The notes under the pieces: generated by a model
What the model was told of the DNA's origin: nothing
Databases searched by the model: none
The model's input: the letters and a program-made list of their open reading frames with translations, nothing else
In this document: positions 1 to 46,582 of the stretch, piece after piece
How the letters are laid out: every line of letters starts with the position of its first letter
How positions within the stretch are numbered: position 1 is the stretch's first letter
From: a virus
IMG/VR virus record: IMGVR_UViG_3300032087_002512
Span: 1-46,582 of that record
Length of the DNA stretch: 46,582 nt
Reading direction: 5' to 3' (one strand)
Position numbers and translations under genes: made by a program

Positions 1-51
1 TGCGTCATTAATGTTCGCTGAGAGGGGGTCCCCTCCTCGGTTCGGATCGGC
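1..51. repeat. Contig-end direct repeat, copy 1
   Basis: The first 51 bases are identical to bases 46468-46518. Beyond the repeat the two copies diverge: this copy continues into a good ribosome-binding site and start codon for the scaffold gene, while the other copy runs into unrelated sequence. This is the signature of a circular or circularly closed assembly with a true unit of about 46467 bp. It is not evidence for the physical genome ends. Confidence 0.9.
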
Positions 52-87
52 AATGCCGCCCGGAAGATAGTCTTCAATCTTAGCCAT
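1..87 (-). CDS. Scaffolding protein, N-terminal 29 codons (gene crosses the contig join)
   Basis: The start codon is ATG at 87-85, with AGGAG eight bases upstream on the minus strand. The 29 codons read MAKIEDYLPGGIADPNRGG and onward into PLSANINDA, and position 1 falls exactly on a codon boundary. The gene continues without a frame change at 46467 and ends at 45730, giving a protein of about 274 residues. The residues after GIADP are the same as those in the other contig end, which confirms the join. The role (capsid assembly scaffold) is inferred from the position directly upstream of the major capsid gene and from the acidic, Gln-rich, coiled character of the rest of the protein. Confidence 0.85.
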   Translation of the reverse strand, partial: MAKIEDYLPGGIADPNRGGDPLSANINDA

Positions 88-114
88 GTCAGTGACTCCT
101 ATGTGTGTCCCGCT

Positions 115-172
115 CTCCAGTATTGGAGTGTACGGTACGTAATAACCCGCCCTAGGATCGGTGTAGGGTTAT
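115..172 (-). other. Two hairpins between the zinc-ribbon gene and the scaffold gene
   Basis: In the 80-base gap, CTCCA/TGGAG can pair at 115-128 with a 4-base loop, and ATAACCC/GGGTTAT can pair at 142-172 around a 17-base loop. The second stem overlaps the stop codon of the upstream gene. No T-run follows either stem on the minus strand. RNA processing or translational tuning of scaffold expression therefore fits better than termination. The stems are seen directly; the role is inferred. Confidence 0.35.
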
Positions 173-492
173 CCCGCTTTCGTGTTAGCCGCAGAGACGT
201 TCTTCACAAATTCACGATGGCGTGAGTCGGCTTCCCTTGCCTGCCCTTCCGTCTGTGTGTGATATTGTCCTGCTGCTCGGTTACGCTTAGTCATCCGGTC
301 CCCGCTAGTATGGAATGCGCCGGGAAACCCAGCATCGGCCATAGCCTCAACCATAAGCGGCGGTGCCTGAAGCATCACCTGTCTTGACTTAGACCCGCAG
401 GTGGGGCATTTGCCCTCTGCGTGGTTAGCCATAGAGTTCATTTGCTCAAAGTACTTTTCGCACTCGTCGCATGCGTAATCATAGAAAGGCAT
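169..492 (-). CDS. Small zinc-ribbon protein (FmdB-like)
   Basis: This protein of 107 residues begins MPFYDYACDEC and contains a second CPTC about 30 residues later. A CxxC pair right after a short MPxYxY start is the layout of the FmdB-type regulatory zinc-ribbon family, which is common in phages near capsid genes. The remainder is polar and basic with no other domain. The ATG at 492 was chosen because the zinc ribbon family starts there and the gene overlaps the previous stop by 14 bases; a GTG six codons upstream is possible. It lies between the small genes behind the portal and the scaffold. The zinc site is seen from the cysteines; the function is unknown. Confidence 0.8.
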   Translation of the reverse strand: MPFYDYACDECEKYFEQMNSMANHAEGKCPTCGSKSRQVMLQAPPLMVEAMADAGFPGAFHTSGDRMTKRNRAAGQYHTQTEGQAREADSRHREFVKNVSAANTKAG

Positions 493-742
493 CGTCTGGT
501 CCACCGGCACTCAGTACCGTGCTGTCTTGATTCATCGCGGAGAGGGTACTCTCACGCAAGTTCATGATGAATGCAAGGCCCTTAGCGAAGCCCTTCAGTT
601 CGTTTACCTCGTCCCAGCTCTGCGCGTCGAGCGCACGTGCCTGACTCTGGTATATGTCGTTTGCAAGCCCCTTCTTTACGATGTCCCACTCGGGTCCACC
701 TGTGCAATGAAGGACAGCCTTGTTAAAGTCGTCCTGTGTCAT
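479..742 (-). CDS. Hypothetical protein between portal and scaffold
   Basis: This protein of 87 residues is mostly helical in character, with an acidic N-terminus (MTQDDFNKAV) and no recognisable motif. A GGGGAG ribosome-binding site lies just upstream of the ATG. It sits in the leftward virion operon between a 59-residue lysine-rich gene and the zinc-ribbon gene, overlapping the latter by 14 bases. Small proteins at this place in T7-like phages are often head-assembly accessories, but nothing in this sequence shows a specific role. Confidence 0.75.
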   Translation of the reverse strand: MTQDDFNKAVLHCTGGPEWDIVKKGLANDIYQSQARALDAQSWDEVNELKGFAKGLAFIMNLRESTLSAMNQDSTVLSAGGPDDAFL

Positions 743-751
743 TATGCTCCC

Positions 752-931
752 CTATTTGTTGTTGGAATCTGTACTCTGTGCCTTGAGTCGGGCAGCCTGT
801 GCCCTCTTCTCACGTGCAGCCTCTCGGGCCTTCTCCTTGTCCTTCTTGGTGTACGTGATGTTGTTCTTGGCGTTATACTCGTGGTTGGCTGCTTGGCCCT
901 CTAGCTCTTTGATCTTGGTCTCTGTACTCAT
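752..931 (-). CDS. Small charged protein following the portal gene
   Basis: The 59-residue reading frame begins MSTETKIKELEGQAAN and ends NNK. Its middle part, rich in Lys, Arg, Glu and Ala, is predicted by eye to form a single charged helix or short coiled coil. The ATG overlaps the portal stop codon as ATGA (928-931), the coupling arrangement used throughout this arm, and it fills what would otherwise be a 190-base gap. No homologous family is recognised; a head-assembly accessory role is only a guess from location. Confidence 0.75.
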   Translation of the reverse strand: MSTETKIKELEGQAANHEYNAKNNITYTKKDKEKAREAAREKRAQAARLKAQSTDSNNK

Positions 932-2868
932 TTCGCTTTAGGTGCCTCCCTCTTAGCCTTAGCTTCGAGCTTGTTCTTCTCTCGAGCTACCTCGACCTGC
1001 TTCGCCGCTACCTTGACCTTGTTGTTGCCGATCACGGTGTTGGCTGCCTGAATGGATACCTTCTCATCCTCGAGTTCCGTCATCTTGCGGATGTTCTCGA
1101 TCTCTGCCTTGATCTTCTCGATCTCAGCGAGGGTCTTCTGGTTCTCGTACATCTGCTCCTTGACAGCTTCCTCCATCTTCTTCATCTCAAGCTGCTGTGC
1201 CACTTCCTGCATCTGCTGCTGCTTGGGATCTGGCTTGTTGGCCTCTGCTATGCGTGCCAGAATCTCGTCCCTCTTGGGAGACGTGCTTAGCTCAATGATG
1301 CTCTGGAGGATGATGTTGTAGTTCTCGGAATCAGGTGGAATGTTGCTCAGGAGGCCGATAAGCTGTGCTTGCTCGAACTCACGTGCCACGATGCCCATGG
1401 TGCCCTTGACTGCCCACTGGTAGTCCTTCGGGTAGCGCCGCTTGGAGAACTGCATGTAGCGGTGTGCTGCCTTCTTGATGAACGGGTTGAGGAACTGACG
1501 CTCGATGTTCCACATGGTGCGCCGCATACGCTTGAGGGCTGCGCTCTGGATCATAGAGATACCAGATGCGGTCTCGTTGCGTCGGTCCACGTTGAGCGGT
1601 GCGTTGGACTCAATGCCGCCCGTACCCACCTGTACCATACGCTCCATCTCTGAAGACTGGTTGAAGGTGGAGGGATCAATGTTGCCCAACAGGATCGGCT
1701 CGAGGACCTCTGAGGGACGACCCCTCGTCAGCCACACCTTGCCCGGACGTACCTGCATATCAGGGTTACGGGGAAGACGTGTGATGTCTGCGCCGAGCAT
1801 AGGCGACGTGAGGAGACCCAGAGCGTCCATGCGAGCGCGTAGCTCAGCATCGAGTGCACGCTGTGCGTTCCAGCCCATCTCTGCGACACCTCGGCCCCAG
1901 AAGTCACCCGGTGAGTAGCTGTGCTGATAGGCTACGATGGGGCGATCTTTCATGTCGAACGGGTTGACTACTACTCGGAGCAGCTCAAGCTCGTTTCCGA
2001 TGGTGACGATGACTTCGACATGTCCATTACCTTGGACATCCTCTTGGGTGTACTTGGCGTGCCCTGTGAGCAGGCTTGCGGGCACGAGCCCGTAGTACTC
2101 TGTGACAAAGACGGAACCGTCGTACTCTTCGTGCTTTCTCTGCCCATCCGGCTTGCTCTCTCCGCCTGTGCCCGTCTCCGTAGACGACGTGTTACCCATA
2201 AGTGAAACATTCTTGTATACCCCTTTCTTCTGTCGTGACCAGATTACGTTGCGCGGCACATTGGTCTCGTGTGCGATAAAGTACGCCTGCTTGATGTCCC
2301 GTGCCTGTGAGTCGATAACGAACTCCCAAGGTGGGATAGGCTCAAGAGTGACTAGGGGGCGGTACTCGATGGCTACCTGTCCCTGCTCGTCGAACTTGCG
2401 TATCTCTCTGCGTGTTACGTTGATCTTGCCAATGCCTGTGCCGTACAGCGAACCGTTAAGCACGATCTTGGCGATTGCGTCAGGGACTCCAGCTTCCTCG
2501 AAGTCCTCCTCCAGCACTTTGTGTGCTTGCTGCATGTCGTCTGGACGCTCATCCATAACGTCATCTTTGATGTCGAACCACCGCTCACGAGAGAATATAG
2601 CATCCTCAATCGTAGCGGAGATACCGTCGATGGCGCTAGCTAGAGCCGGGGATACCAGCTTAGAGCGCTCACCTGCACGGGTGTAGTCACTACCAGTGTA
2701 CTTGCCTTCGTAGGTCCGCTTGAACTTGTCCCACATAGCTTTGTAGCGTCTATCACGAACCTGCCTGTTCTCACGTACTAGGTACATGACGTGCTGTACT
2801 AGCCCACCAGCAGACCGTGCGTCGGTCATGTTGGCATTTTCAGGCTCGTTGATATTGATTGATGGCAT
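928..2868 (-). CDS. Portal (head-tail connector) protein
   Basis: A protein of 646 residues placed directly after the large terminase gene, as in T7-like and related podoviruses, and of the right size for a podovirus portal. The N-terminal half contains the usual portal run of Arg-rich helices (RDRRYKAMWDKFKRTYEGKY) and the membrane-free mixed fold around PWEFVIDSQARDIKQAYF. Roughly the last 90 residues are a long Gln/Lys/Glu coiled coil (QQQMQEVAQQLEMKKMEEA and following). It forms the dodecameric DNA gateway of the capsid and docks terminase and tail. Its ATG overlaps the terminase stop as TAATG. Confidence 0.9.
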   Translation of the reverse strand: MPSININEPENANMTDARSAGGLVQHVMYLVRENRQVRDRRYKAMWDKFKRTYEGKYTGSDYTRAGERSKLVSPALASAIDGISATIEDAIFSRERWFDIKDDVMDERPDDMQQAHKVLEEDFEEAGVPDAIAKIVLNGSLYGTGIGKINVTRREIRKFDEQGQVAIEYRPLVTLEPIPPWEFVIDSQARDIKQAYFIAHETNVPRNVIWSRQKKGVYKNVSLMGNTSSTETGTGGESKPDGQRKHEEYDGSVFVTEYYGLVPASLLTGHAKYTQEDVQGNGHVEVIVTIGNELELLRVVVNPFDMKDRPIVAYQHSYSPGDFWGRGVAEMGWNAQRALDAELRARMDALGLLTSPMLGADITRLPRNPDMQVRPGKVWLTRGRPSEVLEPILLGNIDPSTFNQSSEMERMVQVGTGGIESNAPLNVDRRNETASGISMIQSAALKRMRRTMWNIERQFLNPFIKKAAHRYMQFSKRRYPKDYQWAVKGTMGIVAREFEQAQLIGLLSNIPPDSENYNIILQSIIELSTSPKRDEILARIAEANKPDPKQQQMQEVAQQLEMKKMEEAVKEQMYENQKTLAEIEKIKAEIENIRKMTELEDEKVSIQAANTVIGNNKVKVAAKQVEVAREKNKLEAKAKREAPKAK

Positions 2869-4202
2869 TAGTATCCTACCTCTATGTCATGGGGTGCCCA
2901 GCCATCATTGAGATGCGAGGGCCAAACGATAGCGTTGTTCGAGAGCTGTTCTACGTACGCAACTGCGTCCAGTAGGTCGTCCTTGGCTAGCTGGTTCGGG
3001 AAGTCAACGGCTTGGCTGAGGAACTTATCTACCCACTTCTCTTCTTGTGGGAGGTGGTCGTCCGGCTCCAGAGTGATCTTACCTGTCTCTGCCCGTGCCT
3101 GTAGGGACCACTTGATTCTGTCTTCTTTGCGCTGGTTGCCGTGGGTGAGGGGTATAACCTCGAAGTACCCATAGCGGTGCATCAGGTCAACTAGATATCC
3201 GCTCCGGCCATCCTCGCCACAGACAGCGTTCTTCGACATTCCTCGCTCAATACCCACCGGAGGTGATCCGTAATCGCGCCACGCTTTAATGATTCGTAGT
3301 GCCGTCTCGCGTACGTCCCACTTGCCGTGGTAGATGCGTTCGATGTGCCAACCTGTGTCATGTACCTTTGCCACCGCGATGGCGTGATCGTCGAGTACCA
3401 CCTTCTGTGTTTTCTTGTCTGACTTTGAGAAGCCAGCGAGGTCGCATGCGATGACGTACCCTCCAGACTTCTCGCACGTGAGCCGAGGGAACATATCGTA
3501 GCTGAATACCTTTCCGCCTGTTGCTTCAAAGTTAGCCTCCAGTTCCTGCTTCTGTGCGTCTTCAGAGAGACCGGCAGCCATAGCCTGCATCTCGTTACGT
3601 GTGATGTGGGGGTTGTCCCCAGAACGAAACTGGAAAGCCGCCCACTCCTCAGACGGCTTACCAGAAGACGGATCAAGTCCTGCATTAGCAGCCGTCCACA
3701 TCTCGAAGAAATGATTCTTGCCATCGGGAGTTCCGATGAATAGAGCACCTCCTTCTGCACGTCCCAAGGCCGGACGAATGATATACTCCCAAACCGATGG
3801 CTTCATGAAAGCATATTCGTCCATCACGACGTAGTGCAAGCCTACACCGCGAAGGCTGTCCGGGTCGTCTGCCCCCTTAAACCTGATTAGTCGTCCGTTG
3901 GTGAGCTTGATCTCACCCTCGTTCTGGCGTACAGAGGCGATAAGCCCCTGACCCATCTGCATACATACCTCCCACAGATTCTCTCGAGCCTGTTTGAAGG
4001 TCGGACCGACGTAGTAGACTACCTCGTTGGTGAGGTCAATCTCTGTGCCGTCTGAGCGTATCTTGTGCGTCTCAGCGGCAGCGGTGTACAGCTTGTAGGC
4101 AGCGAAGAAGGACTTGCCGAAGCGTCGTCCTGCCGCACACACCTGAAAGCGTGTATCGTCAGCATCTAGTATGGATTGCTTCTCGTGTAGGAAGATTTCC
4201 AT
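2868..4202 (-). CDS. Terminase large subunit
   Basis: This 444-residue DNA-packaging motor shows an N-terminal ATPase with Walker A GRRFGKS (about residues 25-31) and Walker B VVMDE (about 126-130), followed by a coupling segment (LFIGTPDGKNHFFEMW). The C-terminal RNase H-like nuclease contributes acidic residues in VIACDLAG and in DDLLDAVAY near the end. It would translocate DNA into the prohead through the portal encoded next. The ATG overlaps the stop of the ParB-like gene (TAATG), so translation is probably coupled. Confidence 0.95.
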   Translation of the reverse strand: MEIFLHEKQSILDADDTRFQVCAAGRRFGKSFFAAYKLYTAAAETHKIRSDGTEIDLTNEVVYYVGPTFKQARENLWEVCMQMGQGLIASVRQNEGEIKLTNGRLIRFKGADDPDSLRGVGLHYVVMDEYAFMKPSVWEYIIRPALGRAEGGALFIGTPDGKNHFFEMWTAANAGLDPSSGKPSEEWAAFQFRSGDNPHITRNEMQAMAAGLSEDAQKQELEANFEATGGKVFSYDMFPRLTCEKSGGYVIACDLAGFSKSDKKTQKVVLDDHAIAVAKVHDTGWHIERIYHGKWDVRETALRIIKAWRDYGSPPVGIERGMSKNAVCGEDGRSGYLVDLMHRYGYFEVIPLTHGNQRKEDRIKWSLQARAETGKITLEPDDHLPQEEKWVDKFLSQAVDFPNQLAKDDLLDAVAYVEQLSNNAIVWPSHLNDGWAPHDIEVGY

Positions 4203-4744
4203 TATTTATACACCCATGGGAACTCTTGCTTCATCCACCCCGGCGCTTTCGCAGAGTCTTCCGCGTCTTCCACCCAAGCAAATCCCGCTGAATCATGGTC
4301 GGCTCGTCGAGCGCGTTCAAGATTGTAGTGGTAGTCGAATCCGTACTCTCCGAACTCGATGTCTTTGGGTGGGTCTTTGAAGAACTCTTGCACGTTGTCT
4401 GGGGTGACTCGAAGTGCAGATTCGTAGTCTCCGGTGTAATCATTGATAATGGCAGGGCACCACTGTCTTCCGACATCTCGACATGCAAGCAAGCGAGAGC
4501 CTCCGAACGTGAGGAAAAGCCCTTCAGGCAGAGACCACACCAGTATAGGGTTCCTGACCCCTTCTTGCTGTATAGACTCCGCAAGCGCGCTACGAAACCC
4601 CGGCTTAGAGGCTTTACTGATCTCTGGGAGCCAGTGCCAGCCATTGAGCGCCACGCTAGGACCCCCATAAGCAGGATTGCGGATAAGCCTACCACGGACA
4701 GAGCCCACGTCGATATGATCGTAGCGTATGTCATACCCGCTCAT
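4202..4744 (-). CDS. ParB/sulfiredoxin-like domain protein
   Basis: The 180-residue protein has a ParB-type nucleotide-binding core: the segment ALAESIQQEGVRNPILVW followed by LTFGGSRLLACRDVG corresponds to the ParB pattern in which a substrate-region loop is followed by a GxxR motif. I do not see the helix-turn-helix DNA-binding domain of true partition ParB proteins, so chromosome partition is unlikely. Free-standing domains of this family occur in phages next to methyltransferases and glycosyltransferases, which is also the context here. It overlaps the methyltransferase gene by 14 bases and the terminase gene by one base. The activity is unknown; CTPase or nuclease roles are known for relatives. 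Confidence 0.7.
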   Translation of the reverse strand: MSGYDIRYDHIDVGSVRGRLIRNPAYGGPSVALNGWHWLPEISKASKPGFRSALAESIQQEGVRNPILVWSLPEGLFLTFGGSRLLACRDVGRQWCPAIINDYTGDYESALRVTPDNVQEFFKDPPKDIEFGEYGFDYHYNLERARRADHDSAGFAWVEDAEDSAKAPGWMKQEFPWVYK

Positions 4745-5294
4745 GGATTAGCCAGCACCGGGGCTTAGGGCCCTTGTTCGATGCTTTCTCCCTGTGTGCG
4801 TACTCGCACTCCCATAAGGTACAATCCTCTTCGAACCGCTTACGCCACCAGATGGGCTCTTCCACGGTGAGGTGGAGGTCCTGTCCGATGTACGGCCCCT
4901 CGCCGAACGTCTTGAACGTCGGGGAGCATGCGATGTCGTTGCAGAGTGCATACTTGGTGAGCTTCTCGAGCTGCTCAATGGTCTCCGTGAGGAGATGAGG
5001 CTCAATATGCTCCAGTACGTCAGAGGTCATCACCATGTCGAACTGCCCCGTAGGGGGTGTGTCCTTGCCAGGGATGCCCGGATCATACTCGTAGAACTCT
5101 ACGTCAGGGAAGAACGGTTGCAGGAACTCTTTCATAGTGCCCTTACCGCAGCCGAAGTCCAGCACCGTCTTGATGTACGGGCGTGCCTCGAGGGCCTTCT
5201 TCATGAGGTCTCCAGCGTACCTGTAGCCGGTAGTGCCCCACTTGGAGCCATCATGCTCCTTGGCCATGTGTTCTTTGTATTCTGGCGTAATCAT
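4731..5294 (-). CDS. Class I SAM-dependent methyltransferase
   Basis: A 187-residue Rossmann-fold methyltransferase. Motif I is VLDFGCGKGTMKEF (about residues 43-56), the acidic residue ending strand 2 is in VEFYEYDPG, and the motif IV region is FDMVMTSDVLEHIEP, typical of the small-molecule/sugar type (PF13489-like) rather than DNA methylases, which would show DPPY or a similar motif. The start codon has a GGGGA site a few bases upstream. It lies in a trio with a glycosyltransferase-like gene upstream and a ParB-like gene downstream, all between terminase genes. The substrate is unknown. Confidence 0.85.
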   Translation of the reverse strand: MITPEYKEHMAKEHDGSKWGTTGYRYAGDLMKKALEARPYIKTVLDFGCGKGTMKEFLQPFFPDVEFYEYDPGIPGKDTPPTGQFDMVMTSDVLEHIEPHLLTETIEQLEKLTKYALCNDIACSPTFKTFGEGPYIGQDLHLTVEEPIWWRKRFEEDCTLWECEYAHREKASNKGPKPRCWLIHERV

Positions 5295-6130
5295 CAGTTC
5301 CCCTTGATAAGCTTGTAGTACTCTTGTTCTATTCGTTTGTCACGGACTCTCTCACGTGGCTCCTCTACTACCCCGAGTCTCGCACGCGATCTCGCTTCAT
5401 CGTAGCCAGAGAGGATGTGTGGGACCAGCTCACCGAACGTATCATGCGTCGATTGTCGCCAAGATAGACCGTGGTGCCAGTCGGCCCGATACTCGTCTGT
5501 AACCCCGCAAGTGAGATTCGATCCGTGGTCGGCCCGTACTTGACAGCCAGCCACAAGTGCTTCGCAGCCCACTGTGCTAGTGTATGTGACCACTTGGACG
5601 TACCTCTCCAGAACGGTAGCGATAGGTTCCAGAGTGTCCGATGGTACCATGAGCGGATGCGGTCTGAAATCGGCTGATGGTATTTCAGCTCTAACACTTC
5701 GAATCCATTCGACATGATTTGATCCTCTTAGAGAGTGGTCTGTGGGCTTCTGCCCGATTATAATGGTAGGCCCCGCCCCAGCTTTCATGGGCTTGAGGGG
5801 TGGTCTGGGTCGCTCGTCATTTGGCGCTTGTGGAGCATAGGCTCCGCCCGCTAGACCGTTGTAACCCCAACTCGACGCTTCATGAACGTCGTAAAAGTCC
5901 CGCCAGAACGGGGCCTCCATGATAAGGTACGGTAGCTCGTTGTCGATCTGCGAACGTAGCGCATTCGATCCAGCGAACCCCGTTTGAATGAGAAGGTCGG
6001 CCCCCTTGACGACCTCACCTCGATCTATCCTGTCTACACGATGCCCCAGCGCTTCGAGGGCCGGTATGAGACATTCAGACCGAGGGTTGGTAAGGTTAGG
6101 GCCGCTCCGAAGAGCAACCGCTATCCTCAT
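5294..6130 (-). CDS. Glycosyltransferase-like (GT-B fold) protein
   Basis: This protein of 278 residues begins with a Rossmann-like strand-loop (MRIAVALRSGPNLTNPRSEC). Its C-terminal part has TYTSTVGCEALVAGC, resembling the nucleotide-sugar-binding S-x-x-G-x-E-A-L-x-x-G stretch of GT-B glycosyltransferases and capsule-type enzymes. The middle contains FRPHPLM, another common feature of that group. No signal peptide or membrane segment is seen. It lies next to a methyltransferase and a ParB-like gene, which suggests a shared modification pathway on a sugar, base or protein. The family call is moderate; the acceptor is not known. Confidence 0.65.
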   Translation of the reverse strand: MRIAVALRSGPNLTNPRSECLIPALEALGHRVDRIDRGEVVKGADLLIQTGFAGSNALRSQIDNELPYLIMEAPFWRDFYDVHEASSWGYNGLAGGAYAPQAPNDERPRPPLKPMKAGAGPTIIIGQKPTDHSLRGSNHVEWIRSVRAEIPSADFRPHPLMVPSDTLEPIATVLERYVQVVTYTSTVGCEALVAGCQVRADHGSNLTCGVTDEYRADWHHGLSWRQSTHDTFGELVPHILSGYDEARSRARLGVVEEPRERVRDKRIEQEYYKLIKGN

Positions 6131-6291
6131 TACCCGTTGCCTTGCGGTCCGCGTTGATTGGACTGCGAGGTCTGAGGCGTGTACGGCCCAATCTTCGGGG
6201 CCAGCTTCTTGGCAGCACTCGAGAGCGCGCCAGAGAAGTTGTTCGGTAACGACTTCTTGTCACCGCCAGTCTTGCCTGTATCAGATTTCAT
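6130..6291 (-). CDS. Small basic protein between terminase small subunit-like and glycosyltransferase genes
   Basis: This 53-residue reading frame begins MKSDTGKTGGDKKS and ends GPQGNG. It is basic, rich in Ser, Lys and Gln, with a short helix-like middle (FSGALSSAAKKLAPKIG). Its ATG overlaps the previous stop as ATGA, and its TAA overlaps the next ATG as TAATG, so it fills the gap between two overlapping genes perfectly. That arrangement is the main support for it being expressed. No family is recognised. Confidence 0.75.
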   Translation of the reverse strand: MKSDTGKTGGDKKSLPNNFSGALSSAAKKLAPKIGPYTPQTSQSNQRGPQGNG

Positions 6292-6653
6292 TGTGGATCT
6301 CCTTCAGTTTCACTAGTGTCTTCCCCCTTGTTCACAACCATGCGATGCACGGTAATAGCTTGTTTCTGACCTCCGCTCTTATCGTCAGCGTGTTGGGCCT
6401 TAGAGATGATGGAATCAAATACCATCTTCCTAGCAGCCTTATCGCCATCGAGCGCAGCGTCAAGAATCATGTCCAGAATCATATCAAGTCGGTCCTGATT
6501 GCGCTCGCGCCACGCTTCTTCAGTGGCGAGCTTCAGGAACGTGATCTTGTTCTTGGAGCCTTTGGGACGACCCTTGGGGTTGCCCGAGGCACCTTGGATG
6601 AACTGTCCGTCTTTGTTGCGGACCATCTCTCCAGATTTAGCTTCTTCAGTCAT
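6288..6653 (-). CDS. DUF5681-type protein, probable terminase small subunit
   Basis: The 121-residue protein carries the block GNPKGRPKGSKNK (about residues 24-36) that defines DUF5681 proteins, which in many phages lie where the small terminase is expected. The basic loop is followed by a helical region (LATEEAWRERNQDRLDMILD and onward). It lies upstream of the large terminase gene in the same operon, separated by four genes. DNA recognition for packaging is an inference from position and family. The ATG overlaps the propeller gene by one base. Confidence 0.65.
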   Translation of the reverse strand: MTEEAKSGEMVRNKDGQFIQGASGNPKGRPKGSKNKITFLKLATEEAWRERNQDRLDMILDMILDAALDGDKAARKMVFDSIISKAQHADDKSGGQKQAITVHRMVVNKGEDTSETEGDPQ

Positions 6654-7555
6654 TAGTACGTGTATCTCTGGATCTGGTACGTGCTGCCGTAGTGGTTCAC
6701 GTAGAACTCATCTCTCGTGGTGACTCCGTCTGCCTCTACGATCTGGTGCAGTCCCATTGCGTTGGTGCCGCCTCCTGACATAGCTACATAGCCATCGGAG
6801 GTAGCTGTGCGCGTATCGTAAGGAGTAGCCAGCGTATACTGATAAAACCTACGGAGGGCGCTCGCTATTGCTATCACCCTAGTACCGTCAGCGCTCATCA
6901 AGGCACCATAGCATGTTCCGTGCGCTGGGTCGCCCAAAGCTTCGGCATCGTAGTCGTAATTTGCGCCACTCGCTGTCCCAACGAAGGTCCAAGGAGTAGT
7001 AAGAGTGTAACGTCGTATTAGGCCAGTGCCATTGAGAAAGTAGGCGTAAGCACCATCATACGAGAAGAACACCGATACAGTAGAAAGCCCGAGCCAGAAC
7101 ATCTTGTCGTAGTCCGAGTTGTGGATCTCTGAGACATCGTACGGAGTAGTGAGGTGGTACTCGTAGAGGCGCTGGTTTTGGAAGTCGGTGATAAAGACGG
7201 TCGTACCATCTGGGTTAAAGTTAAGGCTCCGAAACCTAGATGAGCCAGTAGGACCACCAGTCTGAGTATTAGGCTGGATTACAGAGCCCTGAGTGCCACA
7301 GGTAGACACATCGTACGGAGTAGACATGGTACGCGAGTATATGCCGTAACCATCTCTCGGGTAGTACAGTGTAGTCCCATCTTGGGACACAATAAGGCCC
7401 GTGTTTACGGAGTTAGAGGTAAACTCTTCACTCAGGGTCGGGCCGGTAGTCGTAATGTCAGGAAGTGACGGTCCGGTAGCTTGGTCCTCGAGGATCAATC
7501 TACGCTTCTGGTTAGTCCGTCTACGTCGGTCTAGTTCTGGTTTACATATAGGCAT
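6653..7555 (-). CDS. Beta-propeller-like repeat protein
   Basis: The 300-residue protein shows repeating blades that contain a TTPYD-type signature: STPYDVSTC, TTPYDVSEI, TTPWTFVGT and ATPYDTRTA, spaced about 50-57 residues apart. These alternate with segments such as FNPDGTTVFITDFQNQ, FFSYDGAYAYFLNG and MSADGTRVIAIAS. This pattern is typical of YncE/WD-like propellers, with perhaps five to six blades. The first 25 residues are strongly basic (RRRRTNQKRR). It probably folds as a virion-associated or host-surface-binding protein; the location at the head of the structural arm supports a virion role but does not prove it. Confidence 0.75.
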   Translation of the reverse strand: MPICKPELDRRRRTNQKRRLILEDQATGPSLPDITTTGPTLSEEFTSNSVNTGLIVSQDGTTLYYPRDGYGIYSRTMSTPYDVSTCGTQGSVIQPNTQTGGPTGSSRFRSLNFNPDGTTVFITDFQNQRLYEYHLTTPYDVSEIHNSDYDKMFWLGLSTVSVFFSYDGAYAYFLNGTGLIRRYTLTTPWTFVGTASGANYDYDAEALGDPAHGTCYGALMSADGTRVIAIASALRRFYQYTLATPYDTRTATSDGYVAMSGGGTNAMGLHQIVEADGVTTRDEFYVNHYGSTYQIQRYTY

Positions 7556-7881
7556 TAGAGGAACCTATAGCATAGTGAGGGTGGTACAGCCTGACGCTTA
7601 GCTTCCTTGTCCGTATTGGACGGAGTACCGTTGCCACCAAGCTCAGAGCCAAAGCCGCCACCCGGAGTATCGTTACCTCCGGTCTGAGAGCCGAAGCCTC
7701 CACCGGGACGGCCATTGGGGTCTTGCCCACCACCGAACCCGCCTTCTGGGCGAGCATTGCCCCCATCCGCACCAAAGAGGTCCCGATCATCTACAGGACG
7801 ACCATTATAGCCATCCTGAGAGTCTGAGACGAACCCGGCGATGGGGTGGTCATTGCTGATTGCTTTAGCCTTGAAGCTCAT
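7555..7881 (-). CDS. Glycine-rich tandem-repeat protein
   Basis: This 108-residue protein has a non-repetitive N-terminal 40 residues (MSFKAKAISNDHPIAGF), then three consecutive 14-residue repeats of the form N-x-x-P-G-G-G-F-G-S-x-x-G-G (residues 42-83) and a degenerate fourth start, then a short polar tail. The Gly/Asn/Pro composition suggests an extended or disordered linker or a spacer between virion parts. It overlaps its neighbours by a few bases on both sides, so it belongs to the same transcript. The function is unknown. Confidence 0.75.
   Translation of the reverse strand: MSFKAKAISNDHPIAGFVSDSQDGYNGRPVDDRDLFGADGGNARPEGGFGGGQDPNGRPGGGFGSQTGGNDTPGGGFGSELGGNGTPSNTDKEAKRQAVPPSLCYRFL
7621..7758 (-). 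repeat. 42-bp tandem repeats encoding a Gly-rich 14-residue motif
   Basis: About three 42-bp units, imperfect at DNA level, encode the NxxPGGGFGSxxGG motif of the glycine-rich protein. Copy number is likely to vary by slippage. Confidence 0.75.
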
Positions 7882-8072
7882 GGGTTGTTCGAATCCGTCG
7901 TCTGACGGTCCCTCACTGAGTTAGCACCACCGGGTCCCGTACTACCGGGCTTATTCTTGGTGGTGATCTTCTTGGGCGTACCGCCCGTCTCAGGCTTTTT
8001 CATTGGTTTCTTCTCTTTGTCAGCCATTCTATATAGCTCCTCGTAGTCGGGGCAGTCTTCACAGATTCCCAT
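7878..8072 (-). CDS. Small basic protein, first gene of the leftward arm
   Basis: The protein has 64 residues from ATG 8072, where AGGAGA precedes the start by five bases. A second in-frame ATG at 8024 also has a strong site (GAGGAG, nine bases upstream) and would give a 48-residue form beginning MADKEKKPMKK. The first 16 residues contain a CxxC pair (ICEDC), which only the longer form has. The rest is Lys-, Pro-, Gly- and Thr-rich and probably unstructured. Dual starts are possible. It is the first gene after the proposed leftward promoter at 8361-8398. No family recognised. Confidence 0.7.
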   Translation of the reverse strand: MGICEDCPDYEELYRMADKEKKPMKKPETGGTPKKITTKNKPGSTGPGGANSVRDRQTTDSNNP

Positions 8073-8296
8073 GATGCTCTCCTAAAAGATGGTAGGATGC
8101 CGAAGAAGGGGGCACTCCGACATCCCACCGTGGGGAACACACCCCGGTTTGATTACACCCCTTTATCACGAGCCGTAGCTCGGAGTGTCGGGCACGGACC
8201 TGCACGGGCGTACCACGGAAATAGAGGTCCCTAAGCAGGGCGCGCTCTGAAGTCTTATACTAAGAGTGAGACACATGGGTACTAGGTATCTCTAAC

Positions 8297-8305
8297 TTAT
8301 CCACC
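8297..8305 (+). promoter_or_regulatory. DnaA-box-like sequence
   Basis: TTATCCACC matches the bacterial DnaA box TTATCCACA at eight of nine positions. It is single and lies beside AT-rich sequence in the divergent control region, so it is only a weak hint at an origin. Confidence 0.25.
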
Positions 8306-8360
8306 TCACCGAGTTGGGGGGTCCTTGGTTACTAAGTAGTATGTGGTAAGAAACTCTTAG

Positions 8361-8398
8361 ATACACTAGTATATATCGTGGGAACCCTTGTTTCTTAG
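8361..8398 (-). promoter_or_regulatory. Phage bipartite promoter P3, leftward, for the structural arm
   Basis: Read on the minus strand this is CTAAGA (8398-8393), ten bases, then a 22-base block (8382-8361) containing CACGATATATACTAGTGTA. The block matches the identical 22-mers at 18767 and 20798 at 17 of 22 positions, and CTAAGA is at exactly the same distance in all three. Initiation would be expected near 8361, giving a leader of about 290 bases before the first leftward gene. The match is seen directly; promoter activity and sigma dependence are inferred. Confidence 0.7.
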
Positions 8399-8501
8399 GT
8401 AAGTATAAGTAAATAGTTAGGGATTCCTGTAATTTGCCTGTATTTTGGTCTCAGTAGGCCCTCTGGGCCGATCTTCGCTACCGCTCAGACCGCTTCGCTT
8501 C

Positions 8502-8524
8502 GACCCTCTTCGGGCCTCTTTTTT
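8502..8524 (+). terminator. Possible rightward terminator in the control region
   Basis: CCC and GGG (8504-8506 and 8512-8514) can pair around TCTTC, and six T residues follow at 8519-8524. The stem is very short, with another hairpin (GGCCC/GGGCC, 8457-8469) just upstream. It could stop rightward read-through before the early genes. Weak by stem length. Confidence 0.3.
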
Positions 8525-8702
8525 CAGTTTTCCATAGTCATTCCATCCGCAATCCATGGTCTACCCATCCGGTGTCCATATTCCGTATTCTCTATATTTT
8601 GTACGCGCATGGGTTCCCGCCCGCCCACCCGGTAAACGAAAGTCAATAGCAGAGGGGTACCCCGCTTAGACCAAATCGGTATATATATGCCGACCGAAAT
8701 GC

Positions 8703-8771
8703 TTGACAGCGCCGCGCGTATACTGTAGGCAACCTGCTCAGAGTTCACTCACAGATTACAGAAGCTGTCAA
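8703..8771. repeat. 8-bp inverted repeat TTGACAGC / GCTGTCAA
   Basis: Arms at 8703-8710 and 8764-8771 are separated by 53 bases. Each arm begins with a TTGACA hexamer in an outward or inward orientation, but neither has a TATAAT-like hexamer at 16-18 bases. It could be a spaced operator or chance. Confidence 0.3.
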
Positions 8772-8798
8772 CCCCCAAGGGTGCATTAGTTGGTGGGT

Positions 8799-8810
8799 TC
8801 ACACGTGTGA
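8799..8810. promoter_or_regulatory. Dispersed palindrome TCACACGTGTGA, site 1
   Basis: Perfect 12-bp palindrome, in the control region, 143 bases before the first rightward gene. First of 13 identical copies confined to the rightward arm; proposed protein-binding site. Confidence 0.8.
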
Positions 8811-8913
8811 GAATATGCGACAAGGGTAGGGTAACGCTGGCATACACGCTGGCATTCCTGTAGACTGAGTATTCCAGTCGGGGTTCGGCTGGTCGGGTTT
8901 ACCGTGTACCCTT

Positions 8914-8925
8914 TCACACGTGTGA
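8914..8925. promoter_or_regulatory. Dispersed palindrome TCACACGTGTGA, site 2
   Basis: Perfect copy ending four bases before the GGAG ribosome-binding site of the first rightward gene. A bound protein here could block the end of the promoter region or the leader of that transcript. Confidence 0.8.
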
Positions 8926-8941
8926 GAACGGAGTTAAGACA

Positions 8942-9658
8942 ATGGCAACAACGAAAACGGCAGGTAACAAAGCAGCGGCAAAGGCTAACGAGTTCGCACT
9001 CAAAGGCTTCCCAAGTGCCAAACTTAAGACCGCGTTCAATAAGATGGCGGGCGCTGCCAATGAGGCAGACGGGGCCAATGAACAGAAAGCGCTTGCGGCC
9101 TTTGATGTGTGTGAACTGGCTGAGCGCTTCCGTGATAGCAACATGGTCGAAGGCGCGGACTGCGAAACCATCGCGAAGGGATGGAGCGAGCATCTTAAGT
9201 CGGTAGCTATGGACTTGGCTGTATCGGGCAACAAGTTTGCCGAATTGAAAGAAGGCAAGGAAGGAGAGGCCGCGACAGCACGACTCACGGCATACGGTGC
9301 CAACGTTGCTAGTGTGGCGAAAGGTCTGATTCAGGAGATGGTACTTCTTGATTGCCTCCCCGCGTGCGATGGTATCGAAGAAGGAACGGCAGCAGAGTCC
9401 TATCGGGATGTGCGGAAGGTAGTAGAGGCAAAGCGCGCTGAACGTCGCCGTAACGAGAATCCAGACGCGGCACTCCTTGCTGACAGTAAGGCCGAGTGTC
9501 GTGAGGCAGCGGCTGCGCTTCTCGATACCGTATTCGAATCTGGTGACTATAACCTGATTGATTCACTTGCCGAAGCGCTGCGGGATATGCGCGCGGCGAC
9601 AATCGCGCAGAATCAGGCGCAAGATGAGGCAGACGACGAAGTAGCGGAAGCCGCGTAA
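8942..9658 (+). CDS. First rightward early protein, unknown function
   Basis: This 238-residue protein has an Ala-rich basic start (MATTKTAGNKAAAKANEF), a helical middle and an acidic tail (QAQDEADDEVAEAA). No known domain was recognised. The ATG has GGAG eight bases upstream. The gene stands alone: two palindromes lie in front of it, a strong hairpin terminator follows it, and another palindrome and promoter-like sequence come next. First-expressed, separately terminated genes in T7-like phages often make abundant host-takeover proteins, but this one could also be a DNA-associated or virion-unrelated structural factor. Confidence 0.85.
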   Translation: MATTKTAGNKAAAKANEFALKGFPSAKLKTAFNKMAGAANEADGANEQKALAAFDVCELAERFRDSNMVEGADCETIAKGWSEHLKSVAMDLAVSGNKFAELKEGKEGEAATARLTAYGANVASVAKGLIQEMVLLDCLPACDGIEEGTAAESYRDVRKVVEAKRAERRRNENPDAALLADSKAECREAAAALLDTVFESGDYNLIDSLAEALRDMRAATIAQNQAQDEADDEVAEAA

Positions 9659-9675
9659 ACACTAGCGACCCGCGC

Positions 9676-9712
9676 GGGGCGGCTGGCCATTGGCTGGCCG
9701 CCTCACTTCTTC
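9676..9712 (+). terminator. Rho-independent-type terminator after the first early gene
   Basis: GGGGCGGC (9676-9683) pairs with GCCGCCTC (9697-9704) with one G-T wobble, and an inner GCC/GGC can extend the stem. The T-rich stretch CACTTCTTCTTT follows. It starts 18 bases after the stop codon of the first rightward gene, so it probably isolates that gene from the next promoter. Confidence 0.7.
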
Positions 9713-9714
9713 TT

Positions 9715-9726
9715 TCACACGTGTGA
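9715..9726. promoter_or_regulatory. Dispersed palindrome TCACACGTGTGA, site 3
   Basis: Perfect copy immediately after the terminator hairpin and ending four bases before a sigma-70-like -35 hexamer, the position of a classical operator. Confidence 0.8.
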
Positions 9727-9729
9727 GGA

Positions 9730-9757
9730 TTGAGTCTATTATTAGCCCGCTTAGAAT
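9730..9757 (+). promoter_or_regulatory. Sigma-70-like promoter next to palindrome site 3
   Basis: TTGAGT (9730-9735), a 16-base spacer and TAGAAT (9752-9757) match the host sigma-70 hexamers at four of six and five of six positions. Transcription would start near 9764 and read the early gene string from 9799 on. The spacing is one base short of ideal. Confidence 0.45.
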
Positions 9758-9798
9758 ATAGGCGGCCTATCATGGTCTTAAAGATGAGGTACAAAACA

Positions 9799-10035
9799 AT
9801 GCTACAAGTACAAAAAGGTTGGACAGAGATTGTGGAGTCATGGATGCGCGTAGATCAGCGTATGGTCGGCAAGGATAGCGACGGGCATGACGTACTAGAG
9901 ATTACAGAGACACCTATCACACGTGTGAAGGCGACCTGTATCAATAACGATGGTAGTGAGATAGCTTGCTACGCTACAAACCCTAAGATGCTTGAGGGCC
10001 TGAAGCGCTTGCACGTATTCGCTGCTGGTCGGTAG
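9799..10035 (+). CDS. Early hypothetical protein
   Basis: A 78-residue protein from ATG 9799 (GAGG nine bases upstream); in-frame ATGs at 9772 and 9784 would add a few residues with poorer sites. It has a Trp-rich N-terminal helix (GWTEIVESWMRVDQRM) and a segment PITRVKATCINNDGSEIACY in which palindrome site 4 encodes TRVK. No family recognised. It is the first gene after the sigma-70-like promoter at 9730 and is followed within three bases by the next gene. Confidence 0.7.
   Translation: MLQVQKGWTEIVESWMRVDQRMVGKDSDGHDVLEITETPITRVKATCINNDGSEIACYATNPKMLEGLKRLHVFAAGR
9917..9928. promoter_or_regulatory. Dispersed palindrome TCACACGTGTGA, site 4
   Basis: Perfect copy inside the 78-residue early gene, read there as codons for T-R-V-K. 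Confidence 0.8.
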
Positions 10036-10037
10036 TC

Positions 10038-10256
10038 ATGAGCATATTCAAATCAGCTACGCTCAAATGGAATAACCTCCTGCGCTTCGATGTACAGTCG
10101 GAGTTCGGGACGGTTATTGCAACGGGACTCGCGTATGGTCGCGCTTGCTACCTTGCCTCGATGTATCGGGATGAGTCAGAGCATGACTACTACGTTGTGG
10201 ACAGCAACACCAAACGTGCGGTGTCCGAGGTCTATGGGTTCCGCTATGACAGTTGA
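10038..10256 (+). CDS. Early hypothetical protein
   Basis: A 72-residue protein beginning MSIFKSATLKWNN and ending GFRYDS, with no recognised motif. It follows the previous stop by two bases, lacks an obvious ribosome-binding site and is probably translated by coupling. Aromatic residues are frequent in the C-terminal half (DYYVVDSNTKRAVSEVYGF), suggesting a compact beta-rich fold. Function unknown. Confidence 0.65.
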   Translation: MSIFKSATLKWNNLLRFDVQSEFGTVIATGLAYGRACYLASMYRDESEHDYYVVDSNTKRAVSEVYGFRYDS

Positions 10257-10452
10257 GAAGGAGGAACAACTCTTTAGGATGTACAAGCGCCGCGCATGGG
10301 CGATGAGGTCTGCATACAATATGCAATGGACTAATCGTCAGACGTTGGCTTTCGTAGATAGGTTGGTCAAGGCATCTGCTGTTGAGGGCATTGATGACCG
10401 CGACCTGCGCGTACTAGTGAGGATGTACAATCGTGAAATACAACATGATTGA
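10246..10452 (+). CDS. Early hypothetical protein, basic
   Basis: A 68-residue protein from ATG 10246 (MTVEKEEQLFRMYKRRAWAM) that overlaps the previous gene by 11 bases in another frame. It is helical and Arg-rich, and its C-terminal half (DRLVKASAVEGIDDRDLRVLVRMYN) resembles a small helical bundle. No helix-turn-helix could be called with confidence. The start is chosen because upstream codons in this frame merely shadow the previous gene. Confidence 0.6.
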   Translation: MTVEKEEQLFRMYKRRAWAMRSAYNMQWTNRQTLAFVDRLVKASAVEGIDDRDLRVLVRMYNREIQHD

Positions 10453-10455
10453 AAC

Positions 10456-10467
10456 TCACACGTGTGA
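10456..10467. promoter_or_regulatory. Dispersed palindrome TCACACGTGTGA, site 5
   Basis: Perfect copy in the 32-base gap before the zinc-finger gene, ending five bases before its GAGGAG ribosome-binding site. Confidence 0.8.
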
Positions 10468-10484
10468 ATATTGAGGAGAATGAC

Positions 10485-10700
10485 ATGGTAGTAGAAGGCA
10501 AGGTATGCCCCACGTGCAAAGGCACTGGGCACGATCACAAGGGTCAACCCGTTGTGAAAATGGTTCCGTTCACTGACAAGCATGAAGCCTACGTCAGTAA
10601 CGAGGAGTTCGGACAAAGGCGATATCACAAGACTATCGCCCAAGGTTCGGGTTGCCTCACGTGCGGTGGCATTGGCATGGTCAACATGGAGGTAGCGTAA
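10485..10700 (+). CDS. Small DnaJ-type zinc-finger protein
   Basis: The 71-residue protein has two CxxCxGxG-type knuckles, CPTCKGTG near the start and CLTCGGIG near the end, the pattern of the DnaJ central zinc domain. The 40 residues between them bear no J-domain. Small stand-alone proteins of this type are frequent in phage early regions and may bind one zinc ion and a protein or nucleic-acid partner. ATG 10485 was chosen for GAGGAG six bases upstream. Palindrome site 5 lies just before this site. The stop overlaps the next start (TAATG). Confidence 0.8.
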   Translation: MVVEGKVCPTCKGTGHDHKGQPVVKMVPFTDKHEAYVSNEEFGQRRYHKTIAQGSGCLTCGGIGMVNMEVA

Positions 10701-10774
10701 TGGCAACTTCATTCTGCATCACCATAGGGTTGTGCGCTGTACTCATCATCATTGACTACTTCGATGAGACGTAG
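10700..10774 (+). CDS. 24-residue membrane peptide
   Basis: This reading frame encodes MATSFCITIGLCAVLIIIDYFDET, a single hydrophobic helix with an acidic tail. GGAGG lies seven bases upstream of ATG 10700, and the ATG overlaps the previous TAA as TAATG, both strong signs of translation. It is the first of four consecutive short membrane-segment genes. It may insert in the inner membrane early in infection; the role is unknown. Confidence 0.65.
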   Translation: MATSFCITIGLCAVLIIIDYFDET

Positions 10775-10973
10775 AGAGTACATACTCGTAGCATCAATCA
10801 TGGCCGTTACACTTTCGAGTGTAGCGGTCATTGTTGAGACTGCGTTGCTACATTCGCAAGGGCAAACAATCTCAAAGCGTGAGCATCGGCCAATTAAACC
10901 TGAGTGTTCACATCTCTATAATGTCAACGCCCATGATGATTGGGCTAAATGTATGGGAGTACAATACAGATGA
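10764..10973 (+). CDS. Small membrane-anchored protein
   Basis: A 69-residue protein from ATG 10764, overlapping the 24-residue peptide gene. It starts MRRREYILVASIMAVTL with a positive N-terminus, then a transmembrane or signal-anchor helix (about residues 7-30), then a polar domain with two cysteines (PECSHLYN and AKCMGV) that would lie in the periplasm by the positive-inside rule. A disulfide between them is plausible. It could act in superinfection exclusion or envelope modification; no homologue is recognised. Confidence 0.65.
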   Translation: MRRREYILVASIMAVTLSSVAVIVETALLHSQGQTISKREHRPIKPECSHLYNVNAHDDWAKCMGVQYR

Positions 10974-11065
10974 TTCTTTTCATGATTGGAGTGGTGTTGT
11001 GCCTGACACCGATATGGCCAGTGGGCGTTGCGGTTCTCGCATTCGCTACACTGTGTCGTTGCTAA
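10970..11065 (+). CDS. 31-residue membrane peptide
   Basis: The frame begins MILFMIGVVLCLTPIWP and ends ATLCRC, almost entirely hydrophobic with three cysteines. The start overlaps the previous stop as ATGA (10970-10973). There is no separate ribosome-binding site, so it would depend on coupling. Too short for standard gene calling; support comes from overlap and composition only. Confidence 0.5.
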   Translation: MILFMIGVVLCLTPIWPVGVAVLAFATLCRC

Positions 11066-11066
11066 G

Positions 11067-11153
11067 ATGTACTATCGAGGCGACCTGAAACTCATTCTTC
11101 TTATCGGCGCATACCTGCTAGTTGTAGCTTTGCGTTGGTTTGAAGTTATCTAA
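11067..11153 (+). CDS. 28-residue membrane peptide
   Basis: The frame begins MYYRGDLKLILLIGAYLL and ends RWFEVI, one hydrophobic helix flanked by charged residues. It starts one base after the stop of the previous peptide. No clear ribosome-binding site. It completes a run of four short membrane proteins at 10700-11153 that fills this interval without gaps. Confidence 0.45.
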   Translation: MYYRGDLKLILLIGAYLLVVALRWFEVI

Positions 11154-11207
11154 GCGCCCGCTAAGGGTGCTGTACAAACCGGCGAAACGCTTGCATTGGA
11201 GGGCGTA

Positions 11208-11453
11208 ATGTCATATACTATACATAGTGTCATTGGCTTTACAGAGAAGGCGTTTATCCTTCACACGTGTGAATTGACGGAGGTAAGTATGTCACACTTA
11301 AATAAGCTGGAACGGATCGAGCGCAAGCGCCGTAAACAGCAGAAACAGGAAGATTGGAAGGGCAACCGTAGCCCACAACCGTACAAGCGTACTGATGAGG
11401 AACTAGAGTGGGAGGAGGAGAATGAATCAGCAACTCGTACACAACGGGGATAG
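11208..11453 (+). CDS. Early hypothetical protein, very charged
   Basis: From ATG 11208 (GGAGGG just upstream) this encodes 81 residues. A second in-frame ATG at 11289 also has GGAGG five bases upstream and would give a 54-residue form that begins MSHLNKLERIERKRRKQQ. Palindrome site 6 lies between the two starts and is read as H-T-C-E in the long form. The shared part is highly charged (Lys/Arg then Glu) and probably an extended helix. Two good starts either side of a regulatory palindrome suggest that two products are possible. No family recognised. Confidence 0.6.
   Translation: MSYTIHSVIGFTEKAFILHTCELTEVSMSHLNKLERIERKRRKQQKQEDWKGNRSPQPYKRTDEELEWEEENESATRTQRG
11261..11272. promoter_or_regulatory. 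Dispersed palindrome TCACACGTGTGA, site 6
   Basis: Perfect copy with the 14-bp extension TTCACACGTGTGAA, lying six bases before the ribosome-binding site of the internal start at 11289. Confidence 0.8.
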
Positions 11454-12081
11454 CATAATACAGGCCCCAAATGCTAACATACATGGGATCTATCAGTGTT
11501 GCTCTGCGGCGCTACTTCATGGAGTCTCTGGGTACTGTACAACAGCAAGGTTTGCACCCAAGGACACAGTGCCGGGTGCGATGCGTACAATGGACCCCGC
11601 ACACTGTGGTTCTTTCGCAGAGTACAAGAAAGAACGTGCGCGTAGGCATCAGATGTTCGGGATGCCGTACGATCACGCCATGTGTGCTGTCCTTGAGATA
11701 CTGTACAACAAGGCCAAACACGGTGAGGGAGGCAGCAATATGTATGCGTCCTCAAGCTATGCCACTAAAACGTGGTTCATTGCTGATCGCCGACGTACCG
11801 AGGGCAGCGTGTCCTGTATGAACTTCATGCTCTGGTTACAAGAGCAGGGAGTACAACAAGTAGGACGCATCCACATCTCCCCATGGAGGGATGGTGCCCA
11901 CGGCGGTGAGTGCAAGGGTGGAGTGTATGCTCCAAACCTCACACGTGTGAAAGAACTGCTAGATCGCAAGCTAGCTGAACTAAACGCCCATGCTGATTGG
12001 GTATTCTTTGATTACTTTGGCCTACACCCGAAGCAGATGGGTGAGAACTACGTGGCCGATGAAGTGGGAGCACAATGGTGA
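11422..12081 (+). CDS. Hypothetical Cys-containing protein upstream of the peptide-ligase cluster
   Basis: A 219-residue protein beginning MNQQLVHNGDSIIQAP, preceded by a strong GGAGGAG site. It has nine cysteines and several His/Trp motifs (MDPAHCGSFAEYKKER, HISPWRDGAHGGECKGG, DWVFFDYFGLHP). No known domain was recognised. The spread of Cys and His could be a metal site or a thiol chemistry centre, but no spacing fits a named family. It lies just upstream of the cyclotransferase gene, so it may belong to the same pathway. Palindrome site 7 is inside it and encodes TRVK. Confidence 0.75.
   Translation: MNQQLVHNGDSIIQAPNANIHGIYQCCSAALLHGVSGYCTTARFAPKDTVPGAMRTMDPAHCGSFAEYKKERARRHQMFGMPYDHAMCAVLEILYNKAKHGEGGSNMYASSSYATKTWFIADRRRTEGSVSCMNFMLWLQEQGVQQVGRIHISPWRDGAHGGECKGGVYAPNLTRVKELLDRKLAELNAHADWVFFDYFGLHPKQMGENYVADEVGAQW
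11939..11950. promoter_or_regulatory. Dispersed palindrome TCACACGTGTGA, site 7
   Basis: Perfect copy inside the Cys-containing gene, read as T-R-V-K. Confidence 0.8.
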
Positions 12082-12103
12082 ACTGGACAGGATGGAAAAG
12101 ACT

Positions 12104-12541
12104 ATGAAGGCAGGTATACGAGTGTTTGTTTATGGCACTCTCAAAAAGGGTCATCCTCTACATATACTGTTAGAGCGTGGCAAGGAGGTTGAGTTCATTG
12201 GACGCAACTACATTAACGAGTCGATGCTTATGGTGGACATGGGCAATTATCCGGCCCTTGTTTGGGATGAGCTTAATCCTGATGATAGGCGTAAGCTTTT
12301 TGGTGAGGTGTACACTGTTGACCCTGAAACGCTTGCTAGTTTGGACTATGCGGAGGGACATCCCCATTACTACAAAAGACACAAGATCAGAACCGCTGAC
12401 GCAAAGTATCCGCGTAGGAAGTGCTGGACGTACATTCTTACAGCCGAAGCAGCAGACTATGCCGAGAATGTTATCGAGGACAGCGTCTGGAACCCCATCG
12501 AAGCGGAGCGAGCCTATGTCGAAAGCAACCTCAAAGGCTAA
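12104..12541 (+). CDS. Gamma-glutamylcyclotransferase-like (AIG2/GGCT) protein
   Basis: This 145-residue protein starts MKAGIRVFVYGTLKKGHPLH, the substrate-binding YGTLxxG signature of the GGCT/AIG2 fold. The segment FGEVYTVDPETLASLDYAEG supplies the conserved Glu in the LDxxEG stretch that acts as general acid/base in the family. GGCT enzymes cyclise gamma-glutamyl amines with release of the free amine. It leads the amidoligase cluster, matching its occurrence with such genes in phages, where it may trim or cleave gamma-glutamyl bonds. ATG 12104 was chosen for the family start; ATG 12092 is possible. Confidence 0.85.
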   Translation: MKAGIRVFVYGTLKKGHPLHILLERGKEVEFIGRNYINESMLMVDMGNYPALVWDELNPDDRRKLFGEVYTVDPETLASLDYAEGHPHYYKRHKIRTADAKYPRRKCWTYILTAEAADYAENVIEDSVWNPIEAERAYVESNLKG

Positions 12542-12857
12542 GCACTACTGGTTCCAAGCGGTGATTAACCGCAATGGGGTGATGATTACTCGACAGGGTG
12601 CTATGGCTGCTGACTACGCCTACGAGGTGAAGGACAACATCTTCGAGAGAGCCAAGACAGAGTGGAAGTTCCCAATCGAGAGTCTTGAGATTTACCTCAT
12701 GACCAAGGAAGGTGAGCTGGGCGAGCTGATTCTAACTACAAAAGGATTGGAAACCAAAACTGTCACACGTGTGAATACTCCTGACCCTAAACCGTGGGAG
12801 TATGGCACGTACTACTCAAAACGTAACTACCCAACCATTAAACTGGAGGATACCTAA
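12516..12857 (+). CDS. Hypothetical protein in the peptide-ligase cluster
   Basis: A 113-residue protein from ATG 12516, overlapping the cyclotransferase gene by 26 bases. It begins MSKATSKAKHYWFQAVINRN and has a mixed alpha/beta look with SLEIYLMTKEGELGELILTT. No motif recognised. Palindrome site 8 encodes TRVN within it. Its place between the cyclotransferase and the first amidoligase makes it a candidate accessory of that pathway. Confidence 0.7.
   Translation: MSKATSKAKHYWFQAVINRNGVMITRQGAMAADYAYEVKDNIFERAKTEWKFPIESLEIYLMTKEGELGELILTTKGLETKTVTRVNTPDPKPWEYGTYYSKRNYPTIKLEDT
12763..12774. promoter_or_regulatory. Dispersed palindrome TCACACGTGTGA, site 8
   Basis: Perfect copy inside the 113-residue gene, read as T-R-V-N; last of the dense group at 8.8-12.8 kb. 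Confidence 0.8.
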
Positions 12858-13706
12858 ATGGAAAAGATTCCATGCAACCCATCTGTCGGCGCAGATGTTG
12901 AATACCTGCTCATGAACATGGAGACTCGTGAGATCGAACCTGCGTGTGGCCTCATTGGCGGCACAAAGGAGGACCCCTTACTTCTCGAGTCTCCTCGTGG
13001 TGGCGGCTACGCGATACAAGAGGACAACGTGATGGTGGAGTGGAACATCCCTGCGGCAGAGTCGTGGGATGTGCTCTACAACAACATCCTGCACGCCAAG
13101 GACTTGGTGAATGACCACGTACAGTTAGCCGTAGGCCCGGAATACAGGGCGGTCTGTCAGCAAGAGCATCACTTCACTCCGCTTCAGCTAGACTCGGAGC
13201 AAGCGCGTACCTTCGGGTGCGAGCCTGACTTCGATGCCTACCTCGGTGGAGTACAACGGCAGGATGGTGCAGCGGCTACTATCGGTAACTGGCGCACCTG
13301 CGGAGGGCACATACACATCGGTGGTGACTTCCAATGCCCTGACTTTGTTGCTGCTCTATTCTGTGAGCTGTACATCTCAGTGTTCGGGCGCGCCCCGATT
13401 GACTACAGTACACAGAGAGCTAAATGGTACGGGAAGCCGGGGATCTTCCGGCCTAAGCCGTATGGAATCGAGTACCGTACACCGGACAATATGTGGACGG
13501 ATAACCCAAACCATATTGAGCTGGTAGGGCAGTACGCTATACTGTGTGCCCAGTACCTGACCAACACCTCAGCGGATGAGCTACAGTCTACATTCCGCAA
13601 GATACCGTGGGTGCAGATCCGTGGGTACCTCGATGGTACCAAGCGTACTAGCACCACTCGCTCTCACATCATCCGCGCTTGCCGCAATGCAGGAGTCAAC
13701 GCATGA
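12858..13706 (+). CDS. Amidoligase, phiEco32-like COOH-NH2 ligase type 2
   Basis: A 282-residue protein of the glutamine synthetase/amidoligase fold. It has the acidic Mg/ATP motif GADVEYLL near the N-terminus (about residues 11-18), the second motif GGHIHIGGDF (about residues 150-159) and the arginine motif GIEYRTPDNMW (about 205). This order is that of the phage phiEco32-like COOH-NH2 ligases (PF14395). Such enzymes form amide bonds between a carboxylate and an amine using ATP. GGAGG precedes the start by nine bases. The substrate is unknown; peptide tags on proteins or cell-wall peptides have been proposed for the family. Confidence 0.85.
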   Translation: MEKIPCNPSVGADVEYLLMNMETREIEPACGLIGGTKEDPLLLESPRGGGYAIQEDNVMVEWNIPAAESWDVLYNNILHAKDLVNDHVQLAVGPEYRAVCQQEHHFTPLQLDSEQARTFGCEPDFDAYLGGVQRQDGAAATIGNWRTCGGHIHIGGDFQCPDFVAALFCELYISVFGRAPIDYSTQRAKWYGKPGIFRPKPYGIEYRTPDNMWTDNPNHIELVGQYAILCAQYLTNTSADELQSTFRKIPWVQIRGYLDGTKRTSTTRSHIIRACRNAGVNA

Positions 13707-14311
13707 TTAACGTAGATAAGGTTCCCGCTCGTGACTGGAACCTGTACTTCGGTGGAGTGTATATGCAATACAGGGGTACACTTGCATATGTGCGCCCCTA
13801 TGCCTATCAGGACCCAGAGGAAGGGAGGACGCGCACTACACTCCGAGTACAACGAGAGGGGATGAAGGACAAGTTCCTCTGGCGCAAGGGTGACCTCAAG
13901 GAGCTGCTGGTGTGGTGGCCTCGTGCTGGGGCCTACAACATCAGAGGCTCGGCGGTGTACGTGGCACGTAAGGCAACTCGGTCAATGAAGAAGTCCTGTT
14001 GCCCAGACTCTCACTACTACGTGAAGTGGGGAGCGCAGGGGATGAGTCCGGCGCGGTACTTGACCCTGAAGAACCACCACTTCGATACATGGGAGGCCGC
14101 GAAGCAAGCCATAGACAATGGCAAGCACGCTAGGGCACTGTCCCGTAACCTGATCGTGGCCAACTCGGCTGCGAAAGGGGTGTACCAACTGGTCTACCGA
14201 GGTGATGAGGTAGGTACACTGGAGGGGAGTGATTACCACCCACTGAATGAGCTATCACCACTTACAAAGCTGGTGTATCAAGAACTAATAGAGGAGGGAG
14301 TTGTATGCTAA
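13703..14311 (+). CDS. Unknown protein between the two amidoligases
   Basis: A 202-residue protein from ATG 13703 overlapping the previous stop (ATGA) and the next start by seven bases, so it is tightly part of the operon. It starts MINVDKVPARDWNLYFGG and is rich in Tyr, Trp and Arg, with a CC pair (KKSCCPDSHYYVKW) and a helical stretch HFDTWEAAKQAIDNGKHAR. No known domain was recognised. Because it is locked between two ligases, it is a good candidate for a dedicated partner or acceptor of the reaction; this is inference. Confidence 0.75.
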   Translation: MINVDKVPARDWNLYFGGVYMQYRGTLAYVRPYAYQDPEEGRTRTTLRVQREGMKDKFLWRKGDLKELLVWWPRAGAYNIRGSAVYVARKATRSMKKSCCPDSHYYVKWGAQGMSPARYLTLKNHHFDTWEAAKQAIDNGKHARALSRNLIVANSAAKGVYQLVYRGDEVGTLEGSDYHPLNELSPLTKLVYQELIEEGVVC

Positions 14312-15234
14312 ACTGGGACCAGCAAATAGGTCCGATGCTTGGTCTACGTATGCGGTACCCCGAGCTACGGCTTGGGATTGAGCTAGAGTACGAGCGCTAT
14401 CATGGGGACTTCCCAGAGCTAGCGTGGTGGAGTTGTGAACGTGATGCGTCCCTACGGAACGGAGGGGTTGAGTACATTAGCAATCCCCTGCTGCCCGAGG
14501 ATCTCGACGAAGCACTGGACGAGGTACAAGAGTCCATTGACGATAATCAACTCGAGGCCTCGTGGCGGTGCGGAGGGCACACCCACGTGAACGCAATGTA
14601 CTGGACGTTCAAAGAGCTACTCACGTACACTACGCTGTATGCTCTGGTTGAGCCGTATATATTCGGGAACTTTGCTCCGGGTAGGGAGTCTAACCACTTC
14701 TGCGTACCCTTGTGGAGTAACCACCAACTGATTGACAGGCTAGCCCACGATGCGGTGAGGCTGCGCGCTAAGAAGGGAATGGCGCACTCGCTACAGTTGC
14801 TTGGGTGCAACAAGTACTCTGCGCTGAACTTCAAGCCCCTCAAGGTGCTGGGCACAATAGAGTTCAGGCATATACCGAGTACAACGAACATGGCTGTCAT
14901 ACAGAACTGGTGTGCGTTCCTGATGCGTAGTGTGGCGTATGCCAAGACGTTCAGGGACCCAGAGTCGGTAGTTGCGGCATATGAGGACAACGGCATAGAG
15001 AATATGCTGGAGAACCTCGGCCTTCACACGTGTGAGATTGACAGGGAGACTACCAAGGATGCGTACATCGCGGCCAACATGGTGGTAGGACACGACCCGC
15101 GCAAGTGGCAGGACTTGGACTGGACTATGCCAGAACCATTGGAGTGGAGGGATGAATTGCTCGACATCCTAGCGATAGAAGAAGAGTTTGAAATAGAAGA
15201 TTACCACCCAGACTTAGATGAGGAGAGAATGTAA
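14305..15234 (+). CDS. Amidoligase, second COOH-NH2 ligase (Amidoligase_2-like)
   Basis: A 309-residue protein with the amidoligase motifs in order: LGIELEYERY (about residues 19-28), GGHTHVNAMYW (about 90-100) and GTIEFRHIPSTTN (about 188-200). The ExE and HxH plus E-x-R pattern matches the putative amidoligase family (PF12224) and differs from the first ligase, so two different amide bonds or successive steps are likely. The C-terminal 60 residues are acidic. Palindrome site 9 lies inside, encoding HTCE. GGAGG stands upstream of the start. Confidence 0.85.
   Translation: MLNWDQQIGPMLGLRMRYPELRLGIELEYERYHGDFPELAWWSCERDASLRNGGVEYISNPLLPEDLDEALDEVQESIDDNQLEASWRCGGHTHVNAMYWTFKELLTYTTLYALVEPYIFGNFAPGRESNHFCVPLWSNHQLIDRLAHDAVRLRAKKGMAHSLQLLGCNKYSALNFKPLKVLGTIEFRHIPSTTNMAVIQNWCAFLMRSVAYAKTFRDPESVVAAYEDNGIENMLENLGLHTCEIDRETTKDAYIAANMVVGHDPRKWQDLDWTMPEPLEWRDELLDILAIEEEFEIEDYHPDLDEERM
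15024..15035. promoter_or_regulatory. Dispersed palindrome TCACACGTGTGA, site 9
   Basis: Perfect copy inside the second amidoligase gene, read as H-T-C-E. Confidence 0.8.
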
Positions 15235-15235
15235 T

Positions 15236-16684
15236 ATGTGCGGAATAGTAGGATACATTTCAATGAAGGACAGCGACCATGTCCATGCTAAGCGACACTT
15301 CAGTGATTACGCGCTTATGCTTGATACGTTGCGTGGTAACGATTCCACAGGGATCATACGTGTGAACAACGACTTTGATGTTCATACAAACCACACGACC
15401 ATGTCAGGGCGTAAGTACGTTCACTCTGTCGCTTACGACTCGTGGATGGCTGAGCGGGATAGCTGGGCGTTCATCGGGCACAACCGGGCAGCGACTGCCG
15501 GATCAGTGAAGCTCGAGAACGCCCACCCGTTCACATTCGGTGACGTGACGATGGTACATAACGGTACATTGTGGCAGGGCGGCAAGTCCATGCCGGGGTA
15601 CGACCCCAAGCTAGAAGTGGACTCAATGCAGATAGCCCGAGCCCTGTCAGAGACAGACTGTGACGCTGCTGCGGTGTCCAAGCTCTTTGAGAAGATAGAC
15701 GGGAGCTTCTGTCTGGTGTGGGTAGATCGACGGGATGGGTCAGTGAACATGGCTCGTAACTCGTCACGGCCCTTACACTTCGCGTACAACCGCGCCAAGA
15801 ACCTGATGTGGTTCATGTCCGACGGTACACACCTTCATGCAATTTCACGGTCTATGGAGAAGTCCTCGGGTGCGATAGATACTATCTACCAGATGGACAA
15901 GCAGAAGATCCTGAAGTTCAAGAAGGGAAACATGGTACCGGAGGTTACTGGCTTCGTCCCTTTCGTTCGACCCGCAGTCACTTACAATACAGCCACCAAA
16001 GTGGACAGTGGGAAAGCCCTCGCGGTAGCAACACAAAGGTGGCAGGACAACATACGGAAGGCAAATGGGGCACACTCTACGGAGACTGGCACAGATTCTG
16101 GAACTAAGGCCATGATTAACGGCCACCGCCGGATTGTGCCCAAGAATCACATAGATGTGCTGGGCCAGTACTTCGACGTAGATGGGGACACCATACTGAG
16201 GTTCGAGCCGGAGACATGGATGGAGATGGCCAACAAGCAATGTGTTGTGACCGGGCTGTTCTCCCATCCAAAGTGGGGGGACTCAGTGTGGCCAATGACC
16301 CTGTACAACGTACCCCTGGTGATAGTGAACGCTTACTGTGACTATGCGTGGGGTGTGAAGGCTAAAGGAGTAACATCCTGTGGGTCTGACTTCGAGTACG
16401 GGTCGGTGGTGTCCATGCTAGGTGAGCTGTACTGCTACGACTGGCGTACAATATCGCCTGACGAGCAAACTCACACGTGTGAAGAAGAGGTTGAGGAGCT
16501 GGTGGTAGGGCCTGATGAGACTCTGATGGACAAGACAGAGTGTATGCAGTTGATAGCGAAAGGGTGCATACAATGTAACGGAATCATATCGTGGGAGGAT
16601 AGGTCATTCTCCACCATAGTGAACGAAGGTCGGGATGTGCTCTGTCCGGGGTGCTCCGATGAATGGAAGAGGGAGGTAGTATGA
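15236..16684 (+). CDS. Class II glutamine amidotransferase with C-terminal zinc ribbon
   Basis: A 482-residue protein starting MCGIVGYIS, with Cys2 as the N-terminal nucleophile after Met removal, then RGNDSTG, HNRAATAGSVKLENAHPF, HNGTL and EVDS, all hallmarks of Ntn-type GATase II domains (residues 2 to about 230). These release ammonia from glutamine. No synthase domain of the GlmS, PurF or AsnB kind follows. Instead about 170 unassigned residues lead to a C-terminal pair of CxxC motifs (CIQCNG and CPGCSD), a probable zinc ribbon. AGGAGAG precedes ATG 15236 by nine bases. It likely supplies ammonia to, or transfers glutamine-derived groups for, the ligases next to it. Confidence 0.88.
   Translation: MCGIVGYISMKDSDHVHAKRHFSDYALMLDTLRGNDSTGIIRVNNDFDVHTNHTTMSGRKYVHSVAYDSWMAERDSWAFIGHNRAATAGSVKLENAHPFTFGDVTMVHNGTLWQGGKSMPGYDPKLEVDSMQIARALSETDCDAAAVSKLFEKIDGSFCLVWVDRRDGSVNMARNSSRPLHFAYNRAKNLMWFMSDGTHLHAISRSMEKSSGAIDTIYQMDKQKILKFKKGNMVPEVTGFVPFVRPAVTYNTATKVDSGKALAVATQRWQDNIRKANGAHSTETGTDSGTKAMINGHRRIVPKNHIDVLGQYFDVDGDTILRFEPETWMEMANKQCVVTGLFSHPKWGDSVWPMTLYNVPLVIVNAYCDYAWGVKAKGVTSCGSDFEYGSVVSMLGELYCYDWRTISPDEQTHTCEEEVEELVVGPDETLMDKTECMQLIAKGCIQCNGIISWEDRSFSTIVNEGRDVLCPGCSDEWKREVV
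15354..15365. promoter_or_regulatory. One-mismatch variant of the dispersed palindrome
   Basis: TCATACGTGTGA differs from the 12-bp palindrome at one base (T for C). It lies inside the glutamine amidotransferase gene and is read as I-R-V-N, the same frame as most coding copies. It may be a decayed or weak site. Confidence 0.4.
16471..16482. promoter_or_regulatory. Dispersed palindrome TCACACGTGTGA, site 10
   Basis: Perfect copy inside the glutamine amidotransferase gene, read as H-T-C-E. Confidence 0.8.
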
Positions 16685-17475
16685 AGATTAGGTTTGAGCC
16701 ATACAAGCTCAAGTCAAAGAGCTGTCGTGCCATTGCGGATCACCTTGGAGTACTCCGCACTACTCCTAGGCAGGTCCGTAGGCATGGTGACTTTGACGTA
16801 ATCATTAACTGGGGCTCATCTCAGAGGAGGTTCCCAAATGCAAGATACATCAACGATCCAGAAGCCGTGGAACACGCTAGTGATAAGAAAGCCTCTTTTA
16901 AGGTTTTCAAGTGTAGTGGAGTACCATGCCCTGATTGGACAACTGATGCGGCTGTCGCATCTCAGTGGAGAGAAGATGGGCTGGTCATTGTTGCGCGAGT
17001 GCTTCTACGTGCAAACCAAGGACGAGGCATTGTTATTAGTAGTATCGGAAATGGCATCCCGCTCCCGGCTGCGCCACTCTATACTGTGTACAATAAGAAG
17101 GCCGAGGAGTACAGAGTTCACGTCATGGCGGGAGAGGTTATCGACGTGGCTCAGAAGAAAAAGAAGAGGGAGGTAGATAATGAAGAAGTCGATTACCAAA
17201 TACGTAGTTATGATAATGGCTGGGTGTTCTGCCGTGATGGAGTGGACTGTCCTCAGCCTGTACGTGATGCTGCTGTTGCCGCTGTCAGTTGTCTTGGTCT
17301 TGATTTTGGGGCTGTTGATGTTGGCTGGAACCTTAAGCGAGAGTCTGCATTCGTATTTGAGGTCAACACGGCTCCGGGTATTGAGGGGACTACACTCGAG
17401 CGATACAACGAAGGACTGCGAGCTTTACTGCCAGCACTCAGAACTGGACGCTATGCAACGAGGAGAGCACAATGA
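16681..17475 (+). CDS. ATP-grasp ligase
   Basis: A 264-residue ATP-grasp enzyme. The ATP-binding loop lies around residues 110-120 (RANQGRGIVIS), a middle motif is YRVHVMAGEVIDVAQKKKKR, and the metal-binding end is LDFGAVDVGWN followed by FVFEVNTAPGIEG, where the E-x-N residues bind magnesium. Such enzymes (RimK or D-Ala-D-Ala ligase type) make peptide-like bonds through an acyl phosphate. Its ATG overlaps the stop of the amidotransferase gene as ATGA. With the two amidoligases it gives three ATP-dependent amide-forming enzymes in one operon. The substrate is unknown. Confidence 0.88.
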   Translation: MKIRFEPYKLKSKSCRAIADHLGVLRTTPRQVRRHGDFDVIINWGSSQRRFPNARYINDPEAVEHASDKKASFKVFKCSGVPCPDWTTDAAVASQWREDGLVIVARVLLRANQGRGIVISSIGNGIPLPAAPLYTVYNKKAEEYRVHVMAGEVIDVAQKKKKREVDNEEVDYQIRSYDNGWVFCRDGVDCPQPVRDAAVAAVSCLGLDFGAVDVGWNLKRESAFVFEVNTAPGIEGTTLERYNEGLRALLPALRTGRYATRRAQ

Positions 17476-17768
17476 AGAATAAGGTAACTGAAGCTATCCG
17501 TACTCTGGATGAGCACGCAAACAGTATGGACGATGATACTCTTAGAGTGCTCGTTGCTACGGGATATGGCTATATGCAGATACTCAGTGTCTATGAGGCG
17601 GATGGCAACCTAGTAGTAGATGTGGAACACGAGGAAGAGGGTACGGCAGACTACGGTACGTTCGCTGCGGCGTACTGTATGGGAGCCATGGCACATGGAG
17701 CAACAAAGGAAGAGGCACGTAGGGAACTACAGCAGGCATGGAAGGACTACTGCGGGTGTACAACATGA
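17472..17768 (+). CDS. Hypothetical acidic protein after the ATP-grasp gene
   Basis: A 98-residue acidic protein (MKNKVTEAIRTLDEHANSMD) with a central beta-rich part (VDVEHEEEGTADYG) and a C-terminal helix ending DYCGCTT. GAGGAGA lies upstream and the start overlaps the previous stop (ATGA). A small acidic protein with a C-terminal exposed stretch next to peptide ligases could in principle be a carrier or acceptor, but there is no recognised carrier motif. Function unknown. Confidence 0.7.
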   Translation: MKNKVTEAIRTLDEHANSMDDDTLRVLVATGYGYMQILSVYEADGNLVVDVEHEEEGTADYGTFAAAYCMGAMAHGATKEEARRELQQAWKDYCGCTT

Positions 17769-18004
17769 GTGACCTGATTGAAACAGTTGCTTTTGGTGGG
17801 CGGCACACCCCAACACAAGTACTTATTGATGCGCTCAATAATGCTGAGACATTTAAGTGCTGTGTGGTGGTGTACTTGGATGATGAGGATTATGTGCAAA
17901 CCACATGGTCTGATGGCTCAATGCTTATGCGTATAGGCATGATGGATGTAGCAAAACTAAGAATGCTTGACGCAAGCGAAGAGCAGGAGAAAGACTATGA
18001 ATGA
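17765..18004 (+). CDS. Hypothetical protein
   Basis: A 79-residue protein from ATG 17765, overlapping the previous stop (ATGA). It begins MSDLIETVAFGGRHTPTQ and contains FKCCVVVYLDDEDYVQTTW, probably a small alpha/beta fold. The next gene begins with the similar MNDLIERL, but the rest is not alike. No family recognised. It is part of the unbroken early operon behind the ATP-grasp gene. Confidence 0.65.
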   Translation: MSDLIETVAFGGRHTPTQVLIDALNNAETFKCCVVVYLDDEDYVQTTWSDGSMLMRIGMMDVAKLRMLDASEEQEKDYE

Positions 18005-18383
18005 CCTGATTGAAAGACTGCATGACCACGGCAAATACAAAGCCGCTGACTTTCGCATGATTGTTCGTGAAGCAGCCGACGCACTGGAAACCAAGGACCA
18101 GCGTATCAAGCGCCTTGAGGGTGATTTACAAGTTACGCGACTACAAAGGGACGCGAGAGTAGTGTCCGAGTTTGTGGTAGATGAAGCGGTAAAAGCAGAG
18201 ATCGAACGGCTGCGGGCTGTATTAGATGCCGAGGCGCGGAATAGGGTGCGCATCCTCGACGAGCAAGAGGCAGAGATCGAGCGCCTTGAGGCTGTAGTGG
18301 ATGCGGCGCGGGAGATTGTCGAGGGACCGCACAAAAACTGGCCTAAGTTACACGATGCACTAGCAGCACTGGAGGATAAGTGA
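17997..18383 (+). CDS. Coiled-coil protein
   Basis: A 128-residue protein from ATG 17997, overlapping the previous gene by eight bases. After a short N-terminal part (MNDLIERLHDHGKYKAADF) it shows heptad-rich sequence (ALETKDQRIKRLEGDLQV, AEIERLRAVLDAEARNR, AEIERLEAVVDAAREI), a long two-part coiled coil. Proteins of this type are common as accessory early products in phages. No catalytic motif. Function unknown. Confidence 0.7.
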   Translation: MNDLIERLHDHGKYKAADFRMIVREAADALETKDQRIKRLEGDLQVTRLQRDARVVSEFVVDEAVKAEIERLRAVLDAEARNRVRILDEQEAEIERLEAVVDAAREIVEGPHKNWPKLHDALAALEDK

Positions 18384-18565
18384 GATACTTCACACGTGTG
18401 AAAGATTTACATAACAACAAGATCGGGACGGTACTCGACCACCTCTCCGTGCAGTTCACGGCGGAGTTCGACGATAAAGTCCGATTCTTCTTCTATAACG
18501 ATAAGGGGCTCACCTACGAGCCGATAATGGAGAACGAACATGGCAAAACAGATCACAGTAAATAA
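18380..18565 (+). CDS. Hypothetical protein with a GTG start
   Basis: A 61-residue protein from GTG 18380, overlapping the previous TGA as GTGA, with GGAGG four bases upstream. It reads MRYFTRVKDLHNNKIGTVLD, has a beta-rich look resembling a small SH3-like barrel (KIGTVLDHLSVQFTAEFDD), and carries palindrome site 11 as TRVK. No family recognised. Confidence 0.6.
   Translation: MRYFTRVKDLHNNKIGTVLDHLSVQFTAEFDDKVRFFFYNDKGLTYEPIMENEHGKTDHSK
18390..18401. promoter_or_regulatory. Dispersed palindrome TCACACGTGTGA, site 11
   Basis: Perfect copy (14-bp extended palindrome TTCACACGTGTGAA) inside the beginning of the 61-residue gene, read as T-R-V-K. Last copy before a 7.4-kb gap covering the replication genes. 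Confidence 0.8.
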
Positions 18566-18746
18566 CTATACTTATAGTTCTATTGCGTCTGCTTGGCGGG
18601 CGCTGGCACCAGTGGATGATTATGGTAAAATCCTGCCCCTCATCACGGTACGGTGGCGTTTGAAACACGGCTGGGACGGATGGCATGCGTTTACAACACC
18701 ACCAATCGACCCTAAAATACGTAGGAATTACAAAGAGTTACGATAA
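18540..18746 (+). CDS. Hypothetical protein before the primase gene
   Basis: A 68-residue protein beginning MAKQITVNNYTYSSIASAWR and containing TVRWRLKHGWDGWHAF. The pattern of a small YSSIxxAW helix followed by a WRLKxGW turn resembles short DNA-binding modules found beside homing endonucleases (NUMOD/AP2-like), but the match is by impression only. It overlaps the previous gene by 26 bases and is the last gene before the proposed promoter at 18751. Confidence 0.6.
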   Translation: MAKQITVNNYTYSSIASAWRALAPVDDYGKILPLITVRWRLKHGWDGWHAFTTPPIDPKIRRNYKELR

Positions 18747-18750
18747 GCAC

Positions 18751-18788
18751 CTAAGAAAGTAGGACTCTCAGGATATATACTACTATAG
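18751..18788 (+). promoter_or_regulatory. Phage bipartite promoter P1, before the primase-helicase genes
   Basis: CTAAGA (18751-18756), ten bases, then the 22-base block 18767-18788 containing GGATATATACTACTATAG. The block is identical to that at 20798-20819. AGGAGG overlaps and immediately follows the block and ATG 18799 comes ten bases after it, so the leader would be only about a dozen bases if transcription starts near 18788. This is a strong repeated element; use by the phage sigma factor is inferred. Confidence 0.75.
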
Positions 18789-18798
18789 GAGGTCGCTT

Positions 18799-19614
18799 AT
18801 GAGTAGATCAGTTGACGTGATGTACATGGCATCTGACCTTGAACCCGGAGAGACTCTGAGGGACGTGTGCCCCAGATGTAATGGTGGGGCATCAAGAGAA
18901 AGTAGTCTCACAATCACTCTCGATTACGATGGGGGTGTAGTATGGAATTGCTTCCGTGATAGATGCGATGAGAAAGGGAGAAGTGGTGGGACAGGTGTGC
19001 CCAGAGATACTGTACCACGTAAGAAAGTAGTAAAGAGATTTGAAGGTACAACAGTTCCACTCAGTGATAGGTTAGCTAATATACTCCGTACTAAATGGGG
19101 TGTGGTTGACCCACCGTACTGGTACTGGACGAACGACTACGGTGGACGTGTAGCTATGTCTATACGTAGTCCTAAATACATACACCGTGGATGGGTGCTA
19201 CGTGATATACGTGGTGTAGCCCGGAGCAAAGCACTTACATACATAGAACCCGACGAGGTACAAATGTCATGGTACAAAGTAAACACGAATGCACCGACTG
19301 TGGTGGTCGAAGATATCCCTTCGGCTGTGAGGGTCGCTTCGAATGGTGTCAATGCAGTAGCACTACTGGGGACACTGGTGAACGAGGAGAAGGCGATAGA
19401 ACTGAGGGAGTATGCGTCGATGCCTATAGTTATTGCGTTGGACCAAGACGCGACACTAAAGGCGTTCCGAATTGCTCGTGAGTACGGGCTGTTGTGGGAT
19501 GACTACGAGATACTCCCGTTACAAAAGGACTTCAAGGATATGACCGACGAAGAAATACAAACCAAACTAGGAATACAATATGAGAGAGAAGCATGTACTA
19601 TCGTCAGCAATTAA
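18799..19614 (+). CDS. DNA primase (zinc ribbon plus TOPRIM)
   Basis: A 271-residue protein matching the primase half of T7 gp4. Residues about 20-60 form a zinc ribbon (DVCPRCNGG and NCFRDRCDEKG, four cysteines). The TOPRIM region has VVVEDIPSAVRVAS (conserved Glu) and IVIALDQDATLKAF (DxD). It would make RNA primers on ssDNA for lagging-strand synthesis. The helicase is a separate gene downstream, overlapping by 35 bases, unlike the fused T7 gp4. AGGAGG lies seven bases before ATG 18799. Confidence 0.9.
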   Translation: MSRSVDVMYMASDLEPGETLRDVCPRCNGGASRESSLTITLDYDGGVVWNCFRDRCDEKGRSGGTGVPRDTVPRKKVVKRFEGTTVPLSDRLANILRTKWGVVDPPYWYWTNDYGGRVAMSIRSPKYIHRGWVLRDIRGVARSKALTYIEPDEVQMSWYKVNTNAPTVVVEDIPSAVRVASNGVNAVALLGTLVNEEKAIELREYASMPIVIALDQDATLKAFRIAREYGLLWDDYEILPLQKDFKDMTDEEIQTKLGIQYEREACTIVSN

Positions 19615-20785
19615 AGACAGGCAAGCCTTCAACACAATCGTCGATCATGTGGAGCGTGACGACTTCAGCGAACAAGGATGGGTCGTATGGACCGGCGTAT
19701 CTGACTACTACGATGCCGATGCCGGTGCAGTCTGTGTTGATGCCGACATCCTCGGGGATAGTATTGCCCGGACGATCATGGCAGATAAACACAAGGACAT
19801 GTTCCGCAATCTCATCAGCGGTCTTGCAGAGCAGGATACATCTCCAGCCAACGTGGTCAGGGACTACCTTGCGACTAAGCGAGAGCTTGTCGGTCAACGC
19901 CTTGCGGCAGCGATACTGGCGGGAGAAGGCACGGACACACTACTTGATGAATACACCGACCTACTGGTACGCGACTCCCTCGACCAAGAAGAGGCAGAAG
20001 AAGCACGAAGAGGGTACTCAGTCATCGACCTCTGTACTGAAGGGTTTGATCCAGCTAACCTTATTCGTGTTAGCCCTGAGTCTCTTAACGAGAGGCTTGG
20101 TGGGGGTGTTAAGCCGGGGCATCACCTGATCCTGTTCGCTCGACCAGAGATGGGCAAGACGATGATGACCATAGAGATGATGGCCGGGTTCGCTCGGCAG
20201 GGGTTGACGGTGCTGTACATAGGTAACGAGGACCCGATAGACGATATCAACATGAGGATAGTGAACAGATTAAGTGGACTCACAAAAGAGAAGGTCATGC
20301 AGGACCCTCAGCTAGCCGATACAACAGTCCGTGAATACGGATACGAGAACATCATTCTCAAGGCACTGGCTCCGGGGTCACCGCGTGAGATAACCTCACT
20401 CATTGAAGAGTACCAACCAGATGTGCTGGTGTTGGACCAGCTCCGCAACCTCAACATGGGTCAGGACAACTACGTGCTGAAACTTGAAGAGGCAGCAACT
20501 GCTGCACGAACGTGGGCCAAACGATACTCTTGCGTGGTGGTGAGTGTAACACAGGCTGGCGACAGTGCCTCGGGCAAGGCGGTACTTGACCTTGGGGACG
20601 TGGACTATTCCAACACCGGCATTCCTGCACAGGCAGACGTGATGATTGGACTTGGGGCAAGCGAGGCACAGCGCAACGCCGGGGAGCTTATGATATCCCT
20701 GCCCAAGAACAAGGTGAGCGGGTGCCACGAGTGGTTCGCATGTACAACTGAGCCACAATTAAGTAAAATACTACCGCTGGGCTAA
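19580..20785 (+). CDS. Replicative DNA helicase (DnaB/gp4 type)
   Basis: A 401-residue RecA-fold helicase. The Walker A loop is ARPEMGKTMMT (about residues 190-200) after the strand HHLILF, and Walker B is VLVLDQLRN. VVVSVTQAGDSASGK fits the later sensor (H4-like) motif. The N-terminal 140 residues are helical. It unwinds DNA at the fork as a hexamer and likely pairs with the separate primase encoded just upstream, overlapping by 35 bases. AGGA precedes ATG by eight bases. Its stop is followed by the P2 promoter element. Confidence 0.92.
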   Translation: MREKHVLSSAIKDRQAFNTIVDHVERDDFSEQGWVVWTGVSDYYDADAGAVCVDADILGDSIARTIMADKHKDMFRNLISGLAEQDTSPANVVRDYLATKRELVGQRLAAAILAGEGTDTLLDEYTDLLVRDSLDQEEAEEARRGYSVIDLCTEGFDPANLIRVSPESLNERLGGGVKPGHHLILFARPEMGKTMMTIEMMAGFARQGLTVLYIGNEDPIDDINMRIVNRLSGLTKEKVMQDPQLADTTVREYGYENIILKALAPGSPREITSLIEEYQPDVLVLDQLRNLNMGQDNYVLKLEEAATAARTWAKRYSCVVVSVTQAGDSASGKAVLDLGDVDYSNTGIPAQADVMIGLGASEAQRNAGELMISLPKNKVSGCHEWFACTTEPQLSKILPLG

Positions 20786-20819
20786 GATATGGGTATGCTC
20801 AGGATATATACTACTATAG
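20782..20819 (+). promoter_or_regulatory. Phage bipartite promoter P2, before the sigma factor gene
   Basis: CTAAGA (20782-20787), ten bases, then the 22-base block 20798-20819, identical to the block of P1. GAGGAG follows at once and ATG 20830 ten bases after the block. The element overlaps the helicase stop codon. Location in front of the phage sigma gene suggests autoregulation. Confidence 0.75.
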
Positions 20820-20829
20820 AGGAGAGTTA

Positions 20830-21300
20830 ATGAGGATTACACAAGAGATCATGGACGTAGTAGAGTCGTTCGAACTGAACGAGGACGCTAAGCAGGACGC
20901 ATACGTCAAGCTGTTGGAGAGTGACCAGAGAGAGTTTGCTAACAACGCTCACCGGGACAACTACATTCGACAGTTGGTCTTCTGGACTCGCAACAACGAG
21001 TCTGCTAAGGAGGACAACAGGGCACGTCTGCTGGAGGAGAATCAGGACCTGATACGTGACCTGTACAACAGTGGCACAGATGAGTTTGCTGAGGACCCGG
21101 CAGCGGTCATCGAAGCAGAGGAGAGGATGGATAACTTCCTCGAGATACTGAGCGACACGTACCGACGTACATTTACAAGACTTTACCTCGATGGACTGAC
21201 GCCACAAGATTTGGCTGACGAGGAGGGAGTGGCAAGGAATGCCATAGATCAACGAGTCCACAACATCAAGTTACTAGTGAAGGAGAATTTTAATGTCTAA
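20830..21300 (+). CDS. ECF-like RNA polymerase sigma factor
   Basis: A 156-residue protein with the two-domain layout of small sigma-70 (ECF) factors. Region 2-like: DAKQDAYVKLLES then DNYIRQLVFWTRNNESAKEDN, with the aromatic patch expected for promoter melting. Region 4-like, a helix-turn-helix: YRRTFTRLYLDGLTPQDLADEEGVARNAIDQR followed by VHNIKLL. It would direct host RNA polymerase to phage promoters. It lies directly after P2, which shares its sequence with P1 and P3, and it overlaps the SSB gene by eight bases. Phage phiEco32 also uses its own ECF-type sigma factor. The match is by eye. Confidence 0.8.
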   Translation: MRITQEIMDVVESFELNEDAKQDAYVKLLESDQREFANNAHRDNYIRQLVFWTRNNESAKEDNRARLLEENQDLIRDLYNSGTDEFAEDPAAVIEAEERMDNFLEILSDTYRRTFTRLYLDGLTPQDLADEEGVARNAIDQRVHNIKLLVKENFNV

Positions 21301-21898
21301 TAAGTATGAAGCGTTTACCACACCGGAAGGTGAAGCTGTATTCCCATGGATCACGAAAGCTGACACCGAGCATGACGCTGCGGGTATCTACCATGTTGAC
21401 CTGAGTGTGCCCTTCGAGGCAGCCCAGGACTTCATTGCAAAGCTTGAGCGCATCCGTGATGAGTTTGTAGCTACACTCCCGGTGGCCAAGCAGAACGCGC
21501 TTGCGAAGAAGCCTGTCTATATGGACGAACTCACGCGGCCCGACTATCCAGAGGGCGCGTCGAAGGAAGAGCGGACAGCCATTCGTAATGCGTGGGCAGG
21601 TGAACCCACCGGCAACGTGATCTTCCGCATCAAGCAGAAGGCGAAGGTTACAACGCAGGAAGGTGTCACGTTCGAGCAAGCTCCAGTTGTGGTCAGTGCT
21701 GACACAGGTGAGAAGATCGAACAGCCAGTGTACGGGGGCAGCATCCTACGTGTACGTGGGCAGGTTGTACCATACACCAACGCTGCGGCAGGTATTGCAG
21801 GGGTCACCTTGCGGATGAAAGCAGTACAGGTCATTGATCTCGTGACGGGTGGAGGAAGTGATTCCTTCTGGACCGACTTCGAAGAAGACGCAGCTTAA
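21293..21898 (+). CDS. Single-stranded DNA-binding protein (gp2.5-like)
   Basis: A 201-residue protein resembling the T7 gp2.5 type of ssDNA-binding protein found in podoviruses. It has a beta-rich OB-like core (AGIYHVDLSVPFEAAQDF, NVIFRIKQKAKVTTQ, GGSILRVRGQVVPYTN) and an acidic C-terminal tail (DSFWTDFEEDAA) with an aromatic residue near the end, typical of recruiting the polymerase and helicase. It lies between the sigma gene and the DNA polymerase gene. AAGGAG stands eight bases before ATG. Its stop overlaps the polymerase start. Confidence 0.85.
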   Translation: MSNKYEAFTTPEGEAVFPWITKADTEHDAAGIYHVDLSVPFEAAQDFIAKLERIRDEFVATLPVAKQNALAKKPVYMDELTRPDYPEGASKEERTAIRNAWAGEPTGNVIFRIKQKAKVTTQEGVTFEQAPVVVSADTGEKIEQPVYGGSILRVRGQVVPYTNAAAGIAGVTLRMKAVQVIDLVTGGGSDSFWTDFEEDAA

Positions 21899-23850
21899 TG
21901 ACTAGGGGGCTACGGGGTCTGCCACAACACGTGGCGGCCCCTGATCCTTCCCTCTACATGGGAGATGATTATGTTGTCGTTGACTTTGAAACAACCACTC
22001 ACCTCAAAGGAACTCCGGTCAGTGATGATAATAGAATCGTCCTTGCCGTGTGGAAGAGAGGTAAAGATACAACCAGCCGTGGAACGGCACTACTTCTCGG
22101 GGAGACCGATAATGTCCCCAGCGGAAGTGATGATTCCATGCGACACTGTTTCGGAGGCGAGTACGATCTTAGCGATCTTGTCAGAGACATTGGACAAGCA
22201 TCTTTCGTGGTCGCACATAACGCTAAGTTTGAACTCGGATGGCTCAGGCGATGCGGACTCGACCTCAGAGACGTAGTTGTATACGACACACAGATCGGTG
22301 ATTATGTACGGGGAGGCAACAGGTACCCACTACAACAGCTCAGCCTCAACAAGACAGCGGAGAGGTACGGGCTAGGACAGAAGCAGGACATTATAGGTAA
22401 GATGTGGGCACACGATATCGAGACTCCAGACATACCGGAGTCGTGGTTGTTACGGTACTGCATTAAGGACGTAGAGCTATGCGAGAGCATCTTCCTCAAA
22501 CAGAGGGAGATACTTAAACATCGTAATCTGCTGCCGGTGCTGTACCAAAGATGCCTAGTTACGCCAATGCTCGCGGACCTCGAACGTCGGGGGATGCAAC
22601 TAGACGAGGACAAAGTTAATGAACTTATGGCAACGATGGAAGATGAGTATGCTGCGAAGACGGCTGAACTCCAAGAGTTTGCTGGAGGTGTCCCACCTGC
22701 TAGCGTTAAGCAGAAACGAGAGTATATTTATGGAGTACTTGGGTTCAAAGCTCCCGTGGATTACAGAAACAAGCCTATCCTCACTCCTTCGGGTGACTTC
22801 TCAGTATCAGCGGACGCTCTTGCTAGACTTCGACCAAAGACTCAAAAGCAACGAGAGTATCTACGTCTCCATGAAGAGTGGGCCAATCTCCACGCCGATG
22901 TCACTAAGTACCTCAGAAAGTTTAGAGAGTGCTGCAACGAGACTGGTGGAGTGCTACACGCAGCATTTAACCAATGTAGTACACGCACACATCGACTCTC
23001 TAGTAATGGAGTCACCTACAAGGTTCAGTTCCAGAATCTTAACCGAAGGTTCAAGCCACTTTTTCGTTCACGTAACGATGGCTGGTATCTCGGGGAGGCC
23101 GATGGTGCACAGCTCGAGTTCAGAGTTGCAGCACACCTTGGACGTGACCGAGTGGCGCTTGGCGACATCTGGAGAGGGGTTGATATCCACGCTTTCACAG
23201 CAGGGATTATCGGCTGCACGAGACAGGAGGCTAAGGCACACACCTTCAAGCCTCTGTATGGTGGTAAGTCCGGCACTCCTGAGCAGAAGCGGTATTACAG
23301 CGCTTTTGAGAAGAAGTATTCGGGAGTATCTGGCACACAACGTGAATGGGTGCATGGGGTACTACGTACCAAGAACCTCAAGACAGAGTGGGGACTGACG
23401 TACTACTGGCCATCGACCAAGATGACAGAGAGTGGGTACATCACCAACACCACGTCCATTTGCAACTATCCAGTACAGGCGTTAGCGACTGCGGAAATCA
23501 TTCCGAGTGCAATGGTCTGCGCGTGGCATAGGATGCGAGACATGCAGTCGTTCCTTGTGAACACAGTACATGACTCGATCATCGCAGAGATACACCCGGA
23601 CGAGGCTGAACTGTGGCACGAGATAGCGAAGCAATGTTTGATTCACGATGCGTACATGATGATGGTGAATCTGTACGGCCTACACCTCACCGTACCCCTC
23701 GGGGCTGGTGTGATGATGGGTACACATTGGGGATCGAAAGACGAAGTGAAGTACGAGGCACCGGAAGAGCTATGGCTCCCGGCTGCACGCAAAGAGGAGA
23801 TGGTAGATGAAGACATGGACTGGCAAGGTAATCAAGAAGTTCCATCGTGA
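21898..23850 (+). CDS. DNA polymerase, family A, with 3'-5' exonuclease
   Basis: A 650-residue T7-type polymerase. Exonuclease motifs: YVVVDFETTTHL (Exo I), HNAKFELGWL (Exo II) and YCIKDVELCE (Exo III). Polymerase motifs: EADGAQLEFRVAAH (motif A), KAHTFKPLYGGKSGT (motif B) and NTVHDSIIAE (motif C, with the catalytic Asp). Both activities look intact. It replicates the genome with the helicase, primase and SSB of the same operon. The start ATG overlaps the SSB stop as TAATG; the first 25 residues are non-conserved, so a later start is possible. Confidence 0.95.
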   Translation: MTRGLRGLPQHVAAPDPSLYMGDDYVVVDFETTTHLKGTPVSDDNRIVLAVWKRGKDTTSRGTALLLGETDNVPSGSDDSMRHCFGGEYDLSDLVRDIGQASFVVAHNAKFELGWLRRCGLDLRDVVVYDTQIGDYVRGGNRYPLQQLSLNKTAERYGLGQKQDIIGKMWAHDIETPDIPESWLLRYCIKDVELCESIFLKQREILKHRNLLPVLYQRCLVTPMLADLERRGMQLDEDKVNELMATMEDEYAAKTAELQEFAGGVPPASVKQKREYIYGVLGFKAPVDYRNKPILTPSGDFSVSADALARLRPKTQKQREYLRLHEEWANLHADVTKYLRKFRECCNETGGVLHAAFNQCSTRTHRLSSNGVTYKVQFQNLNRRFKPLFRSRNDGWYLGEADGAQLEFRVAAHLGRDRVALGDIWRGVDIHAFTAGIIGCTRQEAKAHTFKPLYGGKSGTPEQKRYYSAFEKKYSGVSGTQREWVHGVLRTKNLKTEWGLTYYWPSTKMTESGYITNTTSICNYPVQALATAEIIPSAMVCAWHRMRDMQSFLVNTVHDSIIAEIHPDEAELWHEIAKQCLIHDAYMMMVNLYGLHLTVPLGAGVMMGTHWGSKDEVKYEAPEELWLPAARKEEMVDEDMDWQGNQEVPS

Positions 23851-24310
23851 CTTTCAGGGCACGAAACTGTACAGCTTTCAACTAGAGGGGATAGACAGAT
23901 GGTTCAGGACAGGAAAGGAAGAGCTGCCGTTCACCGAGGGACAGGCGATCACGTTCACGGAGAAGAACAGTCAGGTGGTCTTGGACAGTGTAAAGGAGAC
24001 GGACTCAACAGCGAGTGCCTCCGTAACGGAGGAGACGGTAGCTGCTGCAACCTCCGAGATGACCTCAGCAACCTCACCAAGTACATCGACAACATCATCC
24101 ACCGCGCCTACTGTGGGCCAGAGGATGGCATGGGAGAGTGCGCGGAGGGATGCGACACGGATCATTGCAACGGCACTAGAAGTGGAAGGGAAAGGTCTCG
24201 AGGTACTACCTTGGGCGAAGAACACAGCGAAGGGTAAGCGCCTAGACTTACTCATCGGCTACGTACACCAAGTGACTAGGCAACTTATGGAGGAACCCAA
24301 TGAACAATGA
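23807..24310 (+). CDS. Probable OB-fold protein with a Ser/Thr-rich linker
   Basis: A 167-residue protein overlapping the polymerase gene by 44 bases. Residues 1-65 are beta-rich (MKTWTGKVIKKFHRDFQGTK, YSFQLEGIDRWFRTGK, AITFTEKNSQVVLDSV), suggesting a small OB-fold that binds ssDNA. Residues about 67-105 are almost only Ser, Thr, Ala and Glu. A helical C-terminal domain follows (RMAWESARRDATRIIATALE). The place right after polymerase and before exonuclease supports a role at the replication fork. Domain calls are inferred by eye. Confidence 0.65.
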   Translation: MKTWTGKVIKKFHRDFQGTKLYSFQLEGIDRWFRTGKEELPFTEGQAITFTEKNSQVVLDSVKETDSTASASVTEETVAAATSEMTSATSPSTSTTSSTAPTVGQRMAWESARRDATRIIATALEVEGKGLEVLPWAKNTAKGKRLDLLIGYVHQVTRQLMEEPNEQ

Positions 24311-24506
24311 AACACTAACTGCCTTTGTGAGCCTGTACAACCTCGCGTTGACAGGTAAGTATGAGCATGTACCAGCAGAATCAGAGGCTATGATGGGCCT
24401 GCTGGCACAGTGCAAGGCACTGATCGAACAAGAAGTAAAGAACGCACAGAACACATACCTCCCACCCGAGACAGGAGAAGAGACTGATGCTGACGAAAGC
24501 GAATAA
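24300..24506 (+). CDS. Hypothetical small acidic protein
   Basis: A 68-residue protein (MNNETLTAFVSLYNLALTGK) with a helical body and an acidic end (GEETDADESE). GGAGG precedes the start, and it overlaps both neighbours slightly. No family recognised; placed between the OB-fold protein and the exonuclease in the replication operon. Confidence 0.65.
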   Translation: MNNETLTAFVSLYNLALTGKYEHVPAESEAMMGLLAQCKALIEQEVKNAQNTYLPPETGEETDADESE

Positions 24507-24768
24507 CGAACTTAAGTACTACGAGATCCGTATGATTAAAGTAGTTGATGGTGTACCTATCATGTGTGAGGACGGAGAGTATCGCAAGCGCAACGGATAC
24601 TCCGTGTACAACAAGGAGACTGACACGCACGAGCATACGACCACGCTGTTGCCGGGAGCAATCTTTCAGGCACAGCACTTGGACGCTACGTTGGACGGGC
24701 TGTTGAACCCTGTGCCGATACCTGATGGCCTCGCTGACATGCCCGTCGAAGATGTGCAGTTCAACTAA
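24487..24768 (+). CDS. Hypothetical protein
   Basis: A 93-residue protein (MLTKANNELKYYEIRMIKVV) with a beta-rich middle (DGEYRKRNGYSVYNKETDTH) and no known motif. AGGAG lies nine bases upstream. It overlaps its upstream neighbour by 20 bases and the next start by one base. Function unknown. Confidence 0.7.
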   Translation: MLTKANNELKYYEIRMIKVVDGVPIMCEDGEYRKRNGYSVYNKETDTHEHTTTLLPGAIFQAQHLDATLDGLLNPVPIPDGLADMPVEDVQFN

Positions 24769-25676
24769 TGATCGGCCTAGTCGATGGTGATATCATTGTC
24801 TACAGAGCAGCGTGCGCGGCAGAGCGTAACGAATGGCATCTACACGTGCCCGTTGACAAAGACGGGAACGAGTTCAACGGTGTCTTTGAGTATAAGCGTG
24901 AAGCCATGGACGAATTGGATAAGAGGCTACCGGGAAAGCTATCTCGTGTGGAGGGAGAACACTTCAAACTCTTCCCCGAGCTAGTGCTGGAGCCTCTTAG
25001 CCATGCGTTGCAGAACTGCAAGACACTCATGAAGAAGGTGGCAGATGCTAACGGTCTGAATGAGTTTGATATTAGAGTATACCTAAGCAATGGTCCTTGC
25101 TTCCGGCACAGAGTCGCAACTACGCGACCCTACAAGGGGAGCAGGGCCGACAAGCGTAAGCCTACGTACCTGAATGAGATCAGAGAGTACCTGATCCAAC
25201 AGTACGACACCTACGTCGCAGAGGACGAAGAGGCTGACGACATGCTGGGCATACAAGCTACCAAGGCAGGCCCATACGGTGCAGTAATCATCTCGATAGA
25301 CAAGGACTTGGATCAGATACCGGGACTCAAGTACAACTTCATGCACGATGTGGGGTACGAGGTGTCAGAGAATCAAGCGTGGTACAACCTGTGCATCCAG
25401 ATGATGACAGGGGACAGCACGGATGACATTCCTGGGCTGCCTAAGATTGGTCCGGGCAAGGCGAAGAAGGCATTGCATGGACTGGAGGATGATCCTCAAG
25501 CTATGATGGAAGAAGTAATACGGATGTACCAGATACACTCCGGCAAGGAGAACTGGTACGAGTACCTCAAGGAGCAAGGGCAGCTAGTCTACATCCGCCG
25601 CAAGGAAGGTGAGATGTGGGAGCCACCCATTGATGCTGAGGACCCCTACGTTTTAGAAGGAGATATGTATGGTTAA
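24768..25676 (+). CDS. 5'-3' exonuclease / flap endonuclease
   Basis: A 302-residue FEN/PIN-domain nuclease. Acid cluster residues are seen in LVDGDIIVYRA, in AEDEEADDMLGIQA (E-D-E-x-A-D-D) and in SIDKDLDQIPG (D-x-D). TGDSTDDIPGLPKIGPGKAKKAL is the helix-three-turn-helix of the family. It removes RNA primers and degrades DNA, as T7 gp6 or T5 D15 do. The insert at residues 20-90 is longer than in short family members. Start codon overlaps the upstream stop (TAATG). Confidence 0.92.
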   Translation: MIGLVDGDIIVYRAACAAERNEWHLHVPVDKDGNEFNGVFEYKREAMDELDKRLPGKLSRVEGEHFKLFPELVLEPLSHALQNCKTLMKKVADANGLNEFDIRVYLSNGPCFRHRVATTRPYKGSRADKRKPTYLNEIREYLIQQYDTYVAEDEEADDMLGIQATKAGPYGAVIISIDKDLDQIPGLKYNFMHDVGYEVSENQAWYNLCIQMMTGDSTDDIPGLPKIGPGKAKKALHGLEDDPQAMMEEVIRMYQIHSGKENWYEYLKEQGQLVYIRRKEGEMWEPPIDAEDPYVLEGDMYG

Positions 25677-25929
25677 GTCGCACTTCTCACGGAGAGCAAG
25701 GTTCTTCATGGTAACGGACACCAACACAGAGGATGGCTTTGATGCCTACCCCTGTGAGGTACCGGCACGTACTATCACACGTGTGAAGGCCATCAAGGAC
25801 ATAATTGATAGGATGTATGACTCGTTTGATCTCAACCCGGCACCGGAAGAGTGCACGCAGAAGGAAGCAGACCTGCTGACCGAGCTGCTGGATGAGATAT
25901 TTGGAGGAGCAACTGATGGCGAAGAATGA
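25669..25929 (+). CDS. Hypothetical protein
   Basis: An 86-residue protein (MVKSHFSRRARFFMVTDTNT) with a basic start and an acidic helical end (ADLLTELLDEIFGGATDGEE). AAGGAG lies five bases upstream. Palindrome site 12 is inside it as TRVK (RTITRVKAIKDII). It overlaps the exonuclease gene by eight bases. Function unknown. Confidence 0.7.
   Translation: MVKSHFSRRARFFMVTDTNTEDGFDAYPCEVPARTITRVKAIKDIIDRMYDSFDLNPAPEECTQKEADLLTELLDEIFGGATDGEE
25775..25786. promoter_or_regulatory. Dispersed palindrome TCACACGTGTGA, site 12
   Basis: Perfect copy inside the 86-residue gene, read as T-R-V-K; first copy after the replication genes. Confidence 0.8.
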
Positions 25930-26317
25930 ACTGACACCTGAGCAGGACGTACTGACACGAGAGTTCCTCGTTGACGTAGCACTGTCTGAGAATGCCTTTA
26001 GCGATCACCCTGCCCTGAAGAGGACACTGATCGGCTACTGCTACCGGCTTCTGGGGTACCAACGCCTACCTGATGGCCGCTTCATCTCTGAGAATATCAA
26101 TGTGAAGTACAAGCTGGGCGGGACCATATCATTAGAGGACTACCCTGATGAATGGCAGAAGGACTACGCGAATGCCCTCATGAAAGCGGGCAAGGGAGAG
26201 CTAGATGAGAGGCAGAAAGGGTTTACCTTTAACAGTGATAGTACCAACGAAACCGATAGCGGCAAGCAGACCAAGGATACCCCGCTTTGGAAAACCTTAT
26301 TTTCCAAAGACTTATAA
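25916..26317 (+). CDS. Hypothetical protein overlapping the RusA gene
   Basis: A 133-residue protein from ATG 25916, with GGAGGAG six bases upstream. It begins MAKNELTPEQDVLTREFLVD and has a helical N-terminal two-thirds (GYCYRLLGYQRLPDGRF). The last about 38 residues, polar and low in complexity (FNSDSTNETDSGKQTKD), coincide with the start of the RusA gene in another frame and are probably a flexible tail. Function unknown. Confidence 0.7.
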   Translation: MAKNELTPEQDVLTREFLVDVALSENAFSDHPALKRTLIGYCYRLLGYQRLPDGRFISENINVKYKLGGTISLEDYPDEWQKDYANALMKAGKGELDERQKGFTFNSDSTNETDSGKQTKDTPLWKTLFSKDL

Positions 26318-26621
26318 GCGATGGAGAGACGACGCGGAACGACTCGTAGATGCGAGCGAGCTGAAAGCGGACTATCCTGTACATGTGGAGGTGCTGTTTG
26401 CAATACCTCGCGCACGTACCTCGACGCTGATAGTACCACAAGGCGACGGGGACAACTTCGAGAAGGCACTGTACGATATGCTGCAACGGAAGGGATATCT
26501 TATGGACGACAAGTGGATCACTTCGGGTACGTGGCGGAAGCGATTCCTCCCTTACGGAGCGACGGGATACACGAGGGTAACGATACGGGAGGATACCGAT
26601 GAGCTTGACATTAGCGAGTGA
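26205..26621 (+). CDS. RusA-type Holliday junction resolvase
   Basis: A 138-residue protein of the RusA family. It opens MRGRKGLPLTVIVPTKPIAA, followed by the RPRIPRFGKPYFPKTYKRW segment typical of the family, and has the catalytic acidic motif GDGDNFEKALYDML (about residues 80-93), then MDDKWI with further acidic residues. It resolves or trims branched DNA before packaging. GGAG lies just before ATG 26205; the first 113 bases overlap the preceding gene in a different frame. Length fits the family. Confidence 0.88.
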   Translation: MRGRKGLPLTVIVPTKPIAASRPRIPRFGKPYFPKTYKRWRDDAERLVDASELKADYPVHVEVLFAIPRARTSTLIVPQGDGDNFEKALYDMLQRKGYLMDDKWITSGTWRKRFLPYGATGYTRVTIREDTDELDISE

Positions 26622-26832
26622 GCGACAAGTCGGAGGTGTGCACTACAAGAAGATGGCTATTCAGCCAGTTGAGTTCATTTACAGGAACGAACTCAACTGG
26701 CTACAAGGCAATGCCATCAAGTACATCTGCCGACACGCAGCCAAGGATGGTCTCGACGACTTGCTGAAGGCCAAGCATTACTTGGACCTTCTGATTGAAT
26801 GGGAGTACGGGCATGACAACACCGAAGACTGA
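26599..26832 (+). CDS. DUF3310-type protein
   Basis: A 77-residue protein with the DUF3310 signature: GGVHYKKMAIQP, FIYRNELNWLQGNAIKYICR, then HAAKDGLDDLLKAKHYLDLL. The family is common in phages and is sometimes listed as nucleotide kinase-like, without proven activity. GGGAGG stands six bases before ATG. It overlaps the RusA gene by 23 bases and the next gene by 20. Confidence 0.85.
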   Translation: MSLTLASERQVGGVHYKKMAIQPVEFIYRNELNWLQGNAIKYICRHAAKDGLDDLLKAKHYLDLLIEWEYGHDNTED

Positions 26833-26986
26833 TCTGCTGCACTACTACCGTGCGCTGAAACTCATGCACGATGTGATTGATGAGAGCCCTGAGCTACTGA
26901 ACACATCTGAGTATGAGATATTTCTGCTAGCATGGACAATCATTAATGACACACAGATAAAGGACTATGACTATGAGACTGAATAA
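26813..26986 (+). CDS. Hypothetical small protein
   Basis: A 57-residue protein from ATG 26813 (MTTPKTDLLHYYRALKLMHD), helical and acidic, ending DYDYETE. It overlaps the DUF3310 gene by 20 bases and the phosphoesterase gene by 20 bases. No family recognised. Confidence 0.65.
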   Translation: MTTPKTDLLHYYRALKLMHDVIDESPELLNTSEYEIFLLAWTIINDTQIKDYDYETE

Positions 26987-27689
26987 AGGTAAGAATATAG
27001 TGCTGGTCATCCCTGACCTTCAGATACCGTACGAGCATCCCGATGCCTTGAAGTTTATCATGGCTGTCGAGGAGCTGGTGGTACCGCACGAGGTGATTTG
27101 CATTGGGGATGAGGTTGACCAGATGGCACTGAGTAGGTTCGATGCTGACCCTGATGGGGATGGGGCAGGACCTGAGCTACGCAAGGCACTCAAGAAACTC
27201 GCTAAGTGGTACGACAGGTTCCCCGAGGTGAAGGTGTGCACGTCCAACCATACGGGACGTGTACAGAAGGCAGCGTTTCATGCTGGAATACCAGAGGCCT
27301 ACATGAAGTCTGTTAATGAGTGGATGGAAGCGCCGGAAGGATGGCAATGGGAGGACTCGCATGAGATAGATGGCGTACGATACGAGCATGGAGATGCTCA
27401 GGGTGGTATGTACGCAGCTAGGAATCTAGCCATACGAAATCGTCAGTCTACAGTCATTGGACATCACCACTCACACGGTGGCGTGTTCTACGTAGCTAAC
27501 GAGAAGGAGATGATCTTTGGAATGAACTCGGGCTGTCTGATTGATGCCGGAGCTATTGCGTTTAAGTACGCTAGGCTCTCAGCATTCAAACCTACACTCG
27601 GCTGTGGCGTAGTCGATCACGGTGTGCCTATGTTCGTGCCCATGCTGTTGAACGCCAAAGGACGGTGGACAGGTGAGGTACAGCTATGA
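26967..27689 (+). CDS. Calcineurin-like metallophosphoesterase
   Basis: A 240-residue phosphoesterase. Motifs in order: IPDLQIPYEHPDAL (a D-x-Q where the family usually has D-x-H), IGDEVDQMA (GDxxD), SNHTGRV (GNH[E/D]-like) and IGHHHSHGG (GHxH). The first substitution may shift the metal site, as in other phage members. Relatives cut phosphodiester bonds in nucleotides or nucleic acids. The start could also be the ATG two codons later. Substrate unknown. Confidence 0.85.
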   Translation: MTMRLNKGKNIVLVIPDLQIPYEHPDALKFIMAVEELVVPHEVICIGDEVDQMALSRFDADPDGDGAGPELRKALKKLAKWYDRFPEVKVCTSNHTGRVQKAAFHAGIPEAYMKSVNEWMEAPEGWQWEDSHEIDGVRYEHGDAQGGMYAARNLAIRNRQSTVIGHHHSHGGVFYVANEKEMIFGMNSGCLIDAGAIAFKYARLSAFKPTLGCGVVDHGVPMFVPMLLNAKGRWTGEVQL

Positions 27690-27838
27690 TACGCAAGTGG
27701 CACAGCTACGTGTGGACTGCCTGTGGTGCAGGGTGGTTCGTGCTATACATGATTACGCAGCACGTAGGTGCACTCTTAGCTACCGTCGGCTGCCTAGCCG
27801 TGGCTGGAGTTATAACGATATTAGAGGAGTTGATATGA
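27686..27838 (+). CDS. 50-residue two-helix membrane protein
   Basis: The frame begins MIRKWHSYVWTACGAGWFVL and has two hydrophobic segments (about residues 9-23 and 26-45), ending LEELI. Its start overlaps the phosphoesterase stop (ATGA) and its stop overlaps the next start (ATGA at 27835-27838), so it fits exactly between two supported genes. It could be a small inner-membrane protein; no family recognised. Confidence 0.65.
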   Translation: MIRKWHSYVWTACGAGWFVLYMITQHVGALLATVGCLAVAGVITILEELI

Positions 27839-28419
27839 GTATCAAAGAGTTGCAAGAAGAGGATGTCTATGCTATCATGCAGTCTGATATGAAGCTGTGG
27901 GAACAGGCATCGACGACTCACGAAGGCAACGCCATCGTGAAGCAGTTGATACTTCCCTTCGGCATAGGTGAGTTCTCAGTCAAGTTTGAAGGAGTAGACA
28001 ATGGAATCAAAAGACGAGCCGCAGCAGAACAGTGGGGTGCGATGGTGCGAGAAAGAATCAAGGACCGTATCGACGACGAATCCGTTACTGCACGGGCTAA
28101 GCAAGCAGCAGCTCTTCGAGAGAGTGAGGAAGAACCTGAGACACTGGGCGAAGCTGATAGTGGACACGGCTCTGCAAGCAGCCCCATCGCAGGGGTCGGA
28201 GCTAAGTCGTCAGTACAAGCGGAGACTTCTTCAGAAGCAGTACAAGCACATGCTGTCGCTGATGAAGGAGATCAAGGACCCGCAGGAACTGATTTCGTTG
28301 CTCGAGCAGAGTGGCTTCGTGGCAGGATTAGCGAAGGAGAGCGCAAGATCAAAGCTCAGAGACGAGAACTCAAAGCCCTCGAAGCAGCCCTCGCCGTGAT
28401 GGAGGGTGAGGATGATTAA
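27835..28419 (+). CDS. Hypothetical protein, with another gene nested in a second frame
   Basis: A 194-residue protein from ATG 27835 with GAGGAG upstream. The N-terminal 80 residues look globular (MSIKELQEEDVYAIMQSDMK), the middle is low-complexity and rich in Ala, Ser, Gly and Glu, and the last 40 residues form a coiled coil (GRISEGERKIKAQRRELKAL). From position 28001 a second reading frame with its own ribosome-binding site overlaps 399 bases of it. No family recognised. Confidence 0.75.
   Translation: MSIKELQEEDVYAIMQSDMKLWEQASTTHEGNAIVKQLILPFGIGEFSVKFEGVDNGIKRRAAAEQWGAMVRERIKDRIDDESVTARAKQAAALRESEEEPETLGEADSGHGSASSPIAGVGAKSSVQAETSSEAVQAHAVADEGDQGPAGTDFVARAEWLRGRISEGERKIKAQRRELKALEAALAVMEGEDD
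28001..28399 (+). CDS. Nested overlapping gene, basic helical protein
   Basis: A 132-residue frame lying wholly within the 27835-28419 gene but in another frame. GGAG stands seven bases before ATG 28001. It encodes a basic, helical sequence (LSKQQLFERVRKNLRHWAKL, YKRRLLQKQYKHMLSLMKEI) whose codons are strongly GC-ending (AAG, CAG, CTG, GAG), as would be expected of a selected frame. The host frame over the same bases is the low-complexity part. Both may be expressed; this one could be an accident, so confidence is moderate. Confidence 0.5.
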   Translation: MESKDEPQQNSGVRWCEKESRTVSTTNPLLHGLSKQQLFERVRKNLRHWAKLIVDTALQAAPSQGSELSRQYKRRLLQKQYKHMLSLMKEIKDPQELISLLEQSGFVAGLAKESARSKLRDENSKPSKQPSP

Positions 28420-28930
28420 GCAGTTCCTGTTCGCCTTGGGCATGAACCTTACGAAGATACCCGTCATTGTGGCGGGTCTCTTTGTGGTTCCTTTCATGTA
28501 CAGGTTGCGTGCTGTACCGGCACAGAACATGCCAGCTAAGTATAGACCGTGGCTTAACCCGGAGGACTGGACAGGAGGGTACAGGGAGTTTCCCCCCGAG
28601 TACGGCTGTGTCCCACCTGACCTACAGGAGAGGTACTCAGGTCTCTGGGGCTTCTGGAAGTACCATGCACTCCGTAATGGTGGGGACGGACTGCGTAACT
28701 ATGATTGGCATGTGGCCCGGTACGAGGAGGATGCTATGTCCTTCCGCTATCATAAGTACGGGTACTATGTAGAGCAGGGAATCTATGGCTCTTGGATGTG
28801 GTCTTTCACACGTGTGAAGATCAAGTTCGGGTGGCGTATGAAACCTACTGATTCACTTAACGGCTACAACCCCAACAGCATCCGATGGGTGTACGGGGCT
28901 GGCCCAACATGGAGCTTTAGACTACGATGA
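28412..28930 (+). CDS. Membrane-anchored hypothetical protein, last rightward gene
   Basis: A 172-residue protein from ATG 28412 (GAGG six bases upstream). One N-terminal transmembrane helix (FALGMNLTKIPVIVAGLFVV, within about residues 5-30) is followed by a Tyr/Trp-rich soluble part (WTGGYREFPPEYGCV, GLWGFWKYHALRNGG). Similar proteins are widespread in phages without known role. Palindrome site 13 is inside it as TRVK. Its stop at 28930 abuts the stop of the leftward holin gene. Confidence 0.75.
   Translation: MIKQFLFALGMNLTKIPVIVAGLFVVPFMYRLRAVPAQNMPAKYRPWLNPEDWTGGYREFPPEYGCVPPDLQERYSGLWGFWKYHALRNGGDGLRNYDWHVARYEEDAMSFRYHKYGYYVEQGIYGSWMWSFTRVKIKFGWRMKPTDSLNGYNPNSIRWVYGAGPTWSFRLR
28806..28817. 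promoter_or_regulatory. Dispersed palindrome TCACACGTGTGA, site 13
   Basis: Perfect copy (TTCACACGTGTGAA) inside the last rightward gene, about 110 bases before the arms meet; read as T-R-V-K. No copy lies beyond it. Confidence 0.8.
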
Positions 28931-29344
28931 CTATACTTGATCCTTTCGCTTCAGTGCGTCAACAATGGGAAGCACAGACTTCTCAACCGAGCGACCAACA
29001 ACGTATCCTCCGAGCCCGAGCTGAAGCAGAGTCCAAGCCTCGGGTGCGAGACGGAAAGCTAGTTGGCCTGTTTGGTCAAGAACCACCAAGGCTAAAAATG
29101 TAAGCATAGTAATGGGTCGCCACGTAGCAGTCAGCCAGTGTTCAGACTTGGCTTCGGCTTCTATGATGGCGGCCCTTTGCTTTAGGTTCTCTTTCTCGTA
29201 AGCAATGCCCGCCTCAATAGCACCGACGTACGTGTTCAACGTACTGGCCTTGTGTGCTAGCTTCTCCTCTTCCGAGGTATGAAGTTCATCTATAAGCTCA
29301 ACCGCTGGCTTAAAGATTCCTCTAATCAATTCAAATACATTCAT
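28931..29344 (-). CDS. Holin, 3-TM superfamily
   Basis: A 137-residue protein matching the phage 3-TM holin family: an N-terminal amphipathic part (MNVFELIRGIFKPAVELIDE), a charged helical linker, the signature WLTATWRPITMLTFLALVVL, and a second hydrophobic stretch (TLLQLGLGGYVVGRS). It would permeabilise the inner membrane at lysis. It is the last gene of the leftward arm and is adjacent, tail-to-tail, to the last rightward gene. Confidence 0.85.
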   Translation of the reverse strand: MNVFELIRGIFKPAVELIDELHTSEEEKLAHKASTLNTYVGAIEAGIAYEKENLKQRAAIIEAEAKSEHWLTATWRPITMLTFLALVVLDQTGQLAFRLAPEAWTLLQLGLGGYVVGRSVEKSVLPIVDALKRKDQV

Positions 29345-30090
29345 GCCTTAAATTGCTCCTGTCTGATGAGGTAGCCACTGACGACTCCCGATGCCTGTGT
29401 GGCTACCGTGCTTACGATCCTCTGGCGTAGCTCTGTCTTAGGTGGCAGTAGCGTGGCCCCATAGTCGTTCGTCCAGCTCGCGCCATTCCATAGCCAGATG
29501 TCACTGATTGATCGCCACGCGGTGGTACCGAACAGCAGTATCTGACCTAGTACATGCAGGTCTGTGTTGCCCCCCATGCGGCCCGTTTGGATTCGGTACT
29601 GCCTTATCATCAAGTACTTCCCAGCCGGTACTGTGTAGTGTGTCTGGTGTGTCTGCCCTTGGGTTGCTTCGATGTATGCCTGTGTGTCGCCACCAATAGA
29701 TATCGTAATACCCCCAGCGTTGATCTCACCAGTACCGGCAGTCACGTTGTACGCCCTGTTGATACGGAACCAGTCAGTTCCCACAGAGACTACGGGAGTC
29801 ACCCCGTTGGTCGTCACTGTCTCTGATATCTGCTCGTAGTTACTGTCCAGACCCTCTACTGTGATTGTGCGCGCTCCAGTGCCCGCAGAACTGTCGTCCG
29901 CGCTGTCAGATACAAGCGAGAATGCCCCAGCCGTAGTAGGCAGTACTCGGAGAGTGCTTAGGGGCCACATCTCCTCCGTACCTGCACCGATGGAGTCATT
30001 CATTCCAAACTTGCGGAACCCTTCCCAACCCTCTACGTGCCCGAGTGCTACGGATTCTTTCAGGTTGTTGTTGTAGATCAGATTGCTCAT
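29341..30090 (-). CDS. Virion-type structural protein, unknown
   Basis: A 249-residue beta-rich protein (MSNLIYNNNLKESVALGHVE, GLDSNYEQISETVTTNG, INAGGITISIGGDTQAYIE). Proteins with this sequence style occur as virion or tail components in marine podoviruses and cyanophages. It overlaps the holin start by four bases. Not assignable to a specific virion part from sequence alone. Confidence 0.65.
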   Translation of the reverse strand: MSNLIYNNNLKESVALGHVEGWEGFRKFGMNDSIGAGTEEMWPLSTLRVLPTTAGAFSLVSDSADDSSAGTGARTITVEGLDSNYEQISETVTTNGVTPVVSVGTDWFRINRAYNVTAGTGEINAGGITISIGGDTQAYIEATQGQTHQTHYTVPAGKYLMIRQYRIQTGRMGGNTDLHVLGQILLFGTTAWRSISDIWLWNGASWTNDYGATLLPPKTELRQRIVSTVATQASGVVSGYLIRQEQFKA

Positions 30091-30344
30091 GAGAGTTTCT
30101 TTACTCCTACGACCATGCCGTGCGGTATGAACATACGCGCAGCAGCACCGTCAGACTTCTTCTCGTAAAGGTCCGTGGCTAGCACGTACCCGTGTTGGTT
30201 CTTGGCTATGAGGAACCCGGTTGTGTATCTCCACACCGGCTCCGTCTTGTCTGCATCTTCTACCTTGAAGTCGTCCGTGTCTATGAAGGCATCGCCCCAC
30301 TTGACTACTATAACGCTCGAGGGCACTGATATCTTACGCGCCAT
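30087..30344 (-). CDS. Hypothetical small protein
   Basis: An 85-residue, beta-rich protein (MARKISVPSSVIVVKWGDAF, TGFLIAKNQHGYVLATDLYE). No motif recognised. It overlaps the zincin gene by 37 bases and the structural gene by four bases. Function unknown. Confidence 0.65.
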   Translation of the reverse strand: MARKISVPSSVIVVKWGDAFIDTDDFKVEDADKTEPVWRYTTGFLIAKNQHGYVLATDLYEKKSDGAAARMFIPHGMVVGVKKLS

Positions 30345-30766
30345 TGCTTGTCCACCTCCCTGTTAAACACTCTAGCTGTGACTACTCTTGCAGTCTCTTC
30401 AGACTTACAGCGTGTCGTAGGTGCTAGGTGGTCCAATATGTAGTGCACGGTCTCGTGCATTTCTATCTGTTCGTGAGCGATTAGCCATCTGCTGGAGTTG
30501 ATGTATATAGTTGCTGTGTCTGGGTAGTATACTCCAAGGTTGTTCCCCTGTAGTATGAAGGGGTCCTTCGTGTACACCGCGACAGGTGGTGGCAGCTTAG
30601 AGCAGTCGAGACGAAGCTCCAAGCAAGCGGTCTCGAATATGGTGGGAGGGGGAGGCTCTGATACTGCTGCCGATCCAATGAGCAGCGTGGCTCCTACAAC
30701 TATGAGTATTCTATGAAGTATTCCTTTGGTAATGGTTTCCGTCCTCCCATGCTCCACCCCACTCAT
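30308..30766 (-). CDS. Secreted zincin-type metallopeptidase candidate
   Basis: A 152-residue protein with an N-terminal hydrophobic stretch LIVVGATLLIGSAAVSE (about residues 20-37) preceded by basic residues, a likely signal peptide or signal anchor, and the zinc-binding HExxH motif as HETVH in AHEQIEMHETVHYILDHL (about residues 96-113). Four cysteines could form periplasmic disulfides. It lies in the lysis region between an M15 peptidase and two small genes, and its start overlaps the M15 gene by 56 bases. Envelope degradation or spanin-like support at lysis is likely; the start has no clear ribosome-binding site. Confidence 0.65.
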   Translation of the reverse strand: MSGVEHGRTETITKGILHRILIVVGATLLIGSAAVSEPPPPTIFETACLELRLDCSKLPPPVAVYTKDPFILQGNNLGVYYPDTATIYINSSRWLIAHEQIEMHETVHYILDHLAPTTRCKSEETARVVTARVFNREVDKQWRVRYQCPRAL

Positions 30767-31052
30767 TCTGCTCGTCTAGGGATTCCCAGAACGCTCCAAG
30801 CTCTACGTGGTCATCAGTCCTGCCCAAATACTCTCCATCCTTGAAGAGATTCAGGTCTACGGCTAGTCGTCTCTTGTGTTCACTGTTCGCTGACGCATAG
30901 CTCAGCTTCTCCCCGTACTTACCATGTACCCGAGGGTCACGGTACGCATCCCCGAAGGTAACGGAGTACCCACGGGAGTCTGCGAAGAGGATCAGCAGAG
31001 CTATGTGCTTTGCAAATATCTGTTGTTGTCTACTCAGGCTCAACTTTCTCAC
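30711..31052 (-). CDS. Endolysin-like M15 peptidase (VanY/L-Ala-D-Glu type)
   Basis: A 113-residue protein of the M15 peptidase family: SVTFGDAYRDPRVHG, the zinc motif SEHKRRLAVDLNLF (S-x-H-x6-D), and the C-terminal GNHYQ with the second metal histidine. Such enzymes cut peptide bonds in peptidoglycan stem peptides. No secretion signal is seen, so it would pass the membrane through the holin. The start is uncertain: GTG 31052 overlaps the end of the large internal-virion gene by 23 bases; TTG 31043 is an alternative. Confidence 0.8.
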   Translation of the reverse strand: MRKLSLSRQQQIFAKHIALLILFADSRGYSVTFGDAYRDPRVHGKYGEKLSYASANSEHKRRLAVDLNLFKDGEYLGRTDDHVELGAFWESLDEQNEWGGAWEDGNHYQRNTS

Positions 31053-34000
31053 TCTGTAGCTCGTCGCTAACGCTCTGTAACCATTCGTTAAACTCGAGGC
31101 CCTTCTGGTATACGTCCTCTGGCATCTCTCCTGCACCGTCCCAGCCTGTACCCGGAAGGATACCTGCACGAACCAGAGCAGCGATGCCCGGACGTGACCG
31201 TGAAGGTACTCCTGCTGCTAGGGTTAGATGACGGAGCTTCTCTGGGTCTGCTACTGCCTCGACAGCTTTCTTAGAGTGCCACCGCAGTCTGATCCAGTTA
31301 CTAGCAGAGACACGGCGCTGCCATACGTTCAGCGGCCCCATGAGCGTACGGGATGTACGGATCACGTCGCCCTGTAGCTCTGGCGTTGCGGCCCCAATGC
31401 GGAACCTCTGTGTGTCAAGGTGCAGTCCCCGCCACGTGTTCTTCAGGTCAGTGACGTACTGGTCACCGTGAAGAGCGCGTAGAGCATGCTCGTGCTCGTC
31501 GATGTATTTCTTGAAGGAATCAGCAGACTTAGCTGGGTTCTGTGACGCTGTGTCACTGAAGAACCTCTCGTTAATCATGCGCTTATTCTCCACGAGGGAC
31601 TCGATCCGTACCTGCTCAGCGAGCTGGGGGTCCATGCGCTTAAGCTCTCTCATGTATGTCATGGTACGCTTACGCGGATTACCTGTCTTACCAATCTCCG
31701 TGAGGCTCTCTACCATCTTACCCGGCGTGAGCGTACCGAACTGCTCTAGCCTGTTCATGGCCGAGCGTGACGCAGCAGCACGATCAGCAAGGATGTTCCT
31801 GCCTTCCTTAGTAAAGTTAGTAGCAGCGAACTCAGCCATATCTCCTTCGCTGAACACAGACCTCAGTGACGTACTGTAGTTACGGAGGAACGTATGGTGC
31901 TTGGCAGCGGTGAAGCCCGTGCCACCTAGTACGCTGTCAGTGTACAAGGACATGAGTGCTTCTCGCACGTGCATCTGCCCACTTGGGTTAGAGTTCATCC
32001 ATGGAGAGATGTGCTGTAGGAACTTGCTGCCGTTCCTGAGTGCGTTACCCATCTCCTTGAGTTCGATGTTGATGTACTGGCCATCACGGTTCTTAGCGAA
32101 CAGAGGATTGGATGTAACAGCGGACTCGGCGTGCCGTAGGATGTCAGTGGTCTCATTGAGACGTTCCCACGTACCACGCAGAGCGGTGCCAGTGCCCTCG
32201 TCTACCGCGTTGCCGAAGTTGTCTAGTATCTTGCCGTTCTTCATCATGTCCTCGACTGTATCCAGCATCAGGCCCACCTCTGGGTCCTTGGTGCGCTCGT
32301 AGAGTGCGCGCAAGGAGTCCCGTGAACGACCAAGGTGCCCGATGTCGAGCGTATCGTTCGTGAGTCCTTCAATGATAGGGTACCCGTCCTCGTCTACCTG
32401 CTTGCGGAACACCTGTCCCAGCGTGCGGTCAGCCGCAGACGCATCCATACCTGTAAGGGAGCGCTCTATGCGTGCTTCCAGTTGCTTAGCCATACGGTTG
32501 AGCTTGGACGTGCGGGGGTTAGCTATGCTATAGATACTCTTCTGACGATCAGCCTGCCAGCCTATCTGTGACTGCCACTTGACTCCCCAGAACTCAGCGT
32601 GTGCCTTTCCGTTAGCTACGTAGGCAAGGTCATCGTCCAGCGTGTCTGCTACTCGTGCAGCAGAGTACTCCGCAGAGTCCGCAGCTAGCGGTACCCGCAT
32701 CATCTTGCCGGGGATATGTGTGATCTCGTAGACGGGCTCAAGTGCTGGGCCACGGGTCCAAAGTACGTCACCGTCCCTCTCCGTGTACACACCGTCGTTC
32801 ATCTTGATGCCGAAGCCTTCTTTCTCGAGCCGCGCTGCCATAGCCATGCTGTACTGCGAGAGCTGGTTGTCAGACACCCACCTGTAGTCTGAGGGTATGT
32901 CACCAAGGTCCTTCATCATGCGGTCCATCATGATAGCTGCACCACCGGGGAATGACTCGTCCTCTCCAACATACTTGATGGTGACGGTCTTCGCGCCGTG
33001 ATCTACGCGCACGTCGGCACCTGAACCTACACCAGTGAGGTCGTTCTGGAAGCCCTGCTGTAGCTCATCTGTGGGCTTGCCAAGGCCCTTCATGTTTACC
33101 GAGTCGCTTCCTTGGTTCCACTTCCACGTGTATACCTCTACTGCACCATAGGTATCATTGTAGGAACCGACCTTAACACTTATGTCAGATGCGGCATCAC
33201 CTTTGGCTGTGAGCTGTGACTCTACCTTGGCGGCAGTCTGGTGGGGCGAGGATACTACATTGGTAGGCAGACGGTTGTTGTGGATGTTGTCCACAGCGTC
33301 AGACAGGGCAGCACGGTTCGTGTCCCTGCGTATGTTGATCTTCGTCTGCTCTGCTGCTGTAAGCCTAGCCTCACGCCCCTTCTGTGTAGCGATCTCCTCG
33401 AGAGAGCCAGAGGCCTCTGCCTTCGTGGTGGTGAAGGGCTTATCGGTGAGCTTCTGTACTTCCTCAAGAGTGTCTGCTGCTTCGTCTAGGTTGCTGCGTA
33501 CTTCCTGCTCCGCTGCTGCCGCTGCCTCATCATCCGTCATTCCTTTCTTACGGAACTGCTGTAGGTCTACATCAACGTCACTCTTCGTTGCTCTCTGTCC
33601 TGTCAGGCGGCCCAGCACACGGCTGAATGCCGTACCCGTAGCGGACTCACCGAAGTTGTCGGACTTGTCTAGCGCATCCGCAACGTCCTGTAGAGTAGTA
33701 TCACCCCCGAGAGCCTCAGCGTCGAGCAAGCCCTCAAGTACGATGCCAGTGTTACGCCAGCCGAAGTCACCCACAAACTCAGCGATTGCTGGGTGCTTTG
33801 TTGCGAACCTGTTGGCCACCCTAGCAGCTCCGCCACCTGTAATCTGAGAGAGCGTGGCACCTGTCATGGCGAACAGCTCCTCGATGTCAGCTACACCACC
33901 TAGGTCTTGTGGTCTGAAGAACTCTGGATCAACCAGTACTCGCTTGACCTTACCATCCTCTGTGGGCACCAGAGCTTCAAGCTGTCCGATGTCCTCATTG

Positions 34001-34788
34001 TAATTGACGGGGTCTACACCCTTCGGCAATGTTATGCCAGCGTGTTCTAGGTTGTCTGCTGCTAGTGCGTACAGCATGCGTGCCTGAGTCTCAGAGCCAT
34101 TGACCTTACGTGCCAGATTGAACTTCTCACTGAACGAGGTGATGCCGGACGTGGTGTCCAGCCCAAGAGATTCTTCTCGCTCAAGCACAGCGGCACGGCT
34201 ACCCGGCTCTAGCTTGGGCAGCTCTTCGATGGTCTTAGGAATAGGGATATCACGTGCGGCAGCCATGCTAGCTATCGTAGGCTCAAAGCCCTCAGCACGT
34301 GCCCTCTGTGCCGTAGCGCTTCTCTGTGCAGCAGTCAGCCTAGAGGACTTGTGGGGTGTGGTGTCGAGGTTCTCGTCCATCCACCTAGTCTGGGCTAGCT
34401 GCTCCCTGTACGCTCCCATAGCACCGGGATACTGCTGGTTGAACGTAGCGAGAGCGCGTACACCACGGTCATAGGACGCGCCCAGCTTCTCCTTGCCCAT
34501 AGTCTTCAGACGGTCAGCCAGCATAAAGGCTGTAGCTGCGTCACGGATGACCGGTGCAGGGTCTGAGCGATCTGGGTTTGCGAACTGATCTCGCATCCCT
34601 TGGGTGAACGGCACGTCTCCAGCAGGGTTGTCCTCGGTGGCCGGAGTGGGGTCGTTAGTAGGTACGTCCTGAAGTGGTTTCAACGGTGCACCCCTATCGG
34701 CCACAACGCTACGTCCGTACGGGGTGTTGCCCTGTACAGTCGATGCTCCGAATGGAACTCGTCTCTGCTGTCTGTCTAGTACGCCCAC
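31030..34788 (-). CDS. Large internal virion protein (gp16 position)
   Basis: A 1252-residue protein, the largest in the genome, at the place of T7 gp16 in the internal core series. It is mostly helical and polar, with coiled segments (ADTLEEVQKLTDKPF) and an acidic C-terminal end. I see no lytic transglycosylase motif at the N-terminus, which T7 gp16 has. It would be ejected to form the DNA conduit across the cell envelope. The role rests on size, position and neighbours. Confidence 0.75.
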   Translation of the reverse strand: MGVLDRQQRRVPFGASTVQGNTPYGRSVVADRGAPLKPLQDVPTNDPTPATEDNPAGDVPFTQGMRDQFANPDRSDPAPVIRDAATAFMLADRLKTMGKEKLGASYDRGVRALATFNQQYPGAMGAYREQLAQTRWMDENLDTTPHKSSRLTAAQRSATAQRARAEGFEPTIASMAAARDIPIPKTIEELPKLEPGSRAAVLEREESLGLDTTSGITSFSEKFNLARKVNGSETQARMLYALAADNLEHAGITLPKGVDPVNYNEDIGQLEALVPTEDGKVKRVLVDPEFFRPQDLGGVADIEELFAMTGATLSQITGGGAARVANRFATKHPAIAEFVGDFGWRNTGIVLEGLLDAEALGGDTTLQDVADALDKSDNFGESATGTAFSRVLGRLTGQRATKSDVDVDLQQFRKKGMTDDEAAAAAEQEVRSNLDEAADTLEEVQKLTDKPFTTTKAEASGSLEEIATQKGREARLTAAEQTKINIRRDTNRAALSDAVDNIHNNRLPTNVVSSPHQTAAKVESQLTAKGDAASDISVKVGSYNDTYGAVEVYTWKWNQGSDSVNMKGLGKPTDELQQGFQNDLTGVGSGADVRVDHGAKTVTIKYVGEDESFPGGAAIMMDRMMKDLGDIPSDYRWVSDNQLSQYSMAMAARLEKEGFGIKMNDGVYTERDGDVLWTRGPALEPVYEITHIPGKMMRVPLAADSAEYSAARVADTLDDDLAYVANGKAHAEFWGVKWQSQIGWQADRQKSIYSIANPRTSKLNRMAKQLEARIERSLTGMDASAADRTLGQVFRKQVDEDGYPIIEGLTNDTLDIGHLGRSRDSLRALYERTKDPEVGLMLDTVEDMMKNGKILDNFGNAVDEGTGTALRGTWERLNETTDILRHAESAVTSNPLFAKNRDGQYINIELKEMGNALRNGSKFLQHISPWMNSNPSGQMHVREALMSLYTDSVLGGTGFTAAKHHTFLRNYSTSLRSVFSEGDMAEFAATNFTKEGRNILADRAAASRSAMNRLEQFGTLTPGKMVESLTEIGKTGNPRKRTMTYMRELKRMDPQLAEQVRIESLVENKRMINERFFSDTASQNPAKSADSFKKYIDEHEHALRALHGDQYVTDLKNTWRGLHLDTQRFRIGAATPELQGDVIRTSRTLMGPLNVWQRRVSASNWIRLRWHSKKAVEAVADPEKLRHLTLAAGVPSRSRPGIAALVRAGILPGTGWDGAGEMPEDVYQKGLEFNEWLQSVSDELQSEKVEPE

Positions 34789-36428
34789 TATTCATTGCCT
34801 CCGGGTGTGATCCCGAGTATGTCATCTATTACTGCTGACGATTCAGCTTCGCTAAGTCCTTCTACACTAAGCGTCTGCTCTGGAGTCTGTAGTCCACCCT
34901 CTGGGCTGAACTGTGTGTCCACTACTTCATTGAAGACTGCTCTGTGGCTCTCGTCAAACTCAACACCAAGGTTGGTGAACAACGCATCTCTGCGAAGACG
35001 GTAGTTCTGGAGTAGCTTGCCACCGAAGTAGGTGTCTACCTCATCGTCTTCGATACCTTTAAGAGCCGACTTGTATGAGTCCAGTCTGTCTTCCAGATCA
35101 TACGCGGAGTCTGCTGCGATAGTTACGAAGCGACGGAGTAGCTGCTGCGGGTTGGAGGTGTCACCAGCGATACGTGCCAGTGCTGCCTCGATATCCTTGT
35201 CCGACAGACCACGGTTGCTAGGCTCAGCGAGTCGTGCTGCCATGTACGCTAGCTCGAGAATCTGTGCCCTATGCTCCTGCGCCTCTGCGGACACGCCCTG
35301 TGCCCATACTGGCAGTTGGAACTGACTCCATAAACTATCCTCTGCGTCAGAGGCACGGCCCATCCACGAGTTCCAGCCAGAGTAGCCTTCACCGTTACGC
35401 CCAGCAAGACGACCAGTGGGGTCTGCCTTCATGTCGATAGCTGCTGCTGATCCTTTCTCCCTGCCCATAGGGATGAACGAGCCAATGACACCACGTATGT
35501 TACGGATGCCGTTGTCTACCCACGACACGAACCTGCCCGAGTTGCCCATTACGGCTTCGTCGATGCCTTCGTCTACGTAGTTCTTGACGGATGCAGTAAC
35601 ACGTTCGATCTTACGCATGGCCTGAGCGTTGGCCTGAACCATGGAACGAGTCTCGTCCACGTGGCCCTTGCCAAATGCTCTACGCATGCGCTGGTCTGCT
35701 GTCTCTTTGACGGTCCCCGCGTCGGGGTCTTCCAAGGTGAAGGTGTCACTGAATGCCTTGAAGTCTAGCTTTCCATTGTTGGAGTACTCTAGGCCATGTA
35801 TCTTATTTCCAGTCTCTTCATCAATGCGGAATCCCAAGGTACCCGTGAGGGGATTACCTCCGTTCTCTCGGTCATATCCAGTCTTGATGGTGTCGTTCAG
35901 GTGGCGTAGGTCACGTTCCCGCTTCTCGTCCTGTAGCTTCTGGAACTGCATGCGCTCTTCCTGTAGCTTGGTGAGGGTGTCGAGAGAGGCAGCCTGTAGG
36001 TCAGGTGCCCCGGAGGCTTGGGCGATCTCAGCAGCACGTCGAGCCATACGCTCACGTACATCGAAATCATCTTCACCTTCCTGCTTCTGGAACCGCTCTT
36101 TGCCTAGCTCCGTGCGGATGGCTCTCCGAGAGTAGAGCGTGTTGAGATCAATGCCTGCTGCTTGCGCTGCATCCATATCCTCCATCGTGCTCGCCCCGGC
36201 AGCTACGTTCTTGAAGAAGCCCTTGAGCGAGCGCCCAGTCTCTTCCCCTTCAGTCCTGCCCGTTACGAGGTGATGTATACCGCCAGCAACAGCCCCTATG
36301 CCCCTACGGGCACCCATACCGAGGGCACGGAAGTTATCGCGCTGAGCGGAACGTGCCGCAGCGGCCATAGCGCGCTCGTCTGCGCCGCCGATGCCGATGT
36401 CTTCTAAGAATCCTTTGTCTGCTGCCAT
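34788..36428 (-). CDS. Internal virion protein (gp15 position)
   Basis: A 546-residue largely helical protein (MAADKGFLEDIGIGGADERA, with MARRAAEIAQASGAPDLQAA and many Glu/Arg-rich helices). It lies between the glycine-rich internal protein and the 1252-residue protein, each separated by only a few bases. This order matches T7 gp14, gp15 and gp16. No enzymatic motif. A core or ejection protein is the best reading. Confidence 0.75.
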   Translation of the reverse strand: MAADKGFLEDIGIGGADERAMAAAARSAQRDNFRALGMGARRGIGAVAGGIHHLVTGRTEGEETGRSLKGFFKNVAAGASTMEDMDAAQAAGIDLNTLYSRRAIRTELGKERFQKQEGEDDFDVRERMARRAAEIAQASGAPDLQAASLDTLTKLQEERMQFQKLQDEKRERDLRHLNDTIKTGYDRENGGNPLTGTLGFRIDEETGNKIHGLEYSNNGKLDFKAFSDTFTLEDPDAGTVKETADQRMRRAFGKGHVDETRSMVQANAQAMRKIERVTASVKNYVDEGIDEAVMGNSGRFVSWVDNGIRNIRGVIGSFIPMGREKGSAAAIDMKADPTGRLAGRNGEGYSGWNSWMGRASDAEDSLWSQFQLPVWAQGVSAEAQEHRAQILELAYMAARLAEPSNRGLSDKDIEAALARIAGDTSNPQQLLRRFVTIAADSAYDLEDRLDSYKSALKGIEDDEVDTYFGGKLLQNYRLRRDALFTNLGVEFDESHRAVFNEVVDTQFSPEGGLQTPEQTLSVEGLSEAESSAVIDDILGITPGGNE

Positions 36429-36437
36429 GATAACTCC

Positions 36438-37529
36438 TTAACCGAACAAGCCGCTGAAGAATCCAGCGTTTGCGTCTGCCATACCACCATACAATCCGCT
36501 GAGGGCCTGTGAGTGCATCCCACCGCCCTGAAGGAGCGACGACTGTAGTTCGAACGGAGAGCGTGCTGCCTGTAGACCGAAGTGGCCAAGTCCGAGCATG
36601 CCTTCGTTGGCCTGTAGTCCGAGACCGAAGCGCTGTGCTTGGAGGTCTTGGTCCATACCAAATAAGCCCTGTGCTGCGCCGAAGCGTTGCATGGCTGCGT
36701 TCTGATTCTGTTGTAGTGCACCGAGGCCCTGCCCGAATGCCTGTGCTTCTGCTCCGAAGCCTTGCTGCTGCTGCTGTAGCCCGAGGTTACTCAGGAACTG
36801 CGACTGCTGCATGCCTCGTCCAAACGATTCGTTCTGGAAGCCTTGGTCTGCTCGGTTCAGAGAGTCAAACACGTTGTCCACGATGCCTCCCTGCCCTGCC
36901 GTGGCGGTACCCGCGCCCAGTAGACCCTTGGAGTGCAGCATGTCCATCATGCCTACCTGTCTCCTCTGTGCTTCCGGTGCGAACGACTCCCGCATCATAG
37001 CGAGCTGCTGGTCACGAAGACCACTCACATCCTGTCCTGCTGCGATGTTAGCCTGCCCTTGGTTGAACAGGTTCTGTGCCTGCCCAGACGAGAGAGCGTT
37101 CATTGGGTCCATCTGCTGCGACAGTGCACTATTGAGTCCCCCCGCCGCCGCACCTAGTCCAAGCTGTCCCTGTGCCCCTGCGAGGAATGGGTTCGACTGC
37201 ATGCCCATCAGGTTCATGCCTTGGCTCCCCAGCATTTGCTGCATGGCCATCATCTGGGGGTTCATCTGGAAGTTACCGTTAGCAGAGGTACCAAAGTTAC
37301 CAGACAGGTTAGATGGTCCCTGCATACCCGGCATGTTATTGATGTCACTGATGCCGTCCTTGAACATGCCAATAGACTGGTTGCCTCCAAAGAGGCTACC
37401 AAGACCACTTAGGGCCATGCCCCAAGGTCCAGACATGAAGCCGCCGAGACCGCCCAACATGCCTGCGAGTCCCCCGCCTCCGTCTCCGAAGCCTCCGGCT
37501 ACAGATTGTGCCATTCCTGTCCTACTCAT
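36438..37529 (-). CDS. Internal virion protein, Gly/Met/Gln-rich (gp14 position)
   Basis: A 363-residue protein with an N-terminal Gly-rich stretch (GGFGDGGGGLAGMLGGLGG) and a long region rich in Gln, Met, Leu, Ala and Gly (MAMQQMLGSQGMNLMGMQSN). Internal near-repeats of GLQQQQQGFGAEAQAFGQG type are seen. This composition suits a membrane-inserting ejection protein such as T7 gp14. It is first in the trio of internal virion genes. Confidence 0.75.
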   Translation of the reverse strand: MSRTGMAQSVAGGFGDGGGGLAGMLGGLGGFMSGPWGMALSGLGSLFGGNQSIGMFKDGISDINNMPGMQGPSNLSGNFGTSANGNFQMNPQMMAMQQMLGSQGMNLMGMQSNPFLAGAQGQLGLGAAAGGLNSALSQQMDPMNALSSGQAQNLFNQGQANIAAGQDVSGLRDQQLAMMRESFAPEAQRRQVGMMDMLHSKGLLGAGTATAGQGGIVDNVFDSLNRADQGFQNESFGRGMQQSQFLSNLGLQQQQQGFGAEAQAFGQGLGALQQNQNAAMQRFGAAQGLFGMDQDLQAQRFGLGLQANEGMLGLGHFGLQAARSPFELQSSLLQGGGMHSQALSGLYGGMADANAGFFSGLFG

Positions 37530-37723
37530 CTATTTATCTCCTCAATCTTAGTCTCTACGATAGCTAAGCGCTCCGAGACGACTGCTTGTTTCTCTATCTG
37601 GATATCGAGCTTGCTGTCAATACTCTTGACTCGTTCCCTAGTTCCATTGAGGGCTTGGCGTGTGCCACCCCATGCTGCGGCAGCGGCTGCCACAGGTACT
37701 ATCCATTGTACGTACTCGATCAT
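37526..37723 (-). CDS. Small membrane protein with a coiled coil
   Basis: A 65-residue protein: one transmembrane segment at the N-terminus (VQWIVPVAAAAAAWGG) followed by a coiled coil (RVKSIDSKLDIQIEKQAVV, ending KIEEINR). AAGGA stands upstream of ATG. The layout is that of small phage spanin- or holin-accessory proteins, but the position in the tail/internal-protein region could also mean an assembly factor. Unknown. Confidence 0.7.
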   Translation of the reverse strand: MIEYVQWIVPVAAAAAAWGGTRQALNGTRERVKSIDSKLDIQIEKQAVVSERLAIVETKIEEINR

Positions 37724-37729
37724 AGTTCC

Positions 37730-38200
37730 TTATACCTCTGCGCTACACGTGATGTTATATGTACCTGATGCGACGATAGAAGCTCCGCCGCTGTCAAGAG
37801 AGAGTTCTACCAGTGTGGAGCATGTTCTAGCAGATAGTCCGCCAAACACATACGTGAACTGGATGTTAGTAGTATCTTCTGTAAGAGCATGCCACGTAGA
37901 TCCATCAATGGCGTGTGACGTGGACGTTGCCGCGTAAGAGCCAGTATCCGTAAGCCGTACGTACACCGTACCGAACCCCGACTGAGGGGTAGTCCATGCG
38001 TGCGACTGCGTGTACGACACAGCATCGCCATCGTCTCCTTGCCACCTCTCTACGTATCCCTTAGTGGCACTGGACGACGGTGTCGTGAGTCCAATGATAC
38101 CCCACTGGCCCGACCCGTCGGCAGGCGACGTGGAGACTTGGGTGATGGTGCCACCGTTTAGTTGGAATACCCTAGAAGTCTGTGGTGTCCAGATTAGCAT
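37730..38200 (-). CDS. Hypothetical structural protein
   Basis: A 156-residue beta-rich protein from ATG 38200 (TAATG overlap with the previous stop, GGAG just upstream); an ATG 21 bases earlier is also in frame. It contains a Thr/Ser/Gly-rich sequence (FQLNGGTITQVSTSPADGSG). It lies directly after a fibre-like gene and probably is a tail or fibre accessory. No family recognised. Confidence 0.65.
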   Translation of the reverse strand: MLIWTPQTSRVFQLNGGTITQVSTSPADGSGQWGIIGLTTPSSSATKGYVERWQGDDGDAVSYTQSHAWTTPQSGFGTVYVRLTDTGSYAATSTSHAIDGSTWHALTEDTTNIQFTYVFGGLSARTCSTLVELSLDSGGASIVASGTYNITCSAEV

Positions 38201-39171
38201 TATGTCTCCAATCCACCCCATGCAACCCAGACGTTAGAGCCTATGTGCATGACGGTCACCGCAGCATACTGCGTTGCCCAAGTGTCTAGGCTGTTAGCTG
38301 TCTGCAATGTTGTAGTGGCGGATATAGTGACGTTACCAGTGGCCCCTGTCTTACGGAGTACGCACCAGAAGCCAGTCTTGAGGCTGTTGGGCAAGGTGAT
38401 GGTAGTGGTGCTGGTGCTAGAGTAGTCGATCATCTTACCAAAGTCAGTCTCAGCAAGAGTGTCAGACGTGGTAGCTACCGTAGCAAAGCCCTCTGGAGTG
38501 AGTAGCTGCGACGCTAGGATCTCTTTGTTAGTACCCGGACCATCGCTGACGATGAGTGTATCAGCGTCCAGATCGACACCTGCTGTGGTGCCGAAGTCAG
38601 TAAGGGCTGTGATGTCGAGAGAAAGAGCCCCGTCCGTCAAGGCAACCGGGCACGTTGTGCTGGCTGCTTGGTCCGTCAGTTGTATATCGTCTGCGTTGGC
38701 CGTGATGCCGAAGCCGCCTACCACATCAAGGACTCCAGTGGTGAGCGTTAGGCCATCACCGGCTACCGTATCTACAAGCTGTAGATTAGTGCCGCTTATC
38801 TCAAGGCCGTTGGTCGGCGTAAGCTGGGCCACCATAGAACCAGCACCAGCCGAGAAGTCATAGCCCAGAAGGCGGTCAGCAGCAGGATCAGATAGGTTCC
38901 ACAGCTCTCCGACGTGCCCAGCACCAGCGTTAGACCACTGGGTGACGTTGGCTGGTGTCATTACAGACTCTGTGTCCGAGCCTGCCTCGGCTTCTGCCTG
39001 AGAGGAGACCGAACCAGCGTCTAGTTTAGAGTTGAGTGCGGTTGTGATGCCGCTCAGTTCTGCGTCAATGTCAGCACCGAGGATGATCTTCTCTGCGTTA
39101 CCAGAGGTGAGTCCATCTTTGACGCTGTAGTCATTGATCTGCGTGTATGTCAGTGAGTATGTCCAAGCCAT
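38200..39171 (-). CDS. Tail fibre-like structural protein
   Basis: A 323-residue protein with a short N-terminal domain (MAWTYSLTYTQINDYSVKDG) and then a repetitive beta-rich body (LEISGTNLQLVDTVAGDGLT, ADDIQLTDQAASTTCPV) typical of trimeric beta-helical fibres or baseplate spikes. Located next to the tail nozzle gene. Function as a tail or capsid fibre is inferred from style. Confidence 0.7.
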   Translation of the reverse strand: MAWTYSLTYTQINDYSVKDGLTSGNAEKIILGADIDAELSGITTALNSKLDAGSVSSQAEAEAGSDTESVMTPANVTQWSNAGAGHVGELWNLSDPAADRLLGYDFSAGAGSMVAQLTPTNGLEISGTNLQLVDTVAGDGLTLTTGVLDVVGGFGITANADDIQLTDQAASTTCPVALTDGALSLDITALTDFGTTAGVDLDADTLIVSDGPGTNKEILASQLLTPEGFATVATTSDTLAETDFGKMIDYSSTSTTTITLPNSLKTGFWCVLRKTGATGNVTISATTTLQTANSLDTWATQYAAVTVMHIGSNVWVAWGGLET

Positions 39172-40793
39172 TAGGTTGCGAGCCTCCCTACTTTAGCGAA
39201 TAGGTTAATCTGTTGAAGGGAGAACTCTCCCGATGATGTATCCAGTCTGATCCCCACTTGGATGTACTGTCCGCTGCCCCCGAGGGGTGCGTCCATAGTG
39301 TTGAGCGTTGTTGCTGCTCCCGACCACTCTGATACGTCTGTGCCAGCTACGAGTGCAGCGTTAGTGGCATCGAACACCCCGTTACTTCCCCACTCAGCGA
39401 GTCCCCACTGGGCACTACCGCCACCAGTTGCTGTCTTCTGTAGCGTCTGGTCTGCGAGTCCGAAGTCGTATGCGATCTTATGCGTGGCCACAATAGTCTC
39501 AGTGATAAACACGAAGGAGGTCATGCGCTTAACGATCTTGATGTAGTTGTTCATCTCTTGGCCAAGATCCATCCAGCTAGACTCGTAGTCCACAGCGAAC
39601 GACGTGCCGTTGTCGGAGTTGGTCTGGTACGTGAAGATGTCCCCTGTGCTGTCTGTCAGGGAGCCGTACATGTTGTTAGCGTTAATCATCCACGCCGCAG
39701 TCTGTAGCTCACCGGACCACGTGGATACACGGAACGAGCCATCCTCCATAGGTGCACGGGTGTCGAAGCAGAGCTGCGTGTTGGACGCGGGGAAGATGGC
39801 CAGCACGAAGGAGTCAACAGGATCGTACACCAGTGTGATGTCGTCCTTGTTTGTCTCCGCTGTCGTGAGGCTTACTACCTGTGACTGTACGTTGCGGCTG
39901 AAGTTGCCTACAGGAGTAGACTTCTGTACCAGCTCTCTCTTGAGGCCCACGATGCCAGAGCGTGTGAGGACCCAGAGGTCTCCAGCAGCACGGCAGACAG
40001 CGAACTGTGATATCGCACCAACACCAGGGATGGTGTCAGATACGTAGAGAGTGGTGGGGTCCATGCCCAGCTCAGAGGCAGCACCATCTGTTATGATGAC
40101 GGTGTCTCGCGTACCGAATACTACAAGATCGCCACCGAACTCTTCAATCGCCACCACGGAGTCTTGGCCGGAGGGCCATACCTTACTGAAGTCAATGCTT
40201 CCTCCTCCGTTAGCCACGTCCCATCTGGTCTCATCCAGTAGAGCGGAATACCGTACAGTCTTCCCATCCGTATCCACACCCCAAAGGCGGCCATACGCTG
40301 AAGTACCGATCCCAGAGGTAGGCGCAGTACCACTAGCGATTGTGATGTCGAGGAAATTGCCGGTGCCAGTCTTGACCGCCGGGGCTCCACCAGTGCCGAT
40401 ACCAAAGGCAATGCACTTGTCGTTGAAGTTAACGAACTTGATATTTCCGTCAGTAGGGGCAAGTAATCCAGTTCTGTCCGTCGTGTCTTCATAGAGCGTT
40501 ACCCCGCTTGCGCCATCGTCGTGCGCTGAGATTGTGTACGCAGTAGACGACGCAGAGCGATACTCGAAGATGCGCTTGACCACGTCCGTGCTTGCGGTGT
40601 CGTGGATAGTAGTCCACCCCTTGCGCGCAGTAGGGCGGCCACTAGCGTCGAACACTATGTTGTCAAGTACAGTAGCCCACTCCGGCCCCATGATACCACC
40701 AGAGTTCTCGAGGTTCAGACCTCGGAACGCAGGGGCCACTAGGCTAATCGGCAATAGCTGTGTCTGTTCTTGTAGAGATGGTTGGATTGGCAT
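39171..40793 (-). CDS. Tail tube protein B (T7 gp12-like nozzle)
   Basis: A 540-residue protein resembling the T7-type nozzle: conserved start region (PAFRGLNLENSGGIMGPEWA, then VLDNIVFDASGRPTARKGW) followed by beta-propeller-like segments (YGRLWGVDTDGKTVRYSALL, GGDLVVFGTRDTVIITDG). Its place next to the gp11-like gene fits. It forms the distal tail tube. Start overlaps the gp11-like stop by one base. Confidence 0.85.
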   Translation of the reverse strand: MPIQPSLQEQTQLLPISLVAPAFRGLNLENSGGIMGPEWATVLDNIVFDASGRPTARKGWTTIHDTASTDVVKRIFEYRSASSTAYTISAHDDGASGVTLYEDTTDRTGLLAPTDGNIKFVNFNDKCIAFGIGTGGAPAVKTGTGNFLDITIASGTAPTSGIGTSAYGRLWGVDTDGKTVRYSALLDETRWDVANGGGSIDFSKVWPSGQDSVVAIEEFGGDLVVFGTRDTVIITDGAASELGMDPTTLYVSDTIPGVGAISQFAVCRAAGDLWVLTRSGIVGLKRELVQKSTPVGNFSRNVQSQVVSLTTAETNKDDITLVYDPVDSFVLAIFPASNTQLCFDTRAPMEDGSFRVSTWSGELQTAAWMINANNMYGSLTDSTGDIFTYQTNSDNGTSFAVDYESSWMDLGQEMNNYIKIVKRMTSFVFITETIVATHKIAYDFGLADQTLQKTATGGGSAQWGLAEWGSNGVFDATNAALVAGTDVSEWSGAATTLNTMDAPLGGSGQYIQVGIRLDTSSGEFSLQQINLFAKVGRLAT

Positions 40794-41524
40794 TAAAGGT
40801 TCTCGTTGTTAGTGAAGGCCTTAGTTTCCCAAGTCTTCATAACCTGCATGTCGAGTTCTATGGCTGCTGCGATGGCATCCTGTGAGCGCTGCCAAGCGTT
40901 GGATGCGTTACGTGGTCCCATCACCTCTCCACGCTCTTCGAGGGCGTAGAACAGGGCACGTAGCTCAACGGGACGACGGGGCAGTATCACCTCAGTGCTG
41001 CTGTCCGTGTCATCCGTAGTGGCTAGGTCTGCTTGAGGTACGTACCACCAAGTCTCCCACGTCCGTGCTGTGTCGGCACCGTGCAGTAGCTCGATGCTGA
41101 AGCCTCGGCCATCTGCGTCGGATACGACAGCAAAGGAACCGGGCTTGTCCACAGTCTGGATACCGTTGGGGTCTAGGTCACGCTTACGGATGAGCTGGTC
41201 ATAGGGGATGTCCCAGAGCTGACCATTCTCACCTGACGTGGTGTCGAACGCCATGGGCAGACGCTGGTTAGCGCCATACCGCAGGAGGTACGACCTGTCG
41301 TTGGTCTCTGTGATGTCGTACGTTGTAGTACCATCAGAGAGGATCGTGTCCGTGACCTGAGTGACGTACGCTGACCAGTTGTGGCCAGTATCCTCCATGT
41401 CTGCCTTAGCGTCGTTGATGAACTGTGCTAGCAGCTTGGCGTAATTCGACTCAGTAGGGGTAGCGACAGTAGACTCACGTAGCCGTGTCAGGATCGAGTT
41501 AATGAGGGTTAGCTGAGTTGCCAT
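40793..41524 (-). CDS. Tail tube protein A (T7 gp11-like adaptor)
   Basis: A 243-residue adaptor protein with the usual N-terminal helix bundle (ILTRLRESTVATPTESNYAK), a middle beta segment (RSYLLRYGANQRLPMAF), and a late helical part (PRRPVELRALFYALEERGEV) typical of the gp11/gp4-like connector family that sits between portal and nozzle. AGGAG precedes the start. Confidence 0.85.
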   Translation of the reverse strand: MATQLTLINSILTRLRESTVATPTESNYAKLLAQFINDAKADMEDTGHNWSAYVTQVTDTILSDGTTTYDITETNDRSYLLRYGANQRLPMAFDTTSGENGQLWDIPYDQLIRKRDLDPNGIQTVDKPGSFAVVSDADGRGFSIELLHGADTARTWETWWYVPQADLATTDDTDSSTEVILPRRPVELRALFYALEERGEVMGPRNASNAWQRSQDAIAAAIELDMQVMKTWETKAFTNNENL

Positions 41525-41536
41525 AGAAGGCTCTCC

Positions 41537-41710
41537 TTATCGGATGTGGCGGTCTTTGCCTACCGGATCGCGCTCTTCGCGCTCACCAAGAGGTACCTTT
41601 GGTACGGGCTTGGCGGTGTCCTTAGCTTTGCTCTTGAAGACCTTGTACGCTACTACGAATCCTACGAATAGTACGAACGGGATTGCAATTTCAAATGCTG
41701 TCATTTCCAT
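41537..41710 (-). CDS. Small single-helix membrane protein
   Basis: A 57-residue protein from ATG 41710 (AAGGAG six bases upstream): MEMTAFEIAIPFVLFVGFVV gives one transmembrane helix, followed by a Lys/Asp/Glu-rich tail. An N-out or N-in holin-like peptide is possible, but the tail-gene setting makes this unsure. A longer in-frame version upstream lacks support. Confidence 0.65.
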   Translation of the reverse strand: MEMTAFEIAIPFVLFVGFVVAYKVFKSKAKDTAKPVPKVPLGEREERDPVGKDRHIR

Positions 41711-41720
41711 GATTGACTCC

Positions 41721-42266
41721 TTATGCTGATCTGTTTGCGGAGAGAGTGAGTGATCCACTTGAGCCGATCAGGCTTCCACCTGAAGCGGCATCGTAAAAGT
41801 TAAAGGTTAGTGTGCAGGTTACTGGCCCACCCACTAAGGAGGTGTCCACTACCTCGAAGTACGGGGAAGTGTCACACCGTATCCTACCGCTACCGGGGTC
41901 GTTGCTGTTCAGCGAGCCAGAGGATATGACGCGCTGTACCCAGACCTCGTCTGAGCTGCCTACGTCGAGCCATGTGCCACGACTTACGGTGTACGATCCT
42001 GCGAAGGTGCAGGACTCTTCTTGGTACGGTAGGCCACCGTTAAAGGCGACTCCTGCGTAGCACGCTGTGCCCACTCCACCGTTGTCTCTAGTGACTCCCG
42101 ATGAGGATGGGGATACCTGTGGAGGTCCTGCCCATATCGTCTTCCACGTGCCTCCGACGTTGATCTGAATTCTGTCAGGAATCTTCCACACACCGCCTAC
42201 GTTGATCTGCACGCCACTGTTAGAGATGGTCTTCCACACGCCACCTACGTTTATCTGCAAAGCCAT
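41721..42266 (-). CDS. Tail-associated protein with tandem INVGGxWK repeats
   Basis: A 181-residue protein whose N-terminal 45 residues hold three copies of a QINVGGVWKTI-type repeat (VWKTIS, VWKIPD, TWKTIW), then a beta-rich domain with cysteines (RDNGGVGTACYAGVAFNGG). Similar short repeats occur in fibre-tip or attachment proteins. It lies immediately after the tail fibre gene. Function unknown, likely fibre or tail accessory. Confidence 0.7.
   Translation of the reverse strand: MALQINVGGVWKTISNSGVQINVGGVWKIPDRIQINVGGTWKTIWAGPPQVSPSSSGVTRDNGGVGTACYAGVAFNGGLPYQEESCTFAGSYTVSRGTWLDVGSSDEVWVQRVISSGSLNSNDPGSGRIRCDTSPYFEVVDTSLVGGPVTCTLTFNFYDAASGGSLIGSSGSLTLSANRSA
42132..42257 (-). repeat. Three repeats encoding INVGGxWK
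   Basis: Three near-identical units of about 42-51 bp encode the QINVGG(V/T)WK motif at the N-terminus of the 181-residue protein. Confidence 0.75.
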
Positions 42267-44344
42267 TACGTGTATGTGAACCAGATGTCGCCAGACACCC
42301 CTGCGGATGCTGAGCTTGTTGAGAACGTGATGCCGCCAGCCTGATCCGCGTTGTACGAACTGGACTGGTGGTACAGGTAGTTGCCATGCGAGGTCTTCGT
42401 GATGTCTCCGGTCGAGTCGATGGTGACTGTCTCGATACCAGAGATCGTCGTCGCGCCGTCACCAACGATGGTGCCGTTAGCAGCAAACGTGCCGTTAGCA
42501 GTAAACGTGCCGTCAACTCGAAGCTCACCGGGCGTGTAGATACCCGACGTGAAGTCGGCGTTCTGGTTCAGACGTATGTACGTGTCGTTACCGTCGATTA
42601 CTTCCTTACCGTCGATGTGCAGCATGTTCGCTGACAGACGTGAGGCACCAGCCGCCGGGGCTGTGTCTGCGCCTGTAGTCTCTATGTATCCAGTAGCATC
42701 AACTATGCCCGGAAAGTACGAGTCGCCTGCTGCATTACAGATAGTTGCGGTCTTACGCCCCGCCCAAACCGATGCCCAGTTGTCTGGCGACGAGTTGACC
42801 TGAAGTCCATTCTCAGCGTTGACGTACACATTTTCGCCTGTCTGACCAGTAGCGTAGGCATGAGACTCGCCAGCGTTAATGACTAGGTAGTTGCCATTCT
42901 TAGTTCTCAGTTCGTCAGCGATTGAAATGGTCATCGACGTTGCTGTTCCGTTCAGGGTTCCTGTCAGGGTTCCGCCAGTAAGCGGGAGGTGTCCCACCTG
43001 ACTGTAGGCGTATGCCGTGTCGTGGTTGGCGATGTCAGTGGTTGACCAGTACGATCCGTTAATGGCAATCTGCGAGACACCGTCGAACGCGAAGTAGCCG
43101 TTGTAGTACCGCAAACGACCACCGAAGTCCGTCGCACCTGTCCCATCGAGCGAGAAGTCGATGTACACAGCAGTTGGTCCGTGCATCTCCAAATAGGACG
43201 AACCGTCAGTTGACCTGAAGGTTCCACCGCGAGAGCCCGTACCTATGGAGTTAATCAGCCCTCCTGCCGTTATCGTGCCGGTGAACGACGGGCTTGCCAG
43301 TGGTGCCTTGAGAGCGAGTGCAGCAGTAGTAGCTGCATCGTCAGCGTACCCACCAGAGGCATGATCGCCCCAACCGTAAGCTGTGTCCCAGTTGGAGATG
43401 TTCAGGTTACTGCCGGTGACAGCTCCCGTCACACTGAGACTACCTGTGCAGGCAGTTGTGGCGTTGAGTGTCAGAGTACCGGGAGTAGTTCCTACGCGAG
43501 TACAGGTGATGACCTCGGTGGCCACAGAAGAGGGTGCTGCATCAGTGGCTGTAGCCAGCTTGATTGTGCCTATCTCATTCTTGATGAGCCAGTTGTCTTC
43601 GTTAGACGATGCGGTCAGGTCTTGATAGATCACGTACTGTTGTGGGGAAGTGGCTGTCAAGTACCCCTCAGTCGAATGGTCGCCCCAACCGTATGCGGTA
43701 TCCCAGTTGGAGACGTTGAGGTTACTGCCAGTGACCGCACCTGTGACTGCAAGAGCGCTAGAGATGCTGGCCGCCCCGTCAGGGTCTAGCTCAAGCTGTG
43801 CGCCAGAGGCACCGGCTGCGGTAGTGGTGACTAGCTGGGTCAGACCGCCACGGATGTAGTTGCCCACCTCCATAGTGGACCCCCAGTAGAAGCCTAGCTG
43901 ACCATTGTAGTTGCTGCCAGACTTCATGGCAATATATCCAGAGGTCGTGTCAGCCTTTACTGCCGGGGTGCTAGTTAGCTGGTCGGTAGGAGCCTGAATG
44001 GTCACGAAGCCACCGCCACGAATATCTATTCCGTACTCACTGGCCGCTGTTGCGTCGTCAGATTCGATCTGAAGGTAGGATTCAGTCGGGTGGACGTAGA
44101 TCGTCCAGTCATTAGCAAAGGCTGAGGGGTCATCGAGGACAACCCCATTGTCAAACGTGGTCGCTCCCGTAACCGTCCCACCCGTGAGGGGCAGGTACGC
44201 CGAGAGGTCTGTGGTGTCAGCCTTGAGATCAAGTGCCGACTGTAGATCAGTCTGGTCAGCGAGAGTACCAGTGACCGTTCCCCAAGCAACGCTACCTGCG
44301 GCAGCTACTGGGTAGTTAACTGGTTTGTATCGCCTTACTGCCAT
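42266..44344 (-). CDS. Tail fibre protein
   Basis: A 692-residue protein with fibre-type repeats: LPLTGGTVTGATTF and LPLTGGTLTGTLNG segments, and two long duplicated units (AVTGSNLNVSNWDTAYGWGD and AVTGSNLNISNWDTAYGWGD). The body is beta-rich with low Cys, as in phage fibres. AAGGA precedes the start within the leader just after the terminator at 44365. No intramolecular chaperone domain is visible at the C-terminus. Probably the receptor-binding fibre. Confidence 0.8.
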   Translation of the reverse strand: MAVRRYKPVNYPVAAAGSVAWGTVTGTLADQTDLQSALDLKADTTDLSAYLPLTGGTVTGATTFDNGVVLDDPSAFANDWTIYVHPTESYLQIESDDATAASEYGIDIRGGGFVTIQAPTDQLTSTPAVKADTTSGYIAMKSGSNYNGQLGFYWGSTMEVGNYIRGGLTQLVTTTAAGASGAQLELDPDGAASISSALAVTGAVTGSNLNVSNWDTAYGWGDHSTEGYLTATSPQQYVIYQDLTASSNEDNWLIKNEIGTIKLATATDAAPSSVATEVITCTRVGTTPGTLTLNATTACTGSLSVTGAVTGSNLNISNWDTAYGWGDHASGGYADDAATTAALALKAPLASPSFTGTITAGGLINSIGTGSRGGTFRSTDGSSYLEMHGPTAVYIDFSLDGTGATDFGGRLRYYNGYFAFDGVSQIAINGSYWSTTDIANHDTAYAYSQVGHLPLTGGTLTGTLNGTATSMTISIADELRTKNGNYLVINAGESHAYATGQTGENVYVNAENGLQVNSSPDNWASVWAGRKTATICNAAGDSYFPGIVDATGYIETTGADTAPAAGASRLSANMLHIDGKEVIDGNDTYIRLNQNADFTSGIYTPGELRVDGTFTANGTFAANGTIVGDGATTISGIETVTIDSTGDITKTSHGNYLYHQSSSYNADQAGGITFSTSSASAGVSGDIWFTYT
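43345..43755 (-). repeat. Internal DNA duplication in the tail fibre gene
   Basis: Bases about 43345-43436 and 43659-43755 are near-identical and encode the duplicated SNLNxSNWDTAYGWGDH units, about 315 bases apart. Confidence 0.7.
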
Positions 44345-44349
44345 AACTG

Positions 44350-44386
44350 ATCCTTAAAAGAAGTGGGGTAGGATTTCGCCTACCCC
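44350..44386 (-). terminator. Terminator downstream of the capsid genes
   Basis: GGGGTAGG (44365-44372) and CCTACCCC (44379-44386) pair perfectly around a six-base loop. On the minus strand the stem is followed by ACTTCTTTT. It lies between the small gene behind the major capsid protein and the tail fibre gene, the position of the T-phi terminator in T7. Confidence 0.7.
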
Positions 44387-44395
44387 GAGATAGTT

Positions 44396-44671
44396 TTAGA
44401 TTACTTCGTAAGGTACAACTTTGACACGGACGGTGGTTGACGCGAGGTCAATGGCACCTGCCGTAGCATTAGCCAGAAGCACCGTACAGGTGTTGGCTGC
44501 TGTAACATTACAAGTAACGATGAGGTCCGTAACGTCAACCCCCAGCGAACAGAGAGCGAAGTCGCCCATCCGTGCACCAGGAACCGTGACATCAAGGGCA
44601 ACTTCTGCGCCAGCCGCGAGGCTTGCGAAGTCGTTGGTAACCTCAGCGGTAAATCCTGAAAGTCTGCTCAT
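44396..44671 (-). CDS. Small protein after the major capsid gene
   Basis: A 91-residue beta-rich protein (MSRLSGFTAEVTNDFASLAA, VTVPGARMGDFALCSLGVDV) of the size of head decoration or Ig-like proteins. AGGAGG lies upstream. It is followed at once by the terminator. A head decoration role is inferred from position; nothing in the sequence proves it. Confidence 0.7.
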   Translation of the reverse strand: MSRLSGFTAEVTNDFASLAAGAEVALDVTVPGARMGDFALCSLGVDVTDLIVTCNVTAANTCTVLLANATAGAIDLASTTVRVKVVPYEVI

Positions 44672-44696
44672 GTTAATTCCTCCTGAGTGAAGGGAA

Positions 44697-44715
44697 GGGG
44701 GCCACTAGGACCCCC
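44697..44715 (-). terminator. Possible attenuator hairpin between capsid and small head gene
   Basis: GGGGG (44697-44701) pairs with CCCCC (44711-44715) around a nine-base loop that can close further. On the minus strand TTCCCTTCACT follows. It may lower read-through from the capsid gene, or only fold in the leader. Confidence 0.35.
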
Positions 44716-44722
44716 ACCCATA

Positions 44723-45691
44723 TTACGCAGCCGGAACCATCAGCACAACGCCAGCTTCTGGACGGGGCGTACCCAGACCATAGATGGTGTCAGCCGTGAA
44801 CAGGTCAGCCAAGAACTCCTGCTTGTACTGCGTCTGCGTACGTGGAGCCATCTGCTCAGCGACGACCATAGCCTCGCGTTGGAGCAGAAGACATGCACGA
44901 TACGAGGTGCAGTCAGAAGAGTCCACTGTGGCCACGTTCGTCGAGACGTATACGGGGATACCGTAGATGTCACCGATGAGACCGTTGCGGATCGTGTTGC
45001 TGGAGCCACTCTCACCGACGAATGCCTGCTCGGTGAAGCGAGACAGACCCATCAGGCGACGTTTCTCAACAGGCGGTACGATCAAAGCACGTTGCCGTGC
45101 AGGGACGTTAGCGTCGTCGAGAGACTGAATGGCACGACGGATACCAGCGTCAGTCAGAGCAGAACCGTTACCGGAACCAGTCTGTACCCACGTGGTGCTA
45201 CCGTCGCCACCGATAACAGCTTTGCTGTACGTAGCACCGGCAGTCGTGTCGCCAGCAGCCAGCTTAGCAGCCTCGGTGTGGATGGCGCTATCAAGAGAGA
45301 TAGCATGTGCGTAACCAGCGTCATCCGTGTAGAACGAACGCATGGAGTCCAGAGCCTGAATCTTGACAATGTCTTCGATCAAGCGCGAGTACTCAAGGTG
45401 CTGGTTAATAGTGAGATCGAACACGCCAGCCGTTTCGACCTGAACGGTGACAGCCGTGCCGGAAGCAACAGCAGTCGTCGAGCCGCGAGACGGTTTCGGA
45501 ATGTGGATCGTATCGCCCTTCTCACCGGAGAACGGCAGCGATTGGATGAGCGGTACCATAACCGTGTTAGCCTTGTATACAGCGATCACTTCGTCCGACC
45601 ACAACTCTTTGATAAAGTTGGCGGCGGTAAGGACCGATGTAGGATTGGCTACATGGTTAGGGGTGCCATCGGTATAAAATTCATTAGCCAT
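44723..45691 (-). CDS. Major capsid protein
   Basis: A 322-residue protein with the T7-type capsid layout: N-terminal segment (MANEFYTDGTPNHVANPTSV), spine helix region (AANFIKELWSDEVIAVYKAN), then GDTIHIPKP and the central A-domain (IRRAIQSLDDANVPARQRAL followed by IVPPVEKRRL, GLIGDIYGIPVYVS). This is the HK97 fold in the form found in T7-like podoviruses. It lies directly after the scaffold gene. Confidence 0.9.
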   Translation of the reverse strand: MANEFYTDGTPNHVANPTSVLTAANFIKELWSDEVIAVYKANTVMVPLIQSLPFSGEKGDTIHIPKPSRGSTTAVASGTAVTVQVETAGVFDLTINQHLEYSRLIEDIVKIQALDSMRSFYTDDAGYAHAISLDSAIHTEAAKLAAGDTTAGATYSKAVIGGDGSTTWVQTGSGNGSALTDAGIRRAIQSLDDANVPARQRALIVPPVEKRRLMGLSRFTEQAFVGESGSSNTIRNGLIGDIYGIPVYVSTNVATVDSSDCTSYRACLLLQREAMVVAEQMAPRTQTQYKQEFLADLFTADTIYGLGTPRPEAGVVLMVPAA

Positions 45692-45729
45692 GATTTATAT
45701 TACCTCTTGCGTGGTGGTGTTGTAGTTAG

Positions 45730-46557
45730 TTAATCACGGACATTGCCTGAAGCCAAAGCCCTACGATAACCGGCAGCATTACGCTTAACCCATTCCTCGG
45801 CATCTAAATCACCTTGCTTAGAGCGAGTGAGCTTAGCGACGTACTCCTGTCTGGAGAACCTCGGTGGCTCAGTCACCATTTCACCGCTCGACTGAACGAG
45901 TTCGGCTTGCTCGATGCTTTGCTGCTGTTGGACTAGGGACATACCTTTTTCGGCCTTGTAGAGACGGAACAGTGCATCCGCAGCGCTAAAGTCGTATTCG
46001 TTCCCTCGAGTCCAAAGATTGACTCGGGTGGGATCATCAACGACCCAATTCTGGAACTCAGGCTGTGAGGCCAGTTGCTCGTAGTCTGGGTGGCGTTCAC
46101 GGAAGGCGTTAGCTTCACGGTCACGAGCATCCGACTCGTATTGCTTCTGTATATTCCTCGCTTCCTGAATTGCAGGGTGCGCGTCAACCGCACGTTGTAG
46201 TGCGGCATTTGGGTCCTCGTAGAGATCGTCAACAGTGATTGGCTGGTAACTCTCTTGAGGCGATGGCTCTTCGTTGGGTGTAGGGTCCTTCACAATGAAA
46301 TCATCAATGAGCTTACGTTGCTGTCCAAGCGTCTGAGCCTGTCGGCTGTTTAGCTTTTCCAGCTCCTTGTAGCGCGTCTCCCAATCAGTAGATGGTGTAG
46401 CGTCAGGAACAAACTGGCCCGTCGCCGGGTCCCTTGGTTGCTCTTGCCGCGCCTCCTGCTGTTGCGCTGCGTCATTAATGTTCGCTGAGAGGGGGTCCCC
46501 TCCTCGGTTCGGATCGGCGCAAGTTTTACCGTAGTGGGTGAATCCGCTGCGGGCCAC
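45730..46557 (-). CDS. Scaffolding protein, main part (start shown here is an artefact)
   Basis: The frame from 46467 to 45730 encodes 245 residues that continue the 29 codons at 1-87, a complete scaffold of about 274 residues. It is acidic and Gln-rich (QQQEARQEQPRDPATGQFV), with a coiled stretch (RYKELEKLNSRQAQTLGQQR) and a helical, basic C-terminus (KRNAAGYRRALASGNVRD) that would bind capsid. It lies directly upstream of the capsid gene. The apparent N-terminus at this end (46519-46557, beginning MARSGFTHYGKTC from a GTG without a ribosome-binding site) is not native. Confidence 0.8.
   Translation of the reverse strand: MARSGFTHYGKTCADPNRGGDPLSANINDAAQQQEARQEQPRDPATGQFVPDATPSTDWETRYKELEKLNSRQAQTLGQQRKLIDDFIVKDPTPNEEPSPQESYQPITVDDLYEDPNAALQRAVDAHPAIQEARNIQKQYESDARDREANAFRERHPDYEQLASQPEFQNWVVDDPTRVNLWTRGNEYDFSAADALFRLYKAEKGMSLVQQQQSIEQAELVQSSGEMVTEPPRFSRQEYVAKLTRSKQGDLDAEEWVKRNAAGYRRALASGNVRD
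46468..46518. repeat. Contig-end direct repeat, copy 2
   Basis: These 51 bases are identical to bases 1-51. Closing the circle here joins 46467 to 1 and restores the scaffold gene with its proper start. Confidence 0.9.
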
Positions 46558-46582
46558 GGCTGGAACCAGACATTAGAGGCGG
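46519..46582. other. Non-continuing contig tail
   Basis: The last 64 bases follow the repeat but do not match the sequence after copy 1 (52 onward). They contain no supported gene element. They may be a misassembled end, a minor population variant or foreign sequence. Confidence 0.7.

Follow-up and report, generated by a model that had tools for sequence, protein, structure and literature searches.

Palindromes dispersed over the early arm of a podovirus-like phage change sequence between lineages and keep their positions

The window analysed here, the whole 46,582-nt stretch of IMG/VR virus record IMGVR_UViG_3300032087_002512, is a virus contig with two opposed arms, one of which carries an array of the perfect palindrome TCACACGTGTGA. 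Exact and mismatch searches recovered 13 exact copies and a single one-mismatch copy at 15354, all at the coordinates that the original prediction had listed. Related phages carry other palindromes, many of them at the same codons of the same genes. We propose, with a probability of roughly 60%, that the sites are operator or roadblock (‘stoperator-like’) targets of a phage-encoded, probably dimeric early-arm regulator with lineage-specific specificity. The array is genuine and the case for it is stronger than in the original description, and the parallel with dispersed repressor sites drawn there is right in kind.

The rightward arm of the phage encodes an amidoligase/GATase/ATP-grasp cluster, a primase, a DnaB-like helicase, an ECF-like sigma factor, a T7-type SSB, a family A polymerase, an exonuclease and RusA, and the leftward arm encodes portal, terminase, capsid and tail genes; the term ‘early’ for the rightward arm rests on this content and on analogy. 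By polymerase and helicase, the closest annotated relatives are Stenotrophomonas phage StenR_269, Vibrio phages 1.015.O and kin, and VpV262. Judged by sequence, the phage appears to be a member of a podovirus-like group related to the Zobellviridae, whose traits of related polymerase, helicase and primase and of two opposed arms are present. Megablast against phage records returned no near relative of the window. Domain searches of 14 genomes found no tyrosine integrase and no HTH_3 (CI-type) domain, the latter in a type of search that a divergent HTH could escape, and in a genome-contig scan of limited sensitivity most matches were weak or on short contigs, and none was clearly a prophage of this kind. 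Phages of this group are probably lytic and, because no tyrosine-integrase domain was detected, a role for the sites in early shut-off is likelier than one in lysogeny.

Chance does not account for the array. The expected count of TCACACGTGTGA is 0.0027, close to the value of about 0.003 given originally, and the corresponding Poisson log10 P is about −43, uncorrected for the number of palindromes scanned and with an enormous margin; shuffled windows held 0 exact copies versus 13 in the real one, and together these results rule out a chance origin. No copy with two mismatches occurs anywhere in the window, so the site family is sharply bounded. All 14 sites lie within 8.8–28.8 kb in the rightward arm, and the leftward packaging and structural arm has none, as had been claimed; counted over six genomes, the window and five relatives represented by long contigs, the early arm holds 73 of 75 sites. 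On the + strand, the base 3′ of every copy in the window is a purine (14/14). An Rfam search returned no RNA element.

As first observed, the copies lie both between and inside genes. They are intergenic around gene 1, the first early gene (8942–9658, + strand), which encodes an Ala-rich, predicted mostly helical protein of 238 amino acids, and elsewhere are mostly within ORFs, where the majority translate to TRV[K/N] or HTCE. Copy 1 (8799–8810) is centred 137 bp 5′ of gene 1, and copy 2 (8914–8925) sits just 5′ of the ribosome-binding region of that gene; the distance between the two is 115 bp in the window and 112 bp in its relative G002. An intrinsic-terminator-like hairpin (9676–9704, + strand) directly follows gene 1, with copy 3 (9715–9726) immediately 3′ of it. 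The left half of copy 3, TTCACA, doubles as a promoter-like first hexamer. Copy 4 (9917–9928, within an ORF) and copy 7 (11939–11950) are read as TRVK, copy 8 (12763–12774) as TRVN and copy 6 (11261–11272) as HTCE, and copy 5 (10456–10467) lies at the start of a zinc-finger-like ORF. Further along the arm, copy 9 (15024–15035) occupies codon 242 in the C-terminal part of the amidoligase gene, the one-mismatch copy TCATACGTGTGA (15354–15365) GATase codon 48 and copy 10 (16471–16482) GATase codon 420. Copy 11 (18390–18401) lies 5′ of ORF 18540–18746, and a G002 copy lies 5′ of the homologue of that ORF; copy 12 (25775–25786) is 3′ of the 5′–3′ exonuclease gene and copy 13 (28806–28817) is close to the end of the early arm. 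The site-free stretch over the replication genes (18.4–25.8 kb) is correct for this phage and does not extend to its relatives, in which the genes for primase, helicase, PolA and exonuclease contain sites.

The same palindrome is found in IMG/VR contigs G002 (11 copies), G005 (4) and G035 (4). More distant relatives are without it, and many have their own dispersed palindrome: TTAGTACGTACTAA (20 sites) in G001/G033, GTTAACnGTTAAC (13 sites) in G016, GTAGTTTAAACTAC (12 exact copies) in G023, TTTAACGTTAAA in the isolate StenR_269 (10 exact copies), GTTGTACGTACAAC in G009, CTTGTACGTACAAG in G008/G017/L036, CTTAACATGTTAAG in G015, AGTAGTnnnnACTACT in G022/G024, GCTAATnnATTAGC in G029 and GTATACAnTGTATAC in Vibrio phages 1.015.O and 1.034.O. 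Site spelling shifts between related phages in small steps: in phages close to the window, the half-site TCACA persists and the spacing varies, as in TCACACGTGTGA, TCACACnGTGTGA (L019), TTCACACnnGTGTGAA (G006) and CTCACAnnnTGTGAG (G003, G007), with spacer lengths such as 0, 1, 2 and 3; the likely palindromes of G011 and G013 are GTYATACGTATRAC and GTAACACGTGTTAC, which replace AT-rich repeats that were dropped as their sites, and the site sets of L019, G003, G007, G018 and G013 rest on 3–4 copies and are weaker. No dispersed palindrome was detectable in G010, G019, G025–G028 or G031, and a search of G010 for hidden sites gave nothing convincing. In a literature search of partial coverage, the literal site strings appeared in no relevant paper and no earlier description of such a site system was found.

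Comparison with these phages, the check suggested at the outset, shows that positions are kept and that the sequence itself changes between lineages. When sites were mapped onto protein alignments, with a coincidence defined as lying within two columns, different site classes coincided at the same codon 22 times versus 2.0 ± 1.4 expected, a count reached in 0 of 2,000 randomisations; these counts take in related genomes, which are not independent events, and the randomisation ignores inter-site spacing. With related site classes merged, 14 coincidences stand against 1.9 expected. The shared codons are primase 69, PolA 241, ATP-grasp 37, amidoligase 271–274, exonuclease 255, and GATase 420 and 48. 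GATase codon 420 is also occupied in G002, by the same site as in the window, and in G006, by TTCACACnnGTGTGAA, and the window site at codon 48 has a counterpart at codon 49 in G007, which belongs to G007’s own class. Amidoligase sites of other classes lie at codons 271–274 in five relatives and at codon 263 in one. At ATP-grasp codon 37, three different 14-bp palindromes are found, TTAGTACGTACTAA, CTTAACATGTTAAG and CTTGTACGTACAAG, the latter two within strongly similar flanks. The encoded residues track the DNA site (LVRT versus LNML), which argues that selection acts on the DNA. The TTAGTAC and TTGTAC types share the centre GTACGTAC, and closely related classes thus partly keep the site itself.

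A second constant is the placement of sites around gene 1. Taking bracketing as a class-specific site at most 500 bp upstream and another at most 250 bp downstream, gene 1 is bracketed in 14 of 17 genomes versus 0.85 expected, and none of the 17 has a site inside the gene. In many genomes a terminator-like hairpin stands 3′ of gene 1, beside the downstream site. The gene family spans window-type and G001-type members according to a joint HMM built from both, and an independent profile–profile comparison of the two types gave an E value of 3e-4 with a probability of only 40%; in G022/G023, StenR_269 and 1.015.O, position is the only basis on which a counterpart is assigned. Searches of Pfam and PHROG with gene 1 found no match and no recognisable DNA-binding domain. 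AlphaFold2 models of two members (pLDDT 80 and 74) consist mainly of helices and arrange their elements in a similar order, and Foldseek found no significant match of either to solved folds, so that gene 1 is a candidate by position and not by domain. Among the best insignificant Foldseek matches, MarR-type winged-helix proteins come up repeatedly for one model and not for the second. From its position, the gene 1 protein is the lead candidate binder of the palindromes, an assignment that we make tentatively and at somewhat less than even odds.

Codon positions conserved through sequence turnover, restriction to the early arm and the bracketing of gene 1 support well the original suggestion of dispersed regulator sites. 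Conserved, symmetric, lineage-specific sites restricted to the early arm, one group of them around gene 1 and the others within the operon, are consistent with a dimeric regulator that governs the early promoter region and hinders elongation along the arm. In the mechanism that we propose, a phage-encoded, probably dimeric sequence-specific protein would bind the palindromes and act on the entire rightward arm. Copies 5′ of the first early gene would serve as classical operators, controlling the main early promoter region and gene 1, and copies within the operon would slow or halt host RNA polymerase as roadblocks or nucleation points; early transcription would be turned down at the switch of the phage to late genes. 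The specificity of the protein would drift between lineages and the sites of each genome would be rewritten to match, with many staying in place. That the protein is dimeric and phage-encoded, that it represses rather than activates and that it acts at the early-to-late switch are inferences. Counting against this reading, gene 1 has no recognised DNA-binding domain, G010 has a gene 1 homologue and no detectable sites, and a sigma factor co-occurs with the sites. Among 135 early proteins, no classical regulator family was recognised except for one MarR-like match.

Known systems offer partial parallels. L5-type stoperators are 13-bp asymmetric sites that are oriented with transcription, number 20–30 throughout the genomes of temperate phages and are bound by a monomeric two-domain repressor (PMC6550527, PMC9283540). 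The array resembles those of Cluster A mycobacteriophages (L5, Bxb1, Trixie) in its many near-identical dispersed sites, some at promoters and most not, and in a site sequence that differs between related phages, which in Cluster A tracks the regulator. The comparison with L5 made in the original prediction therefore holds in function and not in form: the sites here are perfect palindromes rather than asymmetric and oriented, they are restricted to the early arm and often lie in genes whereas L5 sites are genome-wide, and no tyrosine integrase, HTH_3 repressor or full ParB was found here, whereas the L5 type is temperate. The KorB/OB operators of plasmid RK2 are short and dispersed, lie near or far from promoters and act over distance, and KorB is a CTP-dependent ParB-family clamp (PMC11790492). 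Our sites are likewise short and dispersed, near and far from promoters; unlike in systems with KorB or ParB clamps, no protein with ParB_N plus a central HTH was found here. The Streptomyces phage phiC31, which is temperate and has a known repressor, carries palindromic repressor sites (CIRs) scattered in its early region. Palindromic sites dispersed over the early region are present here too, although these phages look lytic and the binder is a candidate only. Functionally, the system is akin to L5 stoperators, phiC31 CIRs or KorB operators, but it lacks defining features of L5 and ParB systems.

The sites could instead be bound by a host protein, either a regulator or a nucleoid factor, with the lineage differences reflecting different hosts. 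This would agree with the failure to identify a classical phage repressor and with the infection of different genera (Stenotrophomonas and Vibrio) by isolates with different sites. However, the sites keep to the early arm, where they flank a gene of the phage, and their small-step changes between related phages are those expected for a co-evolving phage protein, which makes a host binder unlikely. We give a similarly low rating to a non-transcriptional role (parS-, iteron- or condensin-loader-like), in the organisation, partition, replication or packaging of the DNA. ParB parS and Noc sites are palindromes and the parS core is CACGTG-like; the central CACGTG palindromes, their roughly kilobase spacing and their frequent location in genes would suit such a role, and TCACACGTGTGA is presumably not a parS match. 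Against it, more than half of the genome is site-free, there is no iteron-like clustering, and the sites track the early transcription unit, also in G009, where the gene 1 module is inverted. The sole ParB_N-like ORF (4202–4744, 180 amino acids) is in the late arm and below the family cut-off; Pfam shows no second DNA-binding domain in it, and a search without a positive control found no match to it in G001, G002, G009, G016 or G023. The ParB/parS idea raised initially is not supported, as its only candidate is this sub-threshold late-arm ORF, which was not detected in relatives with the same or equivalent sites.

It is somewhat less probable still that the ECF-like sigma factor (20830–21300, + strand; region 4 just below the Pfam cut-off, region 2 by eye in an alignment), or its complex with host RNA polymerase, reads the palindromes as promoter elements. 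The sigma family co-occurs with the sites in nearer relatives and was undetected in site-less G010, but a homologue was also undetected in the site-bearing G022, G023, StenR_269 and 1.015.O, the site sequence is symmetric, and the recognition helix, judged by eye, does not sort with site class. The sites are unlikely to be promoters because no conserved second element (−10-like) lies at a fixed distance from them, the ground on which a promoter array was rejected. Equally improbable, targets of a phage nuclease, recombinase or modification enzyme, for self-marking or modular exchange at gene borders, would match the many sites exactly on gene borders in StenR_269 and 1.015.O, but a 12–16 bp specificity with lineage turnover and many in-gene sites would be unusual for such enzymes, and the clustering at gene 1 and early-arm restriction would be left unexplained.

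Returning to a phage-encoded regulator, a bolder version, which we consider possible but well short of even odds, is that these are probably lytic podophages with a new class of regulator (gene 1, of no recognised fold) and dispersed palindromic operators, in which specificity has repeatedly switched and all 4–20 sites have been rewritten, many in place, giving immunity-like groups without known lysogeny. The isolates StenR_269 and the Vibrio breoganii phages 1.015.O and 1.034.O carry their own versions of the site, and the system is therefore testable in cultured phages. It opens to test how phages of this type, in which the analysis identified no phage RNA polymerase, silence their early genes, and by what route the specificity of a DNA-binding protein can shift if more than ten sites have to shift along with it. 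The same-codon positions with alternative palindromes form a natural series of site switches.

In the related contig G009 (IMGVR_UViG_3300032087_003052, about 9.2–12.5 kb), gene 1, which by position is our candidate for the site-binding protein, is oriented opposite to the early arm, and despite this inversion it remains flanked by sites on both sides. The rival candidate is an ECF-like sigma factor (window 20830–21300) composed of a region 2-like part and region 4; a search among relatives gave a family of 22 members, around which gene order varies. An ORF in the late arm (window 4202–4744), bearing on a ParB/parS reading, has a sub-threshold match to ParB_N. The related contigs G003, G005 and G035 contain a ParB_N match too, and there is none in G001, G002 or G009.

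Other repeats occur among the relatives. G013 (IMGVR_UViG_3300049489_000098) carries a second, non-palindromic repeat family (AACGCGCGGGTCT..) of at least seven copies. Weaker AAAGTnACTTT palindromes lie in both arms of VpV262 and Vibrio phage 1.070.O, and may represent a degenerate or different system. CRISPR spacers annotated within a CDS of L206 (5762–6082; MG592418.1 39761–40081) may simply be a tandem repeat.

The early arm also encodes, at window 12858–17475, a gamma-glutamyl cyclotransferase followed downstream by a cluster of amidoligase, GATase and ATP-grasp genes. The majority of relatives retain this cluster, which is probably a phage pathway for peptide- or protein-tagging.

Follow-up and report, generated by a model that had tools for sequence, protein, structure and literature searches.

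A divergent phiEco32/LUZ24-type amidoligase module in a virus of bacteria and its predicted gamma-glutamyl-amide chemistry

Main finding

The IMG/VR record IMGVR_UViG_3300032087_002512 is one virus record of 46,582 bases from a virus of bacteria; this whole stretch of DNA is referred to here as the window. Positions 12104-17475 hold seven + strand genes, which lie head-to-tail with inter-gene gaps of -17 to +1 bases (Table 1). By sequence, this cluster is a new, divergent version of the phiEco32/LUZ24-type amidoligase module. The best-supported mechanism for the module is that amide bonds are formed step by step at the expense of ATP, with a gamma-glutamyl group present transiently, by enzymes whose activities are predicted. 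We see an even chance that the module is a self-contained phage pathway, one that would use common metabolites to build a product derived from glutamate and linked by amide bonds, likely on some peptide, protein, or small molecule. The initial annotation of this DNA considered the product unknown, and the literature agrees: no paper that we found states what the module makes.

Genes of the cluster

Table 1. Positions and families of the module genes in the window
Gene	Product or family	Coordinates	Strand	Remark
GGCT	gamma-glutamyl cyclotransferase (GGCT/AIG2, PF06094)	12104..12541	+	alternative ATG 12092
small ORF	113 aa, without family	12516..12857	+	overlaps the GGCT 3' end
AL1	COOH-NH2 ligase type 2 (PF14395)	12858..13706	+	family fold glutamine-synthetase-like
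MID	protein between the two ligases	13703..14311	+	phrog_11055 2e-8
AL2	Amidoligase_2 (PF12224)	14305..15234	+	Pfam and PHROG
GAT	class II Ntn glutamine amidotransferase	15236..16684	+	C-terminal region ends CxxC...CxxC
GRASP	RimK-like ATP-grasp ligase	16681..17475	+	phrog_2599 1e-64

Five enzyme families had been proposed to lie together in one operon, and profile searches with Pfam and PHROG place each of them in the head-to-tail + strand array. GGCT matches PF06094 (GGACT) with an E value of 6e-22 and phrog_2520 with 3e-16. A failure of AL1 and AL2 to reach amidoligase families had been named beforehand as a refuting result; both exceed the Pfam cut-offs, AL1 with 32.4 bits against a cut-off of 25 for PF14395 (COOH-NH2_lig, 7e-8; phrog_3815, 7e-39) and AL2 with 40.7 bits against a cut-off of 22 for PF12224 (3e-10; phrog_7469, 5e-37). 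A profile comparison of AL1 with AL2 is unconvincing as evidence of a relationship between them (probability 3%). GAT matches PF13522 (GATase_6) at 2e-11 and phrog_4736 at 8e-49, and its model aligns with the ammonia-donating enzymes PurF (Z 24.7) and GlmS (Z 23.9) and with EgtC (Z 22.1). For GRASP, the closest solved structures are RimK 5zct and 4iwx (E 1e-9); its score against the R2K clade of ATP-grasp ligases (PMC4431377) is 18.6 bits for PF18299, under the cut-off of 26.2.

The catalytic motifs, described earlier as intact, are so: catalytic positions across the cluster are conserved at 0.93-1.00 in 60-122 homologues, and all of them are present in the window. They comprise Y10-G11, D81, and the catalytic E84 of GGCT (0.95-1.00 among 60 homologues); D13, E15, D56, E61, H151, H153, R198, E205, and R207 of AL1 (0.99-1.00, 113 homologues); E26, E28, E56, H92, H94, E186, and R188 of AL2 (0.99-1.00, 117 homologues); K69, R145, K159, D213, E227, and N229 of GRASP (0.99-1.00, 122 homologues); and C2, R84, H108-N109-G110, and D129 of GAT, which are also conserved among its homologues. 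(The start of the amidotransferase had been put at 15218; it is replaced here by the ATG at 15236 because the protein then begins MCGIVGY and Cys2 becomes the N-terminal nucleophile. The ATP-grasp gene starts at 16681.) Our searches turned up neither structures nor assays for the enzymes of the module.

The five named enzymes thus stand, and the cluster also contains two genes that the initial annotation left unnamed, MID and the 113-aa ORF. The latter has no match in Pfam or PHROG; its best other phmmer hit, in the near relative L008, is marginal (E 0.054). Longer versions of module genes were considered as possible carriers of added domains, and none was recognisable.

A known module in divergent form

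Because more than 300 phage records carry the module and the literature has named it, the cluster must be counted as already known. Iyer et al. 2009 is given as the source of the phiEco32/LUZ24 module by the papers that cite it (PMC10580990, PMC11945000), and the same gene list appears in the UFV-P2 paper (PMC3890496). The description of the window as having a complete phiEco32-type ligase module holds for the families present, for the core order AL1-MID-AL2-GAT-GRASP, and for the position close to, and upstream of, a primase/helicase gene, all of which are shared with LUZ24 (module gp16-gp22) and phiEco32 (module gp86-gp77). However, the aligned identity between the window proteins and those of LUZ24 and phiEco32 is just about 16-34%; GGCT lies upstream of AL1 in the window but downstream of the ATP-grasp gene in these two phages, and the window does not have the extra genes that they carry between GAT and the ATP-grasp gene. 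At the DNA level there is no near match to the window among 50,697 phage records, and single-sequence search of IMG/VR gives no close relatives. Protein matches to AL1, AL2, or GRASP occur in about 300-316 phage records, all at less than 60% identity, and AL1 is encoded by about 316 of roughly 50,700 phage records in GenBank. The carriers are LUZ24-like, PA11-like, and Gordonclarkvirinae (phiEco32) phages, phages of Vibrio, Aeromonas, Proteus, Rhizobium, and Klebsiella, and others.

The neighbourhood survey that the annotation had called for combined a pair of IMG/VR scans with six phages from GenBank, which gave 125 loci without shared sequence, 90 of them untruncated. AL1 and GRASP served as baits, and AL2, GAT, and MID are non-baits. 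In the untruncated loci, AL1 is present in 87/90; AL2, GAT, and GRASP are each present in 89/90; and GGCT is present in 45/90. This clustering is far beyond chance. A primase/helicase gene is close to the module in most loci. When neighbours were clustered over the 125 loci, only replication-type genes recurred widely besides one hydrolase family (C26, below), and therefore the substrates should be ordinary metabolites.

A bacterial operon that might disclose the pathway was sought by way of AL1. A scan of 84,980 genomes of bacteria and archaea with the AL1 profile, based on short conserved patterns that distant relatives escape, gave just 9 contigs, of about 5-77 kb and all from MAGs or bins; 7 of them carry most of a phage-like module and 2 carry little besides AL1. 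Set against more than 300 viral matches, these 9 contigs argue that the pathway is mainly viral, and outside viruses the module is almost absent.

In the LUZ24-like phage PaP3, ORF32-48 are middle genes, expressed alongside replication, and by homology they include the module; PaP3p44 and p47 fall within it (ORF numbers placed via PMC3890496). We found no enrichment in the window for the motif at which LUZ24-like phages carry single-strand nicks.

MID, a core protein between the ligases

A point added here is that MID is a core component of the module. It is found in 73/90 untruncated loci and in 78 of the 79 loci that have a gap of 400-800 bp between AL1 and AL2; where the order is rearranged to AL1-GAT-AL2, no MID was detected. 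In named phages it is annotated as hypothetical. Aligned copies are 11-30% identical to that of the window, with no invariant residue, and from these sequences MID is evidently fast-evolving. Its AlphaFold model is confident (pLDDT 91), and comparison of the model with the PDB gives nothing convincing (best Foldseek E 0.085). Assignment of MID as a CarD/Mfd RNA-polymerase-interacting or Tudor-like small barrel was rejected because the match is too weak (VIA Z <=4.6). A LysW-like amino-group carrier was also rejected: the candidate, a small protein of about 20 loci that has a zinc ribbon and an acidic tail, does not conserve its C-terminus.

Gamma-glutamyl chemistry

The C26 family, which adjoins the module in 76/125 loci, has the fold of class I amidotransferases. 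It matches Peptidase_C26 at 4e-18, its closest characterised PDB relative is PuuD (6vtv, 5e-9), and its Cys/His/Glu triad is invariant. The module version with this PuuD-like gamma-glutamyl hydrolase, seen for example in the IMG/VR loci L025, L033, and L075, has the same core genes as the window; the hydrolase usually replaces GGCT, although Sinorhizobium phage phiM6 has both. Of the two, the window carries only GGCT. Although unrelated, the GGCT and C26 families both cleave gamma-glutamyl bonds. In the 73 untruncated loci with MID, GGCT alone is found in 26, C26 alone in 39, both in 8, and neither in 0. With phylogeny ignored, this pattern of replacement has a Fisher p of 4e-7. As statistical proof it does not suffice: with phylogeny taken into account there are 4-6 supported independent pairs and the result is not significant. 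The two traits change only about 5 and 9 times on the AL1+AL2+GRASP tree, so that a phylogeny-aware test has little power. The replacement is suggestive.

Characterised carboxylate-amine ligases with the glutamine-synthetase fold activate the gamma-carboxylate of glutamate. This rule, the presence of GGCT or C26 at every untruncated MID locus, and the EgtC-like fold of GAT together point to gamma-glutamyl-amide chemistry for the module. Because the PDB sequences hold no detectable relative of AL1, the glutamyl specificity that we infer for AL1, and likewise for AL2, comes from the fold family in the case of AL1.

In the pathway as we infer it, with respect both to the order of its steps and to its acceptor, the inputs would be common metabolites, namely Glu, Gln or other amino acids, and ATP. 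AL1 and AL2 would each use ATP to activate a carboxylate, most likely the gamma-carboxylate of glutamate, and then couple it with an amine. A further amino acid would be attached via a carboxyl group by the RimK-like GRASP, and GAT would either supply ammonia from Gln or, like EgtC, take off a gamma-glutamyl group. GGCT, or the C26 hydrolase in other phages, would cut a gamma-glutamyl bond, that of a glutamyl cap with a protecting or activating role. MID, perhaps together with the zinc-ribbon-like tail of GAT, might act as a scaffold for the enzymes or for the acceptor. This acceptor would most likely be a cytoplasmic peptide, protein, or small molecule rather than the bases of phage DNA.

The nature of the acceptor

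Candidate acceptors rank in about this order: protein or peptide, then small molecule, then cell wall. A specific form of the protein reading, in which three ligases of two folds act sequentially in non-ribosomal conjugation of peptide to one protein presented by MID, with a gamma-glutamyl cap added and removed, seems quite unlikely. The small-molecule reading is somewhat unlikely; here the product would be diffusible, either an oligopeptide or a gamma-glutamyl amide, would act by inhibiting an enzyme of the host or by neutralising a signal used in defence, and would be comparable to the products of the butirosin, ergothioneine, and putrescine pathways. Three ligases accompanied by gamma-glutamyl-cleaving enzymes fit the logic of BtrJ/BtrG, EgtA/EgtC, and PuuA/PuuD, protecting-group pathways in which a ligase adds a gamma-glutamyl group and a hydrolase or cyclotransferase removes it, and near matches of the module proteins, in structure or in sequence, include EgtC and PuuD. 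However, the window differs from these systems in combining MID with three ligases of two folds and in lacking any recognised enzyme for oxidation or tailoring; nor does the neighbourhood across the loci show a recurrent gene recognisable as an oxidase, PLP enzyme, transporter, or tailoring enzyme, and a small-molecule product leaves MID, which has no recognisable enzyme fold, unexplained. Bacterial enzymes of the ATP-grasp and amidotransferase classes act on peptidoglycan, as in MurT/GatD and D-Ala-D-Ala ligase, and the stem peptide contains a gamma-D-glutamyl bond. These precedents favour a change to the stem peptide of cytoplasmic precursors, for example amidation or the addition of one more amino acid, that would block superinfection or prepare for lysis; nonetheless GGCT and C26 act on gamma-L-glutamyl compounds, GRASP is closer to RimK than to Ddl, the PaP3 module falls in the middle rather than the late expression class, and no cell-wall enzyme family recurs beside the module among neighbour families that are partly identified. 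This reading is unlikely in our estimate. PMC10580990 credits it to Iyer et al. 2009, and PMC11945000 takes it up again; the initial annotation's suggestion of an effect on the cell wall or on proteins, possibly directed against rival phages, is this same 2009 proposal. No test of the cell-wall or superinfection proposal was found in the literature, and nothing in the window sequence favours the cell wall above other acceptors; the published reading is neither supported nor excluded.

Modification of DNA is a further alternative. The ligases would place amide-linked groups on the bases of phage DNA, in the manner of CmoY acting on 5-carboxymethylcytosine, and so protect it from restriction. 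Amide ligation on phage DNA has been demonstrated for CmoX/CmoY (PMC12783734), and the CmoA-CmoX-CmoY system resembles the window in being a phage-encoded, ATP-dependent amide ligation (predicted in the case of the window); the proximity of the primase/helicase gene also fits. The idea is attractive because the Gordonclarkvirinae resist restriction-modification without a known reason, although Bas90, in which the module is complete, has 13 EcoRI and 35 EcoRV sites. However, CmoY is AsnB-like and the window has neither CmoA nor a C5 methylase. Comparison of native with amplified DNA of Rembedalsseter, which has the full module, gave only nick-associated nanopore signal (PMC11780129); 11/16 enzymes cut the DNA of the module-bearing phage U17, and RsaI, HpaI, EcoRV, SmaI, and HaeIII cut that of tf. 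The enzymes that would provide a handle on the base are also missing: C5 methylase and CmoA are each found in 0/28 module records and thymidylate synthase in 2/28, with no match to TIGR00740 or PF00145 in the window record (possibly a fragment) or in the 27 others. Given the nanopore and digestion data and the missing handle enzymes, DNA hypermodification has been set aside as very improbable; DNA is unlikely to be a general target of the module, and the restriction resistance of the Gordonclarkvirinae may be unrelated to it.

Implications

Phages with the module include LUZ24-like phages that are studied for therapy, as well as diverse viruses, and it is available in cultured carriers (LUZ24, phiEco32, and Bas90). 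The analysis adds new handles on its function: MID as a neglected core protein, the prediction of gamma-glutamyl chemistry, and a lower place for DNA modification. If the peptide-conjugation reading were true, a host or phage protein would be reprogrammed in the middle phase of infection.

Phage affinity and neighboring functions

The phage represented by the window is divergent and probably podovirus-like, because its portal resembles that of phage SU10 and because of the nearest relatives of its DNA polymerase A. An M15-type (VanY-like) peptidase is a possible endolysin.

The large terminase gene is adjoined by a pair of minus-strand genes (4205-5294) encoding Methyltransf_23 and ParB_N-like proteins. 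CmoX, of the hypermodification system of 5-carboxymethylcytosine phages, is likewise accompanied by ParB-domain proteins (PMC12783734). In the window, where the ParB_N-like match is weak, a profile search of the record found neither CmoA nor a C5 methylase.

Resistance to restriction-modification has been reported for Gordonclarkvirinae, the group of Bas90 and phiEco32. Despite this, EcoRV sites in the records of these two phages exceed the control (35-36 sites versus 11-13 for the reversed pattern).

Features of the window and of surveyed module loci
Feature	Record	Position	Strand	Match
ParB_N-like protein	window	4205-4744	-	weak
Methyltransf_23 protein	window	4734-5294	-	E 2e-11
Portal, SU10-like	window	928-2868	-	PF23899, 3e-24
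DNA polymerase A	window	21898-23850	+	nearest: Vibrio breoganii phages, StenR_269, VpV262
M15-type peptidase	window	30711-31169	-	E 7e-5, slightly under Pfam cut-off
GAT, C-terminal His	L008	10393-11928
GAT, C-terminal His	L031	10998-12560
GAT, C-terminal His	L041	10807-12285
DUF7195	L002 (LUZ24)	11444-11665
Zinc-ribbon protein (example)	L125	8870-9079

Variation within and beside the amidoligase module

In LUZ24, the small DUF7195 gene is sited between those for the class II glutamine amidotransferase (GAT) and the ATP-grasp ligase. As a separate matter, some 20 IMG/VR loci encode, near the module, a small protein that has a zinc ribbon and an acidic tail.

GAT ends in His at 23 of 89 untruncated loci, versus 1 of 387 other module proteins. 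The preceding residue is frequently Ile, Val or Leu in IMG/VR homologues; the window GAT ends in REVV, without this His. Mapped on the tree, this terminal His changes 12 times or more, and its codon may be either of the two for His. Conceivably, this repeatedly gained residue is a processing or acceptor site.

Follow-up and report, generated by a model that had tools for sequence, protein, structure and literature searches.

The stretch of viral DNA analysed here, termed the window (46,582 nucleotides; IMG/VR record IMGVR_UViG_3300032087_002512), carries an open reading frame for a 156-residue protein, which is flanked by replication genes in the order helicase–sigma–SSB (single-strand binding protein)–PolA. 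The opposed late arm, located on the minus strand, appears to run on past the contig junction to position 28931. The two contig ends have 51 nt in common (1–51; 46468–46582), followed by an unrelated tail of 64 nt, and the gene encoding MAKIEDYLPGG... stays in frame over the junction 1/46467. Because of these shared ends and the reading frame over the junction, we regard a circularly permuted genome map of about 46,467 bp as probable. Searching the genome collection for a host yielded only two distant metagenome-derived contigs. The features of the window are summarised in Table 1.

Table 1 Genes, candidate promoters and further features of the window.
Feature	Position	Strand	Evidence or motif
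Late arm, first part (portal, terminase, others), proposed to be read from P3	1..8072	-	
P3, candidate promoter, divergent region, ~290 nt upstream of first late gene	8361-8398	-	CTAAGA-N16-ATATATACTA
Peptide-ligase cassette (COOH-NH2 ligase, amidoligase, glutamine-fructose-6-phosphate aminotransferase-like, S6 glutaminyl transferase)	12858-17475		
P1, candidate promoter before primase gene	18751-18788	+	CTAAGA-N16-ATATATACTA
DNA primase gene, downstream of P1	18799..19614	+	PHROG 8.4e-12
DnaB-like helicase gene, between P1 and P2	19580..20785	+	PHROG 9.1e-40
P2, candidate promoter before sigma gene	20782-20819	+	CTAAGA-N16-ATATATACTA
ECF-like sigma factor, 156 aa, ATG start	20830..21300	+	Pfam, PHROG, clade profile, AlphaFold/Foldseek
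Sigma region 4.2 recognition helix, ~ residues 136-153; specificity residue Q141	within ORF 20830-21300		
gp2.5-like single-strand binding protein (SSB), downstream of sigma	21293..21898	+	PHROG 1.5e-21
DNA polymerase (PolA family)	21898..23850	+	PHROG 5.2e-82

A T7-type RNA polymerase (PF00940) was absent from the window and from the relatives searched, while the T7 control was found at 1e-110, in agreement with an earlier note on this DNA, which had reported no single-subunit RNA polymerase. The same note had presented the sigma factor as a replacement for the T7 enzyme; the absence of the polymerase is borne out, but a replacement in the historical sense is not, as no ancestor with such a polymerase is evident. 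Zobellviridae have likewise been described as lacking an RNA polymerase and having to regulate differently, with phiEco32 cited as a pointer (PMC9960094).

To characterise the 156-residue protein we combined sequence profiles with structure prediction. A single-sequence Pfam search gave a match to sigma region 4 (PF08281) with an E-value of 1.1e-5 and 25.4 bits, 0.3 bits below the curated cut-off of 25.7, and the PHROG sigma factor family covered nearly the full protein (E 1.8e-5). Region 2 was not detected by Pfam in the window protein as a single sequence; it becomes visible in the relatives, where L007 reached 24.3 bits against a cut-off of 24 and both the ECF sigma and the region 2 models score, and PF08281 was matched by 19 of 21 members. 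A profile of 13 syntenic sigmas, the window protein and 12 others, aligned from region 2 to region 4 with solved ECF sigmas in the PDB (E 1.6e-8), and adding wider relatives gave an E-value of 4e-17 against ECF sigmas of known structure. Thus, of the region 2- and region 4-like segments proposed in the earlier note, region 4 stands for the window protein by itself, whereas region 2 emerges in the relatives and in the family profile alignments, which span it and cover both sigma domains.

The AlphaFold model of the protein was all-helical with a pLDDT of 81 and a pTM of 0.53, and its best Foldseek matches were ECF sigmas at a probability of ~1.0, though with a modest E-value of 6e-3. Region 4 of the model superposes on SigL with an rmsd of 1.9 over 70 residues, whereas the full-length superposition gave an rmsd near 20, the relative placement of the domains being unreliable. 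The profile alignments indicate a two-domain layout only, in which sigma2 and sigma4 account for the model without regions 1.1 and 3, and the N-terminal helix of the window protein is short. With the profile comparison against sigma families and the structure comparison both returning ECF sigmas, the former over both domains, the open reading frame is almost certainly that of an ECF-type sigma factor, as had been surmised from the sequence.

The motif CTAAGA-N16-ATATATACTA occurs at three sites in the window without a mismatch, and no others were found at up to three mismatches. The shuffle expectation was 0.09 at up to three mismatches, and none of 100 shuffles reached three; the motif having been derived from its three copies, this comparison addresses its exclusivity more than its discovery. 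The stretches of 53 nt that precede the primase and the sigma gene are similar to each other, and P3 is directed at the minus-strand arm with the portal and terminase genes. A non-coding leader of ~290 nt (8072–8361) separates P3 from the first late gene.

As a single query, the window sigma yielded no matches in phages or in IMG/VR. Its relatives were reached through PolA and helicase searches instead, which retrieved a clade of uncultivated phages from IMG/VR. Fourteen clade contigs carry a divergent sigma homologue in the slot between helicase and SSB/PolA, with ~19–32% identity to the window sigma, and in most of the clade the protein measures 145–170 aa. The cultured relatives by PolA are the Zobellviridae VpV262 and Vibrio 1.015.O, together with the Stenotrophomonas phage StenR_269; in VpV262 and two Vibrio phages examined, no sigma is annotated in the helicase–PolA slot. 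A more distant relative (L001, 6657–7193) encodes an ECF sigma of the classical kind, 178 aa long and scoring clearly, which stands before the primase and not behind the helicase.

We next used the 60 nt that precede each sigma gene as a query for the best ungapped matches genome-wide on both strands. In five genomes, namely the window, G001, G004, G005 and G007, the next-best matches fell ahead of the primase, on the minus strand within the divergent region, or at both places; G006 and G008, which are partial contigs, yielded the primase copy. The triad is present in four relatives of the window, each with its own sequence variant and with one primase copy assigned by eye, namely P1 of G004, which differs from its P2 in the unbiased search. 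The G007 triad scores near shuffle level, with its positions as expected. Across all five genomes P3 lies ~170–340 nt upstream of the first late gene. Promoter copies are alike within one genome and unlike between genomes. When the P2 copies were permuted against P1 over seven genomes, the true assignment ranked first among 5040; against P3 over five genomes it ranked first among 120. The promoter sequence of the window itself was absent from the relatives, the layout and the general form being what they have in common. The arrangement outlined in the earlier note, with P1 at the primase, P2 at the sigma gene and P3 at the late arm, is thereby found as an exact triad in the window and recurs with co-varying sequences in its relatives.

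The divergence of the promoters is mirrored in the protein. Among 14 genomes, position 3 of the −35 element is A in seven (mostly TAAGAA) and C in seven (mostly TCAGAA). The residue corresponding to position 141 of the window protein is K in all seven C genomes and in none of the seven A genomes, which exhibit Q, A or T. It is the sole fully separating column among 145 columns (827 residue tests), with a Fisher p-value of 0.0006 that is uncorrected for these 827 tests, and the next-ranked columns include 144, 145 and 137 of the same recognition helix as well as 121 outside of it. Permuting the labels yielded a perfect column anywhere in the protein in 40 of 3432 assignments and within the helix in 6, while a concentration in the helix as strong as the real one arose in 2 of 3432.

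By eye and post hoc we fixed the registers of the promoters, settled on −35 position 3 and labelled L009 and L018. L009 at first looked like an exception to the K/C rule, with TAAGAA in its P1, and was re-registered by the constant spacing to CCCAC, giving GTCCAAA in both copies. Because this re-registering was post hoc, we repeated the test without L009 and L018 and obtained 4 of 924 assignments both for a perfect helix column and for the helix concentration. L122 was omitted, its promoter having resisted placement. On a tree built from the helicase, SSB and PolA proteins, with the sigma excluded, each trait changes at least four times and always in concert with the other. The best tree holds four independent pairs, and a tree-aware sign test cannot reach significance because only two of these are on strongly supported branches.

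In the profile alignment, residues 140–142 correspond to R171-S172-R173 of E. coli sigma-E and residues 144–145 to F175-R176 (numbering allowing for a three-residue tag), residues which form part of its −35-reading helix. An outside check that had played no part in forming the rule came from gp47 of Salmonella phage 7-11, which has N, V, S and H at window positions 137, 141, 142 and 144. With N137, H144 and no K141 it resembles the TAA-type members of the clade; these three positions are as expected of the A type, and position 3 of its −35 element GTAAtg is indeed A. In this lineage of uncultivated phages, each genome probably owns a private sigma/promoter pair, with its three promoters and its sigma diverging together, and residue 141 would act as a simple −35 switch (K with TCAGAA, any other residue with TAAGAA) that has flipped four times or more.

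The 7-11 protein is also the nearest studied analogue of the window sigma. SaPh711_gp47 is a working sigma that uses the host core polymerase at mapped promoters of the form GTAAtg-(16)-aCTA (PMC8948821). Both are short ECF-like sigmas with region 4 and bipartite promoters, and the alignment of gp47 to the clade profile covers 129 columns and both domains including region 4 (hhalign probability 95.5, E 1.4e-8). Nevertheless, phage 7-11 belongs to a different family, Grimontviridae, and its eight promoters are all late with none listed before its own sigma gene, in contrast to P2 of the window. The window motif is similar in form to the 7-11 promoter and yet distinct: the distance from the −35 hexamer is 16 nt for aCTA in 7-11 and 22 nt for ACTA in the window, and the 7-11 motif gave 26 near matches in the window against 31.6 expected, hence no enrichment.

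The earlier note had drawn its parallel to phiEco32, which likewise combines an ECF-like sigma, by which the host polymerase is redirected towards middle and late genes, with opposed gene clusters and no RNA polymerase of its own. The phiEco32-like peptide ligases named there are indeed found, as a cassette, in the window, and a similar cassette is also present in PA11, CW02 and CVT22. As the closest counterpart, however, phiEco32 has to give way to 7-11, with a profile match probability of only 16.9 for gp36 against the 95.5 of gp47. gp36 is devoid of region 4 and uses the single-element promoter tAATGTAtA (PMC8948821, PMC4281155), a motif with 4 near matches in the window against 5.2 expected.

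Three Zobellviridae, PA11, CW02 and CVT22, have annotated sigma genes between primase/helicase and PolA, and the window resembles them in this sigma slot, in the peptide-ligase cassette and in its two opposed arms. CW02 gp21 matched the clade profile with a probability of 92. The tests run did not find the P1/P2/P3 triad in these three phages, and unlike in the window, the sigma genes of PA11 and CVT22 are preceded by no notable intergenic gap. Towards cellular ECF sigmas such as E. coli sigma-E and M. tuberculosis SigL, the likeness lies in the sigma2–sigma4 architecture with alignment over both domains. The differences lie in the length of 145–170 aa typical of the clade, in the shortened N-terminal helix of the window protein, in the surroundings of the window gene, where no membrane signalling context was seen, and in the −35 motif, which in cellular ECF sigmas is of the GGAAC type. 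Many but not all ECF sigmas have a gene for a cognate anti-sigma close by; the window gene is surrounded by replication genes.

The properties of the repeats and of the protein also bear on three other readings of the locus. The repeats may be promoters for the primary sigma of the host, with TATACT as −10 element, or for a host ECF sigma, with the phage protein acting elsewhere. All three copies do carry TATACT, one mismatch from TATAAT; however, P1–P3 show a conserved phage-specific −35 instead of a TTGACA-like one. The promoter version is moreover specific to each genome and common to that genome's own sites, and its −35 base tracks the recognition helix of the phage protein, so that recognition by a host sigma appears improbable. 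We also regard it as unlikely, to a similar degree, that the protein is a sigma-descended two-domain regulator, an activator or a Q-like factor, recruiting or modifying the host holoenzyme at P1–P3. The weak region 2 and the appearance of Pfam Phage_antitermQ as a weak secondary match in several relatives would suit such a regulator, but the relatives score with ECF sigma and region 2 models, the profile alignment covers both sigma domains, and the −35/−10 spacing of the element is that of a sigma promoter. In addition, gp47 of 7-11, aligned over most of the protein, is a working sigma (PMC8948821).

A role of the repeats as translation or replication elements that stand before start codons by chance would agree with P1 and P2, which stop ~10 nt short of a start codon and directly adjoin the ribosome-binding region. 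It is at odds with P3, which faces the other strand at a distance of ~290 nt to the first late gene, a location conserved in four relatives, and we consider this reading very improbable.

As to the preferred reading, we hold it highly probable that an ECF-type sigma directs the host core RNA polymerase to three phage promoters, and P1–P3 are very likely read by the phage sigma. Early genes would presumably be transcribed by the host's own holoenzyme, although a search of the divergent region for consensus sigma-70 promoters gave none, and the first sigma would be made by read-through. Joined to the host core RNA polymerase, it would then recognise the three promoters with their −35 CTAAGA, 16-nt gap and AT-rich −10, amplifying its own expression via P2, raising the replication genes via P1 and opening the late arm via P3. 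Autoregulation and late activation are suggested by the anatomy of the genome and the covariation, and we infer core binding, the time order and the positive feedback. Because the protein and the promoter signals change together across relatives, the data suggest that the virus steers the host transcription enzyme to its own genes by a private code.

The mechanism as such is already established by phiEco32 gp36 and 7-11 gp47; the new part is the co-diverging promoter triad with its recognition-helix switch. The papers searched, among which few subscription journals were covered, describe no promoters for any Zobellviridae sigma, no co-varying residue and no triad. If true, these phages would present a code in nature from which −35 recognition by ECF-type sigmas can be read, and offer a possible account of how replication and late genes are switched in phages without their own RNA polymerase. 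Such a natural series of diverged sigma–promoter pairs could provide −35 recognition rules and orthogonal expression tools, and transcription maps of uncultivated phages could become predictable from sequence alone.

A second repeat family is found in the early arm, where 13 exact TCACACGTGTGA palindromes are located (window 8799–28806, plus strand), with none in the late arm. As targets of the sigma these palindromes were ruled out, being symmetric, confined to the early arm and placed differently. The same 12-mer occurs in G004 (11 copies), G005 (4) and G007 (4), and other versions are present in G009 (TTAGTACGTACTAA, 14 copies) and G010 (GTTGTACGTACAAC, 9 copies). These early-arm palindromes look like operators of an early regulator.
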